A DNA stretch of 64,000 bases, taken from NCBI GenBank assembly GCA_943331445.1, contig CALQLO010000008.1, forward strand, positions 1-64,000, written 5' to 3'. A program made the translations under genes and the position numbers. Origin of the DNA: Akkermansia muciniphila. GTDB lineage: Bacteria > Verrucomicrobiota > Verrucomicrobiia > Opitutales > UBA953. The notes below the pieces were generated by a model. It did not search any database. It saw nothing but the letters and a program-made list of their open reading frames with translations, and was not told the origin of the DNA. Below are positions 1-64,000 of the stretch, one piece after another; the first letter of the stretch is position 1, and each line of letters starts with the position of its first letter.

Positions 1-597
1 CCCGAATAATTCCTCGTCCTTGGCCGGCCGATCTTCCGTGGCCAGGGTGAAGCGCAGTCTTTCCTTGTAGGCGTCCCATCCGATGTTGTCGTCCCGCAGC
101 CCATGCATCGCGGAAACGGCGAAGCCTATGGTGAGCAGTCCTCGCTGATGTGGGCGGCTAAGGGTGCGGTAGCTGGTCCACCGGTAGTTTATCAGTTCGT
201 CGAGCGTGACGATGCCCGCCCTGACGGGGTTAAGATGGATGTAGTCCAGCTTTTTGCCGGCCAGCGGGCCGATGGGGTAGTGGTCGGATCCGAATCGGGA
301 CTGGAAGACATGGCCGATGGAACCCCTGAAGACCTTATGCTTATTGGCGAAGGCGGACTGCAGGGCATGCATCCCTTGGCTGAGGTTGCCGAGAGGGGTC
401 GTAACCAGCAGATGGAAATGGTTCGTCATGATCGCGTAGGCATGGACCTGCCACGCGAAGCGTGCGGCGACATTCAGGATGAGTTCCAGGAAGACTTGCT
501 TGGCCTCATCTGATTCAAAGATGGAGGCGCCCATCTCCGCCCGATTATAAACGTGATAGGCGCCTTGGTTGGAGAGCAGTCTTCGTCGGCGGGCCAT
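1..597 (-). CDS. REP-associated tyrosine (Y1/IS200-like) transposase, 3' end cut by window edge
   Basis: The reading frame starts at ATG 595-597 (MARRRRLLSNQGAYHVYNRA) and stays open to base 1, so the C-terminus is missing. About 199 residues are visible. It carries the Y1 transposase hallmarks: an N-terminal HVYNR segment, the HUH motif in NHFHLLV that binds the metal, and a YIHLNPVRAGIV segment containing the candidate catalytic tyrosine. Family knowledge: such RAYT proteins cut single-stranded DNA at hairpins and are linked to the spread of REP palindromes. An inverted repeat lies upstream at 667-760. A weaker open frame on the opposite strand (103-513) is its shadow. Whether the gene is intact beyond the window edge cannot be seen. 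Confidence 0.88.
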   Translation of the reverse strand, partial: MARRRRLLSNQGAYHVYNRAEMGASIFESDEAKQVFLELILNVAARFAWQVHAYAIMTNHFHLLVTTPLGNLSQGMHALQSAFANKHKVFRGSIGHVFQSRFGSDHYPIGPLAGKKLDYIHLNPVRAGIVTLDELINYRWTSYRTLSRPHQRGLLTIGFAVSAMHGLRDDNIGWDAYKERLRFTLATEDRPAKDEELFG

Positions 598-632
598 TCG
601 CGGATACTTGCCACCATGACTTATCCATCGAG

Positions 633-760
633 TCAGGTTCTTACCTGAGAAGTATCACTCAGCCAACGGGGTCAGGCCGTACCCTGACTATGCCTGAACC
701 TAAAACTAAAGATTTCATGTCATTTTTGGTTCAGCTCCTAAAAGGTACGGCCTGACCCCG
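633..760. repeat. Inverted repeats upstream of the Y1 transposase
   Basis: A perfect 17-bp inverted repeat, CGGGGTCAGGCCGTACC at 667-683 and its complement at 744-760, encloses a second, 7-bp pair (CTGAACC 694-700, GGTTCAG 728-734). A small hairpin, TCAGGT/ACCTGA, lies at 633-648. Together they could fold into a long imperfect cruciform. Position between the transposase start and the end of the next gene suggests a RAYT recognition site or element end. That role is inferred. Confidence 0.7.
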
Positions 761-785
761 TGCTTGGGGCGTGCTGTTCTTGTCA

Positions 786-1967
786 TCAAATCCGGACAAA
801 CACCTTACGCTTCCATAGCCACCAGCAGAAGGTCCAGAGGACGGCGAGGACGAGGAGGCTTTGCAAGAGGGCGCCGTAGGTGCCTTCGAAGAGGGCGTTG
901 CCGAGCCAGGTGCGGCCGATGCTGCGAATCCAGCCGCCGGTGAGCTGGTAGGCAACGTAGATGGCGATGGAGTTCATGCCGACAACAACAAGCGGGAAGG
1001 TCCACGCTTTGTAGCCCTTGATGTCGATGAACCAGTAGAAGAGCGCGAAGACCCAGAGGACGACGGCGCCGCTGTAAAAGGCCCACGAAGGAGTCCAGAG
1101 CTTCTTGATGACGGGGCAGATGGTGGTGCCAGTGAGAAGCGCGAGGACGAGGCAGATGCCGCCAGCCTTGAGCAGCCACTTGAGCTTCTCGCCGGCGGTC
1201 TTGTCGGTGCGCAGGTTCTCGCCGGCCATGAGCCCGAGGGTCATGGTGATGAGCGAGGGTACGAAGTTGAGGGTCTGATAGCCGCCTCGGTCGAAGACGA
1301 AGGGGGCCTCCCGCGGGAAGAGGTTCAGGAACCACTGGTCGCAATACGCCGCGAAATTGGCGTTCATGTTCCAATGCGCCCAGAAGCCGCTGAGGATCTG
1401 TGCCGGATCATTCATGCCGAGGGCTTTGAAATCGGTGGCCGGCCCGGCGATAGGCGTGAGTGCGAACGCGGCCCAGGTGGCGACGGCGATGACGCCGATG
1501 GCGCCGAGCTGGACCTTCCAGCCGCGCCCGACGAGCAGGGTGAGGAAGACGTACCCGAGCCCGATCTGGGCGAGGACGTTGTGGAAACCGAAGACGGGCT
1601 GCTTGCCGGTGCCGGTGGTCAGGAAGACGCCGAGGGCGACGAGCACGAACGCCCGCCAGAAGGTATGTAGCCAGAGTTTCCGCTGGTCCTGGCCTTCGGC
1701 GGAGCGGCGCGACGACGAGAACGGCAGCGCCATGCCGACCATGAACATGAACGAGGGTTGAATCATGTCCCACGCCCCGCCGCCAATCCACGCGGCATGC
1801 GAGGTGTTGTAACGCAGCAGCTCCCAGAAGCCGGAATCCGGATGCGTCTTCGCGATCTGCGCGATGCCGAAACCCGATGACGCCATGAACAGCATCGTGA
1901 GCCCGCGGAAGGCATCCAGTGAGACCAAGCGTTCGGGTAGGGGTGCGGAGCCAGAGGGGGTACTCAT
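786..1967 (-). CDS. DUF5009/HGSNAT-like multipass membrane acyltransferase
   Basis: A 393-residue integral membrane protein. The N-terminal RLVSLDAFRGLTMLFMA segment, followed by an aspartate- and tryptophan-rich loop and about ten hydrophobic helices, is typical of the DUF5009/COG4299 family, which is related to heparan-alpha-glucosaminide N-acetyltransferase. The TSHAAWIG segment contains the histidine that acts in acetyl transfer in HGSNAT. In bacteria such proteins are thought to acetylate sugars across the inner membrane; the substrate here is unknown. I chose ATG 1965-1967 (MSTPSGSAPLPERLVSLDAFRG) rather than the ATG at 2003, because the upstream extension runs into intergenic repeat. 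No neighbour helps define the substrate. Confidence 0.85.
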   Translation of the reverse strand: MSTPSGSAPLPERLVSLDAFRGLTMLFMASSGFGIAQIAKTHPDSGFWELLRYNTSHAAWIGGGAWDMIQPSFMFMVGMALPFSSSRRSAEGQDQRKLWLHTFWRAFVLVALGVFLTTGTGKQPVFGFHNVLAQIGLGYVFLTLLVGRGWKVQLGAIGVIAVATWAAFALTPIAGPATDFKALGMNDPAQILSGFWAHWNMNANFAAYCDQWFLNLFPREAPFVFDRGGYQTLNFVPSLITMTLGLMAGENLRTDKTAGEKLKWLLKAGGICLVLALLTGTTICPVIKKLWTPSWAFYSGAVVLWVFALFYWFIDIKGYKAWTFPLVVVGMNSIAIYVAYQLTGGWIRSIGRTWLGNALFEGTYGALLQSLLVLAVLWTFCWWLWKRKVFVRI

Positions 1968-1987
1968 GGCGGGGAGAATCGCTGTTA

Positions 1988-2200
1988 GGGGACAAGTTGG
2001 CAAGGGGACACGGTGACACGGGGTACTAGCGGTTAGCGGCTGGCGGTTAGCGGTTGGGGAGATGCAAGAGGCAAGGGGAGACCGGAAACCGGATAGGTTG
2101 CGTGGGCATTCGGTAGGGCGGGCTCTCCGAGCCAGCCGTTGAACCAGATGAGGTTCGGATCTCCTACGGCGAACGGACGGCTCGGAGAGCCGTCCCTACC
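1988..2200. repeat. Composite palindromic repeat region (modules A, E, C, B)
   Basis: In order: an A-type arm at 1988-2023; an E module of AGCGGTTAGCGG units at 2028-2059; a C module, GGGGAGACCGGAAACCGGA, at 2075-2093; and a B element whose arms 2112-2133 and 2179-2200 are inverted copies differing at two positions. Each B arm holds its own hairpin (GGCTC-TCC-GAGCC and GGCTC-GGA-GAGCC). The last CCCTACC overlaps the stop codon of the PIN gene. No coding potential is seen in this stretch. Confidence 0.8.
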
Positions 2201-2606
2201 TGCGGACACCCTTCAGGAACTCTCCTGGGGTTCGGATGGACAGGCCGTAGACAGACGAGCCGAGGAGGTCGTGGAAATCATCGCGGTCGAGGGTTAGGAG
2301 TACGTCTGACTTCAGGCTCAGCGCAGTGATGACGACGGGCCTATCCTTGACGGCCCGATAGATGAGCGGCCGGTCTAAGACTAGATGCGTCCCGACCACG
2401 GTCAGTCTAGGTTTGATGAGCCGGTGCCAGTCGACTGTGGCATTCGGGCTGAGCTTCGGAAGGTTATGCTCGGCTTCACGCAAGCAGTAAGCAGAGGTCA
2501 GCAGGGTCCATCTCTCGCGTCGTGCTGACGATATCAGCAGACGCGATGCGCCTGACGTAGAACCGGCTGCGGCCAGTAATACGCTCGAATCTAAGAACAG
2601 CCTCAC
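2196..2606 (-). CDS. PIN-domain (VapC-like) toxin
   Basis: A 136-residue PIN-fold ribonuclease candidate, most likely the toxin of a type II pair. It begins V(M)RLFLDSSVLLAAAGS, where Asp6 is the first acidic active-site residue. Further acidic residues lie in REAEHNL and near the C-terminus in LTLDRDDF. The start is GTG at 2604-2606, which overlaps the antitoxin stop (2603-2605) as GTGA, giving tight translational coupling. A longer reading from 2663 would run in a different frame through the antitoxin and is rejected. The stop codon TAG (2196-2198) lies inside the CCCTACC end of a dispersed palindromic repeat, so the repeat forms the gene terminus. Confidence 0.85.
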   Translation of the reverse strand: MRLFLDSSVLLAAAGSTSGASRLLISSARRERWTLLTSAYCLREAEHNLPKLSPNATVDWHRLIKPRLTVVGTHLVLDRPLIYRAVKDRPVVITALSLKSDVLLTLDRDDFHDLLGSSVYGLSIRTPGEFLKGVRR

Positions 2607-2848
2607 TTCTTCCGGCGGAAGGCTTTGAGCTCTTTGGCGTCGGCCTCGTCGTTGAGTACCCACTGACGAATGGTCGCTTTAGGGATGTCGCGGATGGGCA
2701 TGGCCACTGCCGACTGTAGGAAGAGTCCGCCGTCTCGTTCTTCGACGATGACGAGGGGTGACGCGACCTGATCGAGCTTCAGGCGACGGCGGAGTTCAGG
2801 CGGCAGGGTCAACGTGCCACGCTTGCTGATGGGCAGGGTGTAGGTCAT
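2603..2848 (-). CDS. AbrB/SpoVT-type antitoxin
   Basis: An 81-residue protein beginning MTYTLPISKRGTLTLPPELR, the swapped-hairpin AbrB DNA-binding fold (ISKRGTLTLPPELRRRL). The C-terminal part, rich in charged residues and ending LKAFRRKK, would contact the toxin. It is the first gene of a two-gene operon and its TGA overlaps the GTG of the PIN toxin by four bases. By family knowledge such antitoxins bind their own promoter and repress the operon. No clear operator could be picked out upstream. The partner and the gene order make the assignment secure, although the target of the toxin is unknown. Confidence 0.85.
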   Translation of the reverse strand: MTYTLPISKRGTLTLPPELRRRLKLDQVASPLVIVEERDGGLFLQSAVAMPIRDIPKATIRQWVLNDEADAKELKAFRRKK

Positions 2849-3230
2849 GCCGTTATGCTGTATTGCCGTAATGCGGTATCAAGAGGGAAGAGACCCTAGG
2901 CGAAGGCGGAGCCTTCGAGGGGGGCACGGTGACAAGTGGGCAAGTGGGCACGGGGAAAGGCTCAGGGCAAGACTGGACAACCGGATAGGATGCTTGGGGC
3001 ATTGGGTAGGGGCGCCACTGCGTGGCGTCCGTGGGCGGACGGACATCGGAAGGTCCAAGAATTCTGCCCGGCTTACTTGTCTTGCGCTGCGAACGGACGC
3101 GACGCAGTCGCGCCCCTACCCATTGCATCCCTTGTCAACGTGCCAACTGGTCAACCGGTCAACTTGTTGCTCCCCTTGTCAACGTGTCAACTTGCCCACG
3201 TGTCCCCTCTCAAGGGCGCATGCCCTTGAG
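2849..3230. repeat. Composite palindromic repeat region (modules D, A, C, B, A') ending in the phr stop hairpin
   Basis: The gap of about 360 bp between the antitoxin and photolyase genes holds no gene. It contains: D hairpin CGAAGGC-GGA-GCCTTCG at 2901-2917; an A arm at 2919-2955; a C-like GACTGGACAACCGGA at 2971-2985; a B element at 3005-3120 with hairpins CGCCAC-TGC-GTGGCG and CGCGAC-GCA-GTCGCG; a tract of repeated GTCAAC words at 3133-3169; and the inverted A arm at 3172-3207. It ends in a perfect hairpin at 3209-3230 (CTCAAGGGC-GCAT-GCCCTTGAG) that includes the photolyase stop codon. Confidence 0.82.
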
Positions 3231-4637
3231 CGCCTTCAACGCCCGATCCCGACCTTCCGTCAGTCCGATGAGCGGCACGGGATAATCTTTACCGAGCTTG
3301 ATGCCGGCTTCGGCGAGGACATGCATGGGTGCTTCCCAAGGCTTGTGAATCCACTCGGCGGGCAGCTTGGCGAGTTCGGGTACCCAGCGGCGCACGTAGT
3401 CGCCATCGGGGTCGAACTTGAGTCCCTGGAGGACGGGATTGAAGACGCGGAAATACGGAGCGGCGTCGGCGCCACACCCGCCGGCCCACTGCCAGCCCAT
3501 GGTATTCGCACCGAGGTCGGCGTCGACGAGGGTGTCCCAATACCACTTGGCGCCTTCGTTCCACGGTTGGAGGAGGTGCTTCACGAGCACGGAGGCGGCG
3601 ATCATGCGCACGCGGTTATGCTGCCAGCCAGTCTGCCAGAGCTGACGCATCCCGGCGTCGACGATCGGGTAGCCGGTCCGACCGACCTGCCACGCGCGCA
3701 GGAGCTTCTTGTCCGGCGCCCAGGGGAATTTTTCGAACTCCCTACGCAGGGGACGATCCGGGGTCTCGGGGAAGTGATGGATGAGGTGCTGGGAGAATTC
3801 ACGCCAGCCGACTTCGGCCACGTATTTGTCGCCACCGATGATGCCGAGGTGTCCGGCGGTGCGCACGGCGTCCACAATCTCGAGCGGTGAGATCTGACCG
3901 AAGTGCAGGTACGGCGAAAGGCGCGAGGTGCCGTCGAGCTTGGGGATGTCGCGATTGGTCGGGTAGTTCTTCACCGGGGCGGCGACGAAATCCTTCAGGC
4001 GCTTCTCCGCGCCTTTACGCGTTGGGTCCCAGCTGGTACGCATTTCACTATCCCACTTAATCTTCGGGAGCAGGCCGAGTTTGGCGACCGCGACGGACTT
4101 CAGCGGCTTCTCAAACGGCGTGAGTTTCTTCGGTGCCTTGAGGGGGATGCCAAACTTAAGGTTCGCGAGGCAGTTCTTCCAGAACGGCGTGAAGACTTGG
4201 AAGGGATTGCCGGCGAGGGTCTTTACGGTGTGAGGCTCGTGCAGGAGGTTGCCGTTGAACGACTCGGCTTTGAGACCCGCGTTGCGCAGCGAGGTCTTCA
4301 CCTGCGTATCGCGCTCAATGATCAGGGGCTCATGCCGACGATTCCAGGTGACGAGTTCCGCACCGGTTTCTTTCACGAGCTGTTTGAGCTCGGCGAGCGA
4401 GTCGCCGCTGCGGATGATCAGCGGGGAGCCGACTTTTTCGAACTGCTCGGCGAGATCTTCGAGTGCGTAGTGCAGCCACCAGTTCGACGCGCCGCCGGGC
4501 TGCCAATGTCCTTCGGCCTCGGGGTCGTGGATGAAGACCGGGATGACCGGGCCACCATGCTTCACCGCGGCTTCAAGCGACGGATTATCAGCGAGACGAA
4601 GGTCCAAGCGGAGCCAGATGATGGCAGGGGAGGGCAT
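3210..4637 (-). CDS. phrB: Deoxyribodipyrimidine photolyase
   Basis: A 475-residue DNA repair flavoprotein that uses light to split cyclobutane pyrimidine dimers. The N-terminal Rossmann-like antenna domain starts IIWLRLDLRLADNPSLEAAV. The C-terminal FAD-binding domain has the class I signatures GRTGYPIVDAGMRQLW, HNRVRMIAASVLVKHLL and the run WYWDTLVDADLGANTMGWQW, with the tryptophans of the electron-transfer chain. Length and domain order match class I photolyases. The absence of a C-terminal extension argues against a signalling cryptochrome. The start ATG gives MPSPAIIWLRLD, which aligns well with the family. The last codons and the stop are part of a perfect 9-bp stem with a 4-nt loop. 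Confidence 0.95.
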   Translation of the reverse strand: MPSPAIIWLRLDLRLADNPSLEAAVKHGGPVIPVFIHDPEAEGHWQPGGASNWWLHYALEDLAEQFEKVGSPLIIRSGDSLAELKQLVKETGAELVTWNRRHEPLIIERDTQVKTSLRNAGLKAESFNGNLLHEPHTVKTLAGNPFQVFTPFWKNCLANLKFGIPLKAPKKLTPFEKPLKSVAVAKLGLLPKIKWDSEMRTSWDPTRKGAEKRLKDFVAAPVKNYPTNRDIPKLDGTSRLSPYLHFGQISPLEIVDAVRTAGHLGIIGGDKYVAEVGWREFSQHLIHHFPETPDRPLRREFEKFPWAPDKKLLRAWQVGRTGYPIVDAGMRQLWQTGWQHNRVRMIAASVLVKHLLQPWNEGAKWYWDTLVDADLGANTMGWQWAGGCGADAAPYFRVFNPVLQGLKFDPDGDYVRRWVPELAKLPAEWIHKPWEAPMHVLAEAGIKLGKDYPVPLIGLTEGRDRALKALKGMRP

Positions 4638-4687
4638 GGCGTGAGTAAGGGGGGAATAGGAGTGAGGTCAAATGGGGGAGAGGGAAG

Positions 4688-4916
4688 GTAGTGGCGGTTG
4701 GCGGATAGCGGTTGGCGGTTAGTAAAAGCCAAAGGAGACCGGAACCCGGAATGTGTGCTGGGGATTTGGTAGGGCCGAGCATCCCTGCTCGGCCGCGGCC
4801 GGCCAAGGATGGCCGCCCTACCCGATGCAGCTAGGGCAGCACGCGGTGCTGCCCCTACCTCGATGCACTGAGCCTCTGGTCTTTCCCAACCGCTAACCGC
4901 CAACCGCTGTCCGCTA
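4688..4916. repeat. Composite palindromic repeat region (E, C, compact B, short B, E')
   Basis: Between phrB and the M42 peptidase gene. An E module at 4691-4722 is matched by an inverted E module at 4888-4916, which touches the peptidase stop codon. Between them lie C (GAGACCGGAACCCGGA, 4735-4750), a 55-bp compact B element at 4768-4822 with almost no central loop (hairpins CCGAGCA-TCC-CTGCTCGG-like and GGCCA-AGGA-TGGCC), and a short B unit at 4831-4859 (GGGCAGCAC-GCG-GTGCTGCCC). No gene is seen. Confidence 0.8.
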
Positions 4917-5999
4917 TTACCAACTATAGCTCTGCTTCTTCTTCACGCGGCAGGCGAACTCGACGAGGAGCTGGACGGACTGCTCCACGACGGCGAGGTC
5001 GACGACTTCGCCGGGGGTGTGCATGTAGCGGAGAGGGATGGAGAGCAGGCCGCAGGCGACGCCGCCGTTGGCCATCTGGATGGCGCGGGCATCGGTACCG
5101 GTCGGACGCGACTCGGCGCCAATCTGGTAAGGGATGCCGAGCGATTCAGCGGCTTCGATCATCTGGTCGTAGACGACGGGGTTGATGTTCGGGCCGCGGG
5201 CGATGATGGGGCCGCCGGAAAGGGTGAAGCGACCGAACTTACGGTTATCCGCATCCGGGTGGTCGGTGGCGTGACCGACGTCGACCGCGATGGAGACATC
5301 CGGGCTGATACCCTGGGCCGCGACCTGCGCACCGCGCGTGCCGATTTCTTCCTGGGTGGTGGCCACGGAGACCACGCGGGCGGCGAGATTCTTTTCCTTG
5401 GAGAGGCGACGGAATGCTTCCATGCAAACGTAGGCGCCAGCTTTGTCGTCGAACGCGCGGGCCACGCCGATGCTACCGCGGAGGATTTCCGGACCGTCGG
5501 TGTAGACGGCGGGGTCGCCGATGCGGACGATGGACAGGGCTTCGGTACGATTAGTCACGCCGATATCAATCCACATATCATGGCGCTCCGGGACGCGCTT
5601 ACGGTCCTCGGGGGAGAGCAGGTGGACCGCGCGCTTGCCGGTGATGCCGAGCACGGGGCCGTTGCGGGTCAGGATGTGGATACGTCGGCCGGAAGGAATC
5701 ACTTGGTCGTGGCCGCCGAGGAATTCGAAGTACAAGTAGCCCTTGTCGTCGACGTGTGAGATGATCAGCCCAATCTCATCGATGTGGCCAGCGAACATCA
5801 GCGTCGGGCCGCCATTGCCCTTGAGTTCCGCGATGCGGTTGCCGAGGGCGTCCTTGGAATATTTGTCCGCCGACTTCTCCACATAATCATCGACCACCTT
5901 TTGGGCCGCGAACTCGTGGCCCGTCGGGGACTTCGCCTCAAGGAGTTCCTTCAGAAAATCAGGGTAGCTGGTGTGCTTGGCGGAGGACTTTTTAGACAT
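4917..5999 (-). CDS. M42-family metallopeptidase
   Basis: A 360-residue cytoplasmic di-metal aminopeptidase of the M42 (FrvX/endoglucanase M-like) family. Metal ligands are recognisable in order: His72 in GHIDEIG, the aspartate in FDDKAGAY, the adjacent glutamates in TTQEEIGTRGA (catalytic base plus ligand), the aspartate in AVDVGHATDH, and the histidine in RYMHTPGEV near the C-terminus. Length fits the family, whose members form large tetrahedral complexes that trim peptides. The start ATG (MSKKSSAKHTSYPDFLKELL) leaves a short basic tail before the usual first helix. It appears to be a single-gene unit, flanked on both sides by repeat-rich gaps. Confidence 0.92.
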   Translation of the reverse strand: MSKKSSAKHTSYPDFLKELLEAKSPTGHEFAAQKVVDDYVEKSADKYSKDALGNRIAELKGNGGPTLMFAGHIDEIGLIISHVDDKGYLYFEFLGGHDQVIPSGRRIHILTRNGPVLGITGKRAVHLLSPEDRKRVPERHDMWIDIGVTNRTEALSIVRIGDPAVYTDGPEILRGSIGVARAFDDKAGAYVCMEAFRRLSKEKNLAARVVSVATTQEEIGTRGAQVAAQGISPDVSIAVDVGHATDHPDADNRKFGRFTLSGGPIIARGPNINPVVYDQMIEAAESLGIPYQIGAESRPTGTDARAIQMANGGVACGLLSIPLRYMHTPGEVVDLAVVEQSVQLLVEFACRVKKKQSYSW

Positions 6000-6033
6000 A
6001 AGAGAGTTCTACCTGTCCGGGACGGAAAGTCGA

Positions 6034-6278
6034 GCGAAGGCAAAGCCTTCGCAGGGGGCACGTGGACACGGTGACACGTGGGCAAGGGGCCGAATACATC
6101 TCAAGGGGAGACCGGAAACCGGAATGTTAGTTTGGGATATTAACCCCCAGCCATTCATCCGGTCTCCGGTTCCCCTTTGTGGTTCGCCCTGCGGCGAACG
6201 GACGCGACGCCGTCGCGCCCCTACCCAAGGCAGCCTGCATCTCCCCTTGTCACCGTGTCACCGTGCCCACGTGCCCCC
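6034..6278. repeat. Composite palindromic repeat region (D, A, C, C', half-B, A')
   Basis: A nested inverted arrangement. D hairpin GCGAAGGC-AAA-GCCTTCGC at 6034-6052; A arm 6054-6089; C arm 6104-6123 pairing with C' 6158-6177; a hairpin GTTCGCC-CTGC-GGCGAAC at 6182-6199 running into a B right half with CGCGAC-GCC-GTCGCG and CCCCTACC ending at 6225; then the inverted A arm 6243-6278, 8 bp from the stop of the next gene. The outer A/A' and inner C/C' pairs could form one long stem. Confidence 0.82.
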
Positions 6279-6285
6279 TATGCCA

Positions 6286-8535
6286 TCACTTATTCCACGG
6301 TGCCCGGGCAATCAACAGTCCCATGCCGCACCAGTCGGTGACGCCAGCGAAGACGAGGCCGGCGCCCACGAAGCCGCTGAGGCCGTAGAAGCCCGGGTGG
6401 AAGAAGGTGCCCAGCATGACACCGGTGAAGACCATGGCGCCCGCGGCGATGCGGACCTGACGTTCGATCGAGATGACGCCGCCGGCATCTTTGTCCATGG
6501 GGAGGCCGGCCTGCTGGCAGGAGTTCGTGCCGCCCTGGACGACGAGGGTCTTGAGGCCGCTGGCCTCGAGCTTCTTGGCGGCGGTGCGAGCCCGGCCTCC
6601 CGATGCGCACAGGAGTACGACGGTCTTCTGGTCGTTGCCGACGAGCAGGGCGCGCACGTTTTCGGCGGTGACGTTCTCGAGGGGAAGGTTGACCGCACCC
6701 TGGACGCGACCGGAACGGAATTCGCCGGGCGAACGGACGTCGAGTAGGAGCGCGCCCGCCCCGGCTTCGGACATCACATTGAGCGGGTGGAGTTCGTCAT
6801 GGCTGTCCGCCGCGAGCGTGCCCGGAGCGCCGCAGGCTTTGACGGAACCGCACGAGCTGGCCGCCGGGGCGATGTCGAGCGGACGACGCAGCGCGAGATC
6901 GCGGATGTAGGTGGCGCCGCTGACGTTGAAGGCGTCGAAGCCGTGCTCGCGAAGCAGTCGCGTGCCCACGTGGGCACGGAGGCCGCTGTGGCAGACGACG
7001 GCGGTGGGCTTCGTCTTATCGAGTTCGCCCAAGCTTTCGCGGAGCGTGTTGAGCGGGATATTATGAGCGTGGTCGGCGCCGATGAGTTTCAGCTCTGCGC
7101 GTTCGTCAGCCTCCCGAAGGTCGACCACCTGATAGGTAGAAAAATCCACATCGGGCTGCAGAATGGGCGCCAGGCCATCGAGGTCGTTCATCGCGGCGAA
7201 GGCGGCCATGTGCAGCGGATCCTTGGCCGAACCGAAGGGTGGGGCGTAGGCGAGGTCGACCTGCGCGAGGTCGCGCACGGTGCCGCCGAAGTGTAAGAAC
7301 GATGCGATCACGTCGAGGCGTTTATCGATGCCGGCGCCGCCGACCGCCTGGGCGCCGAGGATGCGGCCCGTGCCGGCCTCGTAGACGAGCTTCAGCGTCA
7401 TCGACTTCGCGCCGGGGTAATAACCGGCGTGGTGGTTGGCGGTGATGTGGACCGCGCGGGCCGAGAGGCCACGCTTGAGGGCGGACTTCAAGGAGTCTCC
7501 TGCGATGCCCGCGCCGAGGCCGAAGACCTTGATGATGGCGGTGCCCCAAGCGGCCGGAGCCTTGGCCGATTTACCCGTCGCGGCGTGTTCACCGACGAGG
7601 CGTCCGGTGCGGTTAGCGATACCTGCGAGCGGGACGCGTCCGCGTTGGCCAGTCGTGCCGAGAAGGTATTCCGCGGCATCGCCGACTGCGTAGATATCTT
7701 GGTCAGCAGTGCGCTGATATTCGTCGGTTAGGATGCCACCCGTCGCACCCACGCCGAGTCCGGCGGCGACGGCAAGCTGGTTGTAGGGACGCACGCCGAG
7801 GCCGAGGATGATGAGATCGGCTTCGACGGTGACGCCGTTCTCGAGGACGACGCCTGTAGCCGCGCCCGCGGATTCGCGGATCGCGCTGAAGCCAGAGCCT
7901 GAGATTAGACGGATACCATGGCGGAGGAGTTCGCGACGAAGAGGCTCGGCCATCTCGCCGTCAAGCGGTGGCAGTACCTGGCCGATCTTTTCGATCAGGG
8001 TGACGTCGAGGCCGCGTTCCTTGAGCTGTTCGGCGACTTCGAGGCCGATGAAGCCCGCGCCGACCACGGCGACCTTCTTCACCGAAGGCAGCTGGGTTAG
8101 GATACGGTCCATATCCTCGATGTTACGAAGCGAATGCACGCCCTGGGCGCGGACGCCGGGGACGTCGGGGATGAGCGGGGCCGCGCCGGGGGCAACGATC
8201 AGCTTATCATAGGATTCATCGTATTCCGTGCCGGCGACATGGTCGCGGATACGCACGGTCTTCTTGGCGCGGTCGATCGCGAGGGCCTCATGGCGCACGC
8301 GGACCTCGACGTTGAAGCGCTTCTTGAACATCTCGGGCTTGGCCACGAGCAGCTTGGCGCGGTCCTGGATGACGCCGCCGAGGTGGTAGGGGAGGCCGCA
8401 GTTGGCGAAGGAGACGTAAGCGTCCTTTTCCAGCATGATGATGCGGGCCTGTTCGTTCATGCGACGGGCGCGCGTGGCGGCCGAGGCGCCGCCGGCGACG
8501 CCGCCGATGATGAGGATCTTAGGAGAGGTGGTCAT
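6286..8535 (-). CDS. CoA-disulfide-reductase-like flavoprotein fused to two rhodaneses and a DUF2892 tail
   Basis: A 749-residue four-part protein. Residues 1 to about 450 form an FAD/NAD(P)H pyridine nucleotide-disulfide oxidoreductase: nucleotide-binding GGVAGGASAA and the single redox cysteine Cys46 in SFANCGLPYH, as in CoA-disulfide and CoA-persulfide reductases. A first rhodanese domain (about 465-560) has CHSGLR. A second (about 585-680) has CASGGRA. The last 60 residues match the DUF2892 membrane hairpin (ISIERQVRIAAGAMVF ... FAGVTDWCGMGLLIARAPWN), likely anchoring the enzyme. The predicted role is reduction or transfer of sulfane sulfur. It lies 4 bp downstream of an ArsR regulator gene, so the two are probably co-transcribed. 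Confidence 0.92.
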   Translation of the reverse strand: MTTSPKILIIGGVAGGASAATRARRMNEQARIIMLEKDAYVSFANCGLPYHLGGVIQDRAKLLVAKPEMFKKRFNVEVRVRHEALAIDRAKKTVRIRDHVAGTEYDESYDKLIVAPGAAPLIPDVPGVRAQGVHSLRNIEDMDRILTQLPSVKKVAVVGAGFIGLEVAEQLKERGLDVTLIEKIGQVLPPLDGEMAEPLRRELLRHGIRLISGSGFSAIRESAGAATGVVLENGVTVEADLIILGLGVRPYNQLAVAAGLGVGATGGILTDEYQRTADQDIYAVGDAAEYLLGTTGQRGRVPLAGIANRTGRLVGEHAATGKSAKAPAAWGTAIIKVFGLGAGIAGDSLKSALKRGLSARAVHITANHHAGYYPGAKSMTLKLVYEAGTGRILGAQAVGGAGIDKRLDVIASFLHFGGTVRDLAQVDLAYAPPFGSAKDPLHMAAFAAMNDLDGLAPILQPDVDFSTYQVVDLREADERAELKLIGADHAHNIPLNTLRESLGELDKTKPTAVVCHSGLRAHVGTRLLREHGFDAFNVSGATYIRDLALRRPLDIAPAASSCGSVKACGAPGTLAADSHDELHPLNVMSEAGAGALLLDVRSPGEFRSGRVQGAVNLPLENVTAENVRALLVGNDQKTVVLLCASGGRARTAAKKLEASGLKTLVVQGGTNSCQQAGLPMDKDAGGVISIERQVRIAAGAMVFTGVMLGTFFHPGFYGLSGFVGAGLVFAGVTDWCGMGLLIARAPWNK

Positions 8536-8539
8536 GAGA

Positions 8540-8839
8540 TTATTTGGCGAAATGGGAACGGATGCAGCCGAGGATCGTCAGGCAGCCCGCATGGGCCACG
8601 CGGTAGCGGGCGACGCGGCCTTCGCGTTCGGCGGCCACCAGACCATGGGCGCGGAGGCGCATCAGGTGCTGGCTGACCGTCGCCTGCGGGCGGCGGAGGC
8701 GGGTGGTGAGCTCCGTGACTTCGAGCGGGCCCTTCTCGAGGGCCTCGACGATACGCAGGCGGTCCGGATGGGAAAGGGTACGGAGGGCCCCGGCGCAGTG
8801 GCGGAGAACCTTGGGGTCAAGCGGCTGGGCTTTAGACAT
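8540..8839 (-). CDS. ArsR-family winged-helix regulator with three cysteines
   Basis: A 99-residue ArsR/SmtB-type repressor. The recognition helix is in RRPQATVSQHLMRLRAHGLV and the wing in REGRVARYRV. Cysteines sit at positions 15, 86 and 92 (RHCAG, AGCLTILGC). The metal motif ELCVCDL of arsenic sensors is absent, since the corresponding segment reads LEVTELTTRL. The N- and C-terminal cysteines resemble, in a general way, the dithiol switches of sulfide/persulfide-sensing relatives such as SqrR and BigR; this is inference. ATG 8837-8839 (MSKAQPLDP) is preferred over an upstream TTG at 8845, because a palindromic operator directly precedes it. First gene of an operon with the CoA-disulfide-reductase/rhodanese fusion. 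Confidence 0.88.
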   Translation of the reverse strand: MSKAQPLDPKVLRHCAGALRTLSHPDRLRIVEALEKGPLEVTELTTRLRRPQATVSQHLMRLRAHGLVAAEREGRVARYRVAHAGCLTILGCIRSHFAK

Positions 8840-8874
8840 ATTCAAAAGTTTGAATGTATTTCGCTCAAAGTCAA
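8840..8874 (-). promoter_or_regulatory. Palindromic operator and possible -35 box of the arsR/rhodanese operon
   Basis: ATTCAAA-AG-TTTGAAT at 8840-8855 is a perfect 7-bp inverted repeat with a 2-bp spacer, touching the ATG of the ArsR gene. TTGACT on the minus strand (8869-8874) could be a -35 box, but no good -10 box lies at the right distance. The size and symmetry are those of an ArsR-type site, so autoregulation is likely. Confidence 0.6.
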
Positions 8875-9242
8875 ATAGCGATGAGAGTATGGAGTATTGA
8901 TTATGGAGTATGGGGGTGGGAGGCCCATTTCAGGTTGCGGGTGGCAGGGTGGGATGAGGTAGGGACGTGATTGCTATCACGTCCGTTCGCGACGGCACAT
9001 CCGAACGTAAACCGATCTAGGCTAAGATCCGACGGCTCCCAGCCTCGGTCTCGAACGGCGGCGATGGCAATCGCCGCCCTACCCAAGGCACTAGGACAGC
9101 ACGTGGTGCTGTCCCTACCTGCGAAGGCTTCGCCTTCGAGGGGGCAAGGTGACAAGTGGACACGTGGGCATGGGGAAATGCATCTCCCCTTGTCACCGTG
9201 TCACCTTGCCCACGTGTCCCCTGGCTGGGCTTCAGCCCAGCC
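8856..9242. repeat. Composite palindromic repeat region (B, short B, D, A, A', leuA stop hairpin)
   Basis: A gene-free stretch of about 375 bp. 8875-8957 shows nothing notable beyond short GGAGTAT words. Then B 8958-9083 with arm hairpins GTGAT-TGCT-ATCAC and GCGAT-GGCA-ATCGC; short B 9091-9119 (GGACAGCAC-GTG-GTGCTGTCC); D hairpin 9122-9138; A arm 9141-9176; inverted A arm 9185-9221. It ends in GGCTGGGC-TTCA-GCCCAGCC at 9223-9242, whose loop contains the leuA stop codon. Confidence 0.82.
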
Positions 9243-10893
9243 TATTGGCTGCGCTGACGAGGGCCTTGAGGCCGGCGAGTTCGATGTTCGCGTCGACGCC
9301 GCAACCCCAGACGGTGCGGCCGTCCTTGGACTGCAGGGAGACGTAGGCGGCGGCGGAAGATTCCGAGCCGGCGGTCAGCGCATGCGAACGGTAATCCTTG
9401 AGGGAGAAGTTCGCCCAGCCCTTGGACTCGAGGGCGTGCACGAGGGCGCTGATCGGGCCGTTGCCTTCGCCAGTGAGGGTGAGGGCTTTGCCGTCGCGAC
9501 GGACCTCGGCCTGGCAGCGCACGGCTTCCTTGCTGACGGGCGCGGAACTGAAGCTGATGAGTTCGAGCGGGCTGGAGACGTTGACGAAGTTCGTGCGGAA
9601 GCACTCGTGGATCTCGGCGGGTGAGAGTTCCTTGCTGAGTTTGTCCGCATGCTTGCCGATGAGATTGCCGACTTCCGGATGCATCAGCTTCGGGAGGTCG
9701 AAGCCGAACTCGCGGTCGAGCACGTAGGCGACGCCGCCCTTGCCGCTCTGTGAGTTGATGCGGATGATGGCCTCGTAGGAACGGCCGATGTCCATCGGGT
9801 CGATGGTGAGGTAGGGAACGTCCCAGAGCGCGTCGTGGCCGATCTTACCGCGACGATCCATGCCTTTCTTGATGGCGTCCTGGTGGGAGCCCGAAAAGGC
9901 CGTGAAGACGAGGTCGCCGCCGTACGGGTGGCGGTCGTGCACGCTCATGCGGGTCACGCGTTCGTAGACTTCGCGGATGGCACCGAGGTTACGGAAGTCG
10001 AGGTGCGGGTTGATGCCGTGCGAGAACATGTTCAACGCGACGGTGACGATATCGAGGTTACCCGTGCGCTCGCCGTTGCCGAAGAGCGTGCCTTCGACGC
10101 GGTCCGCGCCAGCCATCAGGCCGAGCTCGGTGGCGGCGACGCCGGTGCCGCGGTCGTTGTGCGTGTGCAGGGAGATGATGGCCATCTCGCGGTTGCTGAG
10201 GTGGCGGCAGAACCATTCAATCTGGTCGGCGTGCGTGTTCGGCGTGCCAGCTTCGACCGTCAGGGGAAGGTTCAGGATGATCTTACGCTTCGAGGAAGCG
10301 CCCCAGGCCTGGGCGACCGCTTCGCAGACCTCGAGGGCGTAATCTGGCTCGGTGAGCACAAACGTCTCCGGGCTGAATTCCAGCTGCCAATGCGTAGCAG
10401 GCAGGGCGTCGGTGAGCTCGCGGATGAGCTTCGTGCCATTGACCGCCATCTCGAGGACTTGCGCCTTCGAGAGGCCGAAGACGATTTCGCGCTGGGCCGG
10501 ATTGGTGGGCGTGTAGAGGTGGACGATCGCGCGGTGGGCACCTTTCAGGGAGTCAATCGTGCGACGAATCAGGTGTTCGCGGGCCTGGACGAGTACCTGC
10601 ACCGAGACGTCCTCGGGGACCAGATTCCGTTCGATCAATTCGCGGGTGAAGGCGAACTCTGTGTCGGAAGCGGAAGGGAAGCCGATCTCGATTTCTTTGA
10701 AACCAATGCGGCAGAGCATCTGGAACATCTCGTGCTTTTCGTGCACGTTCATCGGGATGGCCAGGGCCTGATTACCATCGCGGAGGTCGACCGAGCACCA
10801 GCGGGGGGCTTGCTCGATGCGGGCGTCCGGCCAGCGACGATCCGGCAGGCGGACGGTCTCGAAAGGGCGATATTTATGCCGGGGGTTTTCCAT
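9232..10893 (-). CDS. leuA: 2-isopropylmalate synthase, long ('yeast-type') form
   Basis: A 553-residue enzyme that condenses acetyl-CoA with 2-ketoisovalerate, the first committed step of leucine synthesis. The DRE-TIM motif appears as DLRDGNQALA (from residue 36), and HTHNDRGTGVAATELGL supplies the metal-binding histidines. The N-terminal KYRPFETVRLPDRRWPDARI is characteristic of the longer LeuA class. The C-terminal 120 residues are the regulatory domain that binds leucine. The start is ATG 10891-10893 (MENPRHKYRPF); a longer frame would begin inside the terminator at 10963-10996. The TGA stop lies in the 4-nt loop of a perfect 8-bp hairpin. Free-standing leuA, with no other leucine genes in view. 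Confidence 0.95.
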   Translation of the reverse strand: MENPRHKYRPFETVRLPDRRWPDARIEQAPRWCSVDLRDGNQALAIPMNVHEKHEMFQMLCRIGFKEIEIGFPSASDTEFAFTRELIERNLVPEDVSVQVLVQAREHLIRRTIDSLKGAHRAIVHLYTPTNPAQREIVFGLSKAQVLEMAVNGTKLIRELTDALPATHWQLEFSPETFVLTEPDYALEVCEAVAQAWGASSKRKIILNLPLTVEAGTPNTHADQIEWFCRHLSNREMAIISLHTHNDRGTGVAATELGLMAGADRVEGTLFGNGERTGNLDIVTVALNMFSHGINPHLDFRNLGAIREVYERVTRMSVHDRHPYGGDLVFTAFSGSHQDAIKKGMDRRGKIGHDALWDVPYLTIDPMDIGRSYEAIIRINSQSGKGGVAYVLDREFGFDLPKLMHPEVGNLIGKHADKLSKELSPAEIHECFRTNFVNVSSPLELISFSSAPVSKEAVRCQAEVRRDGKALTLTGEGNGPISALVHALESKGWANFSLKDYRSHALTAGSESSAAAYVSLQSKDGRTVWGCGVDANIELAGLKALVSAANRLG

Positions 10894-10962
10894 GGCGGGC
10901 AGAAGTCGGATGGTGGGAACGGAGGGAAGGGCTGGCGAGCGTGGGTTTGGGCTCCTAAAAGC

Positions 10963-10996
10963 AAAAAACCCACCCGGAAGTCCGGGTGGGTTTTTT
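10963..10996. terminator. Bidirectional intrinsic terminator after the small basic protein gene
   Basis: Perfect 10-bp stem CCCACCCGGA / TCCGGGTGGG (10969-10978, 10981-10990) with a 2-nt loop, flanked by A6 on the left and T6 on the right. It would end transcripts of the minus-strand gene at 11019-11177 before leuA. Confidence 0.9.
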
Positions 10997-11018
10997 CGCA
11001 AAGGAGCGAGACCCGGAC

Positions 11019-11177
11019 TTAGGCGTCAGGCTTGGTCTTCGGAAGCTTGGTCACGCGCTTCAGGTCCTTGACGGTACCGCGCTTCTTGAGCAGTTCCACG
11101 CGCTCGAAGCGCTTGAGGACGTTACGCTTCGCTCCGGAGGAGGAGGCGCTGGACTTGAAACTGTTGTGCTGGGTCAT
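11019..11177 (-). CDS. Verrucomicrobial small basic protein
   Basis: A 52-residue, strongly basic protein, MTQHNSFKSSASSSGAKRNV followed by LKRFERVELLKKRG and ending RVTKLPKTKPDA. It matches the small basic protein family described for Chlamydiae and Verrucomicrobia, recognised by the QHNSFK start and the NVLKRFERVELLKKRG core. The function is not established; size, charge and conservation suggest ribosome or RNA association, which is inference. The start is ATG 11175-11177; a longer frame upstream is low-complexity and rejected. It stands alone with a strong terminator behind it, the arrangement of an abundant transcript. It is the best taxonomic marker in the window. Confidence 0.93.
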   Translation of the reverse strand: MTQHNSFKSSASSSGAKRNVLKRFERVELLKKRGTVKDLKRVTKLPKTKPDA

Positions 11178-11284
11178 GGCCGTAAGGTGGGTGGAAGTTT
11201 GGAGAAAAGGGGTGGAAGGGGCGGGAGCAAGGGGAAAAGCGGTCAAAGTGCCTCCTTTGCCCATTTACCCGCCCCATTGGCGGT

Positions 11285-12754
11285 TCAGGCCGACTTCAGG
11301 ATACCCTTGGCCACATGGCCTTCGACGTCGGTCAGGCGGAACTGGCGGCCCTGGTAGCGGAAGAGCAGGCCCTCGTGGTTGATGCCAAAGAGGTGCATCA
11401 GGGTCGCCTGCATGTCGTGGATATGGACCCGATCCTTGATGACGTTCCAGCCGAACTCGTCGGTGGCGCCGTGCACATGGCCGGGCTTCACGCCGCCGCC
11501 AGCGAGCCACCAGGAGTAGGCGCGGCCGAAGTGGTCACGGCCTTGAGGCTTACCGTCCTTCACGTTTTGGCCGAAGGGAGTTCGACCGAATTCGCCACCG
11601 AAGCAGACCAGAGTATCCTCGAGGAGGCCGCGCTGCTTGAGGTCCTTGACGAGGGCCGCACTCGGCTGGTCGGTGTCGAGGCACTGCTGCGCGAGTTGTC
11701 CGCTGAAAAGATTGCCGTGCTGGTCCCAGCCGGAATGCATCAGCTGCGTGAAACGGACGCCGCGTTCGGCAAGGCGGCGGGCGATGAGGCAGTTGTTGGC
11801 GAAGGAGCCAGGCTTAAGGACATCGGGACCGTACATCTCGAGCACGGACTTCGGCTCGTTTTTAAAATCGAGCAGGTCGGGCACCGACGCCTGCATGCGG
11901 AACGCCATTTCATATTGCGAGATACGGGTATCGATTTCGGGGTCGCCGACTTGGCCCAAGTGCTCGCGGTTGAGCGCCTGCATGTCATCCAACATCGTGC
12001 GACGCGCGTCACGGCTGACGCCAGCCGGGTTGCCCACATAGGGCACGGGGTCGCCGACGCCGCGGAAACGTACGCCTTGGTGTTTGCCCGGCAGGAAGCC
12101 GTTGGACCAATAGTGTTCGAAGAAAAGTTGGCCGCAGGTCTTGGCGCTATCGGACGAGGTCATCACGACGTACGAAGGTAGGTCCTCGTTCATCGTGCCG
12201 AGGCCGTAAGACAGCCAAGCGCCCATCGAAGGTCGACCGGGAATCTGCGAACCGGTCATGAAGAAGGTCACGCCTGGCGCGTGATTCACCGCTTCGGTAT
12301 TCATCGAGCGCACCACGCAAATCTCGTCGGCGATAGAGCCTAGGTGTGGCAGCATTTCGCTGAGCTCCGTGCCACTCGCGCCCCATTTTTTAAAGGGCTT
12401 GATCGATGGTGTCGCGATGTACTTTGCGTAGCCGCTCGACATGGTGGAGAGGCGGGTATCGCCACGCACGCTGGCGGGGATTTCCTGTCCGGCCATCTTC
12501 ACGAGGGTCGGCTTAGGGTCGAAAAGATCGACGTGGGAAGGGCCACCCCCTTGCCAGAGGCAGATCATGCGCTTGGCTTTGGGGGCGAAGTGCGGGAGTC
12601 CGGGCAGGGCGCCGATGGGATTATTCGCGCCCTTAAGGTCGCGGGCGAGGAGGGAGCCGAGGGCGACGGCGCCGATGCCTTGGACGCCAGCACTCAGGAA
12701 ACTGCGGCGCGTCAGTCGACTACGCCATTCGGAGGGAGAGAGTTCGAAGTCCAT
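11285..12754 (-). CDS. DUF1501 (sulfatase-like) secreted protein, Tat signal
   Basis: A 489-residue protein with a twin-arginine export signal, LTRRSFLSAGVQGIGAVALG, followed by the DUF1501 fold, an alkaline-phosphatase-superfamily relative. Recognisable blocks include MICLWQGGGPSHVDLFDPKP, VNHAPGVTFFMTGSQIPGRP and CFGGEFGRTPFGQNVKDGKPQGRDH near the C-terminus. The activity of the family is not established. It follows a PSCyt1/DUF1549/DUF1553 gene by 5 bp on the same strand, the standard pairing in Planctomycetes and Verrucomicrobia, so both are probably exported and work together. A paralogue is encoded at 31433-32764. Confidence 0.92.
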   Translation of the reverse strand: MDFELSPSEWRSRLTRRSFLSAGVQGIGAVALGSLLARDLKGANNPIGALPGLPHFAPKAKRMICLWQGGGPSHVDLFDPKPTLVKMAGQEIPASVRGDTRLSTMSSGYAKYIATPSIKPFKKWGASGTELSEMLPHLGSIADEICVVRSMNTEAVNHAPGVTFFMTGSQIPGRPSMGAWLSYGLGTMNEDLPSYVVMTSSDSAKTCGQLFFEHYWSNGFLPGKHQGVRFRGVGDPVPYVGNPAGVSRDARRTMLDDMQALNREHLGQVGDPEIDTRISQYEMAFRMQASVPDLLDFKNEPKSVLEMYGPDVLKPGSFANNCLIARRLAERGVRFTQLMHSGWDQHGNLFSGQLAQQCLDTDQPSAALVKDLKQRGLLEDTLVCFGGEFGRTPFGQNVKDGKPQGRDHFGRAYSWWLAGGGVKPGHVHGATDEFGWNVIKDRVHIHDMQATLMHLFGINHEGLLFRYQGRQFRLTDVEGHVAKGILKSA

Positions 12755-12759
12755 GGGGT

Positions 12760-15270
12760 TCAGTCGCGGGTGATGGCGGCGTCGAGGTTGAAGAGGGCGA
12801 GGCAGGTCGCGGTGAGTGCAGCCTGTTCGATGGCGGGAATGGTGGCGTCGCGCTTGCTGGCACCGATTAAGAGCAAGGCGTCGGCGGCTTTGGGGTCGGC
12901 CGCATAAACTTTGCGTTGGTTCGTCAACATACGGGCGAGGAGCGTGGGCTCTTGGCCTTCGGGCTGACGGCCGAGCACGAGGGCGAAGGCGCGCGCCAGA
13001 CGGGCGTCATCCCCGGATTTTTCCTTGGTGACGCGTTGGGCAAGCGTGCGGGCGGCTTCAACCCAGGTTGGGTCGTTGAGCATCGTGAGCGCGTGCAACG
13101 GCGAAGAGGTGACCGCGGTGCGTACGCGGCAGGTCTGGCGCGCCGAGCTATCGAACATGTTCACCGGTGCGATGGTACGGCGCCAGAAGGTGTAGAGCGA
13201 ACGACGGTAAAGATCAGCACCCTTTGAGGTCGGGTAGGTGAAGTCGCGCTCCTTGGTGATCGCGAGGCTTTCCCATGGGCTGTCGGGGAGGTAAGGGTAG
13301 ACGGGGACGCCACCGACTTTGGTGTTGAGCAGACCGCTGGTGCTCAGGGCTACGTCGCGGAGTACCATTGAGGGGAGTCGGAGTCGGGGGGCGTGGGAGA
13401 GGAGTTTATTCTCCGGATCTTTCTGAAGTTGCTCCGCGGTGACATGGCTCGATTGGCGGTAAGTCTTACTCGTCAGGATGAGTTTCTGGAGGGCCTTCAG
13501 CTTCCAGCCTGATTCGCGGAATTCGACGGAGAGCCAGTCGAGCAAGTCCTGATGCGTGGGGCGATCGCTCTGGACGCCGAGGTCCTCCGAGGTGCGCACG
13601 ATGCCCTTGCCGAAGAGCTGTTGCCACTGGCGATTAACCTGCACGCGGGCGGTGAGCGGGTGTTCCGGACTGAAGAGCCACTGGGCGAGGCCGAGGCGGT
13701 TCTTCGGCGCGTCTTTCGGCAGCGGCGGGAGGAAACTGGGGGCATCAAAGGTGACCTTGTCTTTCTTCGCAAGGTAGGCGCCGCGATCGAGGATGTTCGT
13801 GTCGCGCGGCTGGTCGTCGCTCATCACCATCACGCGCGGTAGGTCATCGCCGCGGAAACCATCGATTTCTTGCTTCGCCTTATCAATGGCGACCACGGCC
13901 GGGATTTTCTTACGATCTTCGACGAAGACGACTTTGTCGTAATGCGCGCGGAGTTGTTTGTTCTCGGCGGCGGTGCGTTTTTTATCGGGGGTGAGTAGGG
14001 GTTCGATTTCTTTCGGCAGCATGCCTTTATCCTTGGTCGGTTTGGCGAGCCAGGTTTCGTAGGCCTTGGTCTGATGGGCGAAGAAGTCCTTGTTCTTGGC
14101 GTCGAAGTCGGCCTGGAGCTTGGCGAGCTCCGCGGCTTGTTCGGCGGAAGGGTATTCGACGAGGGTGCCATCGAGACGGAAGCGGCTGGCGCCGCCCGCG
14201 CGCGTCCGGCCGCCGCCGGGCGTGCCTCGCTCCTTCACGTGATTAAAGGCATCCATCCATTGGTAGTAATCCTTTTGCGTGATGGGGTCGTATTTATGGT
14301 CGTGGCACTGGGCGCAGGCGACCGTGAGGCCCAGCCAGGTGGTGGTCGTGCTTTCGACGCGATCGAAGAGGCTGACGTAGCGCTGCTCTTCGGAGATGTT
14401 GCCCCCTTCGCCGTTGAGGATGTGGTTCCGATTGAATGCCGTGCCAATCTTCTGTTCGGGCGTGGCGTTTGGCAGGAGATCGCCGGCGAGCATCTCGGTG
14501 CTGAGTTGATTGAAGGGCTTATCGGCGTTGAGATTCTTCACCAGCCAATCGCGCCAAATCCATTGGAAGGTATCGCCGTCTTGCTGGAAACCATTGCTGT
14601 CGGCGTAGCGCGAGGCATCGAGCCAAGGCAGGACCATGCGTTCGCCGTAATGCGGCGAGGCCATCAATCGATCGATTTGTTTGCCGTAGGCTTCGGGGCT
14701 CTCGTCGGCGAGGAAGGTTGCCGTTTCTTCGGGCGTGGGCGGTAACCCCGTCAAGTCGAGCGAAAGGCGGCGGAGGAGGGTGGCCTTGGGTGCTGCGGGG
14801 GAGAGGGCGAGCCCAGCCTGCTTCAGTTTTTCGACCACGAAGGCGTCGACCGGATTTTTCTCACCGTTGTCCGGTAACGACGGGCGGACCGGCGTGGCGT
14901 AGGCCCAGTGCGGTTTATATTCGGCGCCCTCCGCAATCCAGCGCTTCAGAATTTCACGCTGGGCTGGGCTGACGGTGCGATGCGAATCGGGCGGCGGCAT
15001 CACTTCTTCCGAGTCCTTGGAGAAGAGACGCTTCACGAGCTCGCTCGCCGCGGCGTCGCTTGGCACGAAGGCTTTTTTTTGCAGCGCCACTTCCCGGACA
15101 TCTAGACGTAGCTTGGCCTTGCGCTTATTAGCGTCCGGGCCGTGACAGTAGAAACAGTTCTCTGCGAGAATTGGGCGGACGTCTTCGTTATAGTCCAGCT
15201 TGGCGGCTAACCCTGGGAGGGCCGACCCGGCAGACAGGGCGAACAGGAGGAGCTGGCGGGGGAGGGCCAT
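12760..15270 (-). CDS. PSCyt1/DUF1549/DUF1553 cytochrome c-like exported protein
   Basis: An 836-residue protein with a Sec signal (MALPRQLLLFALSAGSALPG). The PSCyt1 domain follows, with a CxxCH haem motif CFYCH at residues 39-43. DUF1549 covers roughly residues 130-340, including a second CxxCH-like motif, CAQCHDHKYDPITQKDYYQW, typical of the domain. DUF1553 occupies the C-terminal 260 residues (PLTARVQVNRQWQQLFGKGI, RRSLYTFWRRT). The family is abundant in Planctomycetes and Verrucomicrobia and is suspected of oxidative polysaccharide or sugar breakdown, unproven. The start at ATG 15268-15270 puts the signal peptide first; an upstream ATG at 15300 adds a poor N-terminus. Upstream partner of the DUF1501 gene. 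Confidence 0.93.
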   Translation of the reverse strand: MALPRQLLLFALSAGSALPGLAAKLDYNEDVRPILAENCFYCHGPDANKRKAKLRLDVREVALQKKAFVPSDAAASELVKRLFSKDSEEVMPPPDSHRTVSPAQREILKRWIAEGAEYKPHWAYATPVRPSLPDNGEKNPVDAFVVEKLKQAGLALSPAAPKATLLRRLSLDLTGLPPTPEETATFLADESPEAYGKQIDRLMASPHYGERMVLPWLDASRYADSNGFQQDGDTFQWIWRDWLVKNLNADKPFNQLSTEMLAGDLLPNATPEQKIGTAFNRNHILNGEGGNISEEQRYVSLFDRVESTTTTWLGLTVACAQCHDHKYDPITQKDYYQWMDAFNHVKERGTPGGGRTRAGGASRFRLDGTLVEYPSAEQAAELAKLQADFDAKNKDFFAHQTKAYETWLAKPTKDKGMLPKEIEPLLTPDKKRTAAENKQLRAHYDKVVFVEDRKKIPAVVAIDKAKQEIDGFRGDDLPRVMVMSDDQPRDTNILDRGAYLAKKDKVTFDAPSFLPPLPKDAPKNRLGLAQWLFSPEHPLTARVQVNRQWQQLFGKGIVRTSEDLGVQSDRPTHQDLLDWLSVEFRESGWKLKALQKLILTSKTYRQSSHVTAEQLQKDPENKLLSHAPRLRLPSMVLRDVALSTSGLLNTKVGGVPVYPYLPDSPWESLAITKERDFTYPTSKGADLYRRSLYTFWRRTIAPVNMFDSSARQTCRVRTAVTSSPLHALTMLNDPTWVEAARTLAQRVTKEKSGDDARLARAFALVLGRQPEGQEPTLLARMLTNQRKVYAADPKAADALLLIGASKRDATIPAIEQAALTATCLALFNLDAAITRD

Positions 15271-15459
15271 GTGAGGGTGAGGGGGCGAGATGCGCCGCAT
15301 TGCTGTGCGGCGGTTGGACTAACCTTGGACAGTCAGACCGGGGGTGGGTTTCATACAGATGAGGAGGGGCGAGGTTTCAACCAAACTTTAACCTCTGGGC
15401 CGAGGTGCGGGCATGGTTTGGGGTTGCTGGAAGGCTCGCCCTTGTTGTCATTCCCATCA

Positions 15460-16581
15460 GTGCGCATCCTCGATCGCTACATCCTTGTCGAATGGGCCAA
15501 GATTTTTGCCTTATGCATGCTCAGTTTCATGGGTCTGCTCCTGCTTTCCGAGGGGTATAACTGGATTCCTGACTTCCTGAACATGGGGGCCTCCGCCTGG
15601 ACCATTATCCAGTATCTCCTGCTGAGCGTGGTTAAGAACGTGTCTTTGTTGATTCCGGTCTCCTTGTTGATTTCGGTCATCTTCGTGCTGGGAGCGATGA
15701 ACCGTAATCAGGAAATCGTCGCCGCCCGCGCCGCTGGAATCGGGATGTGGCGGCTAGCCGCCCCGCTCTGGGGGATTGGTGTCGTGTTGGCCGGGCTGCT
15801 TGCCCTTCTGAACGCGGTCCTGGTGCCCGATGCACTCGAGGCTCAGAATGCCGTCGTCGAAAGCGCCCAGTTCGCCGCCCTGAAGGCCAAGGGCGGTAAG
15901 GCCCTGCCTAAGGGGCAGGCCACCTTCGTTTCCTTTGAGAACACCAAGGACCGTCGGCTCTGGCTGATTTCCAATCTGGGCCTCGCCACCGGGCAGGCGT
16001 TCGAAGTCATCGTCCACTCCTTCGATGAACGTGGCCGCGAGGTCCGCAGTATTTCGGCACGCTTCGCCGAATTTAAACGCGTCGGCAATCGCTGGCAATG
16101 GACGTTCCGAGAAGGACGCGACACGCGCGTTGACCCCGTCACGGGCTCAATCATGGCCCAGCCGGCTTTCAAGGTGCTCGAACTCCCGGAATTCTCGGAT
16201 GACCCCGAAGTCATGCTCTACTCGACGCGCGAGCCGGATACGTTGTCCCTCCGCGAAGTTTCGCGTTTCGTCGAGCAGACGGGCTCTAATCCTGGCGGCC
16301 CGAATGCGGCCTATGTGATGCGCTACCATGCGATCATGTCCGCTCCCGCCATCTGCCTCATCGTCATCGCGGTCGCCATTCCGTTTTCGGTCACCGGTGG
16401 TCGTGCGAGCCCGATGGTGGGTGTCGCCAAGACATTTGGACTCTTTCTTGCCTTCTACTTCCTTTCCTCCTTCTGCTCCGCCTTTGGTGAGAGTGGGGCG
16501 CTGCCGCCCATGATCGCAGCGTGGATTCCGACCGTGCTCACCGCCGTTTGGGTCATACCGAGGCTGAAGGCCGTCAATTAA
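15460..16581 (+). CDS. LptF/LptG-family lipopolysaccharide export permease
   Basis: A 373-residue YjgP/YjgQ-type inner-membrane protein. It begins V(M)RILDRYILVEWAKIFALCM, the conserved start of LptF/LptG, with six predicted membrane helices: three in the first 110 residues and three in the last 90, around a periplasmic jellyroll domain (about 120-270). Together with LptB and a second permease it would move lipopolysaccharide from the inner membrane to the Lpt bridge. The start is taken as GTG 15460-15462; the frame is open upstream to 15271 but that part has no homologue character. The partner lpt genes are not in the window. It precedes rlmI by one base, so the two are probably co-transcribed. 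Confidence 0.88.
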   Translation: MRILDRYILVEWAKIFALCMLSFMGLLLLSEGYNWIPDFLNMGASAWTIIQYLLLSVVKNVSLLIPVSLLISVIFVLGAMNRNQEIVAARAAGIGMWRLAAPLWGIGVVLAGLLALLNAVLVPDALEAQNAVVESAQFAALKAKGGKALPKGQATFVSFENTKDRRLWLISNLGLATGQAFEVIVHSFDERGREVRSISARFAEFKRVGNRWQWTFREGRDTRVDPVTGSIMAQPAFKVLELPEFSDDPEVMLYSTREPDTLSLREVSRFVEQTGSNPGGPNAAYVMRYHAIMSAPAICLIVIAVAIPFSVTGGRASPMVGVAKTFGLFLAFYFLSSFCSAFGESGALPPMIAAWIPTVLTAVWVIPRLKAVN

Positions 16582-16582
16582 C

Positions 16583-17737
16583 ATGCTAAGAGCTATTCGT
16601 ATTCGCGCCGGACGTCCCGTGCGCGCCCTTCGGGGACATCCCTGGGCCTTTCTCGGTGAAGTCGAGTTTGCCGGCGAGCCGCCGACCGATGGCGATTGCG
16701 TCGAGTTGACCGACCTCAAGGGCCGCTGTCTCGGCGCGGGTCTCTGGAACGGTAAATCCCAAATCGCCTGGCGCCGTTATTCACGTCGCCCGATCTCACT
16801 GGACAGCCCGCTGCTTGAAGAGCTGGTGACGGCCTCCGTGAATCGTCGCGCGGGCAAGCCCGTGTGTCGCCTGATTTGGTCGGAGGCGGATAGTCTCCCT
16901 GGTCTGGTCGTCGACCGTTACAACGACCTGATCACCATCCAGGCGCTCACTTGCGGGATCGACCGTCGCTTGGCCACAATCATCGATATCCTGCAGCGCT
17001 TGCTGAAGCCGCGCGAAATCGTTCTCCGCAACGACGCATCCACGCGTAAACTCGAAGGCCTGCGTCAGGAGGTCCGCACGGTCTCCGGCAAACCGCTCGA
17101 ACCCACTTGGATGGAAGTCGGCGGCGTGCAGGTGCTCATTGATTTGATGGGTGGACAGAAGACCGGCACGTACCTCGACCAGCTCGATCAGCATCAGAAC
17201 GTGGCGAAGCTCGCTAAGGGCCGTCGCGTGCTCGACGCGTTTTGCAATCAAGGTGGTTTCGGTCTGGCCGCCGCCAAGGCCGGTGCCACCAGCGTGCTCG
17301 GCCTCGATCAATCCGAAGACGCCATCACCGCTGCCCGTTCCGCCGCCGAGCGGAATGGCCTGAGCGCCACCTTCGAAGTCGCCAATGTCTTCGACTGGTT
17401 CACGGAGCACCGCGAAGCCTCCTTTGACCTCATCGTCCTGGACCCTCCGCCCTTCGCCCGCAGCAAGGACGCCGTCGATGGCGCCCTCCGCGGCTACAAG
17501 GAACTGAACCTCCGTGCGCTCCGTTTGCTGGCCCCAGGTGGCATTCTGGCGACCTACTCGTGTTCGCACCGTGTCTCGGAAGAGATGTACCTTGAGGTGA
17601 TCGAAGACGCCGCGTCGGATGCCCGCCGCGAAGCCGTCATTCTGGAGCGTACTTCGCAGCCCGCGGACCACCCAGTGCTGTTGAACTTCCCCGAGAGCCG
17701 CTACCTCAAGGGCTTCATCATCGAGATTCGGGCTTAA
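16583..17737 (+). CDS. rlmI: RlmI-like class I rRNA (cytosine-C5) methyltransferase
   Basis: A 384-residue SAM-dependent RNA methyltransferase. The N-terminal PUA domain is recognisable in VRALRGHPWAFLGEVEF, and the middle carries the RlmI-type linker DSLPGLVVDRYNDLITIQAL. The catalytic domain has RRVLDAFCNQGGFGLAAAKA (SAM-binding motif I), ESPD-type motif IV as LIVLDPPPFARSK, and the catalytic cysteine in ATYSCSHRV. By family this modifies C1962 of 23S rRNA. The start ATG lies one base after the LptF/G stop, and ruvA follows after 30 bp, so a three-gene transcript is likely. Related RlmL/RlmK proteins are less good matches because there is no THUMP domain. Confidence 0.9.
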   Translation: MLRAIRIRAGRPVRALRGHPWAFLGEVEFAGEPPTDGDCVELTDLKGRCLGAGLWNGKSQIAWRRYSRRPISLDSPLLEELVTASVNRRAGKPVCRLIWSEADSLPGLVVDRYNDLITIQALTCGIDRRLATIIDILQRLLKPREIVLRNDASTRKLEGLRQEVRTVSGKPLEPTWMEVGGVQVLIDLMGGQKTGTYLDQLDQHQNVAKLAKGRRVLDAFCNQGGFGLAAAKAGATSVLGLDQSEDAITAARSAAERNGLSATFEVANVFDWFTEHREASFDLIVLDPPPFARSKDAVDGALRGYKELNLRALRLLAPGGILATYSCSHRVSEEMYLEVIEDAASDARREAVILERTSQPADHPVLLNFPESRYLKGFIIEIRA

Positions 17738-17767
17738 CTCCCGGACTGTTTCCGCTTTCATCGCGTC

Positions 17768-18373
17768 ATGATCGTCTCCCTTCGCGGTAAACTCATCGAA
17801 GCCGGCGTATTGCGCGTCGTCATCGAGTCGTCGGGCGTGGGCTACGAGGTCAACGTCCCCGTCACGACCGCGGAGCGCCTGCCTAAACTCGGCGCCGAAG
17901 TCTTCCTGCTGATCCACCACGTCTTCCGTGAAGACGGTCAGGCCCTCTACGGCTTCGCCGTCGCCGAGGAACGTGAGTTCTTCAAACTGCTTGTCGAGAA
18001 GGTCTCGGGTGTTGGCCCTAAGATGGCGCTCAATATTTTGAGCCGTCTGGCGCTGCCGATTCTGCGCGATGCGATTCTGCGTGGCGACGTCGCCTTACTT
18101 TCGCAATGTCCCGGCATCGGTAAGAAGACCGCCGAACGCCTCGTCATGGAATTGAAGGATAAAGTCGGCCTCGAAGGTGCCAGCGTGACGGTTGTGTCGT
18201 CGTTGCCCTCGGCGAATGCCCTCGCCCCGACGCCTGCTTCCGATGCCATGGCCGCGCTCGTTGCACTCGGTTTTAAGCCCGTTGACGCCGAGAAGGGCGT
18301 GCGCACTGCGCTCACCAAGCTCGGTGCCGGTGCCAGTGCTGATCAGTTGGTGAAGGCGGCGCTCGGGCGCTAA
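17768..18373 (+). CDS. ruvA: Holliday junction branch migration protein RuvA
   Basis: A 201-residue subunit that holds four-way junctions for the RuvB motor. The N-terminal OB fold starts MIVSLRGKLIEAGVLRVVIE. The two helix-hairpin-helix motifs are visible as EKVSGVGPKMALNILSRL and LSQCPGIGKKTAERLVMELK. After a flexible, alanine/proline-rich linker, the C-terminal RuvB-binding three-helix domain contains MAALVALGFKPVDAEKGV. The length is normal. It is the last gene of the likely lptF/G-rlmI-ruvA unit; ruvB and ruvC are not in the window. The TAA stop lies in the loop of a hairpin at 18365-18380. Confidence 0.96.
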   Translation: MIVSLRGKLIEAGVLRVVIESSGVGYEVNVPVTTAERLPKLGAEVFLLIHHVFREDGQALYGFAVAEEREFFKLLVEKVSGVGPKMALNILSRLALPILRDAILRGDVALLSQCPGIGKKTAERLVMELKDKVGLEGASVTVVSSLPSANALAPTPASDAMAALVALGFKPVDAEKGVRTALTKLGAGASADQLVKAALGR

Positions 18374-18404
18374 CGCGCCCTCGCGAGGGGACACGTGGGC
18401 AAGA
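18365..18404. repeat. Stop-codon hairpin plus half A module after ruvA
   Basis: GGGCGC-TAAC-GCGCCC at 18365-18380 is a perfect 6-bp stem whose loop is the ruvA stop codon plus one base. It is followed by GAGGGGACACGTGGGCAAG (18385-18403), the start of the A module seen after several other genes, without its inverted partner. Confidence 0.75.
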
Positions 18405-18439
18405 GGTTGAAACGAGGTAGGGTTGAGCGCGCTCGCGAA

Positions 18440-20902
18440 CTACCGAGCCTTGGCGGTATCGAACACCAGCACCTCGAAGGGCTGGAGGGTCACGGTGGTC
18501 TTCTGGCCGGGAATCAGGCTGAGGCTTGCCATGCGTTGATCGCGATAAGCGGCGCGCAGTGAAACAGGGTGAGCGTTGCCTGCGGGTAAATCAAAGACCG
18601 TGCCCGCTTCGAGTTCGATGGTGCGCGGCTGGTCATCGGGGTTGCGCAGCATCAGGGTGGCCTCGCGGGGGTTCCAAGCGGCATAGCCATAGGGTTCCTG
18701 TTTCAGGGGGTCGCCACCCACCCAATGGGCATCGCGGAGGACCTCGGCGTGGGCATGGGCCCATTGTGCGGATTCGGCGACCTGATCCCAGGCCGTGGGT
18801 GTCATCATCGATGGCGTCAGGTACAACTCTTGGAGGGATGCACCGTTGGCGAAGTATGAACGGGCTTCGTTCTTAAGATCATTGCCGGCTTTCCCCACTT
18901 TCTCGCCTTGGAAGGCGCGGCCATGGACGATGCCATGATGCATCACGGAATTAAGCGGATAAAGGGGCGAGGCCTGGACGAATAATTTTAAACAATAGCC
19001 GTCCCGGAAGGTTAGCCACTTTTCCCGATCATCTCCTTTGCCCGCCCAGCCGACATCGCTGCTCCCATTACGCCAGGTGGTATCGATATGATTCAACCAG
19101 AACGGAGAGGGCCAGGTGCCGACCGTGACATTGATAAAGACCGCCGGGTTTTCTCGGCGCAGATTTCGGGCAATTTCCAGCAGGGCCATGAAGTGGGGGC
19201 TGACGTTCTCGCCGGCGCGATCCCACTTGAAACAATTGACGCCACTTTCCCGCATGAGTTGCAGGCAGCGGCCTTCAAACCATTGACGGTATTTCGGGAA
19301 GGAGAGGTCGAGTTTCTGGCCGGGAGGAAGTAGGCCCATTTTTTGGGCGTGGGCGGTCCGTTCCTTGTCGCCACCGTAGCCACCCATGGGCGAGATCCAC
19401 AACGCAAGGTGCGCATCGTAGGGCGCAAATTTTGCCCTGGTGCCCGGAAGACCGGCGGGAAATTTCTGCGCATTCTCAACCCACAAGCCCTTCCCAGGGT
19501 TATCCCAGCCGTCATCCACTAAATAACCCTGAACGGGGACGTGTCGTTGGCGGACGAGTTCACGATCAAAAGATTTAACGACGTCGACCATCTTGGCTTC
19601 ATCGACGCCAAACCCCAAATCATACCAGCAGTTATAATGGAGAAACGGCTGACTGGGGCGGGCACGTTCGCGTTCGATGTAGCGGAGGAAGGCACGGCGC
19701 AGTTGGCCTTCGGGGGCGATACCGGTCACGGAGCTGAAGCGGTAAGGCTGGGTTGGTGTGAGTTCGAGTACGCAGCTGAAGGCAATACGGGCGCCGGCGG
19801 CGTTGACTTGATTACTGGCTCCCGGCATTTCCACACCCGCGAAGAAGCCGCTCCCGGCCACGGGACATCCTGGGACGTTGCCGACGGTGAGGAGTCGCGG
19901 CAGTCGAAGATCCGTAAATTCCAGTCCGTAAACTTGCTTCACTTGTCGCGGTGAGGTGAGTTCGACGGATTGGCGAAAGTAGTGGGAGCCATCCCGCAAT
20001 TCGGCCCGCCATTTCACCCTGAGCCCCGCTGGGTTCACCAGCATCGCTTCGAGCGCTTGACCGCCTTCCAGGCGAACGACCTGTGGGCTTCCTTCCACTT
20101 TGAAAGCCGAAGCCGGGATATCGCCCGAAGGGAATTCAGTCAGCCGTGGGGTCGTGATGCGCTCACTCGCCGCCGTGGTGACATTGAAGGTCCCATTTTT
20201 ACTCCGCACACCGACGCTTAGAAAGCGTTTGCCGTCCTCCCAAACGAGAGCGACCGCCGGTGACCAAGACATCGCAACGTCGGTACCCTTATCGATACGT
20301 GCCGTGACTTGCTGGGTGCCTTTGACCCAAGGTAAGTCAAAAGTCATGGCATGATTCGCTGGCGCCTTGAAGGTGAGGGATTTCTTGCCTGCCGGCGCTG
20401 GCTCAATCTGAGAGACCTTTGATTCGCCTTCCGGTCCGGCTTCACCGCCGCTGTTCTTGGCTTGGGCTTTCAGGTTCATTTTGCCGACGCGGATCAACGT
20501 CGGCTCGCCCGGAAAGTCGCTCCGCGGGAAGGAGGCGATTTCGGCGAGGGCTTTCCCGTCCTGCCCGACCCGGACGATGATACGTTCAGCGGTCAGGTTG
20601 ATTTCGATGGGGAAAGTACCGTCGCCTGCTGGACTAGCGGTACTCGTCAGGCGAAAGATTTCTGTCCCCGCTTGGGTGTGGCTGAGGCCGGTGAGTTTAT
20701 TTTTTAAGGAGCCAGGGCGGAGGGTGCCGGCCTGGAACTGCCAGCTCCCCGCGATGACGTTGTTCTCAAGGCGTAACTCATCGCCTTGGATTTGCGCGGC
20801 GGCGGGGCCGGGGGAGGGGCCGGAGAATTCAATGTCCGTGGCGAAGCAACTTTGCCAAGCCATGACACACCAGAGCAGGCTAGAGGGGGTAATCCTAGTC
20901 AT
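18440..20902 (-). CDS. Secreted GH36-like alpha-galactosidase-type glycoside hydrolase
   Basis: An 820-residue protein with a Sec signal (MTRITPSSLLWCVMAWQSCF). The first half is beta-rich and not recognised in detail. The second half is a (beta/alpha)8 barrel of the GH-D (GH36/GH27-like) clan: substrate-binding aspartates in YLVDDGWDN, the probable nucleophile in GVNCFKWDRAGE (the K-W-D signature), and a candidate acid/base aspartate in GSSDVGWAG. A small beta domain ends the protein. The substrate is probably an alpha-linked galactoside or similar sugar, which cannot be settled here. The start at ATG 20900-20902 gives a clean signal peptide; an upstream ATG at 20941 does not. It is a single-gene unit, convergent with ruvA. 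Confidence 0.8.
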   Translation of the reverse strand: MTRITPSSLLWCVMAWQSCFATDIEFSGPSPGPAAAQIQGDELRLENNVIAGSWQFQAGTLRPGSLKNKLTGLSHTQAGTEIFRLTSTASPAGDGTFPIEINLTAERIIVRVGQDGKALAEIASFPRSDFPGEPTLIRVGKMNLKAQAKNSGGEAGPEGESKVSQIEPAPAGKKSLTFKAPANHAMTFDLPWVKGTQQVTARIDKGTDVAMSWSPAVALVWEDGKRFLSVGVRSKNGTFNVTTAASERITTPRLTEFPSGDIPASAFKVEGSPQVVRLEGGQALEAMLVNPAGLRVKWRAELRDGSHYFRQSVELTSPRQVKQVYGLEFTDLRLPRLLTVGNVPGCPVAGSGFFAGVEMPGASNQVNAAGARIAFSCVLELTPTQPYRFSSVTGIAPEGQLRRAFLRYIERERARPSQPFLHYNCWYDLGFGVDEAKMVDVVKSFDRELVRQRHVPVQGYLVDDGWDNPGKGLWVENAQKFPAGLPGTRAKFAPYDAHLALWISPMGGYGGDKERTAHAQKMGLLPPGQKLDLSFPKYRQWFEGRCLQLMRESGVNCFKWDRAGENVSPHFMALLEIARNLRRENPAVFINVTVGTWPSPFWLNHIDTTWRNGSSDVGWAGKGDDREKWLTFRDGYCLKLFVQASPLYPLNSVMHHGIVHGRAFQGEKVGKAGNDLKNEARSYFANGASLQELYLTPSMMTPTAWDQVAESAQWAHAHAEVLRDAHWVGGDPLKQEPYGYAAWNPREATLMLRNPDDQPRTIELEAGTVFDLPAGNAHPVSLRAAYRDQRMASLSLIPGQKTTVTLQPFEVLVFDTAKAR

Positions 20903-20998
20903 GGAGTTCACCCTAGGTCTGCGGCACCGTGTGCCAATCACTTATCCCAGCATGGCGGAGCGCCTGCGAAGGCTGGGGAGTATAGGGCTTTGGCTTAT

Positions 20999-21157
20999 GG
21001 TAGGGGCGCCACTCCGTGGCGTCCGTTCGCATCGGCGTGTGGATGACGAGTCCGATCTTAGCGAAGACCCGACGACTCCCAGCCTCGGTCTCAAACGGAC
21101 GCGACGCCGTCGCGCCCCTACCTGATGCATTTGCCCATCCGCTAACCGCTAACCGTT
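20999..21157. repeat. B element and E module downstream of dapB
   Basis: B element at 20999-21122, with arm hairpins CGCCAC-TCC-GTGGCG and CGCGAC-GCC-GTCGCG and GGTAGGG/CCCTACC ends. Its central loop is clearly related to that of the B element at 8958-9083 (shared CTCCCAGCCTCGGTCTC), although the stems differ. An E module (CATCCGCTAACCGCTAACCG) follows at 21136-21155, 14 bp from the dapB stop. Confidence 0.82.
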
Positions 21158-21169
21158 ACGACCTATCTC

Positions 21170-21913
21170 TTACTTCAGCCCCAACACGTCTTCCATGCCG
21201 TACAGGCCAGCGGGTTGGCTCGCCAGCCAGCGGGCGGCGCGGACGGCGCCACGCGCGAAGATCTCGCGGTTGGAGGCCTTGTGCGTGAGCTCGAGGCGTT
21301 CGCCTTCGGCGGCAAAGAGTACCGTGTGGTCACCCACGACGTCGCCGCCGCGGATGGCGTGCACGCCGATCTCGTTGAGCGGGCGTTCGCCGACCAGTCC
21401 GTCGCGGCCATGCTTCAATGCATCCTTGGTGAGCTCACGTTCTTCGAGGAGAATCTTGAGGAGCGTCTCGGCGGTGCCGGAGGGCGCATCCTTCTTGAGG
21501 CGGTGGTGCATCTCGAGCACTTCAATGTCCCAGCGGCCCGCGTCGGCGAGCGAGCGTGCGGCCTGGCGGACGAGCGCGTTGAGAAGTGTGACGCCCACAG
21601 AGTAGTTGCCGGCCCAGACGACCGGGAGGCCCTTGATGGCGGCGTTGATGGCGATCTTCTCTTCCGCCGTGTGGCCAGTGGTGCCGATCACGAGCGGCTT
21701 CTTGTGCTGGGCACAGAGCTGCGCGACCGCGAGGGTCGCGGAGTGGAAGGAGAAATCGATGACCACGTCGGCGGAGCTGATGTGCGCGGCGAGGTTATCA
21801 CCTTGGTCGACGCCGGCGGCGATAACCGCCTTCTCGGAGACGGCCACGTTGGCGATGGCGAGGCCCATGCGGCCCTTGGCACCATTGAGGAGAATGCGGA
21901 TAGGCTGGCTCAT
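21170..21913 (-). CDS. dapB: 4-hydroxy-tetrahydrodipicolinate reductase
   Basis: A 247-residue enzyme of lysine/diaminopimelate synthesis. The dinucleotide-binding loop is RILLNGAKGRMGLAI; GTTGHTAEEK is the cofactor motif; EVLEMHHRLKKDAPSGTA is the catalytic signature with the HH pair and the lysine-rich substrate site. The start is ATG 21911-21913 (MSQPIRILLNGAKG), which overlaps the dapA stop as ATGA. The longer open frame upstream is the dapA region read in another frame. dapA and dapB catalyse consecutive steps, and the 4-base overlap implies translational coupling. Length matches the family. Confidence 0.95.
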   Translation of the reverse strand: MSQPIRILLNGAKGRMGLAIANVAVSEKAVIAAGVDQGDNLAAHISSADVVIDFSFHSATLAVAQLCAQHKKPLVIGTTGHTAEEKIAINAAIKGLPVVWAGNYSVGVTLLNALVRQAARSLADAGRWDIEVLEMHHRLKKDAPSGTAETLLKILLEERELTKDALKHGRDGLVGERPLNEIGVHAIRGGDVVGDHTVLFAAEGERLELTHKASNREIFARGAVRAARWLASQPAGLYGMEDVLGLK

Positions 21914-22842
21914 CGGAGGGAGGCGAGGGTGGCGTCCGCGACCTTCTCGACGAGAAGGCGGTTGGCTTCGGACATTTCGCAAAGGGGCAGGCGGACTTCG
22001 TCGGACTGGATGATGCCCGCCCGCACCATGCAATGCTTCACGGGTACCGGGTTCGGTTCGACGAATAGGGTCTTAAAAATCTCCGCGAGCTTATCGTGCA
22101 GCAGTTTGGCTTCGGCGAACTGCTTCGTGCGGGCGAGCTTGGCGAGCCGGGCGACCGGGCCAGGGATAAGATTGGAGGCGACGGAGATGATGCCTTGTCC
22201 GCCGACTTCGGCGAAGGGCAGGGTGAGGGAGTCGTCGCCGCTGAGGACGATGAACTCTGAATCCGCTTCGCGCACGAGGCGGGCGGCCTTCTCGACTTGG
22301 CCGCCAGCTTCCTTGATGCCAATGATGTTCGGGTACTTCTGGCGGAGGCGCAGGGTGGTCTCAACGGTAATTTCGATCCCACAGCGACCAGGGATGGAAT
22401 AAAGGATGATCGGCTTCGCAGTGGATTCGGCGAGCAGAGCGAAGTGGCGGAAAAGGCCTTCCTGGCTGGGCTTGTTATAATACGGGGCGACGAGCAGGAA
22501 TGCGTCGGCTCCGACTTCGTCCGCGCGCTTGGTGAGGTCGAGGGCTTCGGTCGTGGCGTTGGAGCCAGTGCCGGCCATGACCGGGACGCGGCCAGCGGAG
22601 AACTCTACCGTCTGGCGGATGACTTCGATATGCTCGTCGTAATCAAGGGTGGGGGATTCGCCGGTGGTGCCTACGGCGACCAGTCCATCGATGCCTTCGT
22701 TGATCTGGAATTCGACCAGCTTCTTTAGGTCATCCCAGGCGACCGCTCCGTTGAGGAAGGGGGTAACCAAGGCCGTATGGGCTCCCACGAAAGCGCGGGG
22801 GCCGAAGGGACGGCGAGAAGGGATGGAACCGGTCGAGGACAT
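21910..22842 (-). CDS. dapA: 4-hydroxy-tetrahydrodipicolinate synthase
   Basis: A 310-residue TIM-barrel aldolase that condenses pyruvate with aspartate semialdehyde. Diagnostic blocks are AVGTTGESPTLDYDEH (pyruvate site), FLLVAPYYNKPSQEGLFRHF with the catalytic tyrosine, and NIIGIKEAGGQ carrying the Schiff-base lysine. I start at ATG 22840-22842 (MSSTGSIPSRRPFGPRAFVG), which leaves an N-terminal tail of about 25 residues before the usual GAHTALVTPF. A later start cannot be excluded. First gene of the dapA-dapB pair. Whether feedback by lysine applies cannot be told. Confidence 0.94.
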   Translation of the reverse strand: MSSTGSIPSRRPFGPRAFVGAHTALVTPFLNGAVAWDDLKKLVEFQINEGIDGLVAVGTTGESPTLDYDEHIEVIRQTVEFSAGRVPVMAGTGSNATTEALDLTKRADEVGADAFLLVAPYYNKPSQEGLFRHFALLAESTAKPIILYSIPGRCGIEITVETTLRLRQKYPNIIGIKEAGGQVEKAARLVREADSEFIVLSGDDSLTLPFAEVGGQGIISVASNLIPGPVARLAKLARTKQFAEAKLLHDKLAEIFKTLFVEPNPVPVKHCMVRAGIIQSDEVRLPLCEMSEANRLLVEKVADATLASLR

Positions 22843-22926
22843 TGCGGCTGGATTGGACCCCAGAAACAACCTCCCCCTGCCAAAAGAGACAAACCCAAAA
22901 ACCCCGCTTGGCGGACCGAACCTAGC

Positions 22927-23979
22927 TTATGGGGCTGGACCGATGAGGATTCGGTTGTTTTCCGTATCCGTGACGTAGAGGCGGCCGTCGGGACCGATGC
23001 GGGCACCGTGCGGACGATTGAGCTGCGTGTTAGCCCAGTCGGCGCCGATCGCGGAGCCTTTCTTGCCGTTGCCGATGATGGTGCGGATGGTCTGCTTGAG
23101 GGGGTCGAAGAGGCGTAGGCAATGGTTCTCCGTATCGAGGATCAGGACGTTGCCCTTGCCGTCCATCGTCACGTATTTGGGTCCACTCATGCGTGCGTCG
23201 GCAGCAGGTCCGTCCGTCGCCGGGCCTGCTTTACCGGCTTTGTTCACGACGATAGAGATTTTTCCATTCTTGATCGCAGCAAGCGCGTTTCCACCGCGGA
23301 GCAGCGCGTAGACCGTGCCATCCTTGGCGGTGCAGGCGGCACGGACATCGCCCATCGGTGTGTTCAGAGCATCATCACCATCTTTCGGAAGGCCCTTCTT
23401 GCCGTTCCCGGCGATGGTCGTGATGACTTGGGTGGCGAGGTCAATGCGGCGCACGCGGTTGTTGCCGATATCGGCGATGACCATAAATCTCCCCGAAGGA
23501 TCAATGACGCCGCACATCGGGATGTTGAATTGGGCCAGGGCTGCCGGGCCGCCGTCGCCGGCGAAACCGGATTTGCCCGTGCCCGCGAAGGCCGTCGCGG
23601 CGTGCGTCTTCGGGTCGAGGCGGACAATACGGTGTTGGAAACTGTCGGAGGCGTAAATCGAGCCGTCGGGTGCGATGGAGATATCGTGCATGCCGTTGTA
23701 GACGGCCGGCGAAAGATCCAGGAGTTTGGCGGGTTCAGGTAGTTTGGGAGCCTTGCCCATGCTGTTCCACTTCACGCCGGAGATGTATTCGATCTTGCCG
23801 TCATGGATTTTGAAAATGCGGTTCGCGGGCTGGAATTCCACGCCGTACGCTTCGCCCTTGGCGTCGAAGGCGATGCTGAATGGCTCGTGTAGGTCTTCGG
23901 CACCAGCGAGCTTCACGACTTCAATGGCGCCGAAGGCTGCAGTGGCGCAGGCGAGCAGGGGGAGCAGGCGGGAAAGCAT
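22927..23979 (-). CDS. Secreted NHL-repeat beta-propeller protein
   Basis: A 350-residue exported protein, with signal MLSRLLPLLACATAAFGAIE at the true start (ATG 23977-23979). It contains about six NHL-type repeats with the pattern of IAPDGSIYASDSFQHRIVRL, FMVIADIGNNRVRRIDL and GRLYVTDTENNRILI, and interspersed FAGTGKSGFAGDGGPA and IAGNGKKGLPKDG loops, as in Verrucomicrobia and Planctomycetes exported propellers. No enzymatic residues are apparent, and ligand or protein binding is the usual suggestion. A stretch of the same frame reaching 24231 overlaps the opposite-strand hydrolase and is rejected. dapA lies upstream in position but ends in the other direction of the gap, so no operon is inferred. 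Confidence 0.85.
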   Translation of the reverse strand: MLSRLLPLLACATAAFGAIEVVKLAGAEDLHEPFSIAFDAKGEAYGVEFQPANRIFKIHDGKIEYISGVKWNSMGKAPKLPEPAKLLDLSPAVYNGMHDISIAPDGSIYASDSFQHRIVRLDPKTHAATAFAGTGKSGFAGDGGPAALAQFNIPMCGVIDPSGRFMVIADIGNNRVRRIDLATQVITTIAGNGKKGLPKDGDDALNTPMGDVRAACTAKDGTVYALLRGGNALAAIKNGKISIVVNKAGKAGPATDGPAADARMSGPKYVTMDGKGNVLILDTENHCLRLFDPLKQTIRTIIGNGKKGSAIGADWANTQLNRPHGARIGPDGRLYVTDTENNRILIGPAP

Positions 23980-24073
23980 GGGGTTATTTGTAGGCTGAGG
24001 TTGGCGTTGTTCAAGTCCCGTGCGGGAAAATGGTTCGACCTCGGGCCCAGTGCCCCCACCTTGGCCTTCTCCC

Positions 24074-24847
24074 GTGCCCGTCGCGCTTCCACTCATCATC
24101 CGTGAACTCGGCGGCAGCGGCACCCCGCTCGTCGTACTCCACGGACTACTCGGTTCGTCGCGCAACTGGCAATCCGCTGGCGTTGCGCTGGCCGAACGTG
24201 GGCACCGCGTGCTAGCACCGGATCTGCGCAATCACGGCTCGTCGCCTTGGGCGGACGACTGCTCCTATGCTGCTTTGGCCAGCGACGTCATCGCGATGCT
24301 GGATCAGCTCGCCCTCGGCCCCGTGCACCTCGTCGGCCACAGCATGGGTGGCAAGGCGGCGATGCGCTTGGTGATGGATCGCCCTGACCTCGTTGCGCAT
24401 CTGACCATCGTGGACATCGCCCCGCGTGCCTATTCCGACCGTGTACGCGTCGAGTTCGCCGCAATGAACGCGCTGGATCTCACGGCAGTGAAGTCGCGCA
24501 AGGACGCCGAAGAGAAACTGGCGGCGCAAGTGCCCGAGTGGGGTATGCGTCAGTTCATCCTCACCAATCTTGGTCAGGACGCTGAAGGCCACTGGCGCTG
24601 GACCGTGAACCGCGAGGCGCTCACCCGCTCACTGCCGGAGATTCTCGGTAATCCTCTGAACGCGGGCGAAGTCTGGCCCGGCCCGACCCGTTTCCTGCGC
24701 GGTGGTAAATCGAACTACATTCGCGACGAGGATGTCGCCGTCCTCCGGGCGCACTTCCCGTCGGCTGACGTTATGACGCTCCCTGAAAGTGGGCATAATC
24801 CGCACTTTGAGGCGCGGGCGGGCTTCGTCGAGGCGGCGCTGGCTTAA
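24074..24847 (+). CDS. Alpha/beta-fold hydrolase (esterase-like)
   Basis: About 257 residues with the alpha/beta hydrolase core: the oxyanion region VVLHGLLGSSRNWQSAGVAL, the nucleophile elbow GHSMGG with the catalytic serine, and the histidine in LPESGHNPHFEA near the C-terminus. This resembles YbfF-type acyl-CoA/ester hydrolases, but the substrate cannot be told. The start is uncertain: GTG codons at 24020, 24050 and 24074 are in frame, and I prefer 24074 (VPVALPLIIRELGGSGTP) because the family begins there. It converges with the next gene and their coding ends overlap by 4 bp (24844-24847). Confidence 0.85.
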   Translation: MPVALPLIIRELGGSGTPLVVLHGLLGSSRNWQSAGVALAERGHRVLAPDLRNHGSSPWADDCSYAALASDVIAMLDQLALGPVHLVGHSMGGKAAMRLVMDRPDLVAHLTIVDIAPRAYSDRVRVEFAAMNALDLTAVKSRKDAEEKLAAQVPEWGMRQFILTNLGQDAEGHWRWTVNREALTRSLPEILGNPLNAGEVWPGPTRFLRGGKSNYIRDEDVAVLRAHFPSADVMTLPESGHNPHFEARAGFVEAALA

Positions 24848-25512
24848 CGCTTAGGCTTTCGGTCTAGCCATTCGCCGATGCGGTTTAAGCCGAGGGCGAT
24901 CCAGACCAGGATTATGCCCGCCACCGTTGCGGCCACGATGAAGATGAATTTCGCGTCCTCTTTGCTGAGCCACCACGGGACATCGCGGCGGGCGGGCTCG
25001 GCCGCTACGATCAGCGGCGACTCGTCTTCTGCCACCATCATGATCCAGCGCGGCTTGGCGGTGGGCTTCTTTTCGTCGACGAGCCAGAGGATTAAAGTGT
25101 GCGGGCTCATTTCGGGCACCCGCAGCACGAACTTCGGACTTTCAGGGGTCCAGGTCCATTCGGCGGCCTCGAGTTTGTAGGACTTCGCGAGTTCTTCGGG
25201 CGTGTGGCCGAGTGGAGCGGAGGGGTCTAGTTTTGTTTCCGAAAAGAAACTTGGGTCGCCGGCGACTTTGGCCAGGGGGGTGGTGTCCTTGCCGGCGGAG
25301 ACGAGGAAGAAACTATTCGCTACCTCCGTCAGTTGGGCGCGGTTCCGGATGGTAAAGTTAGCCTCCGTGTCGGCGGTCACCCGCAATACGCAGGAGCCAT
25401 CGGTGCGGAGCGTCAGTTTCGCGAGCAGCAGCTCACCGTTATGGGCGCAGACAAACAAGGGGAGCAGTAAAGCTCCCCCGGTTAGGACCAGTTTTTGGAG
25501 GGTGCGAATCAC
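24844..25512 (-). CDS. Exported protein with C-terminal membrane anchor, family not recognised
   Basis: 222 residues. A signal peptide (V(M)IRTLQKLVLTGGALLLPLF) is followed by a domain of about 160 residues with no family I recognise, then a single membrane helix (FIFIVAATVAGIILVWIALG) and a short basic tail, DRKPKR. The C-terminal arrangement fits a periplasmic domain tethered to the inner membrane. The start is GTG 25510-25512, overlapping the stop of the upstream NHL gene as GTGA, so the two are translated together. It might be a membrane partner of the NHL propeller, which is inference. The gene is real by its signal peptide, coupling and amino acid composition. Confidence 0.7.
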   Translation of the reverse strand: MIRTLQKLVLTGGALLLPLFVCAHNGELLLAKLTLRTDGSCVLRVTADTEANFTIRNRAQLTEVANSFFLVSAGKDTTPLAKVAGDPSFFSETKLDPSAPLGHTPEELAKSYKLEAAEWTWTPESPKFVLRVPEMSPHTLILWLVDEKKPTAKPRWIMMVAEDESPLIVAAEPARRDVPWWLSKEDAKFIFIVAATVAGIILVWIALGLNRIGEWLDRKPKR

Positions 25513-26495
25513 TTACGATCCCAGCGTAGCACGCGTCCGAAAACATTCCACTCTGTTTCGAGGATGTTGCCCTGGCCATCGAAGGTGATGCCGTGGGGGG
25601 AGGTGACAACGCCTTCGCGCCAATCCACTGGTTTAACGGACGGGGTGTTGGTCTGGCCCTTGGTGTCATTGGCGCCCATGGCGGCGACCATCGCGCCTTC
25701 CTTGTTCCAGACCGAGACGCGTCCGGCGCTTTCCGCGACGCACATCACGTCGCCGTGGAAGGAGGCCGAGGAGGGGTTGCGGAGTCCCTTGTTGGAAATC
25801 ATCTGCGGGTTGCTGCCGTCGAGGTCGACGTGGAACATGCGGTTGTTGCCGCGGTCGAGGCAGAGGAGGCGGGCTGGGGAGAAGCGGGTGTCGACGAAGA
25901 TCTTGTGGGTGTTGGCGAAGCCCTTGCCGTCCACGATCTGGGTGGGTCCGCCGAAGACCTTCTTGAAGGCGCCCGTCTTATCGAAGACGAAAATCCAGCT
26001 CCTGCCGTAGCCGTCGACAATATAGATGTCGCCGTTCGGGGCCACGTCGCAGTTGGTGAGCTTCAGGGCGTTCACGTCGGCACCCTTCTTGTCCTTGGCC
26101 TTGCCTTTGTCGGCCGGGAAGGCGTCGGGCTTAATCTCCAACACAATTTTGCCATCGAGCGTGCACTTGATGAGGCGTTGCTCGTTGAGCACGGCGGCGA
26201 AAATGAATTCACCATCCTCGGTCTTACGGATGACGAAACCGTGGAGCGAGTTCGGCAGCGCGAGCGTCTTCACATATTTGCCATCCTTGCCGTAGACCTG
26301 GAGGCCGGCGTCCTTCTCCTGGACGCTGACGTAGATGTTGCCGGCGGAGTCGACGGCGATTTCGCCGTGGCCGTTGCCAATCTGCGGCTTGCCGGGAGGC
26401 GTGCCGAGGAAGTTAGGGACGAAGTCATATTTGACTTCAGCGGCTTGGGCGAGGGAGCACACGGCGAGGAGGGCGAGGGTACGGAGGGTGGACAT
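25509..26495 (-). CDS. Secreted NHL-repeat (6-bladed beta-propeller) protein
   Basis: A 328-residue exported protein starting MSTLRTLALLAVCSLAQAAE (ATG 26493-26495). It has NHL-like repeats, for example IAVDSAGNIYVSVQEKDAGL, VAPNGDIYIVDGYGRSWIF and ARLLCLDRGNNRMFHVDL. The final repeat reads GITFDGQGNILETEWNVFGR. No catalytic residues are evident. The stop overlaps the GTG of the downstream membrane protein by four bases. It is divergent from the DUF1080 gene and shares with it a region bracketed by a G-tract inverted repeat (26514-26633). The longer frame up to 26825 crosses that region and is rejected. Confidence 0.83.
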   Translation of the reverse strand: MSTLRTLALLAVCSLAQAAEVKYDFVPNFLGTPPGKPQIGNGHGEIAVDSAGNIYVSVQEKDAGLQVYGKDGKYVKTLALPNSLHGFVIRKTEDGEFIFAAVLNEQRLIKCTLDGKIVLEIKPDAFPADKGKAKDKKGADVNALKLTNCDVAPNGDIYIVDGYGRSWIFVFDKTGAFKKVFGGPTQIVDGKGFANTHKIFVDTRFSPARLLCLDRGNNRMFHVDLDGSNPQMISNKGLRNPSSASFHGDVMCVAESAGRVSVWNKEGAMVAAMGANDTKGQTNTPSVKPVDWREGVVTSPHGITFDGQGNILETEWNVFGRVLRWDRK

Positions 26496-26513
26496 GGGGG
26501 TGATGAAGGGGTT

Positions 26514-26633
26514 GGGGTAGGGAGAGGGGTAGGGGTATGGACGACAGGAGGCAAATGGATTTCCGAAAACTACTTTCGGCTTTAGGCTTCGCTCTGGGAT
26601 TGAATCTCCTGCCCCTACCCCTATCCCTACCCC
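26514..26633. repeat. 22-bp G-tract inverted repeat around a divergent promoter
   Basis: The arms at 26514-26535 and 26612-26633 are inverted copies differing at one base, each with four G runs (GGGG-TA-GGG-A(G/T)A-GGGG-TA-GGGG). They bracket the roughly 75 bp that must contain the promoters of both divergent genes. Similar G-run tracts occur at 52535-52563 and 59871-59898. Confidence 0.75.
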
Positions 26634-26637
26634 TAAT

Positions 26638-27261
26638 ATGAAATCCCTCCGTACCCTCGCGGCCTTGGTCGCTTTACTGATCTCCCTTGGTGCTGCTGCC
26701 GCGGAGCCCAAGTTCGAATCCGCCTTTAATGGCAAGGACCTCGCAGGCTGGAAGACCTCCGGTGCTGACGCTTTCTGGACCGCCGCGGAAGGCGTCCTGA
26801 CCGGCGTCAACGATGCAACCTTCAAGGATTATAAGAAGGGCAACATGCTCTACACCGAGAAGTCTTACCAAGACGTCATCATCGAATGCGAATGCCGCTT
26901 CAGTGGCGAAATTGACAGCGGTATCATGGTGCGCAAAGACGCTGCCGGGAAGAAGGACATGCAGATGCAAATCGGCGTCTCACGCTCACTGAAGAAGGAC
27001 ATGACATGTGCTTTCTATGTCGGCAAGTACCCTGAAGCCGGTTGGGCTCCCAAGGTTGCGACGCTCTGGAAGAAGGATGAATGGAATAAGATCCGCTTCC
27101 AGGCCAAGGGTGACACCTACACCGTGTGGCTCAACGGCGAGCAGGTTTCTAACTACGTCGACGCAGGCTACCCTCAGGCCGCGGCGATTGGGCTGCAGGT
27201 CCACGGTGGCGTGAAGATGAAAGTCGACTACCGGAATATTAAGATCGCGGAGCTCAAGTAA
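26638..27261 (+). CDS. DUF1080 (3-keto-disaccharide hydrolase domain) exported protein
   Basis: A 207-residue secreted protein: signal MKSLRTLAALVALLISLGAA, cleavage near AAAEPKF, then one DUF1080 domain, a concanavalin-like beta sandwich. Typical segments are FNGKDLAGWKTSGADAFWTA, the DIIIEC-like QDVIIECECRFSGEIDSGIM and NKIRFQAKGDTYTVWLNGEQ. Members have been linked to 3-keto-glycoside hydrolysis, so a role in sugar breakdown is plausible. The start codon lies 4 bp beyond the C-rich arm of the inverted repeat. It ends at a strong bidirectional terminator. Confidence 0.9.
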   Translation: MKSLRTLAALVALLISLGAAAAEPKFESAFNGKDLAGWKTSGADAFWTAAEGVLTGVNDATFKDYKKGNMLYTEKSYQDVIIECECRFSGEIDSGIMVRKDAAGKKDMQMQIGVSRSLKKDMTCAFYVGKYPEAGWAPKVATLWKKDEWNKIRFQAKGDTYTVWLNGEQVSNYVDAGYPQAAAIGLQVHGGVKMKVDYRNIKIAELK

Positions 27262-27277
27262 GTTCCGACTGAATGAC

Positions 27278-27309
27278 AAAAAAGGCGCGGCCTGAGCCGC
27301 GCCTTTTTT
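27278..27309. terminator. Bidirectional intrinsic terminator between convergent genes
   Basis: Stem GGCGCGGC / GCCGCGCC (27284-27291, 27296-27303) with loop CTGA, flanked by A6 and T6. It serves the DUF1080 gene on the plus strand and the lipoprotein gene on the minus strand. Confidence 0.92.
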
Positions 27310-27320
27310 ATGGCGACTTA

Positions 27321-28610
27321 CTATTTCGCCGCTGCGGCCGGCGGTTCCGCGGGCACTTCCACCTTCTCGATGAGGCCGGTCTTCTCGTTCAGTACATAGC
27401 GGCTGATGACGGTCGTGCGGAGTTTTTCCTGCACCTTTTCCCGGACGATCGGGGCTTCATTGATTTTAGCCAGATGCTTTTCACGCCAAGCCTGGTGGGC
27501 TCGTTCATCGGAAATCCACTCGCTGAGGCGGAAGGCTAGGGGTGGCTTGGCCGCCGCAGGGGCTTTTGGGTCAGCGATGTCGGGCAGGTTGGCGGTGAGG
27601 TTGCCAGCGTTCGTGGGCAAGGCCTTGGCATTGCCTGAAAGGCCGCTGACCACGCCTGGGGCGCCGTCTTTCGTCAGCGGCTTCGGGTCGGTGCCGGCCA
27701 CGGTCTGGGCCAGTTGGCGGCGAGCGGCCTCGATGGCTTCGCGGAGTTTACGCTGATCCGTGGCATCTGCGGCGGAAAGGGGCTCCTTCATTTCCTTGTC
27801 ACCCTTGGCGGCGTGGCGCGCGCGCAGCGCTTGGTCAAAGGACTTCTCGGCGGAGACCGCTTTGGCGACGGCGTTTTCCTGGGCCTTGATTCTCTGTGCG
27901 GCGGAAAGCTTCTCGTCGGACTTTACCACGGACTTGGCGTCGGACTGGGCGGTGAGCTTACTTGGCTTGCCGGCCTTGGCGTTCTTCCCGAGGTCGGTCG
28001 ACGTACCTTTGGGGCCGGCTGCTGCGCCGTTCGCGGTCGTCTCTGGGGTGTGATTAGGGCCGCCTGGGGCGTTGAGGGTGCGGGCGACTTTCTCACGGGC
28101 GGCATCGACTGCTCCACGCAGCTTGCGGGCTTTCTCGGCATCACTGGCATCCAGTGGGGGCTTGTTATCTTGGTGGAATGATTTTTCAGCTTGGACCGCT
28201 TTGGCGAGCGCATCCATATCGGCAGCAAGTCGCGCGGGGGCGAAAGGCTGGGCGGCTTCGGCGGCAATTTCTTTTGCGCGCTGCAGATCGGCGGCGCTCT
28301 TCGCTGGCTGTTTATGAGCGGCGGTCGTAGGCTCCTTGCTGGGGTCGTTCTTGCCGGTCGTGGCACCCGCTTTCGCGCCTGTTGGGGCGTCAGCCTTGTC
28401 GGCCGAAGTTTCCTTGCTGGCGAAAGGGTTGAGGGAGGAGAGGGAAGGGACCCAGCTGAACCAGCTAGAGGTTTCTTTCTTCGGGGCGGAGCCTCCGGAG
28501 CTTCCTTCGGAGGGGGAGCCTGCGCCAGCGGTGTCGGTCGACTTGCAGCCAGCCAAGACCAGCATACTCGCTGCCGTGAGCCACAAACCAAGATGACCGC
28601 AAGCTTTCAT
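27321..28610 (-). CDS. Alanine/lysine-rich lipoprotein with an internal repeat, function unknown
   Basis: 429 residues starting MKACGHLGLWLTAASMLVLAGC, with lipobox LAGC (Cys22). The low-complexity body is rich in Ala, Lys, Ser and Thr. Two units of about 60 residues repeat: LAKAVQAEKSFHQDNKPPLD then ARKLRGAVDAAREKVARTL, and VAKAVSAEKSFDQALRARHA then QRKLREAIEAARRQLAQTV. Both are probably helical. A more ordered C-terminal segment contains LSEWISDERAHQAWREKHLA. No family is recognised. It starts 10 bp after the membrane coiled-coil gene, so they are almost certainly one operon, which suggests an envelope partner of that protein. Confidence 0.75.
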   Translation of the reverse strand: MKACGHLGLWLTAASMLVLAGCKSTDTAGAGSPSEGSSGGSAPKKETSSWFSWVPSLSSLNPFASKETSADKADAPTGAKAGATTGKNDPSKEPTTAAHKQPAKSAADLQRAKEIAAEAAQPFAPARLAADMDALAKAVQAEKSFHQDNKPPLDASDAEKARKLRGAVDAAREKVARTLNAPGGPNHTPETTANGAAAGPKGTSTDLGKNAKAGKPSKLTAQSDAKSVVKSDEKLSAAQRIKAQENAVAKAVSAEKSFDQALRARHAAKGDKEMKEPLSAADATDQRKLREAIEAARRQLAQTVAGTDPKPLTKDGAPGVVSGLSGNAKALPTNAGNLTANLPDIADPKAPAAAKPPLAFRLSEWISDERAHQAWREKHLAKINEAPIVREKVQEKLRTTVISRYVLNEKTGLIEKVEVPAEPPAAAAK

Positions 28611-28620
28611 CGGCCGCAGG

Positions 28621-31215
28621 TTACTGGGAAAGAATCGCCATCGCCGCCATGATGGGCGGTCCGGCCTTTGGGTCGAAGCGCGCGTTCATGGTGAAGCGGG
28701 CGTCGCGGGCATTCGGGATTGATTTCTCCACCAAGACTTGTTGCGCGCCGGGTGATTTATCGTCGCTCAGGGCACCGCGCATCCGTTCCACCATCGCGTC
28801 GTAATCGAGCGTATCGACGCAGCGATTAATCAATTTCCAGCCCAGGTCGGCATCTTTGGGCGGGGTAAGTTTGGCAATGACGGCGAGCGGGTCGCGGGGT
28901 GAGCCCTCGGCGAAGCGATCGAACTGGTAGATGTAGCTGCCGCCAAGGACGAGCGAGTCGTTGCCGGAAGTCTTGAGGGAGAGGAGTAGTTCGAAATCGA
29001 GGGAAGGCTGTAGCTGTTCGTAGCGGGAATGGGTGGCCTCGCTCATCGGGAGGCGACGGAAGAAGCGGTTGGCATCGAGCCAGAGGGTGAGGGCGCCGGG
29101 TTGATTATTGGCGTAGGCTGGTAGGCGGTCGCGGAGTTTTTCGCCGGGGCGAAGCGGGCGCTGTTCCGGGCGCAGGAGGCAGTTGCGGATTTCCTGTTCC
29201 ACACAAGGGGCGTGCGGGTTGCCTTCGAACTCAACTAAGATGATGGCGGTCCGGTTCGTCAGACCAAAGGTAAAAAACCCGCCTTCAGGGTCCATGTAAC
29301 GGCCCTCCCCATGCTTGATCATCGAGCGGCTGCGTGTGAGGTTCGATGGCGGTCGCCCGGTCTCTCCCCTGATTGCGTTATTCATCTGATCGGCGATGCG
29401 CGAGAGGGCGGCTTCGGCGATGGAAGGGTCGGTCACGCGAATCACGACCCCGCAGAGCATCACCGGATGGGCGGTATTTCCGCTGACACCGGTCGTGCTC
29501 GGAAATTTCGCGAAACCGTAGATTTCCGAGTGGCCATCGAGGCCGTTCTTCAAGAGTTCCGCGAAGGCGGCGGACATGCCCTTGCCACCCGTGCGTTCCA
29601 GCCATTCTGGAAAAGCTTTGGTGCTTTTTTGGCGGAGATCGTCGGGGCGAAAGGTGACCACGGCGAAGCTGTCGCCCGGGATGACGCTGGCGGTACCAAC
29701 GTTCGTGTGCGTCGTCTGGTTTGTGCGTTCAGAGGCCCAGATCCAGGCGATAATTAAGGCGAGCATCGACGTCAGGATGACGACGATAGTGATTTCCCAA
29801 GCGGCCCAAGGGCGGGAGGGGCGGGCGGCGTTGGAGTTGGCACCCGAGCCAGCGAACTCGCGTTCGTTGCGGCGTTTCTTGCGGCCTTGGACGACCATGT
29901 TGAAGGCAACGACCAAAGTCACCGCCAGAGGGTCAAAGACGGCGACAAGCGCGAGCATGAGCCATTTGACCACGTCATCGGCTTCGGCATCGAAGGCGCG
30001 GGCGACGAAACGGTAGGAGCCGATATCCGAGGCGGCGATCTGGTCGCGCAGGTCATGGATCTGCTTGTTGCGCTCGGCGACAGTCTTGTGGAGTTTTTCA
30101 ATCTCGGCGTCGCTCATGGTCACCTTGCCCTGGCCTTGTTCCTGGAGGGCGGTGAGCTGCTTTTCGAGGTCGGCGACATTGGCGGCACCGGTCTTGCGGA
30201 GCTCTTTTTCTTCGGTGTCGACGCGCGTGAGCTCCTCGCTGAACTGCTGGCGGAGGGCCGAGACTTCTTTGCCACTGTCCGTATTGAGGCGCGACTGTTC
30301 GGTGCGGAGCGCGGAGATCCGGGCATTGGATTCATTGCGGATACGTTCGATGCGGGCACCCGAGTCAGTGAGTTTTGCGGTGATGGAGTTCCGTTCAGGT
30401 TTCTGTTCTTCGCGGAGTTCCTGGCCCTTCTTCACATTGTCCTTATCAAAGAAGAGGAACTGGCTCGTCGTGCCTTGAGCGGTGTAGGCGGCGACCGCTT
30501 GGTCGAGGACCTTGATGCGTTCGTTCAGGCCGGCCACGGTGGCCTCTTCCGAGGTCAGGGACTTGGCGGTCGAGGCTTCTTCCGCGGCGATGGACTTAGC
30601 GATGGTAGCGGACTGCTCGGAGGCGCGCTGCGTGGGGGCGGAGAGGTCGCTGGCCCGGCGATCATTGATGGATTTGCGCTGTTCTTGGAGGCGGGCGAGG
30701 GAGGCGTTGAGCGATTCGGTCGCCTGGGTGAGGCGGGCCTGTGCCTTGGCGAGGTCTTCGCGGCTGGCCGTGCTGATGCGGGTGTTTTTACCGCGGGAGT
30801 CGTCGATCTGATGCTGGACCTCGACGAGTTCTTTTTCCACCGCAGCGATTTCGAGCTCATTGCGCTGAATCTGGGTCGTCGTCTTCTCGTAGGCACGGGC
30901 GAGGTAGCCGTAATTGCCGAGTGAGGTGATGGCGATCAGCACCAAGACAGCGAGGGAGAGGTAGAAGCGCAGGGCGCCGTTGATGAGGTCCCAGTAGCGG
31001 TAGAGGAAGGAGGCCGCGACCAGTTTGCCGACCTCGAGGGAGGCGGCCATCACCATGACCGGAATCTCGGAGCCCACGAAGAGCAGGCCGAGGCCGCGGA
31101 CAGAGAAGAAGGCTGAGCAGCCGGCGATATAGAGCGCCGAGGCGATCAGGATCAGGCGGAAGCCCCAGGTTAGGCTCTTTGGTTCCTCATTAGAGGAGGC
31201 ATCTTGGGTTGTCAT
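28621..31215 (-). CDS. Large membrane coiled-coil protein with periplasmic domain, function unknown
   Basis: 864 residues from ATG 31213-31215 (MTTQDASSNEEPKSLTWGF). Three membrane helices lie within about residues 17-105 (LILIASALYIAGCSAFF, PVMVMAASLEVGKLVAASFL, YLSLAVLVLIAITSLGNYGY). A long heptad-rich coiled coil fills roughly 108-400. Two more helices follow (WLMLALVAVFDPLAVTLVVA; EITIVVILTSMLALIIAWIW), and then a C-terminal domain of about 370 residues with no recognised fold. No catalytic motif is seen. The downstream lipoprotein gene is 10 bp away. The frame extends upstream to 31374 through AT-rich DNA, but that part lacks coding character and is excluded. The topology recalls a scaffold crossing the inner membrane; that is inference. 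Confidence 0.78.
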   Translation of the reverse strand: MTTQDASSNEEPKSLTWGFRLILIASALYIAGCSAFFSVRGLGLLFVGSEIPVMVMAASLEVGKLVAASFLYRYWDLINGALRFYLSLAVLVLIAITSLGNYGYLARAYEKTTTQIQRNELEIAAVEKELVEVQHQIDDSRGKNTRISTASREDLAKAQARLTQATESLNASLARLQEQRKSINDRRASDLSAPTQRASEQSATIAKSIAAEEASTAKSLTSEEATVAGLNERIKVLDQAVAAYTAQGTTSQFLFFDKDNVKKGQELREEQKPERNSITAKLTDSGARIERIRNESNARISALRTEQSRLNTDSGKEVSALRQQFSEELTRVDTEEKELRKTGAANVADLEKQLTALQEQGQGKVTMSDAEIEKLHKTVAERNKQIHDLRDQIAASDIGSYRFVARAFDAEADDVVKWLMLALVAVFDPLAVTLVVAFNMVVQGRKKRRNEREFAGSGANSNAARPSRPWAAWEITIVVILTSMLALIIAWIWASERTNQTTHTNVGTASVIPGDSFAVVTFRPDDLRQKSTKAFPEWLERTGGKGMSAAFAELLKNGLDGHSEIYGFAKFPSTTGVSGNTAHPVMLCGVVIRVTDPSIAEAALSRIADQMNNAIRGETGRPPSNLTRSRSMIKHGEGRYMDPEGGFFTFGLTNRTAIILVEFEGNPHAPCVEQEIRNCLLRPEQRPLRPGEKLRDRLPAYANNQPGALTLWLDANRFFRRLPMSEATHSRYEQLQPSLDFELLLSLKTSGNDSLVLGGSYIYQFDRFAEGSPRDPLAVIAKLTPPKDADLGWKLINRCVDTLDYDAMVERMRGALSDDKSPGAQQVLVEKSIPNARDARFTMNARFDPKAGPPIMAAMAILSQ

Positions 31216-31269
31216 AAAATCGTAAGTCGAGGTGGGGCCGGGTTTTCTACCTACCTGCTCCACCGCTGT

Positions 31270-31385
31270 CAAAAGGTAGATTGGACCAAATCGCTCATTT
31301 AAATAAATATATGAGCGAATACTTTCATTAATAACAAAATAAGAGGGCGCTCTCCTATATACGCATTTAAGCAAAATTTAATCGC
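31270..31385. promoter_or_regulatory. AT-rich divergent promoter region
   Basis: Unlike the rest of the window this stretch is AT-rich (runs such as ATTTAAATAAATATATGA and ATTAATAACAAAATAAGA). It sits between the divergent coiled-coil protein gene and the DUF1501/PSCyt1 cluster, so it probably carries both promoters. I could not fix individual -35/-10 boxes. Confidence 0.45.
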
Positions 31386-31432
31386 AACCTCTCGGGGGTT
31401 CTCCTGTCTCAAAGGCAACCCCGACTACCCCA

Positions 31433-32764
31433 ATGAAACTCCACCAGAACTGTGAGGGCAACCATCCTGACATCCTTTCGGCACTCAGTCGTCGCGACTT
31501 TATGCACGTCGGGATGCTGGGCACCATCGGCCTGAGCCTCCCTAACTTGCTCCGCCTCTCGGCCAACGAGATGCCGAACGTCGAGTCCGTCAAAGCAATC
31601 GCAGACTCCGTCATCCACATCTACCTGCCGGGTGGCATGGCACAGCATGAGTCGTGGGATCCGAAGCCTTTCGCGGCACCAGATTACCGCGGCCCATACA
31701 CGCCGATCAAGACTTCCATTCCTGGTGAGTATGTCGGCGAGAAATTCGTCAATATCGCCAAGATCATGAACAAGCTGACCGTCATCCGTTCGATGACGCA
31801 CGGCGAAGCGGCCCACGAGCGTGGCACGCACAATATGTTCACGGGCTACCGTCCGAGCCCGGCGATTAAATTCCCGAGCTACGGTTCCGTCATCTCGCAT
31901 GAACAGGGCTCGCGCAACAGCCTGCCGCCTTACGTCGTGGTGCCTAGCCAGTTCTGTCCCGAACAGGGCACGGGCTACATGAGCAGCGCCTTTGGTCCGT
32001 TCGCTTTGGGTAGCGATCCGGCCGACAAGGGTTTCGCCGTGCGCGACCTGCTCTCTCCGAAGGAAATCACCACGCAGCGTTTCGACCGCCGTCGCAACCT
32101 CCTCTCCTCTGTCGACGATCACTTCCGCCAGGTTGAAAAGTCCGATGCTATCGGTGCCATGGACAGCTTCCAGACTGCCGCCTACAGCCTCGTCAGCAGC
32201 GCCAAGGCTCGCGAAGCCTTCGACCTTGGCCGCGAGTCCGACAAGCTCCGTGATGAGTACGGCCGCCACACCGCTGGTCAGCGCTTCCTCCTCGCTCGTC
32301 GCCTCGTTGAGGCTGGGGTCCGCATGGTTTCCGTCAACTTCGGCGGCTGGGATCACCACTCGAATATCAAGAGTGCGTTCGACCAGCAGGCCCCGCAGTT
32401 CGACCAAGCTTTCGCCCGCCTTATCACGGATCTTTCCGAGCGCGGTCTGCTCAAGCGTACCCTCGTCTTGGTTAGCTCCGAGTTCGGACGTACCCCGAAA
32501 ATCAACGGCACCAATGGCCGCGACCACTGGCCGCGCGTCTTCTCCGTCGCCATGGCTGGCGGTGGCATGAAGGAAGGCTACATCCATGGTGCTTCCGATT
32601 CCCTCGGTGGCGAACCCGACCGCGATGCGGTGGGTCCAGAAGATTTGGCTAAGACCATGTACCGCGTCCTCGGCATCAATAGCGAGAAGCGCATCATGTC
32701 CGGCGGCGGACGCCCGATTGATATCGTCAACGGTGGTCGCGTGATGACCGATTGGCTCGCCTGA
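31433..32764 (+). CDS. DUF1501 protein, Tat-exported, first gene of a four-gene cluster
   Basis: 443 residues. The twin-arginine motif SRRDFMHVGMLGTIGLSLPN lies about 20 residues from the start (MKLHQNCEGNHPDILSALSRRDF). The DUF1501 fold follows, with IHIYLPGGMAQHESWDPKPF, HGEAAHERGTHNMFTGYRP and VSSEFGRTPKINGTNGRDHW. It is related to the protein encoded at 11285-12754 but differs in length and probably diverged long ago. Three further exported genes follow on the same strand (PPC protein, PSCyt1/DUF1549/DUF1553 protein, PSCyt1/WD40 protein), a gene order known from Verrucomicrobia and Planctomycetes, so the four products probably act in one extracytoplasmic process. Confidence 0.92.
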   Translation: MKLHQNCEGNHPDILSALSRRDFMHVGMLGTIGLSLPNLLRLSANEMPNVESVKAIADSVIHIYLPGGMAQHESWDPKPFAAPDYRGPYTPIKTSIPGEYVGEKFVNIAKIMNKLTVIRSMTHGEAAHERGTHNMFTGYRPSPAIKFPSYGSVISHEQGSRNSLPPYVVVPSQFCPEQGTGYMSSAFGPFALGSDPADKGFAVRDLLSPKEITTQRFDRRRNLLSSVDDHFRQVEKSDAIGAMDSFQTAAYSLVSSAKAREAFDLGRESDKLRDEYGRHTAGQRFLLARRLVEAGVRMVSVNFGGWDHHSNIKSAFDQQAPQFDQAFARLITDLSERGLLKRTLVLVSSEFGRTPKINGTNGRDHWPRVFSVAMAGGGMKEGYIHGASDSLGGEPDRDAVGPEDLAKTMYRVLGINSEKRIMSGGGRPIDIVNGGRVMTDWLA

Positions 32765-32821
32765 TTTCGCGCCCGCAAAGCGCCCCGACAGGGGCGCCGC
32801 GCGGGACGACCCCGCTCGACT

Positions 32822-35251
32822 ATGTCCTTCCGTCTTCTTCTCGCCCTCTTGCTCACCCCGGCGGTCATGCAGGCGGCTTATCCTGATTTCAGCGGCACCA
32901 AGCCGAATGGAGGTCAGCGCGGCTCGGACCTGAAGCTTACGCTCCAGGGCGCCCGACTCGCCGACTTCGAGGATCTGATGTTCTTCAGCCCTGGCTTCAA
33001 GGTGAAGAGCGTCGAAGCGCGCACGTCCAGTGCCGTTGAGCTCACGCTGAGCATCGCCCCGGACGCGCCACTCGGTAATCAGTTGGTGCGGATTCGCACT
33101 AAGTCGGGCATCTCCCATCCCCGGCAGTTTTTCGTCAGCCCTTTCCCGAACGTTGCGGAGAAAGAACCCAATAACGATTTCGCCGGAGCCCAGCCGATTG
33201 AGTTGAATCAGACGATTGAGGGCGTCATCCAGAACGAGGATGTCGATTACTTCAAATTAACGGTGAAGAAAGGCCAGCGCATCTCCATCGAAGTCGATGG
33301 TCTCCGCCTCGGCTACGGCGTCTTTGACCCGTACATCGCGATTATCGATAAGGCTAAGTTCGAGAAGGCCTTTTCCGATGACACCATCCTGCACCGCCAG
33401 GACGGCTACTGTTCCTTTACCGCCGAATATGATGGCGAGTATTACGTGATGGTCCGCGAATCTTCCTACCGCGGTTCCGGTCGGGCCTTCTATCGTCTCC
33501 ACGTCGGTAGCTTTAGTCGCCCGGATGCCGTCTACCCAGCGGGTGGCCGCCCCGGCTCCAAGTTGCTGGTACGCTTCGTCGATACGAAGGAATCTTTCGC
33601 CGAGGAGGTTACGCTCCCGAAGGACAATAACCCTGACTTCCAGCTGTACTCTCGCACCCGTGATTCGGCGCCGTCGGGTAACCCCTTCCGCCTTTCTAAT
33701 TTGGAAAATACTTTGGAAGCAGAGCCCAACGATACTCCGGAGACGGCCACCGTGGCGGTACCTGCTGACTCCTACGCGATTAACGGAATCATCGAAAAGC
33801 CGGGTGACATCGATTATTTCAAGGTGCAGCTTAAGAAGGGGCAGGTGCTGGATTGTCGCTGCTACGCCCAGGCTATCGGGTCGCCGCTCGACCCCGTCGT
33901 CAATGTCCTAACTTCGAAGGGGCGCTCCCTTGTTGGTAACGATGACGGCGGCGGTCTCCGTCGTCTGGATTCGCGTTTCAAACTCACCGTGCCGGCGGAC
34001 GGCGAGTATACGATTAAGGTCACGGACCACCTCGAGCGCGGCGGCCCTAATTTCGTCTACCGTTTGGAAATGATCGCCGCCCTCCCGAGCCTCACCTTTG
34101 CCTCGCCGGAGTATTCGGTGAACGACTCTAACTACCGGCAATTCCTCGCGGTCCCGCGCGGTGGCCGGATGGTCCTGTTGGAAAACTTCTCCCGTAATGG
34201 GGTCAGCGGCGAATATCGATTTGATGCCCAAGGCCTGCCCGCAGGTATCAAGTTGCTGACGACCGACGCCATTCCTGGCGACCTCGGCAACACGCCGTTG
34301 ATGTTCGAAGCCGCCGCGGATGCCCCGCTCAGTCAGGCCGTCGTGGCCGTCACGATGCAGCCGCTGGATCCGAAGGCCACGGTCGTCGGCGAACAGCGTC
34401 AGCTCTACGACATCGTGCGCGACGGTAATACGATTTATTATCAAGGCATCGAAAACAAGCTACCCTTCGCCGTGGTCGAAGAGGCTCCCTATTCGCTCGA
34501 GATTGTCAAAGCGACCGTCCCGCTGGTGCAGAACGGCGTCTTTAATTTGCATGTGACCGCGAAGCGCAAGGAAGGCTTCAAGGCTCCGATTCGGGTGATG
34601 ATGGTCTGGACGCCTCCAGGAATCTCTTCGCTTGGTGAGCAGACGATTGCCGAAGGCAGCAACGAGTGCGTCTTCCAGTTGGACGCTAATTCCGCAGTGC
34701 CGGTCAAGGCCTGGAAATTCGTTGTCATGGGCGAAGCTGATGCTGGTACTGGCCGTATTTTCAACGCCTCGCCTTTCAGCGAACTCACCACGGACCTCGC
34801 TTTTGTGGGTGCTCCCGCCATTCCGCTGACGACGATGGAGCAGGGCCAGCCTGGCACGATGGTCACGCCTTTCGAAGTGATCCGTCCCTTCGAAGGTGAA
34901 GCCACGGCCACGCTCGTGGGCGTGCCCGACACCTTCTCGATTGCTCCAATCAAGGTGACCAAGGATTCGAAGGAACTTCGCTTCACCGTCGTGACCGACG
35001 ACAAGACCCCAATCGGGAAGAAAGATAACCTCTTCGTCCAGATTGAGATTCCGGTCGGTAAGGGTTTCGCGACGCACCGTGTGGCCATCGGCTCAATTCT
35101 TCGAGTCGACGCCCCGCGCAAGAATGCCGTCGTCAAGGCGGCCGCTCCTGCCGCTGGCACCGCTACGGCCAAGGCGGCGGCGACCGCCACCCCCGTTGTG
35201 CTTTCGCGTCTCGAGCAACTCCGCCAAAAGAACGAAACCCCTAAGAATTAA
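32822..35251 (+). CDS. Exported protein with two PPC (pre-peptidase C-terminal) domains
   Basis: 809 residues with signal MSFRLLLALLLTPAVMQAAY. Two PPC beta-sandwich domains are visible: AEKEPNNDFAGAQPIELNQT ... VDYFKLTVKKGQRISIEVDG (about 112-225) and EAEPNDTPETATVAVPADSY ... IDYFKVQLKKGQVLDCRCYA (about 300-410). The remainder is beta-rich, likely Ig-like, with an alanine-rich tail. PPC domains usually bind carbohydrate or protein and are not catalytic. It sits 57 bp after the DUF1501 gene and 5 bp before the cytochrome gene. No peptidase domain is present, so the name refers to the domain only. Confidence 0.88.
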   Translation: MSFRLLLALLLTPAVMQAAYPDFSGTKPNGGQRGSDLKLTLQGARLADFEDLMFFSPGFKVKSVEARTSSAVELTLSIAPDAPLGNQLVRIRTKSGISHPRQFFVSPFPNVAEKEPNNDFAGAQPIELNQTIEGVIQNEDVDYFKLTVKKGQRISIEVDGLRLGYGVFDPYIAIIDKAKFEKAFSDDTILHRQDGYCSFTAEYDGEYYVMVRESSYRGSGRAFYRLHVGSFSRPDAVYPAGGRPGSKLLVRFVDTKESFAEEVTLPKDNNPDFQLYSRTRDSAPSGNPFRLSNLENTLEAEPNDTPETATVAVPADSYAINGIIEKPGDIDYFKVQLKKGQVLDCRCYAQAIGSPLDPVVNVLTSKGRSLVGNDDGGGLRRLDSRFKLTVPADGEYTIKVTDHLERGGPNFVYRLEMIAALPSLTFASPEYSVNDSNYRQFLAVPRGGRMVLLENFSRNGVSGEYRFDAQGLPAGIKLLTTDAIPGDLGNTPLMFEAAADAPLSQAVVAVTMQPLDPKATVVGEQRQLYDIVRDGNTIYYQGIENKLPFAVVEEAPYSLEIVKATVPLVQNGVFNLHVTAKRKEGFKAPIRVMMVWTPPGISSLGEQTIAEGSNECVFQLDANSAVPVKAWKFVVMGEADAGTGRIFNASPFSELTTDLAFVGAPAIPLTTMEQGQPGTMVTPFEVIRPFEGEATATLVGVPDTFSIAPIKVTKDSKELRFTVVTDDKTPIGKKDNLFVQIEIPVGKGFATHRVAIGSILRVDAPRKNAVVKAAAPAAGTATAKAAATATPVVLSRLEQLRQKNETPKN

Positions 35252-35256
35252 TTCCC

Positions 35257-38067
35257 ATGCTTCGCTTCCGTTCACTTCTTTCCGTCCTGTTGCTTCTTGG
35301 GGCGACCTCCCTGCGCGCCGAAGCCCCAGTCGCCTTCGACCAGGTGCAGGCGCTGCTCGAGACTAAGTGCGTCGAGTGTCACAATCCGGAAAAAGTGAAG
35401 GGCAAGCTGCTCATGGTGACGCGTGCGGATTTCCTGAAAGGCGGAGAAGCTGGTCCGGCCATCGATCTCGCGGCTCCCGATAAGAGCGAATTGCTCCGTC
35501 GTATCAATTTGCCGAAGGCTCATGATGATGTGATGCCGCCGAAGAACGGACCGTTGGCGGCCGCCGAAATCGCCCTGTTGCGCAACTGGGTCGCCCAAGG
35601 TGCCGTCTGGCCCGCCGGCGTGAAACTCGCTCCGCGCGATTTGGCCAAGGAATCCGTCCTCGCCGACCTCAAACTTAAGCTGCCCACCATCGAAAAGTTG
35701 GAGATTTTTCCGGACAAGTTCTCCCTTGAGACGAAGCGCGACTTCCACCGCGTCGTCGTCTTCGCCACGTTCAAGGACGCAACGACCCGCGATGTCACGG
35801 CTTATGCGACGTTGACCCTGACCGATAAGAAGGTCGCTGATTTTGATGGCTACTCCCTGCACGCCGTTGCCGAGGAAGGTAAGACAGAAGTGATCGCGGC
35901 CATCGGTGGTCTCACCGCCCGCGCCCCGATCGAGGTTAAAGATGGCCTCAAGGATCGTGCCGTTTCCTTCCGCCAGGATGTGATGCCGGTCTTCATGCGG
36001 GCTGGCTGTAATCAAGGTGGCTGTCACGGTGCCGCTCGCGGTAAAGACGGCTTCCGTCTCTCTCTCTTCGGCATGGATCCGGATGGTGACTATATCCGCC
36101 TCACGCGTGAAATGGTCGGCCGCCGCATCAATCTCGCCATTCCTGAGGAAAGCACGCTGATTGAGAAGTGCGTGGGGAAGGTGCCGCACTCCGGCAACAA
36201 GCTCTACGAGGCTGACTCGGAATATAATAAGACTATCCTCGAATGGATCACGAATGGCGCCAAGGACGACCCCGCGACGATCGCCAAGGTCACGGGCATT
36301 GATATCTATCCGAAGCAAATCGTCCTCGAAGGGCCAGGCGCTACACAACAGATCACCGTGCGGGCCACCTATTCGGATGGCACCGATCGCGATGTGACCA
36401 ACCTCGCTTTGTTCATGTCGAACAACGACCCCGTCGCCGCCATCAGCAAGGCCGGTTTGGTCAAGTCGGCGGACCGCGGCGCTGCCTTCCTGCTCGCCCG
36501 CTTTAACGTCTACAGCATCACGGCTCAGGTCATCGTCATCCCCAAGGGTCTGGTCTACCAGCGTCCGAAGACTGAAGAGTTCAACTACATCGACACGGCC
36601 GTCAATGAGCGCCTCCATCGCCTGCGTATCACCCCTTCCATGCTCTGTACGGACGAGGAGTATGTCCGCCGCGTCTTCATCGATGTCGTCGGCATCTATC
36701 CGAAGCCGGAAGAAATCACGGCATTCATCGCCGACAAGTCTCCGGGCAAGCGCGCCCAATTGGTCGAAGGGTTACTCGTCCGCAAGGAGTTCACCGAGCT
36801 TTGGGTGATGAAGTGGGCTGAATTACTCCAGATTCGTTCCGGTATCGCCGGGAATAATAATCAGGCTCCGTTCTATAAAAACGCGCTCCTTTACTATAAC
36901 TGGCTGGCTGAGAAAATCGGCAAGAACGTCCCGATCGACAAGATTGTCGTCGAGCTCCTTTCCGCCACGGGCGGCACGGTCTCCGTCCCCGCGGTGAACT
37001 ACTACCAGAGCGAACTCGATAAGCTGAAGCTTAGCGAGAACGTCGCCCAGGTCTTCATGGGTATGCGTATCCAGTGCGCCCAGTGTCACAACCACCCGTT
37101 CGATCGCTGGACGATGAGCGACTACTACGGCTTCAACGCCTTCTTCGCGCAGATCGGCCGCAAGCAAACCGATGACCCGATGGAAGTCGTGATTTTCAAT
37201 AGCAAGGGTGGCGAATCTCAGCACTTCCTGACGAAACAGAATGTGAAGCCTAAGTTCCTCGGTGGCGAGGAGCCGGACCTTAAGCCGGGCGACGATCGTC
37301 GCAAGGTGATGGCCGAATGGTTGGCTTCCAGTCGGAACCCGTATTTCGCCCGGAATATCGGCAACCTCATCTGGGCTCACTTCCTCGGTGTCGGCGTGGT
37401 GAACCCCGTCGATGACGTGCGTGTTTCCAACCCCCCCTCGAATCCTGAATTGCTCGAAGCCTTAGCCCAGCACCTGGTTGAGTACAACTACGACGTCCGT
37501 CGACTGGTTCGTGATATCACGGCCTCCGCCGCCTACCAGCGTAGCTCGAAGGTCAATGAGACGAATGCGGACGACAAGGTGAACTTCGCTCGCGCGCAGG
37601 TCCGTCGCGTGCGCGCGGAGGTGCTGCTCGATGCCATCTCGCAGGTTACCGAGACCCCAAATAAGTTCCAGGGTCTACCGGTCGGAGCCCGCGCCGTGCA
37701 GATTGCCGATGGCGCCGTCAGTAATTACTTCCTGAGCACGTTTGGCCGCTCCAGTCGCGAATCCGTCGCCTCCACGGAGGTGAAGACCGATCCGAATCTC
37801 TCGCAAGCCCTGCACCTGATGAACGGCGATGCGGTCAATGATCGCATCCGCCGTGGCAAGGTGGTGCAGACGATGATCGAAGCCCGCAAGACCGATGAGC
37901 AGATTGTCACGGAACTCTTCCTGCGCGTCTTCGGCCGTGCCCCGATTGATAACGAGATGAAAGCGGTGACGCAATCCATCGCCAAGGACCCGACGGGCCG
38001 GCTCATCATCCTCGAGGACACTTTCTGGGCGTTGATGAATTCCAAAGAATTCTACTTCAATCACTGA
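35257..38067 (+). CDS. PSCyt1/DUF1549/DUF1553 exported cytochrome-like protein with a second, variant haem-like motif
   Basis: 936 residues, signal MLRFRSLLSVLLLLGATSLR. A PSCyt1 domain carries CVECH at residues 38-42. An Ig-like insert (TFKDATTRDVTAYATLTLTD) follows. A cysteine-rich segment AGCNQGGCHGAARGKDGFRL has the spacing C-x4-CH rather than C-x2-CH. A second Ig-like part, then DUF1549 (YVRRVFIDVVGIYPKPEEIT) with CAQCHNHPFDRWTMSDYYGF, and a C-terminal DUF1553 region (FLRVFGRAPIDNEMKAVTQS). The architecture is longer than that of the protein encoded at 12760-15270. It starts 5 bp after the PPC gene and 13 bp before the WD40 gene, so co-transcription is very likely. Confidence 0.92.
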   Translation: MLRFRSLLSVLLLLGATSLRAEAPVAFDQVQALLETKCVECHNPEKVKGKLLMVTRADFLKGGEAGPAIDLAAPDKSELLRRINLPKAHDDVMPPKNGPLAAAEIALLRNWVAQGAVWPAGVKLAPRDLAKESVLADLKLKLPTIEKLEIFPDKFSLETKRDFHRVVVFATFKDATTRDVTAYATLTLTDKKVADFDGYSLHAVAEEGKTEVIAAIGGLTARAPIEVKDGLKDRAVSFRQDVMPVFMRAGCNQGGCHGAARGKDGFRLSLFGMDPDGDYIRLTREMVGRRINLAIPEESTLIEKCVGKVPHSGNKLYEADSEYNKTILEWITNGAKDDPATIAKVTGIDIYPKQIVLEGPGATQQITVRATYSDGTDRDVTNLALFMSNNDPVAAISKAGLVKSADRGAAFLLARFNVYSITAQVIVIPKGLVYQRPKTEEFNYIDTAVNERLHRLRITPSMLCTDEEYVRRVFIDVVGIYPKPEEITAFIADKSPGKRAQLVEGLLVRKEFTELWVMKWAELLQIRSGIAGNNNQAPFYKNALLYYNWLAEKIGKNVPIDKIVVELLSATGGTVSVPAVNYYQSELDKLKLSENVAQVFMGMRIQCAQCHNHPFDRWTMSDYYGFNAFFAQIGRKQTDDPMEVVIFNSKGGESQHFLTKQNVKPKFLGGEEPDLKPGDDRRKVMAEWLASSRNPYFARNIGNLIWAHFLGVGVVNPVDDVRVSNPPSNPELLEALAQHLVEYNYDVRRLVRDITASAAYQRSSKVNETNADDKVNFARAQVRRVRAEVLLDAISQVTETPNKFQGLPVGARAVQIADGAVSNYFLSTFGRSSRESVASTEVKTDPNLSQALHLMNGDAVNDRIRRGKVVQTMIEARKTDEQIVTELFLRVFGRAPIDNEMKAVTQSIAKDPTGRLIILEDTFWALMNSKEFYFNH

Positions 38068-38080
38068 TCTATTGCCGCTC

Positions 38081-41000
38081 ATGTCTCCCGTCGCGCTCAC
38101 GCCTCGTTGGTTATCCCGTCGTTGCCTGATGGTGGCGGCCGGCTTTGCGGTTTCCTCGCTCTCCGCGCAGGACGCGGAGAAGTTTACCTACGACGACCAT
38201 ATCCGTCCGATGCTGGAGAACAAATGCTTCTCCTGCCATAACCCGGATAAGAAGAAGGGTGGCCTCGACCTCACTAGCTACGCTGCGATGTTGAACGGCG
38301 GGGGCGGTGGTGCCGCCGTCGACCCTGGTAATCCTCTCGGGAGTCGCCTGTTGAGATGTAGCTCGAAGAAGGAAGAGCCCTTCATGCCGCCCGAAGGTGC
38401 CCCTCTGGAGGCCAAGGACCTAGAGATCCTCTCTAAGTGGATCGCCGGTGGGATTCTGCAGGCAAAGGGGAGTGTGGCCCGGAAATCCAACCGTCCGAAG
38501 GTTGACCTCACTTTCAGCGGTGCCCCGGGCAAGCCCAGTGGCCCCGCCGCCCGTCCGCATGACGTCTTGCTCGAGCCGGTCATTGTCACCCCTCGCACCA
38601 CGGCGGTCGTGGCGATGGCGGCCAGTCCGTGGACCTCGTTGCTCGCTGTCGCCGGCCAGCACCAGATTCTGCTTTACGATACCGACAGCAAAGAGCTCGC
38701 CGGTATTCTGCCTTACACGGAAGGTTATGCCCGTTCGCTGAAGTTTAGCGCCAATGGTTCTTTGCTCGTTATGGGCGGAGGCCGTGGGGGCAAAATCGGG
38801 CATGCTATTGTCTGGGACGTTGCCACCGGTCGCCGAGTCGTCGAAGTCGGTAAGGAATTCGATCAGGTGATGTCCGCGGACATTACCCCTGACCACCGCA
38901 AGGTCACCATTGGGACGAACTCTAAGAAAGTTAAGTGCTACGACGTCGCCACCGGCGAGCTCGTCTACACCATCGCCAAGCATACCGAGTGGGTGACGGG
39001 AGTGCGCTTCAGCCCTGATGGCGTGTTGCTCGCCACCTCTGATCGCAATGGTAATGTGATGGCGTGGGAGGCGGATAGCGGAGGTGAATTCTATAACCTC
39101 GGACAACATACGGCTTCCGTCACCGACCTCGCGTGGCGCGCGGACTCCAACGTGCTTGCCAGCTGTTCCGTCGACGGGACGATTTCCCTCTGGGAGATGA
39201 AGACCGGCAAGCGAATCGCCAACTGGTCGGCCCATGGTTCGGTGCAGTCCGTTTCTTTCACGCCCGATGGCCGTTTGGTTTCCTGCGGCAAGGATGGCAC
39301 TATGGCCGTCTGGTCAATTGATGGTAAGAGCCTCGCTAAATCGACGCCCCAGGGCGATGTCGTCTCCAAGGTCGTCGCGCTGAGCGACGGTAAGTCTTGC
39401 GTGACTGGTAATTGGCTAGGCGAAGTGAAATTCTATGACATCTCTACCGGTAAGGATGTCTCCCAAGTTTCCAGTAACCCGCCGAAGATCGCGGACCGTA
39501 TTTTAGAAGCCGAAGCCCGCCTGAAGGAACTCGAACCCGAGTTGCCGAAAGTTCAGGCTGCCGTCGTGGCGGCCGAGAAGGCGATTCCCGCGGCCGAGGC
39601 CGAAGTTGCCAGACAGCGTCCGATGGGCGAACCCGCCGCGAAAGCCCTGGCTTCCTTTACGACTAAGCTGGAACAAATTGCCAAGAGCCGGGATTATTGG
39701 GTGGGTCAGGTGAAACTGGCCAAGACCCCTGAGGCCAAAACCAAAGCCACCACGGCGGTTGCCGCGAGTACGAAGTCGACGGCAGCGGTGAAAGCCGAAG
39801 CCGAGAAGGTGCGGCCGACAGCTGAGCCTTTCCTGGCCGCCGAAGCCAGCCTCGCCAAGTTGCGTAATGATCTGACCGTCGCCCAGGCCGCTGTCCGCAA
39901 TAACACGGCAGAGACTGCTGCCCGTCGTGAGCGGATTGTTTTCCTGAAAGCCGCCCAGTTCAATGTCGGCGTACTTTCCGAGCGCGAGAAGCTTACCAAG
40001 TTGGAAACGGATATCGCTGATTTCATTGCGGCTAAGGCCGAGAATGAAGCGGCGAAGCTCGCTGCGGCTGGCCGGATTGAACCAGCGTTGAAGGCGGCCG
40101 AAGAGGCTGCGAAGAAAGTTGCCGCCCAAGAATCGGCGCTCGCCGCCCTCAAGGAAGAATTTACCGCCTTAGATCGTGCCCTGAATCCTTTCCGCCAGGC
40201 TGAAGCCGAAGCGGCAGGACGCACCGAAGTGCAGGCCAAGGCGGTAGCTTCGAGTAACGACGTCATTGTCGGACTCGGCCGCGATCGCGATGTCGGCTTG
40301 GCTGCGGCTAAGGCTGCCGTCGACGACTTCACCAAGAGTCGCCGCCCGACGCGGGCGATTTTCACCGAGGCCACGACCCGGGCGGCAGAACTTACCAAGC
40401 AGGGCACGAGCTTAAAGGCCGAGATGCTTGCCCAGAAACAAGCGGTCACCGCCGCTCTGGCGGTCGCTGAGGCCGCCGCCCAGGAAGTCGCCGCTCGCGG
40501 TAACGCCCTGAAGGATGCGGATGCGGCGGTGGTCGCGGCCCAGGCCGCCCTAGTCACCGCCCAGCAACAGTTCGAGGCAGCTCGTGGTTTCAAGGCCATC
40601 TTCTCTACCAGCTATTTCTCCCTGCGTAAGCAGACCGCCGCCGCTTTGCTGTCGGCCCAGGACGCCTTGGTCTTCGCCCGCAATATCCGGGAGACTTCGG
40701 CCATTTATCTGGCGGATGCGGATAAGAGTCTGGGTGTCGCTAAGTCCGGCCAAGCTGCCGCCATTGCTGCCCGTGTGGCCTTGCAGGCCAAGCAGGAGAT
40801 GACGGAGAAGAGTCGCCTGACCGCCTTGGCTGAGCGCGATGCCATCACCGCCGAGCGTGCGGCCACCCAAAAGGAAACCGCCCGCCTCCAAGCCGTCTCC
40901 GCTGAAGTGGAAAAGGCTTATCAAGGTAAATTGCCCGCTGCCCAGGCTGAATTAACCAAGCAACAAGCCGCGCTCGTACCGCTCGAGAAAGTCCTCACCG

Positions 41001-41275
41001 ACGCCCGGGCCAAACTGGCTGAGGCCTCCAAGCCCGCTGCGGAAAAATCTCTCGCAGTCGATACCGCCACCAAGCAACTCGAAGCTTTCCGCCAGGAAAA
41101 GGTTACGGCCGAGAAGACCGCCGTCGCCGCGCGTAAGGAAATTCCACAACGCGAGAAGTCCGTCGAGGAGATCACGCACACGCTGGCGGAACTGACCCCG
41201 CAGGTTGAACCGCTGAAAGCCAAGGTACAGCAAGTCCAGGCGGCTTACTTGGCGATGCTCCCGCGCAAGAACTGA
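38081..41275 (+). CDS. PSCyt1-WD40-coiled-coil exported protein
   Basis: 1064 residues from ATG 38081 (MSPVALTPRWLSRRCLMVAA); a TTG at 38072 is the alternative. After the signal, a PSCyt1 domain has CFSCH at residues 49-53. WD40 repeats follow from about residue 165 to 460 (TGVRFSPDGVLLATSDRNGN, TDLAWRADSNVLASCSVDGT, SVSFTPDGRLVSCGKDGTMA). From about 470 to the end there is an extremely alanine-, glutamate- and lysine-rich region with heptad character, roughly 590 residues long, which should form long coiled coils. This would be a rod carrying a haem and propeller head in the periplasm. Last gene of the four-gene cluster. Confidence 0.88.
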   Translation: MSPVALTPRWLSRRCLMVAAGFAVSSLSAQDAEKFTYDDHIRPMLENKCFSCHNPDKKKGGLDLTSYAAMLNGGGGGAAVDPGNPLGSRLLRCSSKKEEPFMPPEGAPLEAKDLEILSKWIAGGILQAKGSVARKSNRPKVDLTFSGAPGKPSGPAARPHDVLLEPVIVTPRTTAVVAMAASPWTSLLAVAGQHQILLYDTDSKELAGILPYTEGYARSLKFSANGSLLVMGGGRGGKIGHAIVWDVATGRRVVEVGKEFDQVMSADITPDHRKVTIGTNSKKVKCYDVATGELVYTIAKHTEWVTGVRFSPDGVLLATSDRNGNVMAWEADSGGEFYNLGQHTASVTDLAWRADSNVLASCSVDGTISLWEMKTGKRIANWSAHGSVQSVSFTPDGRLVSCGKDGTMAVWSIDGKSLAKSTPQGDVVSKVVALSDGKSCVTGNWLGEVKFYDISTGKDVSQVSSNPPKIADRILEAEARLKELEPELPKVQAAVVAAEKAIPAAEAEVARQRPMGEPAAKALASFTTKLEQIAKSRDYWVGQVKLAKTPEAKTKATTAVAASTKSTAAVKAEAEKVRPTAEPFLAAEASLAKLRNDLTVAQAAVRNNTAETAARRERIVFLKAAQFNVGVLSEREKLTKLETDIADFIAAKAENEAAKLAAAGRIEPALKAAEEAAKKVAAQESALAALKEEFTALDRALNPFRQAEAEAAGRTEVQAKAVASSNDVIVGLGRDRDVGLAAAKAAVDDFTKSRRPTRAIFTEATTRAAELTKQGTSLKAEMLAQKQAVTAALAVAEAAAQEVAARGNALKDADAAVVAAQAALVTAQQQFEAARGFKAIFSTSYFSLRKQTAAALLSAQDALVFARNIRETSAIYLADADKSLGVAKSGQAAAIAARVALQAKQEMTEKSRLTALAERDAITAERAATQKETARLQAVSAEVEKAYQGKLPAAQAELTKQQAALVPLEKVLTDARAKLAEASKPAAEKSLAVDTATKQLEAFRQEKVTAEKTAVAARKEIPQREKSVEEITHTLAELTPQVEPLKAKVQQVQAAYLAMLPRKN

Positions 41276-41332
41276 GGGCTAGTTAACGGGGTTTAAAAGT
41301 AAGCATGGCGGGTCCGCTGTGCTGGTTGAGTG

Positions 41333-41410
41333 TGTCAAAAGCAGTCCGCTGATACCCGGTTCATGCTTTGACAGGAGGCTTATCGTCGAGCAGGGTTTCT
41401 TGACCCTGCT
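41333..41410 (+). promoter_or_regulatory. Inverted repeats upstream of the efflux operon
   Basis: TGTCAAA (41333-41339) and TTTGACA (41367-41373) are a perfect inverted pair 27 bp apart. A second hairpin, AGCAGGGT-TTCTTG-ACCCTGCT, is at 41389-41410, about 60 bp before the mdtA start. Either may be a repressor site. No regulator gene is adjacent and no convincing promoter boxes were found in this gap of 195 bp. Confidence 0.4.
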
Positions 41411-41471
41411 GCAGCTGAAATCAAAGCTCTTCATACAGGGTTAAATCACCCCACTTAGCCGCGTCTACCCT

Positions 41472-42668
41472 ATGAAATTATATCAACCGCTCATGTTCTC
41501 TGTGCTGATTCTCGGCGCAGGAATGGCCACGGCATTGGCCCAGGCTGAGGCTGGTCAGGGCACGAAGACGCCGCCGGTCGGACCGAAGGCCGGAGGGAAG
41601 GGCGGTCGTTTGAATCTGCCTACGTCGATTAGCACCGCCGTCGTCACCGCAGGTGACTTGGAGATTCGCGTCTCGGCCCTCGGCTCCGTCAAGGCGCTGA
41701 ATAATGTCACCGTCCGGCCGCGGGTGGAGGGTCAGTTGATGAAAGTGCATTACACGGAAGGACAAGCCATCAAGGCGGGAGACCCGCTCGCCGAGATTGA
41801 TCCCCGCCCTTTCGAAGTTCAGCTGATGCAGTCCGAAGGTCAGCTCGCCCGCGACCGGGCCGCCTTAGCCAATGCCAAGCTTGACCTGAAGCGTTATCAG
41901 GATGCGGCGGAGGCGGTCACTCGCCAGCAACTTGATTCCGCTGGGGCCCTCGTGGCGCAACTTGAAGGCACGGTGAAGGCCGATGAAGGTTCCGTGAATA
42001 ACGCCCGCCTCCAGTTGCAATATTGCCATGTCACCGCGCCCATCAGCGGCACGGTGGGACTTCGTCCCATCGATGCGGGCAATGTCGTTTCTCAGAATGA
42101 CCCGACCGGATTAGCCGTCATCACGCAACTCCAGCCAATTTCTGTCATCTTCGGCGTGCCGGAGGGCGATATCCCCGCCGTCCAGTATGCCGTCAGTCGA
42201 GGAGCGGTCTTGCGCGTCGAAGCGTTTGATCGTGACGGGAAAAATATCCTCGCGACCGGCGACCTTGCCGCCCTCGATAATCAGATTGATGCGACGACGG
42301 GAACCCTACGTCTGCGTGCCCAGTTCGCGAATGCCGATCGCCGCCTTTTCCCTAATCAGTTCGTCAATGTCCGCCTCACGGTCGAGAACCGTAAAGGGGT
42401 GCTGCTGGTTCCGACCGCTGCGGTGCAAATCAGCGACCTGGTCCGCTATGTTTTTGTCGTGAATGGCCAGGAGGCCGATGCCACCGTCACCCGCCGTACG
42501 GTCAAGACGGGCGCGGTTGACGGCTTGAACACCGAGATCACCGAGGGTCTTGCTGCGGGTGAGATTATCGCCGCCGATGGCTTGGATCGTTTGCAGGATA
42601 AAACGAAGGTGTTGGTGCCGGGACGACGCAAAGGGCCAGTAAACCCTGAAGCCAAGCCTGCGAAGTAA
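41472..42668 (+). CDS. mdtA: RND efflux periplasmic adaptor (MdtA-like)
   Basis: 398 residues, signal [20 protein letters not shown]. The usual order of membrane-fusion-protein parts is visible: barrel-sandwich half [20 protein letters not shown], alpha-hairpin (about 110-170, [20 protein letters not shown]), second lipoyl half [20 protein letters not shown], then the beta-barrel domain [20 protein letters not shown] and membrane-proximal domain. It would link the two RND pumps encoded downstream with the outer-membrane factor. Its closest recognisable relatives are MdtA of the MdtABC multidrug pump. First gene of a four-gene operon; mdtB follows after 8 bp. Confidence 0.92.
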
Positions 42669-42676
42669 GTCGGGGT

Positions 42677-45600
42677 ATGAATATTTCGCGTCCGTTCATT
42701 GAGAGGCCGGTAGCTACCACGCTGCTCATGGTGGCGTTGTTGCTATGCGGCATCCTGGGTTACCGGTCGCTTTCGGTCGCGGCTCTCCCTGAGGTGGATT
42801 ATCCCACCATTCAGGTGTCGGCGATGTATCCTGGAGCCAGCCCGGAGGTGATGATTACTTCGGTGACGGCTCCCTTGGAGCGCAAGTTGGGGCAGATGCC
42901 TGGCTTGACGCAGATGACCTCGACGAGCTCCGCGGGGGCGACCTCGATTACCCTGCAGTTTGACCTAGCGATCTCACTGGACGTGGCGGAACAGCAGGTG
43001 CAGGCCGCGATCAATGAAGCGGGCGCATACCTTCCACCCGGATTACCGTCGCCACCGGTTTATAGTAAAGTGAACCCAGCAGACGCGCCCATCATGACGC
43101 TCGCCGTGACGTCAGATTCGCTCCCGCTTTCCAGAATCGCCGACTTGGTCGATACTCGGCTAGCCCAGAAAATCTCTCAGGTCTCGGGCGTTGGGATGGT
43201 GAGTATTTCGGGCGGCCAGCGACCAGCGGTGCGCGTGAAGGTAAATCCCACGGCGCTCGCTTCCTACGGCTTGAATCTTGAGGCCGTGCGTTTGGCCATC
43301 ATTGGGGCCAATGCGAATAGCGCCAAAGGGGGATTTGACGGGCTCAAGCAGTCTTCGACCATCGATGCTAACGATCAGTTAAAATCACCGGCGGATTACG
43401 ATAAGGTCGTGCTGGCTTACCGCAATGGTGCTCCGGTGCGCTTGAGCGATGTCGCCGAGACCTCGGACGGGGCGGAAAATGTCTACCTCTCCGCCTGGGC
43501 AGGGCACAATCCGGGCGGTCAGACCCCAGGGGTCATCCTTAATATCCAGCGGCAGCCTGGAGCGAACGTCATCGCCGTCGTCGACCGAATCAAGGCCATC
43601 TTGCCCCAGTTGCAGTCGACGATGCCCGGCGCCGTCAAGGTGTCGGTGCTCACCGATCGGACCATTACCATCCGCGCCTCCGTCGATGACGTGCAGATGG
43701 AACTCCTCCTGTCCATCTTCCTGGTGGTCGCGGTCATCTTCGTCTTTCTTCGCAACGTCCCCGCGACGATCATTCCCGGAATCACGGTGCCTCTTTCCTT
43801 GGTGGGCACTTTTGGCGTCATCTACCTCTGTGGGTTTTCGATTAATAACCTGACCCTGATGGCGCTCACGATCGCGACCGGCTTCGTGGTGGATGATGCC
43901 ATCGTGATGATTGAAAATATCTCCCGCTATATCGAAAAGGGAGAAACCCCGATGCAGGCTGCCTTAAAGGGCTCGGCGAATATCGGCTTCACGATTATCT
44001 CGCTGACCTTCTCGCTCATCGCCGTACTCATCCCGCTGCTCTTCATGGCGGATGTAGTCGGACGTCTTTTCCGCGAGTTTGCGATTACCCTCGCCGTCTC
44101 CATTCTCATTTCCGCGGTGATCTCCCTGACGCTGACGCCCATGATGTGCAGCCGCATGTTGCGCCATGAATCGGAGGCAACGCAGGGTGCACTGGCGCGA
44201 CGCCTCGGGGCCTTCTTTGATGAAATCATCCGGCGGTATGGCATCGCCCTGCGTTGGGTGCTAGCGCGCCAGCGGGCTACGCTTTTGGTTGCCGCGGGTA
44301 CGCTCTTTCTGACGGCAGCGCTCTATGTTTTTATTCCCAAAGGTTTCTTCCCGGTACAGGACACCGGCGTTATTCAGGGGGTGACCGAAGCCGGCCAGGA
44401 TATTTCCTTCGCGGCCATGGCCGGGAAGCAGCAGCGGGTCGCGGATATCGTCCTGGCGGACCTAGATGTCGAAAGCTTGGCTTCCTTCATCGGCGTCGAT
44501 GGCACGAATGCCACCGTTAATTCGGGCCGGATTGTCATCAATTTGCGCCCGTTGGAGCAGCGTAAAGCTCGGGCTCCAGCCATCGCCGCGCGGATTCAAG
44601 CCAAGGTCGCGCAACTCGACGGCGTCACCCTCTACCTCCAGCCGGTGCAGGACATGACGGTGGATACGACCCTTACGCGCACCCAATACCAATTCCTCTT
44701 GCAGAGCCCCAAGGCGGAGGATCTCACGACCTGGATCCCCCAGCTCATGGAGAAGATCAAAGGCCTACCGAAGGTGAAGGATGTGGCTACCGACCTGCAA
44801 ACCAACGGCCGACAAGTTTTTGTTGAAATCGATCGGGCGGCTGCGGGACGTTACGGCATCAGCGTCGCGGATATCGATGCCGTGCTCTATGATGCACTCG
44901 GCCAACGGATTATTTCCACCATCTTTACCCAGTCTAATCAGTACCGCGTGATTCTTGAGGTGAAGCCTGAGTTCCGCGAAGGGGTTGGGGCTCTCGGCCG
45001 ACTTTACGTCGCCACCTCCACGGGGGCGCAGGTGCCGCTGGGCAACGTCGCTAAATTCCACGAACAACCTGCGCAGCTGGCCGTGACGCGGGTCGGTCAG
45101 TTTCCCTGTGCACGCATTTCTTTCAATCTCGCCCCCGGGGCGGCGCTGGGAGATGCCGTGAAGGCAATTAAGGGTGCGGAGAAGGAGTTGGGCATGCCCG
45201 CTTCGATTGTCACCACTTTCCAGGGTGCCGCGGCGGCCTTTGAGGTGGCGCTGCGTAATGAGCTCTGGCTGATCCTCGCGGCCATCGTGGTTATGTACAT
45301 TGTGCTGGGCGTCCTGTACGAGAGTTTCATTCACCCCGTTACGATTCTCTCAACCTTGCCCTCGGCGGGCGTCGGGGCACTCTTAGCTTTGCTGATCGCC
45401 CGGAGCGATCTCGATGTCATCGGGATTATTGGCATCATCCTGCTGATCGGGATCGTCAAAAAGAACGCGATTATGATGGTTGATTTCGCCCTCGATGCAG
45501 AACGCACCCAGGGGCTGCCCCCCGAAGAGGCGATTTATCAGGCGTGCCTATTGCGCTTCCGGCCTATCCTGATGACAACCATGGCGGCGTTACTCGGCGC

Positions 45601-45796
45601 CTTGCCGCTCATGCTTGGTTCCGGTATGGGTTCCGAAATGCGCCAACCCTTGGGGATTACAATGGTGGGCGGTCTCATCGTCAGCCAAGTCCTGACGCTT
45701 TTCACCACGCCGGTGATTTACCTCTGGTTTGATCGCCTGAACCGACGGCGAGTGCAGGTTGGGCAGGGTGAGGTCGCGCCATCTGTCCAGCTGTGA
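42677..45796 (+). CDS. mdtB: RND multidrug efflux permease, MdtB-like
   Basis: 1039 residues. It begins [20 protein letters not shown] and has the twelve-helix RND layout with two large periplasmic loops. The proton relay is intact: two aspartates in [19 protein letters not shown] of TM4 and a lysine in [20 protein letters not shown] of TM10. The sequence [20 protein letters not shown] is typical of MdtB. In the known systems MdtB and MdtC form a heterotrimer in a 2:1 ratio. Its stop overlaps the GTG start of mdtC by 4 bp. Substrates cannot be predicted; bile salts and novobiocin are known for the E. coli pump. Confidence 0.94.
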
Positions 45797-48700
45797 ATAT
45801 TTCCGCGTTCTTCATCCGACGCCCTGTCGCGACGACGTTGCTGACGATCGCGATTGCTTTATCCGGCTTGGCGGCGTTCCGCATCTTGCCAGTTTCGCCA
45901 CTACCGCAGGTAGACTTTCCCACCATCTCCGTCGGGGCGGCCATGCCGGGGGCCAGCCCTGAAGTCATGGCCGCCACGGTGGCGACGCCTCTCGAACGAG
46001 CGCTGGGACGCATTGCGGGCGTGACCGAGATCACCTCAAGCAGCACGCGTGGTAATACCAGCATTATCCTGCAGTTTGATTTATCCCGCGACATCAATGG
46101 CGCGGCCCGCGAGGTCCAATCCGCCATCAGCGCCGCGCGGAGCATGCTGCCCTCGGCGCTCACGACGAATCCGTATTATCGTAAACTCAACCCCGCGGAC
46201 TCGCCGATCATGCTGATCGCGATCACCTCCGAAATTTATACGCGGCCCCAGATTTACGATACTGCGACGACTTTACTCGCGCAGAAGATTGCCCAGATCG
46301 AAGGGGTGGGGGACGTCAGTGTGGGCGGAGGGGCCCTGCCCGCTGTCCGCGTCAACGTGAATCCCGCACAGTTAGGTTCTTATGGTGTCTCGCTCGAAGA
46401 TGTGCGTAAGACCATTGTCGCCACGAACGTCAATTCCCCGAAGGGCTTCGTCGAATCCGCGGGCCATCGGTGGCAAGTAGTCGCCAATGATCAGGCCTTA
46501 AAAGCGCAGGACTACCTACCGTTGGTCATTAGCTACCGCGGCGGCACTCCGGTGATGATCTCAGACGTGGCGACCGTGACGGACTCGGTCGAAGATGTGC
46601 GCAATGCCGGCATCATGAACGGCAAGCCCGCGGTTATCATCGTCGTGACGCGTCAGCCGGGGGCTAATATCATCGAGACCGTCGACCGGATTAAGGCGCA
46701 GATCCCGGCGTTACAGGCGCAGATGCCCGTGGGCATGGTGATGGCTTCAGCCATTGACCGTTCGGTGACCATCCGGAGCTCGCTGCGAGAGGTTGAGCGT
46801 TCGCTCATCCTCTCGGTCGTGCTGGTCACCCTGGTGGTGTTTCTTTTCCTCCGGGATATCCGCGTCACATTAATTCCAGCGGTGGTGGTGCCAGTCTCGA
46901 TTCTCGGAACTTTCGGGATTATGGCCTTAGCTGGCTTTTCGGTGAATAACCTGACTCTCATGGCGTTGACGGTCGCCACGGGCTTCGTGGTGGACGATGC
47001 GATTGTCGTGTTGGAGAATATTTCCCGCCACATGGAGGCGGGGATGCCCCGCCGCGAGGCTGCCCTGCAGGGAGCCAAGGAGGTCGGTTTTACGGTCATC
47101 TCCATCAGTATTTCCCTGGTGGCGGTCTTTATCCCGATTCTGCTCATGGGTGGCTTGGTCGGACGGCTCTTTCGCGAATTCGCGATCACGCTTTCGGCCG
47201 CGATTGTGGTTTCCTTGTTCGTCTCGCTGAGCACTACGCCGATGATGTGCTCACGCCTGCTCCGGAAGCAGATCGCTAATATCAAGCCAAGCTATGTGGA
47301 CCGGTTCTTCGGTTGGTTGCTGGCTGGCTATCGCCGAACTTTGCGCTGGGTGCTCGACCATAGTTTTGTCGTGCTGGTGGCCTTGACGGCCACGGTGGCC
47401 CTTAACGTCATCTTGTATACGACGATTCCCAGAGGGTTCTTCCCCCAGCAGGATACGGGTTTCTTAATGGGGAATATCGACGCCGACCAAAGTATCTCTT
47501 TCAGCCAGATGCAGGAGAAGATGACAAAAATGGCTGAGATTGTGCAGTCCGATCCATCCGTGTCGGCGATCAGCGCTTCCATCGGTGGCGGCCGCGGTGG
47601 TCCGATTAATTCGGCTCGGCTTTACATTCTCCTCAAGCCGTTGTCCGAGCGCGAGGACTCGGCTGAACAAGTCATCACCCGCTTGCGTCGGAAAACTGCT
47701 CGGATCACGGGTGCGCGGATGATTCTTGGGTCCCGGCAGGATATCAACATCGGCGGCCGACAGAGTGCGGCAACCTACCAATACACCGTACAGTCGGATG
47801 ACCTCGCGCTCCTCAATGAGTGGGTGCCGAAGATCCAGGCCGCGATGGCCACGCTCCCCGAACTCACGGACGTCAATACCGACTCACAGAATCACGGCCT
47901 ACAGACTTTGATAACCTACGACCGGGACAAAATGTCAGCCCTAGGCGTGACGGTCGATGTGGCTAATCGGACGCTTTACGACGCCTTCGGCCAAGAATCC
48001 GTCTCCGTCCTTTTCAAGTCGTTAAACCAGTATCGAGTCATCATGGAGGTGAATTCGGAGCGCACCATGAGCCCTGAGGCGTTAAAGGATATCTTCGTGG
48101 TGACCGCGGTGGGTAAGCGGGTCCCGCTGGCAACCTTTGCGCACTATGAACCGGCCAACGCTCCGCTGAGCGTCAATCACCAGGCTCAATTCGTGGCGAC
48201 GACGATTTCCTTTAACCTCGCTCCCGGGAAGATGCTCAATGATGCGGATGCGGCCATACGCGGCGCCTTGAGCGAACTCGGCGTGCCCACGACGGTGCAA
48301 GGTGGATTTCAGGGCACCGCGAAGATGTTCCAAGAGTCCCTAAACAATCAGACTTACCTGATCCTGGCCGCCATCCTCGCGATGTATGTCATCCTTGGTA
48401 TCCTTTACGAAAGTTACATTCACCCCATCACGATTCTCTCCACCTTGCCCTCCGCCGGTATCGGGGCGCTCGTCGCCTTGATGGTGATGGATATGGAGTT
48501 TAGCATCATCGCGCTCATTGGCGTCCTCCTCTTGATCGGTATCGTGAAGAAGAACGCCATCATGATGATCGACTTCGCCATCGATGCGGAACGGACCCGC
48601 GGGCTGCCTGCCGCGGAGGCTATCTATGAGGCCTGTCAGTTGCGCTTCCGCCCGATCATGATGACGACCATGGCGGCGCTCTTCGGTGCGCTCCCCTTGG

Positions 48701-48888
48701 CCATTGGCTTCGGGGAGGGCTCGGAGTTGCGACGCCCCTTAGGGGTTGCCATCGTGGGAGGGTTACTCGTCAGCCAGGCGCTAACCCTTTATACGACTCC
48801 CGTCATTTATTTGTATTTTGACCGTTTGCGCCAATGGACCAAGCGCCGTCGGGCTTCGGCTGTGTCATTGCCTTCCGTCGCCAACTAA
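45793..48888 (+). CDS. mdtC: RND multidrug efflux permease, MdtC-like
   Basis: 1031 residues starting at GTG 45793, which overlaps the mdtB stop as GTGA. It begins [20 protein letters not shown] and carries the MdtC-type [11 protein letters not shown]-like segment ([20 protein letters not shown]). The proton-relay aspartates are in [19 protein letters not shown] and the lysine in [20 protein letters not shown]. The signature [16 protein letters not shown] supports the C-type partner. Both permeases appear intact, which fits a hetero-oligomeric pump. It lies 20 bp before the outer-membrane factor gene. Confidence 0.94.
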
Positions 48889-48908
48889 ACTTGTCTCTTC
48901 CCGCTGCC

Positions 48909-50336
48909 ATGACCCCTCTCACTGTCGCTTCTTCTGCCCGTCTGCTGGGCGCCGCGCTGCTGCTAGGGCTTTCCGCTTGCGCGGTCGGGCCAGATTATGC
49001 CCGTCCGGAGATTCCGGTTTCGTCGGCTTTTCGTGAATTGACGGGCCCCTATAAAGGCTCCCCTCACTTGGGCGCTAATTGGTGGGCCATTTTCAAGGAT
49101 CCTGAACTAGACGCACTGGAGGCCGCCGCTTTGAAGGCTAATCTGGACCTCCGGGCGGCTTTGGCCCGCGTGGGGCAGGCGCGTGCCCTCAGTGACATCG
49201 CCAATGCTGGCTTCTGGCCGGCGCTGAGTGCCAACCCTTCGCTCACGCGCAACCGCACTTCCGATACCGCGGGGGCGACGACGCGAACGCAGACATCCTA
49301 CGCCGTACCTTTAGAATTGAGCTACGAACTCGATGTCTGGGGGCGCGTCCGCCGTCTAAGTGAGTCGGCCGATGAGGCCACCAAGTTCTCCGCCAGCGAA
49401 TTCGCCGTGGTGCTGCAGACCGTGGAGGCAAACGTGGCCCAGAATTACTTTAACCTCCGTGGCTTAGACACGCAGGCGGCGATGCTCACGAAGAGCTTGG
49501 AGTTGTATCAGCATCAGGTGGCCTTGGTCAGCAAGCAGGTGAAGGCGGGCCTCATCCCCCAGACCGATCTCCTGCAGGCCATGACCCAAGTCGAAGCCAC
49601 CACTGGCCAGTTGAGTGAAGTGCAGCGTCAGCGCATCAACATTGAGCACGCCTTGGCGGTGCTGACGGGCAGGGCTCCGGCTGAACTCTCGATTCCGGCT
49701 AAGCGTTTGACCACGGTCGTCCCGATTGTGCCCGCAGGTTTGCCTTCCGAGCTGCTTGGCCGCCGCCCCGATGTCGCCGCCGCCGAGCACCAACTCATCG
49801 CCGCCAATGCCGATATCGGCCAGGCGAAGGCTAACTACTACCCCAGGCTGACGCTGACCGGGTCCGCCGGTTTCTCGACCATCGATGCCTCCAAGGTTGT
49901 GAGTTGGGAGAGCCGCGTTTGGTCGATTGGCCCCAGCCTTAATATCCCGCTCTTTCAGGGAGGTAAATTGGATGCCTCGTTGGAGGGGGCCAAGCAGCGC
50001 TATGAAGAATCCCTGGCGGGCTACCGGACCGCGGTGCTCAATGCTTTTCGCGAGACGGAGGATATCCTCAATGACCTCAGTAATCGCGCCGGCGCGGCCG
50101 AATCTCAGGCCCGTATGGTAGCTTCAGCCCGGGAAACCGCCCGCCTCGTCGAGATGCAATACCGGAGCGGCCTGACGCCTTATTATCAGCTCATGGATGC
50201 ACAGCGCACCTTGTTATCTGCGGAACTAGCGGCCGCCCAGATTCAGAACCTCCGCCTGAACTCCACGGTGTCGTTGGTCAAAGCAATCGGTGGCGGCTGG
50301 AATGCGGACGATCAGCCGAAATTGGAAGCGAAGTAA
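48909..50336 (+). CDS. NodT-family outer-membrane efflux lipoprotein
   Basis: 475 residues from ATG 48909 (MTPLTVASSARLLGAALLLG), with lipobox LSAC (Cys24) and the family start CAVGPDYARPEIPVSSAF. Two repeated TolC-like halves are present; each has the long helices and a strand region (LELSYELDVWGRVRRLSESA and SIGPSLNIPLFQGGKLDASL). It would form the trimeric outer-membrane channel for the MdtABC pump. An earlier in-frame codon at 48834 lies within mdtC and is rejected. Final gene of the operon; no terminator hairpin with a T tract is obvious in the 21 bp before the convergent gene. Confidence 0.92.
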   Translation: MTPLTVASSARLLGAALLLGLSACAVGPDYARPEIPVSSAFRELTGPYKGSPHLGANWWAIFKDPELDALEAAALKANLDLRAALARVGQARALSDIANAGFWPALSANPSLTRNRTSDTAGATTRTQTSYAVPLELSYELDVWGRVRRLSESADEATKFSASEFAVVLQTVEANVAQNYFNLRGLDTQAAMLTKSLELYQHQVALVSKQVKAGLIPQTDLLQAMTQVEATTGQLSEVQRQRINIEHALAVLTGRAPAELSIPAKRLTTVVPIVPAGLPSELLGRRPDVAAAEHQLIAANADIGQAKANYYPRLTLTGSAGFSTIDASKVVSWESRVWSIGPSLNIPLFQGGKLDASLEGAKQRYEESLAGYRTAVLNAFRETEDILNDLSNRAGAAESQARMVASARETARLVEMQYRSGLTPYYQLMDAQRTLLSAELAAAQIQNLRLNSTVSLVKAIGGGWNADDQPKLEAK

Positions 50337-50357
50337 AGTCGCCGCCAGGGTGCGGCC

Positions 50358-50735
50358 TTATCCCACAATCTTACACTGGATCGAGATATCTTCGTGGTGC
50401 TGATAGATCGCGCACAGGCGGTGGTAGCCGTCTGCGATGACCACCCGCCCGTGTTGTTGACTGCGGACGAGGAGGATGGGGGAGAGGTGGACGCCCTTGC
50501 GGATTTTCTTCTGATCCTTTTTCACGTGGGAGTTACTCACTCCTAGGAGGGATAGCTGCGAGGCTCGGAAGATGTCCTTGGCTTTGAATTCGGAAATCTT
50601 GGCTTTACGGAGTTTGGCGACCAGTGAGGCAGCTTCTTTTTCCGGATAGAGGAGGGAGAGGTACGAGAATGCCGCGGGATAGTTCTTATCCTCGGGCTTC
50701 GGGAGCCAGGCGATTTCGGGAGGGGCTTTAGCCAT
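50358..50735 (-). CDS. Small ParB/Srx-like domain protein
   Basis: 125 residues. The C-terminal half, SPILLVRSQQHGRVVIADGY then HRLCAIYQHHEDISIQCKIV, resembles the ParB/sulfiredoxin nuclease-fold core, in which an ADGYHR-type motif (normally GExRxxA or DGHHR) binds a nucleotide. The first half (EIAWLPKPEDKNYPAAFSYL) is helical and not recognised. There is no HTH, so it is not a partition protein. A role in nucleotide-dependent regulation or modification is possible, but no function is assigned. It starts 3 bp after the stop of the DUF6807 gene on the same strand, so they are likely co-transcribed. Confidence 0.6.
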   Translation of the reverse strand: MAKAPPEIAWLPKPEDKNYPAAFSYLSLLYPEKEAASLVAKLRKAKISEFKAKDIFRASQLSLLGVSNSHVKKDQKKIRKGVHLSPILLVRSQQHGRVVIADGYHRLCAIYQHHEDISIQCKIVG

Positions 50736-50738
50736 GGC

Positions 50739-51695
50739 TTACTTCTTGGCGGGGGCTTTCGGCTTGGGCTGCTCGGCCAACATCACCGTGACCTCTGGGG
50801 TCGATTCGTTACTTCCAGTGAACGCATTATAAGCCTTCTGAAAGGCTGCGGCATCGCGGACATCGCCTTCGGCGATGAGCCACTGGTAGTGAAGCTTGAA
50901 GGGAGCCTCGGAACTGGCCGTGCCTTTCGGGAAGGCACCGAAGCGCCCGTAGTCCCGGTAGGCCGAGAAAGCGGTGTCCTTCGGGTTGTCCGGATGGTTC
51001 AGCAGGAGTGCCGTGAACGTCTTACCCTCGATCGTGAAGACTTCGGCTACCCAGGTCAGGTCTTTCACCTTATGGATGAGGGTGGCTTTGCCGGGATAGA
51101 TGTAGGTCGTTTTGGCGCCCTCGATCTTCTCCGACGGACGGAACTGAGCGCCAGCGTGCTCGGGGTCGCCGTCGATCTTAGCTTCGCCGTGGTCAGGCTT
51201 GAGGGTGCTGGACATCTCGATACCAAAGTAGAATGGAGCGGCCGGATGGGTGAATTTGAAGGTGCGTGCTTCCGTCAGGATGGGCTTGGCCGCGGCGGTT
51301 TCGCCCTGCCAGTCGATCGAGGCAACGAAGCCGTCGGCGGTCGGGTTGATGGCGGTCACGACTTGGTCGCCGCCTTTCATGTGCCAGCGGTCATAGCTCT
51401 TACCGTCGAGAGTGATTTTCATGAACCCAAGCATGATGCCGCGGTGGTGCGTGAACTCGAAGCCCGGACCTTTGGTGAGGCGAAGGGCGCCGCTCGCATC
51501 GAAGATGTGCAGGTAGGGCTTGTAGGTCTCGAGACGTTTGGCGGGTGTGCTGACGTCGTGGGCCATCATGAAGCGCGCGACGACTTTGCCGTCTTGGGCG
51601 ACATCAACGTTCTCATTGGGAGTTACCTTGATGTCGGCGGCGGTCGCGGTGGCGAAGGCCAGTAGGACAGGGAGGAAGGCGGCGAGGGGCTTCAT
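50739..51695 (-). CDS. DUF6807 (PmoA-like) exported protein
   Basis: 318 residues with signal MKPLAAFLPVLLAFATATAA. The DUF6807 family, often annotated 'PmoA', is recognisable from DKVVARF-type strands, RLTKGPGFEFTHHRGIMLGF, YDRWHMKGGDQVVTAINP-like elements and FYFGIEMSSTLKPDHGE. The histidine pair in THHRGIMLGF is the best-known conserved feature. Members occur widely in Planctomycetes and Verrucomicrobia with glycoside-degradation genes; their activity is not established. The methane-monooxygenase-like name should not be taken literally. It starts upstream of the small ParB-like gene. Confidence 0.85.
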   Translation of the reverse strand: MKPLAAFLPVLLAFATATAADIKVTPNENVDVAQDGKVVARFMMAHDVSTPAKRLETYKPYLHIFDASGALRLTKGPGFEFTHHRGIMLGFMKITLDGKSYDRWHMKGGDQVVTAINPTADGFVASIDWQGETAAAKPILTEARTFKFTHPAAPFYFGIEMSSTLKPDHGEAKIDGDPEHAGAQFRPSEKIEGAKTTYIYPGKATLIHKVKDLTWVAEVFTIEGKTFTALLLNHPDNPKDTAFSAYRDYGRFGAFPKGTASSEAPFKLHYQWLIAEGDVRDAAAFQKAYNAFTGSNESTPEVTVMLAEQPKPKAPAKK

Positions 51696-51806
51696 GGGAT
51701 TGGGCTCATGGTGGGGCTATGCCGAGCGATGACAGCAAAAACCTTTCAAGTAAGGGCAGTAGGCATTAGACATCCTGCGTTCTGAGCCTCTAAATCACTT
51801 AATCCT

Positions 51807-52046
51807 ATGGCCGATTATCAACGTAATCTCTCGAAGGAAATCGCCGGTTATTTTTTAGTAATCCTCTGTGCCTTGCCGATTCGGTTCTGGATTATGATAA
51901 CCATGGAGGAGCAGGGTGGCTTCTGGGCTTTCTTGGCTGGCCGCTCGTACGGGTTTATTACCATCGGTCTTATCTCAGCAGTCTTCGTGTCCAAGTTGAG
52001 ACTGCGTACCAAGTTGGTGCTCACCTTCCTCTTGGTGGCGATTTGA
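51807..52046 (+). CDS. Possible small two-helix membrane protein
   Basis: 79 residues (MADYQRNLSKEIAGYFLVIL) with two hydrophobic stretches, one near residues 12-31 (IAGYFLVILCALPIRFWIMI) and one near 49-64 (GFITIGLISAVFVSKL), and a final LVLTFLLVAI. No family is recognised. It stands alone, its composition is less GC-rich than its neighbours and there is no clear ribosome-binding site, so it is a tentative gene. The stop is about 18 bp before the palindromic repeats at 52064. Confidence 0.4.
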   Translation: MADYQRNLSKEIAGYFLVILCALPIRFWIMITMEEQGGFWAFLAGRSYGFITIGLISAVFVSKLRLRTKLVLTFLLVAI

Positions 52047-52063
52047 GGGTTAGGCAAATTGGG

Positions 52064-52119
52064 CTAGGTCGCCACTGCGTGGCGACCTAGCTAGGTCAGC
52101 ACGCGGTGCTGACCCTACC
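52064..52119. repeat. Two short palindromic B-type units
   Basis: Perfect 12-bp stem CTAGGTCGCCAC-TGC-GTGGCGACCTAG at 52064-52090, immediately followed by GGTCAGCAC-GCG-GTGCTGACC at 52094-52114, ending in CCCTACC (52113-52119). The rest of the 52047-52385 gap holds the direct-repeat segment described separately. Confidence 0.8.
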
Positions 52120-52194
52120 TCGATCAAGGGTTATCAGAGTATTTGTTAGAGTCCGCGTAAAGGGCTGCCTTTAAACCGAGAATCTCTCGGTTAT

Positions 52195-52473
<279 letters not shown>

Positions 52474-52534
52474 TTTGTTACCAGCTAGAAGGTGCATCAA
52501 AGGGAGGGCGGGGGGTGGGTCAAGGGCGTTTAAG

Positions 52535-52733
52535 ATAGGGATAGGGGCAGGGGTGGGGGTAGGATTAGTTGAACCGTTGACCGGAGAGCCGGTTGGCCAG
52601 GGAGGGGGCCGAAGAATGGGTAGGGGCGCGACTGCGTCGCGTCCGTGGGCGGACGGATTTGGGAATACCCGAAAGCTTGCCCGAATCAGGCGAGCTAAGA
52701 GGCAAACGGACGCGACGCCGTCGCGGCCTAACC
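52535..52733. repeat. G-run tract and B element downstream of glnS
   Basis: G runs at 52535-52563 resemble the arms at 26514. The B element at 52619-52733 starts GGTAGGGG and ends in a degraded GCCTAACC, 6 bp before the glnS stop. Its hairpins are CGCGAC-TGC-GTCGCG and CGCGAC-GCC-GTCGCG. It shares GTCCGTGGGCGGACGG with the B element at 3005-3120. The remaining 52474-52534 shows nothing notable. Confidence 0.78.
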
Positions 52734-52739
52734 TGTGCC

Positions 52740-54428
52740 TTACTTTGCCACTGCCTTGGCCCAGGAGTCCTTCAGGCCGACGGTGCGATTGAAGACGGGC
52801 TTGCCGGGCTGGGAGTCCTTGGCGTCGGCGCAGAAGTAGCCAATGCGCTCGAACTGCACGCGGGTGCTCGGCGCGATGCCGAGTAGGGCCGGCTCCACGA
52901 AGCCACGGATGGTCTTGAGCGATCCGGGGTGAAGGAGGGTGCGCCAGTCGGTTCCTTCGGGGATATCGTTCAGGTCTTCGTGTGCGAAGAGGCGGTCGTA
53001 GAGGCGGACCTCGACGTCGCCGGCGTGCTTTTCAGAAACCCAGTGGATGGTACCCTTGACCTTGCGGCCGTCGGGGGAGTCGCCGCCGCGCGTGGCGGGA
53101 TCATAGGTGCAAGTGACTTCTGTAACATTGCCAGCGGCGTCTTTCTTGCAGCCGGTGCAGGTCACGAAGTAGCCCCAGCGGAGGCGGACCTCCTGGCCGG
53201 GTGTGAGGCGGAAATATTTCTTTTCCGGAATCTCCATGAAGTCAGCGCGCTCGATGAGCAGCGTCTTCGAGAAGGGCACTTGGCGGGTGCCGGCGGAAGG
53301 GTCTTCGGGATTGTTGACGGCTTCGAGTTCGTCGACTTGGCCTTCGGGGTAGTTCTCGATGACAAGGCGCACCGGGTCGAGGACCGCCATGAAGCGGGAG
53401 GAAGTCTTATTAAGGTCGTCGCGGACGGCGTGCTCGAGCAGGGCGACGTCGGAGAGCGAATTATTCTTCGTGATGCCGATGGTCTCGCAGAACTTACGTA
53501 GGGCGGCGGGGGTGTAGCCGCGGCGGCGCATGCCAGAGATGGTGGGCATGCGAGGGTCGTCCCAGCCGGAGACGCGCTTCTCTTGGACGAGTTCGAGTAA
53601 GCGGCGCTTGGACATGACGGTGTAGGTCAGGTTGAGGCGGGCGAACTCGATCTGTTGAGGTTTGGCCGGGGTATCGAGCGTGCGCAGGAGCCAGTCGTAG
53701 AAGGGGCGATGGACCTCGAATTCCAGCGTGCAGATGGAGTGCGTGATGCCTTCGTAGGCATCCTCGAGCGGGTGCGCGTAGTCGTACATTGGGTAGACGC
53801 ACCACTTGTCGCCGGTGTTATGGTGGGAGGTCTTGCGGATGCGGTAGATGACCGGGTCGCGCATGTGCATGTTCGGCGACGCCATGTCGATCTTGGCGCG
53901 GAGTACGGCTTTACCTTCATCGAATTCCCCGCGGGTCATTTTCTCGAAGGCCGCAAGGTTCTCCGCGACGGAGGCGTCGCGGGTCGGGCTCGGCTTACCG
54001 GCCGTTTTCTCGTCGCCGTGGTATTCGCGAATCTGGTCCTGCGAGAGGAAGCAGACGTACGCCTTGCCGAGCTGGATCAGCTTAATAGCGTCGGCGTGCA
54101 TGCGCTCGAAGTAGTTCGAAGCCTGGTAGTAGTGCTCGTTCCACTCGAAGCCTAGCCAGCGGACATCCTCCTTGATCGAGTCGACGTATTCGACCTCTTC
54201 CTTGGTCGGATTCGTATCATCCATGCGCAGGTGGCAGCGGCCCTTGAATTCGAGGGCGAGGCCGAAGTTCAGGCAGATCGACTTCGCGTGGCCGACGTGC
54301 AGGTAGCCATTGGGTTCTGGCGGGAAACGCGTGGCGACGGAGACGTGCTTACCCGATGCGAGATCGGCGTCGATGATCTGCTGGATGAAGTGGCGGTGGG
54401 CCGCCGGCGCAGGAGTTTCGGAAGACAT
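52740..54428 (-). CDS. glnS: Glutaminyl-tRNA synthetase
   Basis: 562 residues. ATG at 54426-54428 gives [20 protein letters not shown]. The class I signature is [20 protein letters not shown] (HIGH as HVGH), and KMSKS appears as [12 protein letters not shown]. GlnRS-specific blocks include [20 protein letters not shown] and [20 protein letters not shown], with the C-terminal beta-barrel anticodon-binding domains. The frame continues upstream through gltX in another frame, and that extension is rejected. The gene begins 7 bp after gltX, so glutamate- and glutamine-charging enzymes appear to be co-expressed. A dedicated GlnRS would reduce reliance on the Gln-tRNA amidotransferase route. Confidence 0.95.
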
Positions 54429-54435
54429 GGGCGGA

Positions 54436-55800
54436 TTAAGCGGCGAACGCCTTGAGGCGGGCGAGGGTGGTATCGCGGCCGAGGACACGCAGGACGCCCA
54501 GCAGGTGCGCACCGCCGCCTTGGCCGGAAATCGCAAAGCGGGCCGGCGCAAAGTAGTCGGTCGGTTTGCGTTCGTTGGCGGTGCCGACGGCGGCGAAGGC
54601 GGCTTCGAGTGCAGGCTCGGTCCATTCGGCAGCTTCGAGCGTGGGTAGCAGTTCGCGGATACGGGCAACAGGGTCGCCGCCCTTCTTCTTGAGGTTGGCC
54701 ATGGCCCCCTCGTCTTTCTTGAAGTCAGCCGTAAAGAAGAAACCCATGAACTCAGGCAGGTGTTCCAGTGAGATGACTTTCTCCTGCACGATGCCGAGGA
54801 CTTCGGCCAGGCGAGTTTCCGAGACGGAGGCATCGATCGTCTTGGTTTCAATCAGGATCGGACGGGCGAGCGTGGCGAAATCGGCGGCGGGCAGCAGGCG
54901 AAGCGTCTGCGCGTTGATGTGCGACATCTTGCGTTCGTCGAAGCGGGCGTTGGATTGGTGCACCGCGGAAATCTCGAACTGACGGATGATTTCGTCGATC
55001 GGGAGCACTTCCTTGCCGTCGGCAGGCGTCCAGCCGAGCAGGCAGAGGTAGTTGCGGACGGCGGCAGGCAGGTAGCGGCGCTGCTGGTATTCCTCGATGA
55101 GGGCACCCTTATCGCGCTTGGACATCTTGCCCGGCCCATCGGTCTTGAGGATGAGCGGGATGTGGGCGTATTTCGGAGGTTCGACGCCGAAGGCTTTGAA
55201 AATCTCGAGATGCTTGGAGGTATTGGAGAGGTGGTCTTCGCCGCGGATGACGTGCGTAATCTTCATCTCGATATCGTCGACGACGTTCACGAAGTGGAAG
55301 ACCGGCTCGCCGTTGGAACGGAAGAGCACGAAGTCACGATCCTCGGCGCGAGCGACTTGTCCGCGGACCATGTCATGCAGCACCATCGGGGCGGCATCGA
55401 CCTTTTCGATTTCCTTCTTCAGGTGATCATCGAAGACGGTGGAGCGGGCGCCTTCGAGGCGGAGCCACCAGGCACCGTCTTTTTCATAAGCGCGTCCCTT
55501 GGCGGCCAGCTCTTTCAGCTTCGCCTGATAAAGTTCGGTACGTTGGGATTGGAAGTAGGGACCATACTCACCGCCAACGGAGGGGCCTTCATCCCAGTCC
55601 ATACCGAGCCAGTGCATTGAATCGAGGATGACTTGGAGGAAGGCTTCCGAGTTCCGTTCTTTATCCGTATCTTCGATGCGGAGGATAAACTTACCTCCCG
55701 TGTGGCGGGCGTAGAGCCAGTTGAATAGGGCCGTCCGGGCGCTTCCGATATGGAAGAAGCCGGTGGGGCTGGGAGCGAAGCGGACGCGGACCTGGGACAT
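54436..55800 (-). CDS. gltX: Glutamyl-tRNA synthetase
   Basis: 454 residues from ATG 55798-55800 ([20 protein letters not shown]). HIGH is present as FHIGSARTA, and the KMSKS loop is [15 protein letters not shown]. The catalytic domain has [20 protein letters not shown] and the C-terminal anticodon-binding domain is all-alpha ([20 protein letters not shown] onward). The length is slightly short but normal for the family. The open frame to 56061 is upstream intergenic. It is followed by glnS after 7 bp on the same strand. An intrinsic terminator at 55904-55933 separates it from the chaperone gene upstream. Confidence 0.95.
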
Positions 55801-55903
55801 GGGTAAAGAGAGAATAAGAGGGCCGGAGGGCCCGAAGGAAAGGCGTAAGGGGGTCGGGGGTATAGGGCAAGAAGGGAGGGGCTTACCTTGGGGCGATGGG
55901 CAC

Positions 55904-55933
55904 AAAAAAGGACAGGGGTGAGCCTGTCCTTTT
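55904..55933 (-). terminator. Intrinsic terminator after the SurA/PpiD-like gene
   Basis: Stem AAAAGGACAGG / CCTGTCCTTTT (55906-55916 and 55923-55933) with a 6-nt loop. On the minus strand the T run follows the hairpin. It lies 18 bp after the stop codon of the upstream gene. Confidence 0.88.
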
Positions 55934-55951
55934 GCCTGCCAGAGCTCTGGC

Positions 55952-57538
55952 TTACTTTTTCTCGACGGGGGTGAGGTCGCGAAGCAGACCACCGCCGATA
56001 CGGTTGGCGTTGTTCTGGGAGACCCGCTGAGCGAATAGACGGCCTTCTTCGATGCCGGCATTATCCTTGGGCATCTCGGACTTGGCGGCGCGGATAAAGA
56101 CGTAGTCTCCGGAGATCGTCCGGAGACCCGGGGTCACCTTGCCAACCCCTGCGGTCGCAATGGCGAGGCCGGTGTCTTCATTCGGGCTGTTGAGGGCTTC
56201 GGGAAGGTTAACGATGGGGAAGGCGGGCGGTGAGGTGAGTGCCAGGCCGTGGGCCTTGGCGCTGTCAGCGAAACTCTTTCCGGCAGCGGCTTCGGTCTGG
56301 ATGGCCTTGCTCAGGTTATTGATTTCTTCGCTGAGCAGGCGGTTGCGGGCGGTTGCTTGCCAGTTCTCAATGGCCTTGGGTTTGACTTCTTCAAAGGTCG
56401 GCAGGCGATCTGGGGTGCGCTTATTGAGGAAGATGAAAACCGCTCCCTCGTCGTTGGGGAAGACGGCGGTGCGCCATTCTTTATCAGTGAGTTCGCCTGC
56501 GAGGCGGAGGGCGGCCGCCGGGATGCCGGCAACGACCGGGGCGCTGCCTGACTCGAAGGTGGCGACGGTGGTCAGGGTTGCATTCTTGCTCTTCAGCCAT
56601 TTGACGAATTCCGCGTTATCGGCCTTGGTGGTATCGAGCGGGAACTTGTCCACGAGGGCGTTATCGATATCTCCGGAGAAATTATGGATCGCCCGGTCGC
56701 GGCGAACGAGTTTTTCGAGTTCAGCGCGCTTCGCGAGGGCCTGTTCCTTGACCTTCAGCGGGTCAAATTTGAATTTCTCAGCCACATTGTACCCCATGGT
56801 GATAATCTCTTCATCGCTGACCGGGGCCGTGTCGGCATCGGTGGGTTTGAGAACGACCGTCGTAACGGCGACTTTGGCGGGAATTCGGTAATTTTCAACA
56901 TTGGCAGCGAAGGCGGCCTTCGCTTTTTCTTCATCCACTTTCACCACGGGCTTGAACTTTGCGGAGTCAAAGCGGGCGACGTCTACGGTCCAGAGTGAGC
57001 GGACGCGCTCAACGGTGCGTTTGACCTGGCTGGTGGTGGCGTGGCCGGGGCCGCCGAGCGTGCCGACTGCCTTGTTGATGCGCCAGGCGTCCTTGATGAA
57101 GGCTTCGAATCGGAAGCGGGTTTCGATGTCGGTGGCACTGAGTTGCTTGGAGGCGAGATCGATGAACTTATTCAGGGCATCGCCGGCATCTTTGGTCTGG
57201 GGGCCAGAGGTTGCTTCCCGGGCGAGCTTACGGATCTCGGTTTCGGAGGGGTTGGGCACCTCGAGGGCATCGGCGAGTTTCAATTCGGCGACCCACTGTT
57301 TGAGGGCTTCTTCGCCACCAGCCATGCGTTGGCCCGAAAAGAAGTTGGCATCCGCGAAGCGGCGGCGGATGGAGGTGTCATTGAGATCGACCCCCATGTA
57401 CATGTAAGATCCGTTGCCTTTGAGGGCACCGCGTCCGGCGAAACCGTAGAAGACGAAGGACACGACGATGATCACCAGCAGGAAGCTGAAGATCAGACGG
57501 TGGTGTTTGCCGGTGGCGTTCTGGAGCCAAGTAATCAT
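55952..57538 (-). CDS. SurA/PpiD-like membrane-anchored periplasmic chaperone
   Basis: 528 residues. One N-terminal membrane helix (MITWLQNATGKHHRLIFSFL) anchors a periplasmic part with a SurA_N-like helical region (about 60-230, VAELKLADALEVPNPSETEI) and a long C-terminal alpha region. The start and topology are those of PpiD. The usual parvulin-type PPIase core with its conserved GG...LG motif was not found; the relevant part (AIETWQATARNRLL-like) is helical, so the protein may be a chaperone without isomerase activity. It is divergent from folA (96 bp apart) and has its own terminator. Confidence 0.72.
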   Translation of the reverse strand: MITWLQNATGKHHRLIFSFLLVIIVVSFVFYGFAGRGALKGNGSYMYMGVDLNDTSIRRRFADANFFSGQRMAGGEEALKQWVAELKLADALEVPNPSETEIRKLAREATSGPQTKDAGDALNKFIDLASKQLSATDIETRFRFEAFIKDAWRINKAVGTLGGPGHATTSQVKRTVERVRSLWTVDVARFDSAKFKPVVKVDEEKAKAAFAANVENYRIPAKVAVTTVVLKPTDADTAPVSDEEIITMGYNVAEKFKFDPLKVKEQALAKRAELEKLVRRDRAIHNFSGDIDNALVDKFPLDTTKADNAEFVKWLKSKNATLTTVATFESGSAPVVAGIPAAALRLAGELTDKEWRTAVFPNDEGAVFIFLNKRTPDRLPTFEEVKPKAIENWQATARNRLLSEEINNLSKAIQTEAAAGKSFADSAKAHGLALTSPPAFPIVNLPEALNSPNEDTGLAIATAGVGKVTPGLRTISGDYVFIRAAKSEMPKDNAGIEEGRLFAQRVSQNNANRIGGGLLRDLTPVEKK

Positions 57539-57634
57539 TCGGTCAACCTACCCCAGCCTTTCGGCGGGTGTCAATCAGTCCAGCGGCCCGCCCCAGCGCT
57601 TGCATCCCGCAGGGTTATTAACATCCCTTGGGGA

Positions 57635-58129
57635 GTGCCCAAACCCCTCCAATGCATCGTCGCAGTGGCCCGAAACGGGGTCATTGGCGCCGCGGGCAAG
57701 CTTCCTTGGCATATCCCGGAGGACTTAACCTGGTTCATGGAGCAGACGGCTGGCGGGGTGATGATCGAGGGGCCTGCCTGCTATGCCGAACTCGGCCGGG
57801 CGTTGCCGGGCCGCGGGACGGTCGTGGTATCGCGTGATGCCACGAGGGAGTTTCCGGGAGCGGAGAAAGCCGCGAGCCTCGCGGAGGCAATCGTGATCGC
57901 CGACCGGATGGACGATTGGGCGGGGCCGATTTGGATTACGGGCGGCGAGCGCATCTACGCCGAAGGGCTGCCGCTCTGCGACCGACTTTATATTACCCTT
58001 ATAGACCGTGATTTTGCCGGGGACCGTCTCTTCCCGGCGGACTGGCGGCAGCTTTTCACCAAGCTTGTTTCGTCTAAGTCGGGAAGCCAGGATGGGCTGG
58101 GGTATGCGTTTGAAGTTTGGGAGCGATAA
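57635..58129 (+). CDS. folA: Dihydrofolate reductase, divergent
   Basis: 164 residues starting at GTG 57635 (VPKPLQCIVAVARNGVIGAA). DHFR features present are IVAVARNGVIGAAGKLPWHI (start of the fold), DL after PE, and the NADPH-binding glycine pair in IWITGGERIYAEGLPLCDRL. The segment that normally reads MGRKTYESI is replaced by MIEGPACYAELG, so the phosphate-contacting Arg/Lys and Thr are missing; the enzyme may be divergent or use a changed cofactor site. The start is placed where homology begins; a frame open to 57041 overlaps ppiD and is rejected. Its last codons form one arm of a 15-bp perfect hairpin with the sequence after the stop. Confidence 0.85.
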   Translation: MPKPLQCIVAVARNGVIGAAGKLPWHIPEDLTWFMEQTAGGVMIEGPACYAELGRALPGRGTVVVSRDATREFPGAEKAASLAEAIVIADRMDDWAGPIWITGGERIYAEGLPLCDRLYITLIDRDFAGDRLFPADWRQLFTKLVSSKSGSQDGLGYAFEVWER

Positions 58130-58168
58130 ACGCCCAAACTTCAAACGAGGGGACACGTGGGCAAGGGA
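58107..58168. repeat. 15-bp stop-codon hairpin after folA and half A module
   Basis: CGTTTGAAGTTTGGG (58107-58121, the last codons of folA) is perfectly complementary to CCCAAACTTCAAACG (58133-58147). The 11-nt loop holds the TAA stop. Immediately after comes GAGGGGACACGTGGGCAAG (58147-58165), the same A-module start as after ruvA. Confidence 0.85.
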
Positions 58169-58181
58169 GGATGATGCAAAG

Positions 58182-58388
58182 GGTAGGGCGGCCATTGCCA
58201 TGGCCGCCGTTCGCCGAATGGTGAACGCAGGGTAGGGGCGTGGCTACGCCGCGCCCTTTGTCGTCGGGCATGACGTAGTCCTGCCCCTACCTATGGCCAC
58301 CATTCGGCGGCCAAGAGGCCACACTGTCGTGATGGTAATCACGTCCCTACCCGATGTAGCTAGGGCAGCACGCAGTGGCGCCCCTACC
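58182..58388. repeat. Nested B elements and a short chimeric unit before the CE15 gene
   Basis: An outer B element spans 58182-58351. A second complete B element lies inside it at 58231-58291, with its own GGTAGGG/CCCTACC ends. The flanks of the inner unit, CGCCGAATGGTG (58212-58223) and CACCATTCGGCG (58298-58309), are a perfect inverted repeat. A short unit at 58360-58388 joins the left half of the CAGCACGC type to the right half of the GCAGTGGCG type. Confidence 0.82.
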
Positions 58389-58428
58389 TCGGCCTTGCCC
58401 AGGTCGGCGCACCCCCCATAGTTGCGGC

Positions 58429-59703
58429 ATGCTGCTCCCCATGCTCCTGCTTGCCGCCATTCCTCCGACTATTTCCGATGAAGCGAAGGTGCCGCCGTAT
58501 ACGCTTCCGGATCCGCTCGTCTGTGCGGATGGCCGTAAGGTGACGGATGCCAAGATGTGGAATGAAGTTCGTCGACCGGAGGTCTTCCGCCTCGTCGAGG
58601 AGAACATGTTCGGCCGCACGCCGGATACCCGTAAACTGCAGGCCGACGCGGTGGTCGAGGTTCGCGAGCAGGGTAAGGATGCTTTAGGCGGCAAGGCCAC
58701 GCGCACGCAGTTCAAGGTCTGGCCAATCGGTAAGAAGGGTCCGTCATTCGACATGCTGCTCTACGTGCCTAACGCGGCCAAGCGTCCGGTGCCGGTGTTT
58801 GTTGGCCTGAGCTTCGGGGGAAATTACACCACCATCGAAGACCCCGCGGTCTTTCTCCCGTCCACTTGGGTTTCTAAACAGTGGGCTTTGAATGATGGCA
58901 GTAATCGCGCCGACCCCAAGCTTCGGGGCAGCCAATCCCGTCGCTGGGAAATCGGGTATCTCATCGACCGCGGCTATGCAGTGGCCACGGCTTATTACGG
59001 CGATTTCGAGGCAGATTTTCCGGAAGGCTGGAAGGAAGGTTTTCGCGCGGCCATCTCCCCGGCGGGAGTGAACACGCAATGGAAGGATGGCGAATGGGCG
59101 GCCATCGGTTGCTGGGCTTGGGGGATGTCCCGCATGCTTGATGTCCTGGAAACGGTGCCGGCCATCGACGCCCAGCGCGCCATTGCGCATGGCCATTCGC
59201 GCCTCGGTAAGGCTGGCCTCTGGGCCGGTGCCCAAGACCAACGTTTCGCTTTCGTGATTTCCAATGACTCTGGTTGCGGTGGGGCAGCGCTTAACAAGCG
59301 CATCTTCGGTGAGACCGTTGGCGTCATCTCTGGCTATTATAAAGGCCGCGGCTTCCCGCACTGGTTCACGGCGCGTTTTGCAACTTTCTCCGAGCGCGAG
59401 GAGTTCATGCCGCTCGATGCCCATTACCTGCTGGCCTTAGTCGCACCTCGCCCGCTCTACGTCGCCAGCGCTAAGGAAGACAGCTGGGCCGATCCGGTTG
59501 GCGAATTTCTCGGTGCGGTGCATGCCGATCCTGTTTACCATGTGATGGGTCTGCCCGGCTTAGGTACCAAGGAGTATCCACCCCTCAGCAAGTCCGTTGG
59601 GACCACGGTCGGTTACCATGTGCGCCCGGGCGTTCACGATATCCTGTTAGAAGACTGGAAAAACTACGCGGATTTCGCTGACCGAGTGCTGGCGAGGAAA
59701 TAA
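58429..59703 (+). CDS. CE15-like glucuronoyl esterase/carbohydrate esterase
   Basis: 424 residues. The start MLLPMLLLAAIPPTISDEAK has a short hydrophobic signal-like segment. An alpha/beta hydrolase fold carries the nucleophile motif AHGHSRLGKAGLWAGAQDQR, corresponding to the GCSRxGKGAL motif of CE15 glucuronoyl esterases, with histidine in place of the usual cysteine-type residue. A block FVISNDSGCGGAALNKRI follows, and the likely catalytic histidine is in VRPGVHDILLEDWKNYADFA. Members cleave ester links between glucuronoxylan and lignin, so plant-polymer use is plausible. The in-frame ATG at 58441 is an alternative start. The frame extending to 58375 enters the repeats and is rejected. Confidence 0.85.
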   Translation: MLLPMLLLAAIPPTISDEAKVPPYTLPDPLVCADGRKVTDAKMWNEVRRPEVFRLVEENMFGRTPDTRKLQADAVVEVREQGKDALGGKATRTQFKVWPIGKKGPSFDMLLYVPNAAKRPVPVFVGLSFGGNYTTIEDPAVFLPSTWVSKQWALNDGSNRADPKLRGSQSRRWEIGYLIDRGYAVATAYYGDFEADFPEGWKEGFRAAISPAGVNTQWKDGEWAAIGCWAWGMSRMLDVLETVPAIDAQRAIAHGHSRLGKAGLWAGAQDQRFAFVISNDSGCGGAALNKRIFGETVGVISGYYKGRGFPHWFTARFATFSEREEFMPLDAHYLLALVAPRPLYVASAKEDSWADPVGEFLGAVHADPVYHVMGLPGLGTKEYPPLSKSVGTTVGYHVRPGVHDILLEDWKNYADFADRVLARK

Positions 59704-59772
59704 GGCGGCCGGCACGGGTTGCCTCGGGAAGGATTGACTAAGTATCAATTCGGAGGAATTTACCTCCTTCAC

Positions 59773-59847
59773 GCTCCTGTATTTCAATGGATAGAATGCT
59801 AGCCTCCGAAGCCGGCGATTTGGGTTCGACTCCCAACGGGAGCACCA
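59773..59847 (+). tRNA. tRNA-Arg (CCG anticodon), with stem mismatches
   Basis: Acceptor GCTCCTG pairs with CGGGAGC, followed by discriminator A and encoded CCA (59845-59847). The T-arm is TTGGG-TTCGACT-CCCAA. The anticodon loop CTCCGAA gives CCG, reading CGG. Two oddities are an A-C mismatch in the anticodon stem (CTAGC/GCCGG) and T-T at the top of the D stem, so it may be divergent. Confidence 0.8.
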
Positions 59848-59852
59848 CTTTT

Positions 59853-60017
59853 GGGCGAGCCTAGCTCGCCAGGGGTAGGGTCAGGGGTTGGGGTAGGGAT
59901 GCGATTGCCATCGCATCCGTTCGACTCCGAGGCCGGAAGTCATCGGCCCTTGGCTAGCCACGGTCGATGTCTTGGCGTGCCGTTTCAAACGGACGTGATG
60001 GTAATCACGTCCCTACC
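59853..60017. repeat. Hairpin, G-run tract and B element between tRNA-Arg and the MFS gene
   Basis: GGCGAG-CCTAG-CTCGCC at 59854-59870 could act as the tRNA terminator hairpin. Next comes a G-run tract (59871-59898). The B element at 59892-60017 has arm hairpins GCGAT-TGCC-ATCGC and GTGAT-GGTA-ATCAC, and its last base is the first base of the MFS stop codon. Confidence 0.75.
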
Positions 60018-61279
60018 TATTGAACCTTCTCTTCCCGCTCTCCCGTGACCTTGCTGCCGACGGTGAGCATGACGATCAGGCCGATGACGGCGTAGCAGAT
60101 CGAAGAGCCGAGCAGCACGTTGCGTAATTTGAAGACGTCGGTCATCCAGCCCATGATGATCGCGGCGAAGGGCAAGAAGCCGAAGAAGCTCAAGCCGGCG
60201 ACGGCCGAGACGCGACCGCGTAGCTCGGCGGGCGAGCGTTCCTGGACGATGGTATTGGCGAGGCCGACGAGCGTCGAGACGCCGACGGCGAGGCAGACGA
60301 GCGAGACGCCAGCCCAGATGAGGTCATGCGACTGGCTGAGGCTGACGAGTGCGCCGCAGGCGAGGACCATGCCGGTGAGGATGGCGAGTCGACGGAGGCT
60401 CGGGCGGAGGGCCATGATGAGCAGCGAGCCTGAGACCGAACCAAATCCAGAGCACAGCATCAAGAGTCCCATCTGCTCCGGCGTGGCGTGGAGGTCATTC
60501 TTCGCGTAGAGCGGTAACAACACGATGATGACCGGGAAGACGAAGAGCGTGTTGGTGGCGAGGAGGGCGACCATCGCCAGGCTCGGCTTGTCTTGACGGA
60601 CGTGGCGGAAGCCTTCGCCCGCGCCGCCTTGGCGTTTCTGTTCTTCTTCGACCGTGCCCTGCGGACGGCGGGGTAGCGTGGCCAAGGCGACCATCAGCGC
60701 GATGAAAGAGACTGCATTCAGGTAGAAGGCCCATTCGGCACCGTAACGTCCGACGAGGAAGCCAGCGGCGGCCGGGCCGACGAGGCGGGTGGCGTGGAAG
60801 ACTGCACGGTCCACGGAGATGGCTTTGGCGACGTTCTCCTTGGCAACGAGTTCCGGCACGATGGCGGCGGCGGCAGGCATCTCGAACGAACTGGAAATCC
60901 CGAGTAAGGCCGCGGCTACGATGAGGTGCCAGGTGTGTAAGGAGTCGTGCGCGATGAGCTGGCCAATCGCGAGGGCGAAGCCGATTTGCGCCAGTTGGCA
61001 GACCTGCAGGATGAAGCGTTTGTCATGGCGATCGGCATACGCACCGCCGAGCCGAAAGAGTCCCAGCATAACGAGACCACTCGCGAGGTGTGGCGCCGCC
61101 TGTAGAAGGCCTTCGTAGCGCTGTAGTCCGTCGCGGACCACGACTTCGGTCATCACCCAGCCGAGTGCCATCCCTTGCATCCAGGTGCCCGTCATGGAAA
61201 TCCCTTCACCGACCATGTAGCGGGTGAACGGCCCGTTGGGGAAGCGTTCACCGTTGGGACTGGCGGAGGACTCGTGCAT
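60017..61279 (-). CDS. MFS transporter of the EntS/transmembrane secretion effector type
   Basis: 420 residues from ATG 61277-61279 (MHESSASPNGERFPNGPFTR). The N-terminal FTRYMVGEGISMTGTWMQGM is the conserved first helix region of the MFS_3 family. Twelve membrane helices fit the sequence, with the loop motif YADRHDKRFILQVCQLAQIG between helices 2 and 3 and a cytoplasmic loop rich in charges around PRRPQGTVEEEQKRQGGAGE. Relatives include enterobactin exporter EntS, but the substrate here is unknown. The longer frame to 61318 is upstream intergenic. No siderophore genes are in the window to support a specific role. Confidence 0.87.
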   Translation of the reverse strand: MHESSASPNGERFPNGPFTRYMVGEGISMTGTWMQGMALGWVMTEVVVRDGLQRYEGLLQAAPHLASGLVMLGLFRLGGAYADRHDKRFILQVCQLAQIGFALAIGQLIAHDSLHTWHLIVAAALLGISSSFEMPAAAAIVPELVAKENVAKAISVDRAVFHATRLVGPAAAGFLVGRYGAEWAFYLNAVSFIALMVALATLPRRPQGTVEEEQKRQGGAGEGFRHVRQDKPSLAMVALLATNTLFVFPVIIVLLPLYAKNDLHATPEQMGLLMLCSGFGSVSGSLLIMALRPSLRRLAILTGMVLACGALVSLSQSHDLIWAGVSLVCLAVGVSTLVGLANTIVQERSPAELRGRVSAVAGLSFFGFLPFAAIIMGWMTDVFKLRNVLLGSSICYAVIGLIVMLTVGSKVTGEREEKVQ

Positions 61280-61347
61280 GGGACGGGGCAAAGTTGGGGA
61301 CAATGCCCCAAAGTGCAAAAGGAATGGTGTTGGGCGGGCAGCAGGTG

Positions 61348-61571
61348 TTGGCGGTTAGCGGATGGCGGATGGCGGTTGGGGCAGGCGAAAGCCCAAGCAC
61401 TGCCTCGGAAAATTCAGGTGGCGGGTGGCAGGCCCGGGTGGCAGGCCGCTTCAATACTCGGTACAGTTGCCTCAGTGGGCGCTATGTCGTGACGCGGTCC
61501 CGACCCTACCCATTCAGTGAATACTGGTGGGCCAGGTTTTTATCCCAGCCGCTAACCGCCAACCGCTCACC
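61348..61571. repeat. E modules and related short repeats between the MFS and SGNH genes
   Basis: An E module at 61348-61380 and an inverted E module at 61547-61571 enclose tandem GGGTGGCAGGC words (61419-61450) and the right end of a short B unit (GACCCTACCC, ending 61511). The inverted E module stands 4 bp from the SGNH stop codon. Nothing else is seen in this gap. Confidence 0.65.
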
Positions 61572-61575
61572 GCGA

Positions 61576-62289
61576 TTACCTTTTAAATGCGGCCTCCGTC
61601 GCCTTCCAAGCCGCGTCGACTGCCGGCTTCAGCACGCTGGCGATGGCCTTGTAGCCATCGGCGTCGGGGTGCAGGTTGTCCTTCAGGTAGCTGCCTGGCT
61701 TGCCTTCGCCGCTGGGCAGGTTGAGCGCGGGGTTGATGTCTACGAAGAAGAGGTTTTTGCCGTCCTTGCAGAGTTGAGCGAGCTGGCGGTTGTATTCATC
61801 GAGCAGGGGCCACTTGGCTTTGCGGGAAGGGGCACGGGTGGTGGCGATGAAGACAAAGGCGCAATCGGGATTTTCTTTGCGGACGCGTTCGATGTATTCG
61901 CGGATGCGGCCGATCGGGGCGGCCGGTTCGTCGCCCGCATTCACGTCGTTGCCGCCACACTGGTAGGCAATCACGCGCGGGTGGTAGGGTAGCGTGATGC
62001 GGTCCATGTAGCCGTTGACTTCGGTCGTATAGGAGCCGCCAAAACCACGATTAATCACTGGGTAGGGCTTCATCTCCTCGGCGACGTTCTTCCACATGCG
62101 GAGCGTGCTGGCGCCGCTGAAGAGCAGGGCGTGCTGGGGCGGAGGGTTGGCCTTATCGGCGGCTTCGAAGGCGGCGATATCCTTGGCCATCCGCAGCGGT
62201 TGCTGGGCCAGCGGGGTGTGAGGCTTGGCGACGTCAGCCGCAAAGCTGGCGACAGCCAGAAGGCACGAGAGTAGGAGGGAGGAACGCAT
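61576..62289 (-). CDS. SGNH/GDSL-like hydrolase, exported
   Basis: 237 residues with signal MRSSLLLSCLLAVASFAADV. It is an SGNH-fold esterase relative. Block I is atypical: LLFSGASTLRMWKN, with GAST in place of GDS. Block II-III is VINRGFGGSYTTEVNGY then VIAYQCGGNDVNAGDEPAAP, with the glycine and asparagine (GGND) of the oxyanion hole. Block V is LKDNLHPDADGYKAI with catalytic Asp and His. The substrate is likely an acetylated carbohydrate. A close paralogue is encoded next to it at 62311-62997, about 21 bp away, so the two are a tandem pair. Confidence 0.85.
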   Translation of the reverse strand: MRSSLLLSCLLAVASFAADVAKPHTPLAQQPLRMAKDIAAFEAADKANPPPQHALLFSGASTLRMWKNVAEEMKPYPVINRGFGGSYTTEVNGYMDRITLPYHPRVIAYQCGGNDVNAGDEPAAPIGRIREYIERVRKENPDCAFVFIATTRAPSRKAKWPLLDEYNRQLAQLCKDGKNLFFVDINPALNLPSGEGKPGSYLKDNLHPDADGYKAIASVLKPAVDAAWKATEAAFKR

Positions 62290-62310
62290 GATATTGTGGG
62301 AGGCGGTTTG

Positions 62311-62997
62311 TTATTTGGTGAAGGCGGGAGCGGTGGCTTTCCACGCGGCGTCAAGGGCGGGGCGCAGGACAGCGGTGATGGCATCATAGCCCTTGTCGCT
62401 GGGGTGAAGATTATCGGCGACGTAGATGCCGGGGCGCGGTTCGCCGTCGGGGAGATTCAAGGCTGGATTGATATCGATATAGCTGACGCCTTTTTCCGCC
62501 TGCGCGATTTTCTGGAAGAGCTCATCGGTCTTTGTCATCGCTTCCCAGGTTTTACGTCGGCTTGGCGCGTGCGTGGTCGAAAGCAGGATGAAGGCGCAAT
62601 GCGGATTATCCTTACGGAGACGCGTGAGGTATTCGCGAACGCGTCCCGCGACGGCCTCGGGGGTGTCGCCGGCGTTGAGGTCGTTGCTGCCGCAGTGGTA
62701 GACTACGACCCGCGGGTGATATGGCAGGGTGATGCGATCTTCGTAGCCGAGCACATCCGTTGTCTTCGAAGCGCCAAAGCCGCGGTTGATCACCGGATAG
62801 CCTGAGAGGGCTTCCGCGGCCTTGGCCCAGCGGCGGAAGGTGCTGGCTCCGGATAATAGCACGCCATGCTGGGGCGGCGGGTTGGCTTGGTCCTTGGCCT
62901 CATAGGCGGCAATTTCCTTATCGAACTTCGAGGTGTAGTCGGCCGCCAGGGCCAAGGTGACCAAGCCAAACGAGAGGAGCCAGAGCGGGAGACGCAT
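62311..62997 (-). CDS. SGNH/GDSL-like hydrolase, exported (paralogue)
   Basis: 228 residues from ATG 62995-62997 (MRLPLWLLSFGLVTLALAAD); an in-frame ATG at 63078 adds an unlikely N-terminus. Block I reads LLSGASTFRRWAKA, block III VVVYHCGSNDLNAGDTPEAV, and block V VADNLHPSDKGYDAIT. The whole protein aligns with its neighbour from PPPQHGVLLSGAST to the C-terminus, so this is a tandem duplication that has since diverged. Both keep the catalytic Ser, Asn, Asp and His, and both appear active. The pair is probably co-transcribed. Confidence 0.85.
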   Translation of the reverse strand: MRLPLWLLSFGLVTLALAADYTSKFDKEIAAYEAKDQANPPPQHGVLLSGASTFRRWAKAAEALSGYPVINRGFGASKTTDVLGYEDRITLPYHPRVVVYHCGSNDLNAGDTPEAVAGRVREYLTRLRKDNPHCAFILLSTTHAPSRRKTWEAMTKTDELFQKIAQAEKGVSYIDINPALNLPDGEPRPGIYVADNLHPSDKGYDAITAVLRPALDAAWKATAPAFTK

Positions 62998-63234
62998 ACG
63001 GGGTAAGGGGGTAGGGTTAGAAAGAGCGAAGGTCGCCCAGAGGGCAAGGTAATGGAGGACTGGAGGGATGGAGGGCATGAGGGCCGGGAGAGGCAGATGA
63101 GAGGGGGGGCTGCTGGCATGCGGGCAGGCTGCGAAGCAGAGACACTTATTCCCGGGTGGCGGGTGGAAGGGGTTCGGGGTTTTGTCTTTCCTCTGCTATC
63201 CGTCATCGGTCATCTTTCATCTGTCTTCCCTTCC

Positions 63235-63681
63235 ATGCCCCTCGTCCCTGGTCTCCTCAGCCCCTATGAAGCCGTCCGCGGCTTTGTTTATCTCCCTCGC
63301 TTGGTCTCGAAGATTCGCCTGCATGCCGCGGGGCAGCTGCATGCAGATTTCGTCAATAATCTCGGCAAGGCCTTCGATGACCGGTGCTGCCAATACCTCG
63401 GCATTAAATATGACGAGCTTCGCGTGTGGGTCCTGCAGCATCCAGCCGCGACGCAGGATGAAATCCTCGCTTGGGCTGAATCCGTAGGTCGGAAGATTTC
63501 CACGAACGATATCGAGATCTGGAATGGTTTCATGACCAAGCGCGGCTGGCGCGATGAGGCGAACGAGGTACTCGTCCGGCGCTTGAAGGAGAACGGACTG
63601 ACCGCCGAGGCCGGCGTAGACACGATGTTTGATTATATCGAAGTCGACGAAGGTCGAACTCCGCGCCGCCAAGCGCTCTGA
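63235..63681 (+). CDS. DUF5069 protein
   Basis: 148 residues starting at ATG 63235 (MPLVPGLLSPYEAVRGFVYL). DUF5069 is recognisable from the conserved start (PGLxSPYxxVxGxVYLxRLVSKIRLH) and AAGQLHADFVNNLGKAFDDR CC-type segment. The C-terminal half (GRKISTNDIEIWNGFMTKRG) matches the family helices. Its function is unknown; it is a small cytosolic helical protein found in Verrucomicrobia. Its stop is adjacent to the stop of thiL on the other strand, with no gap. The frame upstream to 63052 is not coding. Confidence 0.85.
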   Translation: MPLVPGLLSPYEAVRGFVYLPRLVSKIRLHAAGQLHADFVNNLGKAFDDRCCQYLGIKYDELRVWVLQHPAATQDEILAWAESVGRKISTNDIEIWNGFMTKRGWRDEANEVLVRRLKENGLTAEAGVDTMFDYIEVDEGRTPRRQAL

Positions 63682-64000
63682 TTAGGCGAAGTGACTGAAG
63701 CCGCGCGCTTTTAGCGGCTGACCGTCTGCGAGGTCGCGGGCGAGCCCGGTGCCGCTTTCAACCACACCAATGCGGGTCAGTAGGGTCTTTGGGAATGCTT
63801 TGCGGAAGTTGGCCTCAATGAGGTCAGCCCGTTCGGCGCTCACACTGAAAAGTAACTCGTAGTCTTCACCGTCTTGCAGGGCGTGTTCGAGCGCGGGCTT
63901 TCCGTCGGATTTGGCAAGGGCCGTCGCCGCCTCGGCGACCGGCAGGCCAGCGACGTTAATCCGTCCGTCAAACTTCGTTCCGAGCAAGCCGGGCAGGTCT
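63682..64000 (-). CDS. thiL: Thiamine-monophosphate kinase, C-terminal part (cut by window edge)
   Basis: The C-terminal 105 residues are visible, running off the right edge. The frame continues upstream of the TTG at 63987 as DLPGLLGTKFDGRINVAGLP. HALQDGEDYELLFSVS matches the conserved GGEDYELLF-type motif near the end of ThiL, and the last part reads TRIGVVESGTGLARDLADG. ThiL phosphorylates thiamine phosphate to thiamine diphosphate using ATP. The catalytic N-terminal domain is outside the window, so completeness cannot be judged. Confidence 0.85.
   Translation of the reverse strand, partial: DLPGLLGTKFDGRINVAGLPVAEAATALAKSDGKPALEHALQDGEDYELLFSVSAERADLIEANFRKAFPKTLLTRIGVVESGTGLARDLADGQPLKARGFSHFA

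What the first reader, a model, noticed from the sequence alone, without database searches (positions are those of the whole stretch)
2112..60017. Dispersed B elements: GGTAGGG...CCCTACC palindromes with co-varying hairpins
At least seven full B elements (2112-2200, 3005-3120, 4768-4822, 8958-9083, 20999-21122, 52619-52733, 59892-60017), two nested ones (58182-58351 and 58231-58291), and several short ones (4831, 9091, 52064, 52094, 58360) share GGTAGGG/CCCTACC ends and two sub-terminal hairpins. Stem sequences differ widely (CGCCAC-TGC-GTGGCG, GTGAT-TGCT-ATCAC, GGCTC-TCC-GAGCC, CGAGCA-TCCC-TGCTCG) yet always pair, with a 3-4 nt loop. Conserved ends and conserved pairing with changing bases imply selection on structure. 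The loop region is shared between some copies (8958 and 20999 share CTCCCAGCCTCGGTCTC). I know of no described family of this form. A Y1 transposase lies at 1-597 and could be a source of mobility, but its own repeat is different.
Basis: partly seen in the sequence, partly recalled or inferred. Interest (0 to 1): 0.75.

Follow-up and report, generated by a model that had tools for sequence, protein, structure and literature searches.

The report
Mobile hairpin repeats with cognate transposases
The "B elements" are a rich Opitutae version of a known kind of bacterial jumping repeat (REP/REPIN hairpins tagged GTAG), whose classes go with small RAYT transposases; their paired but changing stems look like the mark of an enzyme that reads a short tag, a loop and a hairpin shape.

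Summary
The listed elements are built from a 25-26-base unit: GTAG, a 9-bp stem and a 3-4-base loop, usually two units facing each other. This is the anatomy of GTAG-type REP repeats; inverted doublets are REPINs. Di Nocera et al. 2013 call Opitutus terrae highly enriched in them, so the kind is known. The transposase at 1-597 is not the partner: it is a TIR-flanked relative. Small RAYT genes occur twice in this genome and widely in its genus. Of 50 distinct RAYT loci, 48 carry GTAG hairpins within 250 bp, and REP loop classes follow the RAYT tree with the fewest possible changes or one more (shuffles need 30 or more). The window's main classes match RAYT-linked classes. Orthologous spacers hold different REP classes or none, as mobile elements would. 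Stems covary (47 double-changed cells against 14.7 shuffled). Less expected: left and right units beside RAYTs mostly share loop bases but not stems, in fixed order, which keeps the two-hairpin fold competitive with the long hairpin in relatives, less so here. New member of a known kind.

The parts
2112..2200 (.). REPIN, loop class tcc (left GGCGGGCTC, right GGACGGCTC)
   Evidence: class matches RAYT loci L086, L110
3005..3120 (.). REPIN, loop class tgc (left GGGCGCCAC, right GGGCGCGAC)
   Evidence: matches RAYT loci L083, L085
4768..4822 (.). tight REPIN, loops tccc and tcct
   Evidence: matches RAYT loci L109, L111
4834..4859 (-). single REP, cgc class
   Evidence: matches RAYT loci L096-L098
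8958..9083 (.). REPIN, loops tgct and tgcc
   Evidence: tgcc class matches RAYT loci L106, L108
9094..9119 (-). single REP, cac class (29 copies within 1 mismatch in this genome)
   Evidence: cognate RAYT in own genome, L060
20999..21122 (.). REPIN, tgc-type stems; left loop tcc here, tgc in relatives G002 and G066; right loop ggc
52063..52119 (-). tight doublet; second unit has GCTA in place of the GTAG tag
52619..52733 (.). REPIN, left unit tgc; right end decayed to CCTAACC
58182..58351 (.). REPIN, loops tgcc and tacc, interrupted by a second REPIN
58231..58291 (.). REPIN of the tac class nested in 58182-58351
   Evidence: tac class has a RAYT in own genome, L061
58363..58388 (-). single REP with imperfect stem
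59892..60017 (.). REPIN, loops tgcc and tacc, beside a tRNA gene (59773-59844)
61485..61510 (-). REP of the mismatched class that flanks the RAYTs of L099 and L100
   Evidence: recognised by eye
1..597 (-). partial Y1/HUH transposase (199 aa, runs off contig), TIR-associated type, not the REP partner
668..759 (.). inverted repeat beside that transposase: GGGGTCAGGCCGTACC at 668-683 and its complement at 744-759

Best explanation
The B elements are REP sequences and REPINs: non-autonomous mobile repeats moved, now or recently, by small HUH/Y1 transposases (RAYTs). A RAYT binds a single-stranded REP through its GTAG tag, hairpin and loop, and cuts and joins DNA there; REPINs spread because a RAYT acts in trans. 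Each RAYT lineage has its own REP class. Stems may drift as long as they stay paired, because the enzyme checks pairing more than stem letters. Shown here: anatomy, copy number, match of RAYT clade and REP class, presence/absence differences at the same sites, covariation. Inferred from published enzymology of other RAYTs: binding, cutting, the role of the loop. Inferred only: that movement is still going on in this genome.
For: GTAG plus 9-bp hairpin far above controls. RAYT genes in own genome at C40:7530-7976 and C32:16813-17247, flanked by cac and tac REPs. Of 50 distinct RAYT loci, 48 have a REP within 250 bp, 41 on both sides; density 6.6 per kb near against 0.62 per kb more than 600 bp away. 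Seven of the 50 were seeds of the profile, picked after REPs had been seen beside them; without them 41 of 43. The other two carry a mismatched GTAG unit on both sides (by eye). 47 RAYTs with a REP label: 17 raw loop states need 17 changes on the tree (minimum 16), 15 states after merging length variants need 14 (the minimum); 2000 shuffles of the raw labels need at least 30. One RAYT searched against the PDB (L046) hits TnpA_REP (4er8, E=2e-7); six hit NCBIfam NF047646. Of the best 80 RAYT loci kept from named genomes, 59 carry GTAG hairpins within 300 bp; CTAG 10, GTGG 2, GTTG 1, GTCG 1, GATG and GAAG 0; several of the 80 are loci already counted. Orthologous spacers differ in REP content. 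Covariation 47 cells against 14.7 shuffled; unselected GGTAGG sites near RAYTs pair 7.56 of 9 against 5.32 with shuffled partners.
Against: Several REP classes are abundant in genomes where no cognate RAYT was found (own tgc class 33 copies; G001 73 copies; G007 37 and G062 35 of cac); assemblies are fragmentary and some partial RAYTs (for instance in G001, G034, G062, G070) were not classified, so loss and non-detection cannot be told apart. Five of six RAYTs score under the NF047646 cut-off of 80 bits (69.5-86.1). No excision product or new insertion was observed. 20 of 99 distinct GGTAGG sites near RAYTs pair at 5 or fewer of 9 positions. GTAG plus hairpin is partly a search criterion. In one search two of five measures are less extreme: pairs with double changes 7 against 4.5 (6 of 500 shuffles as high), further pair types 16 against 12.0 (2 of 500).
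Confidence: 0.93

Rival explanations
1. The elements are cis-acting RNA hairpins (transcription terminators or 3'-end stabilisers) kept by selection on the host, and paired stems reflect RNA function.
For: Between genes: 35 of 44 units fall outside greedily called ORFs that cover 92% of the sample; 11 of 32 placed units lie between convergent genes, which hold 24% of gap bases. G-T pairs occur in stems.
Against: Relatives carry other classes or no detected unit in the same spacers; in the window Rfam gave two tRNAs only (gathering threshold); classes track a transposase clade. A secondary role after insertion is not excluded.
Confidence: 0.04
2. The elements are MITEs of the transposase at 1-597 (TIR-associated Y1 type) or of a DDE insertion sequence with GGTAGGG terminal repeats.
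For: Y1 gene in the window; inverted ends look like terminal repeats; at 3005-3120 CATTG stands on both sides.
Against: The 1-597 gene and the second such gene (L029) have GGGGTCAG-type inverted repeats. Of 14 TIR-type loci, 4 hold any REP unit; the nearest is 242 bp from its gene (L029), the others about 900 bp or more from the gene or the matched part. By eye the other listed elements show no such duplication. The small RAYTs, not these genes, are flanked by GTAG hairpins. DDE elements were not searched for.
Confidence: 0.02
3. Stem covariation comes mainly from mutation (template switching inside quasi-palindromes copies one arm onto the other), with little selection. This concerns the cause of covariation only and is compatible with the REP/RAYT reading.
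For: One-step neighbours differ on both sides 32 times and on one side 34 times (not independent pairs), so double changes are common even between close units.
Against: It does not explain the class-to-RAYT match or the shared loops of partner units. Published mutant work shows that mismatches strongly reduce or nearly abolish cutting for two RAYTs with perfect-palindrome REPs (PMC8266576, sections seen). It may act together with selection.
Confidence: 0.2

Closest known systems
GTAG-tagged REPs (Di Nocera et al. 2013, PMC3733652), families reported from Opitutus terrae
   Same: GTAG tag, 6-13-bp stems, mostly 2-4-base loops, complementary stem changes inside families, head-to-head dimers, extragenic; O. 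terrae called highly enriched; O. terrae GTAG-17 head-to-head partners 1-2 bp apart, like the tight REPINs here
   Different: Figure 1 consensus sequences are not held, so I cannot say whether any class here equals an O. terrae family
Stenotrophomonas REP classes SM1-SM13 (Nunvar et al. 2013, PMC3686654; SMAG repeats)
   Same: 8-9 perfectly paired bases directly next to GTAG or GTGG, short loop, many classes per group each linked to a RAYT, classes found without their RAYT
   Different: Host phylum, stem sequences, GG/CC base of the stem here; left and right stems beside RAYTs here differ as a rule
REPINs and RAYTs of Pseudomonas fluorescens SBW25 (Bertels and Rainey 2011, PMC3116915)
   Same: inverted REP doublet with spacer as the replicating unit, near a RAYT; long hairpin against clover fold already proposed there (a supplement legend, seen in passages)
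   Different: SBW25 REPINs are described as symmetrical with the same 16-mer at both ends; here the ends have different stems
TIRYT/TIRtron elements (PMC3733652)
   Same: window gene 1-597 and L029: Y1 genes with GGGGTCAG inverted repeats, which fit the GGGGWSAS motif given there
   Different: not the partner of the GGTAGGG elements

Membership tests
GTAG-type REP | GTAG tetranucleotide directly 5' of the palindrome | tested here: met
   GTAG 45 hits starting GG, other GNNG words 0-4 each
GTAG-type REP | short palindrome (6-13 bp stem) with a short loop | tested here: met
   9-bp stem, 3-4-base loop; 95.5% of cells paired (units chosen for pairing)
GTAG-type REP | high copy number, extragenic | tested here: met
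   167 matches, a lower bound; 35 of 44 units outside ORFs covering 92%
REPIN | two REPs in inverted orientation with a spacer, able to form a hairpin | tested here: met
REP-RAYT system (REPtron) | cognate RAYT gene flanked by the same REP class | tested here: met
   own genome L060 (cac) and L061 (tac). For the other window classes the RAYT was found only in relatives
RAYT protein family | HUH motif plus catalytic tyrosine, similarity to TnpA_REP | tested here: met
   (16 proteins): invariant M67 P68 D69 H70, Y123, N127, P128; H72 nearly invariant. L046 to 4er8 E=2e-7. NF047646 69.5-86.1 bits, cut-off 80, one of six over it
RAYT protein family | binds and cuts single-stranded REP | not testable with these tools
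   published for E. coli, S. maltophilia and Marinomonas enzymes (PMC8266576)
E. coli-type (group 2) REP with bulged stem | mismatch or bulge in mid-stem | tested here: inconclusive
   most units pair fully; three of five tac units and the class at 61510 carry a G-A mismatch at the sixth pair (read)
MITE of the window's TIR-type Y1 gene | ends shared with the transposase's own inverted repeats | tested here: not met
   GGGGTCAGGCCGTACC against GGTAGGG

The most novel reading that the evidence does not exclude
In this genus REPINs are polar two-ended elements. Left and right REPs read by the same RAYT keep loop bases but carry different stems, in a fixed order relative to the transposase. Stem divergence balances the element between a long hairpin that hides the REPs and a two-hairpin clover that the RAYT can use. 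Compensatory stem change would then be the way these elements tune their own mobility, and would explain why heterodimers are preferred, for which Di Nocera et al. found no obvious explanation.
Probability: 0.3. Interest if true: 0.65.

Novelty: new member of a known kind. Interest (0 to 1): 0.42.

Why it matters
It places a large REP/RAYT radiation (17 class labels on 47 RAYTs of one genus) in uncultured Opitutae, far from the Proteobacteria where these systems were worked out, with the same architecture beside RAYTs of other lineages by record title. Because partner units mostly share loop bases but not stems, the set works as a natural mutagenesis experiment on what a RAYT reads, and it bears on the open question of why REP pairs tend to be heterodimers.

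Tried and rejected
Host terminator or stabiliser role as the primary explanation: rejected as primary because REP content at the same spacer differs between relatives. Mobility by the window's own Y1 gene: rejected (different repeats). Target duplications: by eye only 3005-3120 (CATTG on both sides). Rfam: two tRNAs in the window. Empty site for the nested element 58231-58291: own and G002 both have the nest; G034 and G012 have an uninterrupted tgcc REPIN in the same spacer, but the G034 sequence, the one printed and compared by eye, does not match the interrupted one, so this is consistent with insertion, not proof. RAYT presence against copy number: cac class, 7 genomes with a RAYT (11-43 copies) against 48 without (0-37), one-sided p 0.0002; tgc class, 72 and 21 copies against 53 genomes (0-73), p 0.049; any RAYT against at least 10 copies of the two patterns, 24 of 28 against 11 of 27. 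Phylogeny and completeness are not controlled, and RAYT-less genomes include some with many copies. Heterodimer excess in the tgc class: 25 of 32 pairs against 49% expected, p 0.0007, on exact matches picked by eye from the listed, truncated part (G009, G010, G015, G016, G021, G025). Folding: one search pairs neighbouring units, and at least one pair (window 4769 with 4858) joins two different elements; with loops required to start alike, 52 of 62 remain, clover at least as stable in 25, mean difference 1.45 kcal/mol in favour of the long hairpin, and in this genome 1 of 6. The mirrored control is partly true by construction. Literature: one search returned unrelated papers; the rows listed by searches (6 of 6, 25 of 90, 20 of 900, 15 of 593) gave no paper title on REPs of this genus, and only PMC3733652 on Verrucomicrobia; the library lacks most subscription journals.
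Full report
Observation. Read in units, they are built from G-GTAG followed at once by a 9-bp stem with a 3-4-base loop; two units face each other in the long elements, one stands alone in most short ones. GGTAGGG is followed by such a hairpin at 19 of 36 window sites, and at 0-1 sites for each of five control heptamers with 9 to 17 sites. In 464 kb of this genome, GTAG gives 45 hairpins that start GG; the other 15 GNNG words give 0 to 4. The whole genome (2.4 Mb, 83 contigs, 94.8% complete) gives 167 matches at E<=1 to a model of 3-base-loop units; E-values are rough, and 150 of 2288 candidate stretches were scored, so this is a lower bound.

Identity. GTAG next to a short palindrome, extragenic, often doubled head to head, is how GTAG-type REPs are described. 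Di Nocera et al. 2013 (PMC3733652; abstract, passages and sections 5, 14, 16 seen) sort them into 24 families, name the Planctomycetes-Verrucomicrobia-Chlamydiales group among the hosts and call Opitutus terrae highly enriched; its figures are not held. Nunvar et al. 2013 (PMC3686654; abstract, sections 6 and 8 seen) list 13 Stenotrophomonas classes with 8-9 paired bases directly beside GTAG or GTGG, identified through RAYT genes. The kind is known.

The partner gene. The Y1 gene at 1-597 is partial (199 aa, contig end) and has a GGGGTCAGGCCGTACC inverted repeat at 668-683/744-759; the second one (L029) has GGGGTCAG repeats on both sides. Both fit the TIR-associated transposases of PMC3733652. 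Relatives led to the real partners: proteins of about 145-165 aa with MPDH.H and a Y...NP.RA motif, found first as weak PF01797 hits. One of them (L046) matches E. coli TnpA_REP (4er8, E=2e-7); six match NF047646 at 69.5-86.1 bits against a cut-off of 80, one of six over it. The window's genome has two: C40:7530-7976 (L060) and C32:16813-17247 (L061). In 55 genomes of the genus, 35 have some match to the profile, weak TIR-type hits included.

RAYT and REP go together. After removing 9 duplicate rows, 50 distinct RAYT loci remain of 59 rows. REPs lie within 250 bp in 48, on both sides in 41; density is 6.6 per kb there and 0.62 per kb beyond 600 bp. Seven of the 50 were profile seeds chosen after REPs were seen beside them; without them the count is 41 of 43. 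The two exceptions, L099 and L100, form one clade and carry GGTAGGGTCGGGACCGCGTCACGACA on both sides, a unit with two mismatches below my threshold; the window has the same unit at 61510 (by eye). On a tree of 49 RAYTs (L052, 60 aa, left out), 47 have a REP label. The raw loop labels give 17 states and 17 changes, one above the minimum; merging tac with tacg and tccc with tcct gives 15 states and 14 changes, the minimum. Splitting tgc and tcc by stem as well, which I did after seeing the tree, gives 17 states and 16 changes. Shuffled labels need at least 30. Six kinds of element in the window match RAYT-linked classes: tgc (L083, L085), tgcc (L106, L108), tcc (L086, L110), tccc/tcct (L109, L111), cac/cgc (L060, L096-L098), tac (L061, L102).

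Mobility. Right of the REPIN at 20999 the sister genome G002 (99% identical flanks) has a longer spacer with an extra tcc REPIN; G066 (97% left, 94% right) has a tccc/tcct REPIN, a cac REP and the mismatched unit there; the window's genome has none of these; the longer spacers also hold another inverted repeat. Between the tRNA at 59773 and the next gene, the 24 loci that gave a region (own included, of 30 asked) carry tgcc, tccc/tcct, tac, tcc, ccct or cgc units, and six have none detected; in some the right flank is only 71-82% identical. The spacer at 58182-58351 behaves alike, and the window and G002 have a tac REPIN inside a tgcc REPIN. Insertion and loss cannot be told apart at each site. 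No live transposition was seen.

Why the stems change. On 22 distinct 3-base-loop units of this genome, 7 of 9 pairs change on both sides (shuffled mean 4.5, 6 of 500 as high); 47 double-changed cells against 14.7 in shuffles (0 of 500), 1-6 when the 3' arm is slid; 16 further pair types against 12.0 (2 of 500). These units were chosen for pairing, and related sequences inflate such counts. A test free of that choice uses every GGTAGG site within 250 bp of a RAYT: 99 distinct 26-mers (of 197 sites) pair at 7.56 of 9 positions, against 5.32 with shuffled partners (maximum 5.66 in 500); 56 pair fully and 20 pair at 5 or fewer. Corneloup et al. 2021 (PMC8266576; abstract, sections 17 and 20, part 1 of 23 seen) show for two RAYTs with perfect-palindrome REPs that loop bases are critical, block changes in the stem have moderate effects, and mismatches strongly reduce cutting. 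That is the selection this pattern calls for.

Left and right ends. Of 45 adjacent head-to-head pairs beside RAYTs, 42 share the first two loop bases, 31 the whole loop and 1 the whole 5' stem arm. Read in the direction of the RAYT, 44 doublets (first two loop bases required alike) show no class with its two stem types in both orders; copies within a class are related, and the three tacc copies come from one locus. Folding 62 distinct neighbouring pairs with DNA parameters, the clover is at least as stable as the long hairpin in 32, mean difference 1.0 kcal/mol for the long hairpin, and 17.9 once the right end is made to mirror the left. Restricted to loops that start alike: 25 of 52, mean 1.45; in this genome 1 of 6. 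Whole-element folds of eight window elements give the two-hairpin form in 3 and the long hairpin in 5. The mirrored number is expected for any mirrored element; the informative part is that divergence leaves the local hairpins intact. Bertels and Rainey 2011 (PMC3116915, passages seen) suggested that RAYTs would recognise the clover and not the long hairpin. The cac and cgc classes flank their RAYT with identical single units.

Spread. Some of the 80 are genus loci already counted. Titles are mostly Opitutae and other Verrucomicrobia, with some Lentisphaerae, Kiritimatiellae and Pontiellaceae; single Armatimonadetes, Bacteroidetes and Polynucleobacter records may be misbinned. The L060 RAYT is 100% identical to one of an uncultured Opitutae record, so the window's organism is placed there by kinship; own records may be left out of that search.

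Verdict. A real, ordinary-in-kind but unusually rich REP/REPIN-RAYT system. Membership rests on anatomy, copy number, gene linkage and orthologous sites; enzyme action is inferred from other species.

Noticed in passing
window 2082-2111 and 4738-4767; L113 and L114 beside the REPINs absent from the window: A second dispersed inverted repeat (GGGAGACCGGAAACCGG ... CCGGTCTCCGGTTTCCC in L113; similar letters in the window) sits next to REPs; no transposase was sought for it.
   Followed up: no
L029 869-925 and 1885-1938; window 668-759: TIR-associated Y1 transposases with GGGGTCAG repeats recur in the genus as a separate mobile family.
   Followed up: partly
L054/L072 (G007:C73): A RAYT copy reported with two stops inside still flanked by its REPs: a decaying REPtron.
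   Followed up: no
window 26516-26631: GGGGTAGGG repeats on both strands without hairpin units; resembles REP tags by chance or decay.
   Followed up: no
window 8958-9083 and 20999-21122: Two REPINs of different stem classes share the spacer end CTCCCAGCCTCGGTCTC, suggesting exchange of REP ends between elements.
   Followed up: no
L206 and L232: Records titled Bacteroidetes and Polynucleobacter carry the same RAYT/REP type; misbinning or horizontal transfer.
   Followed up: no
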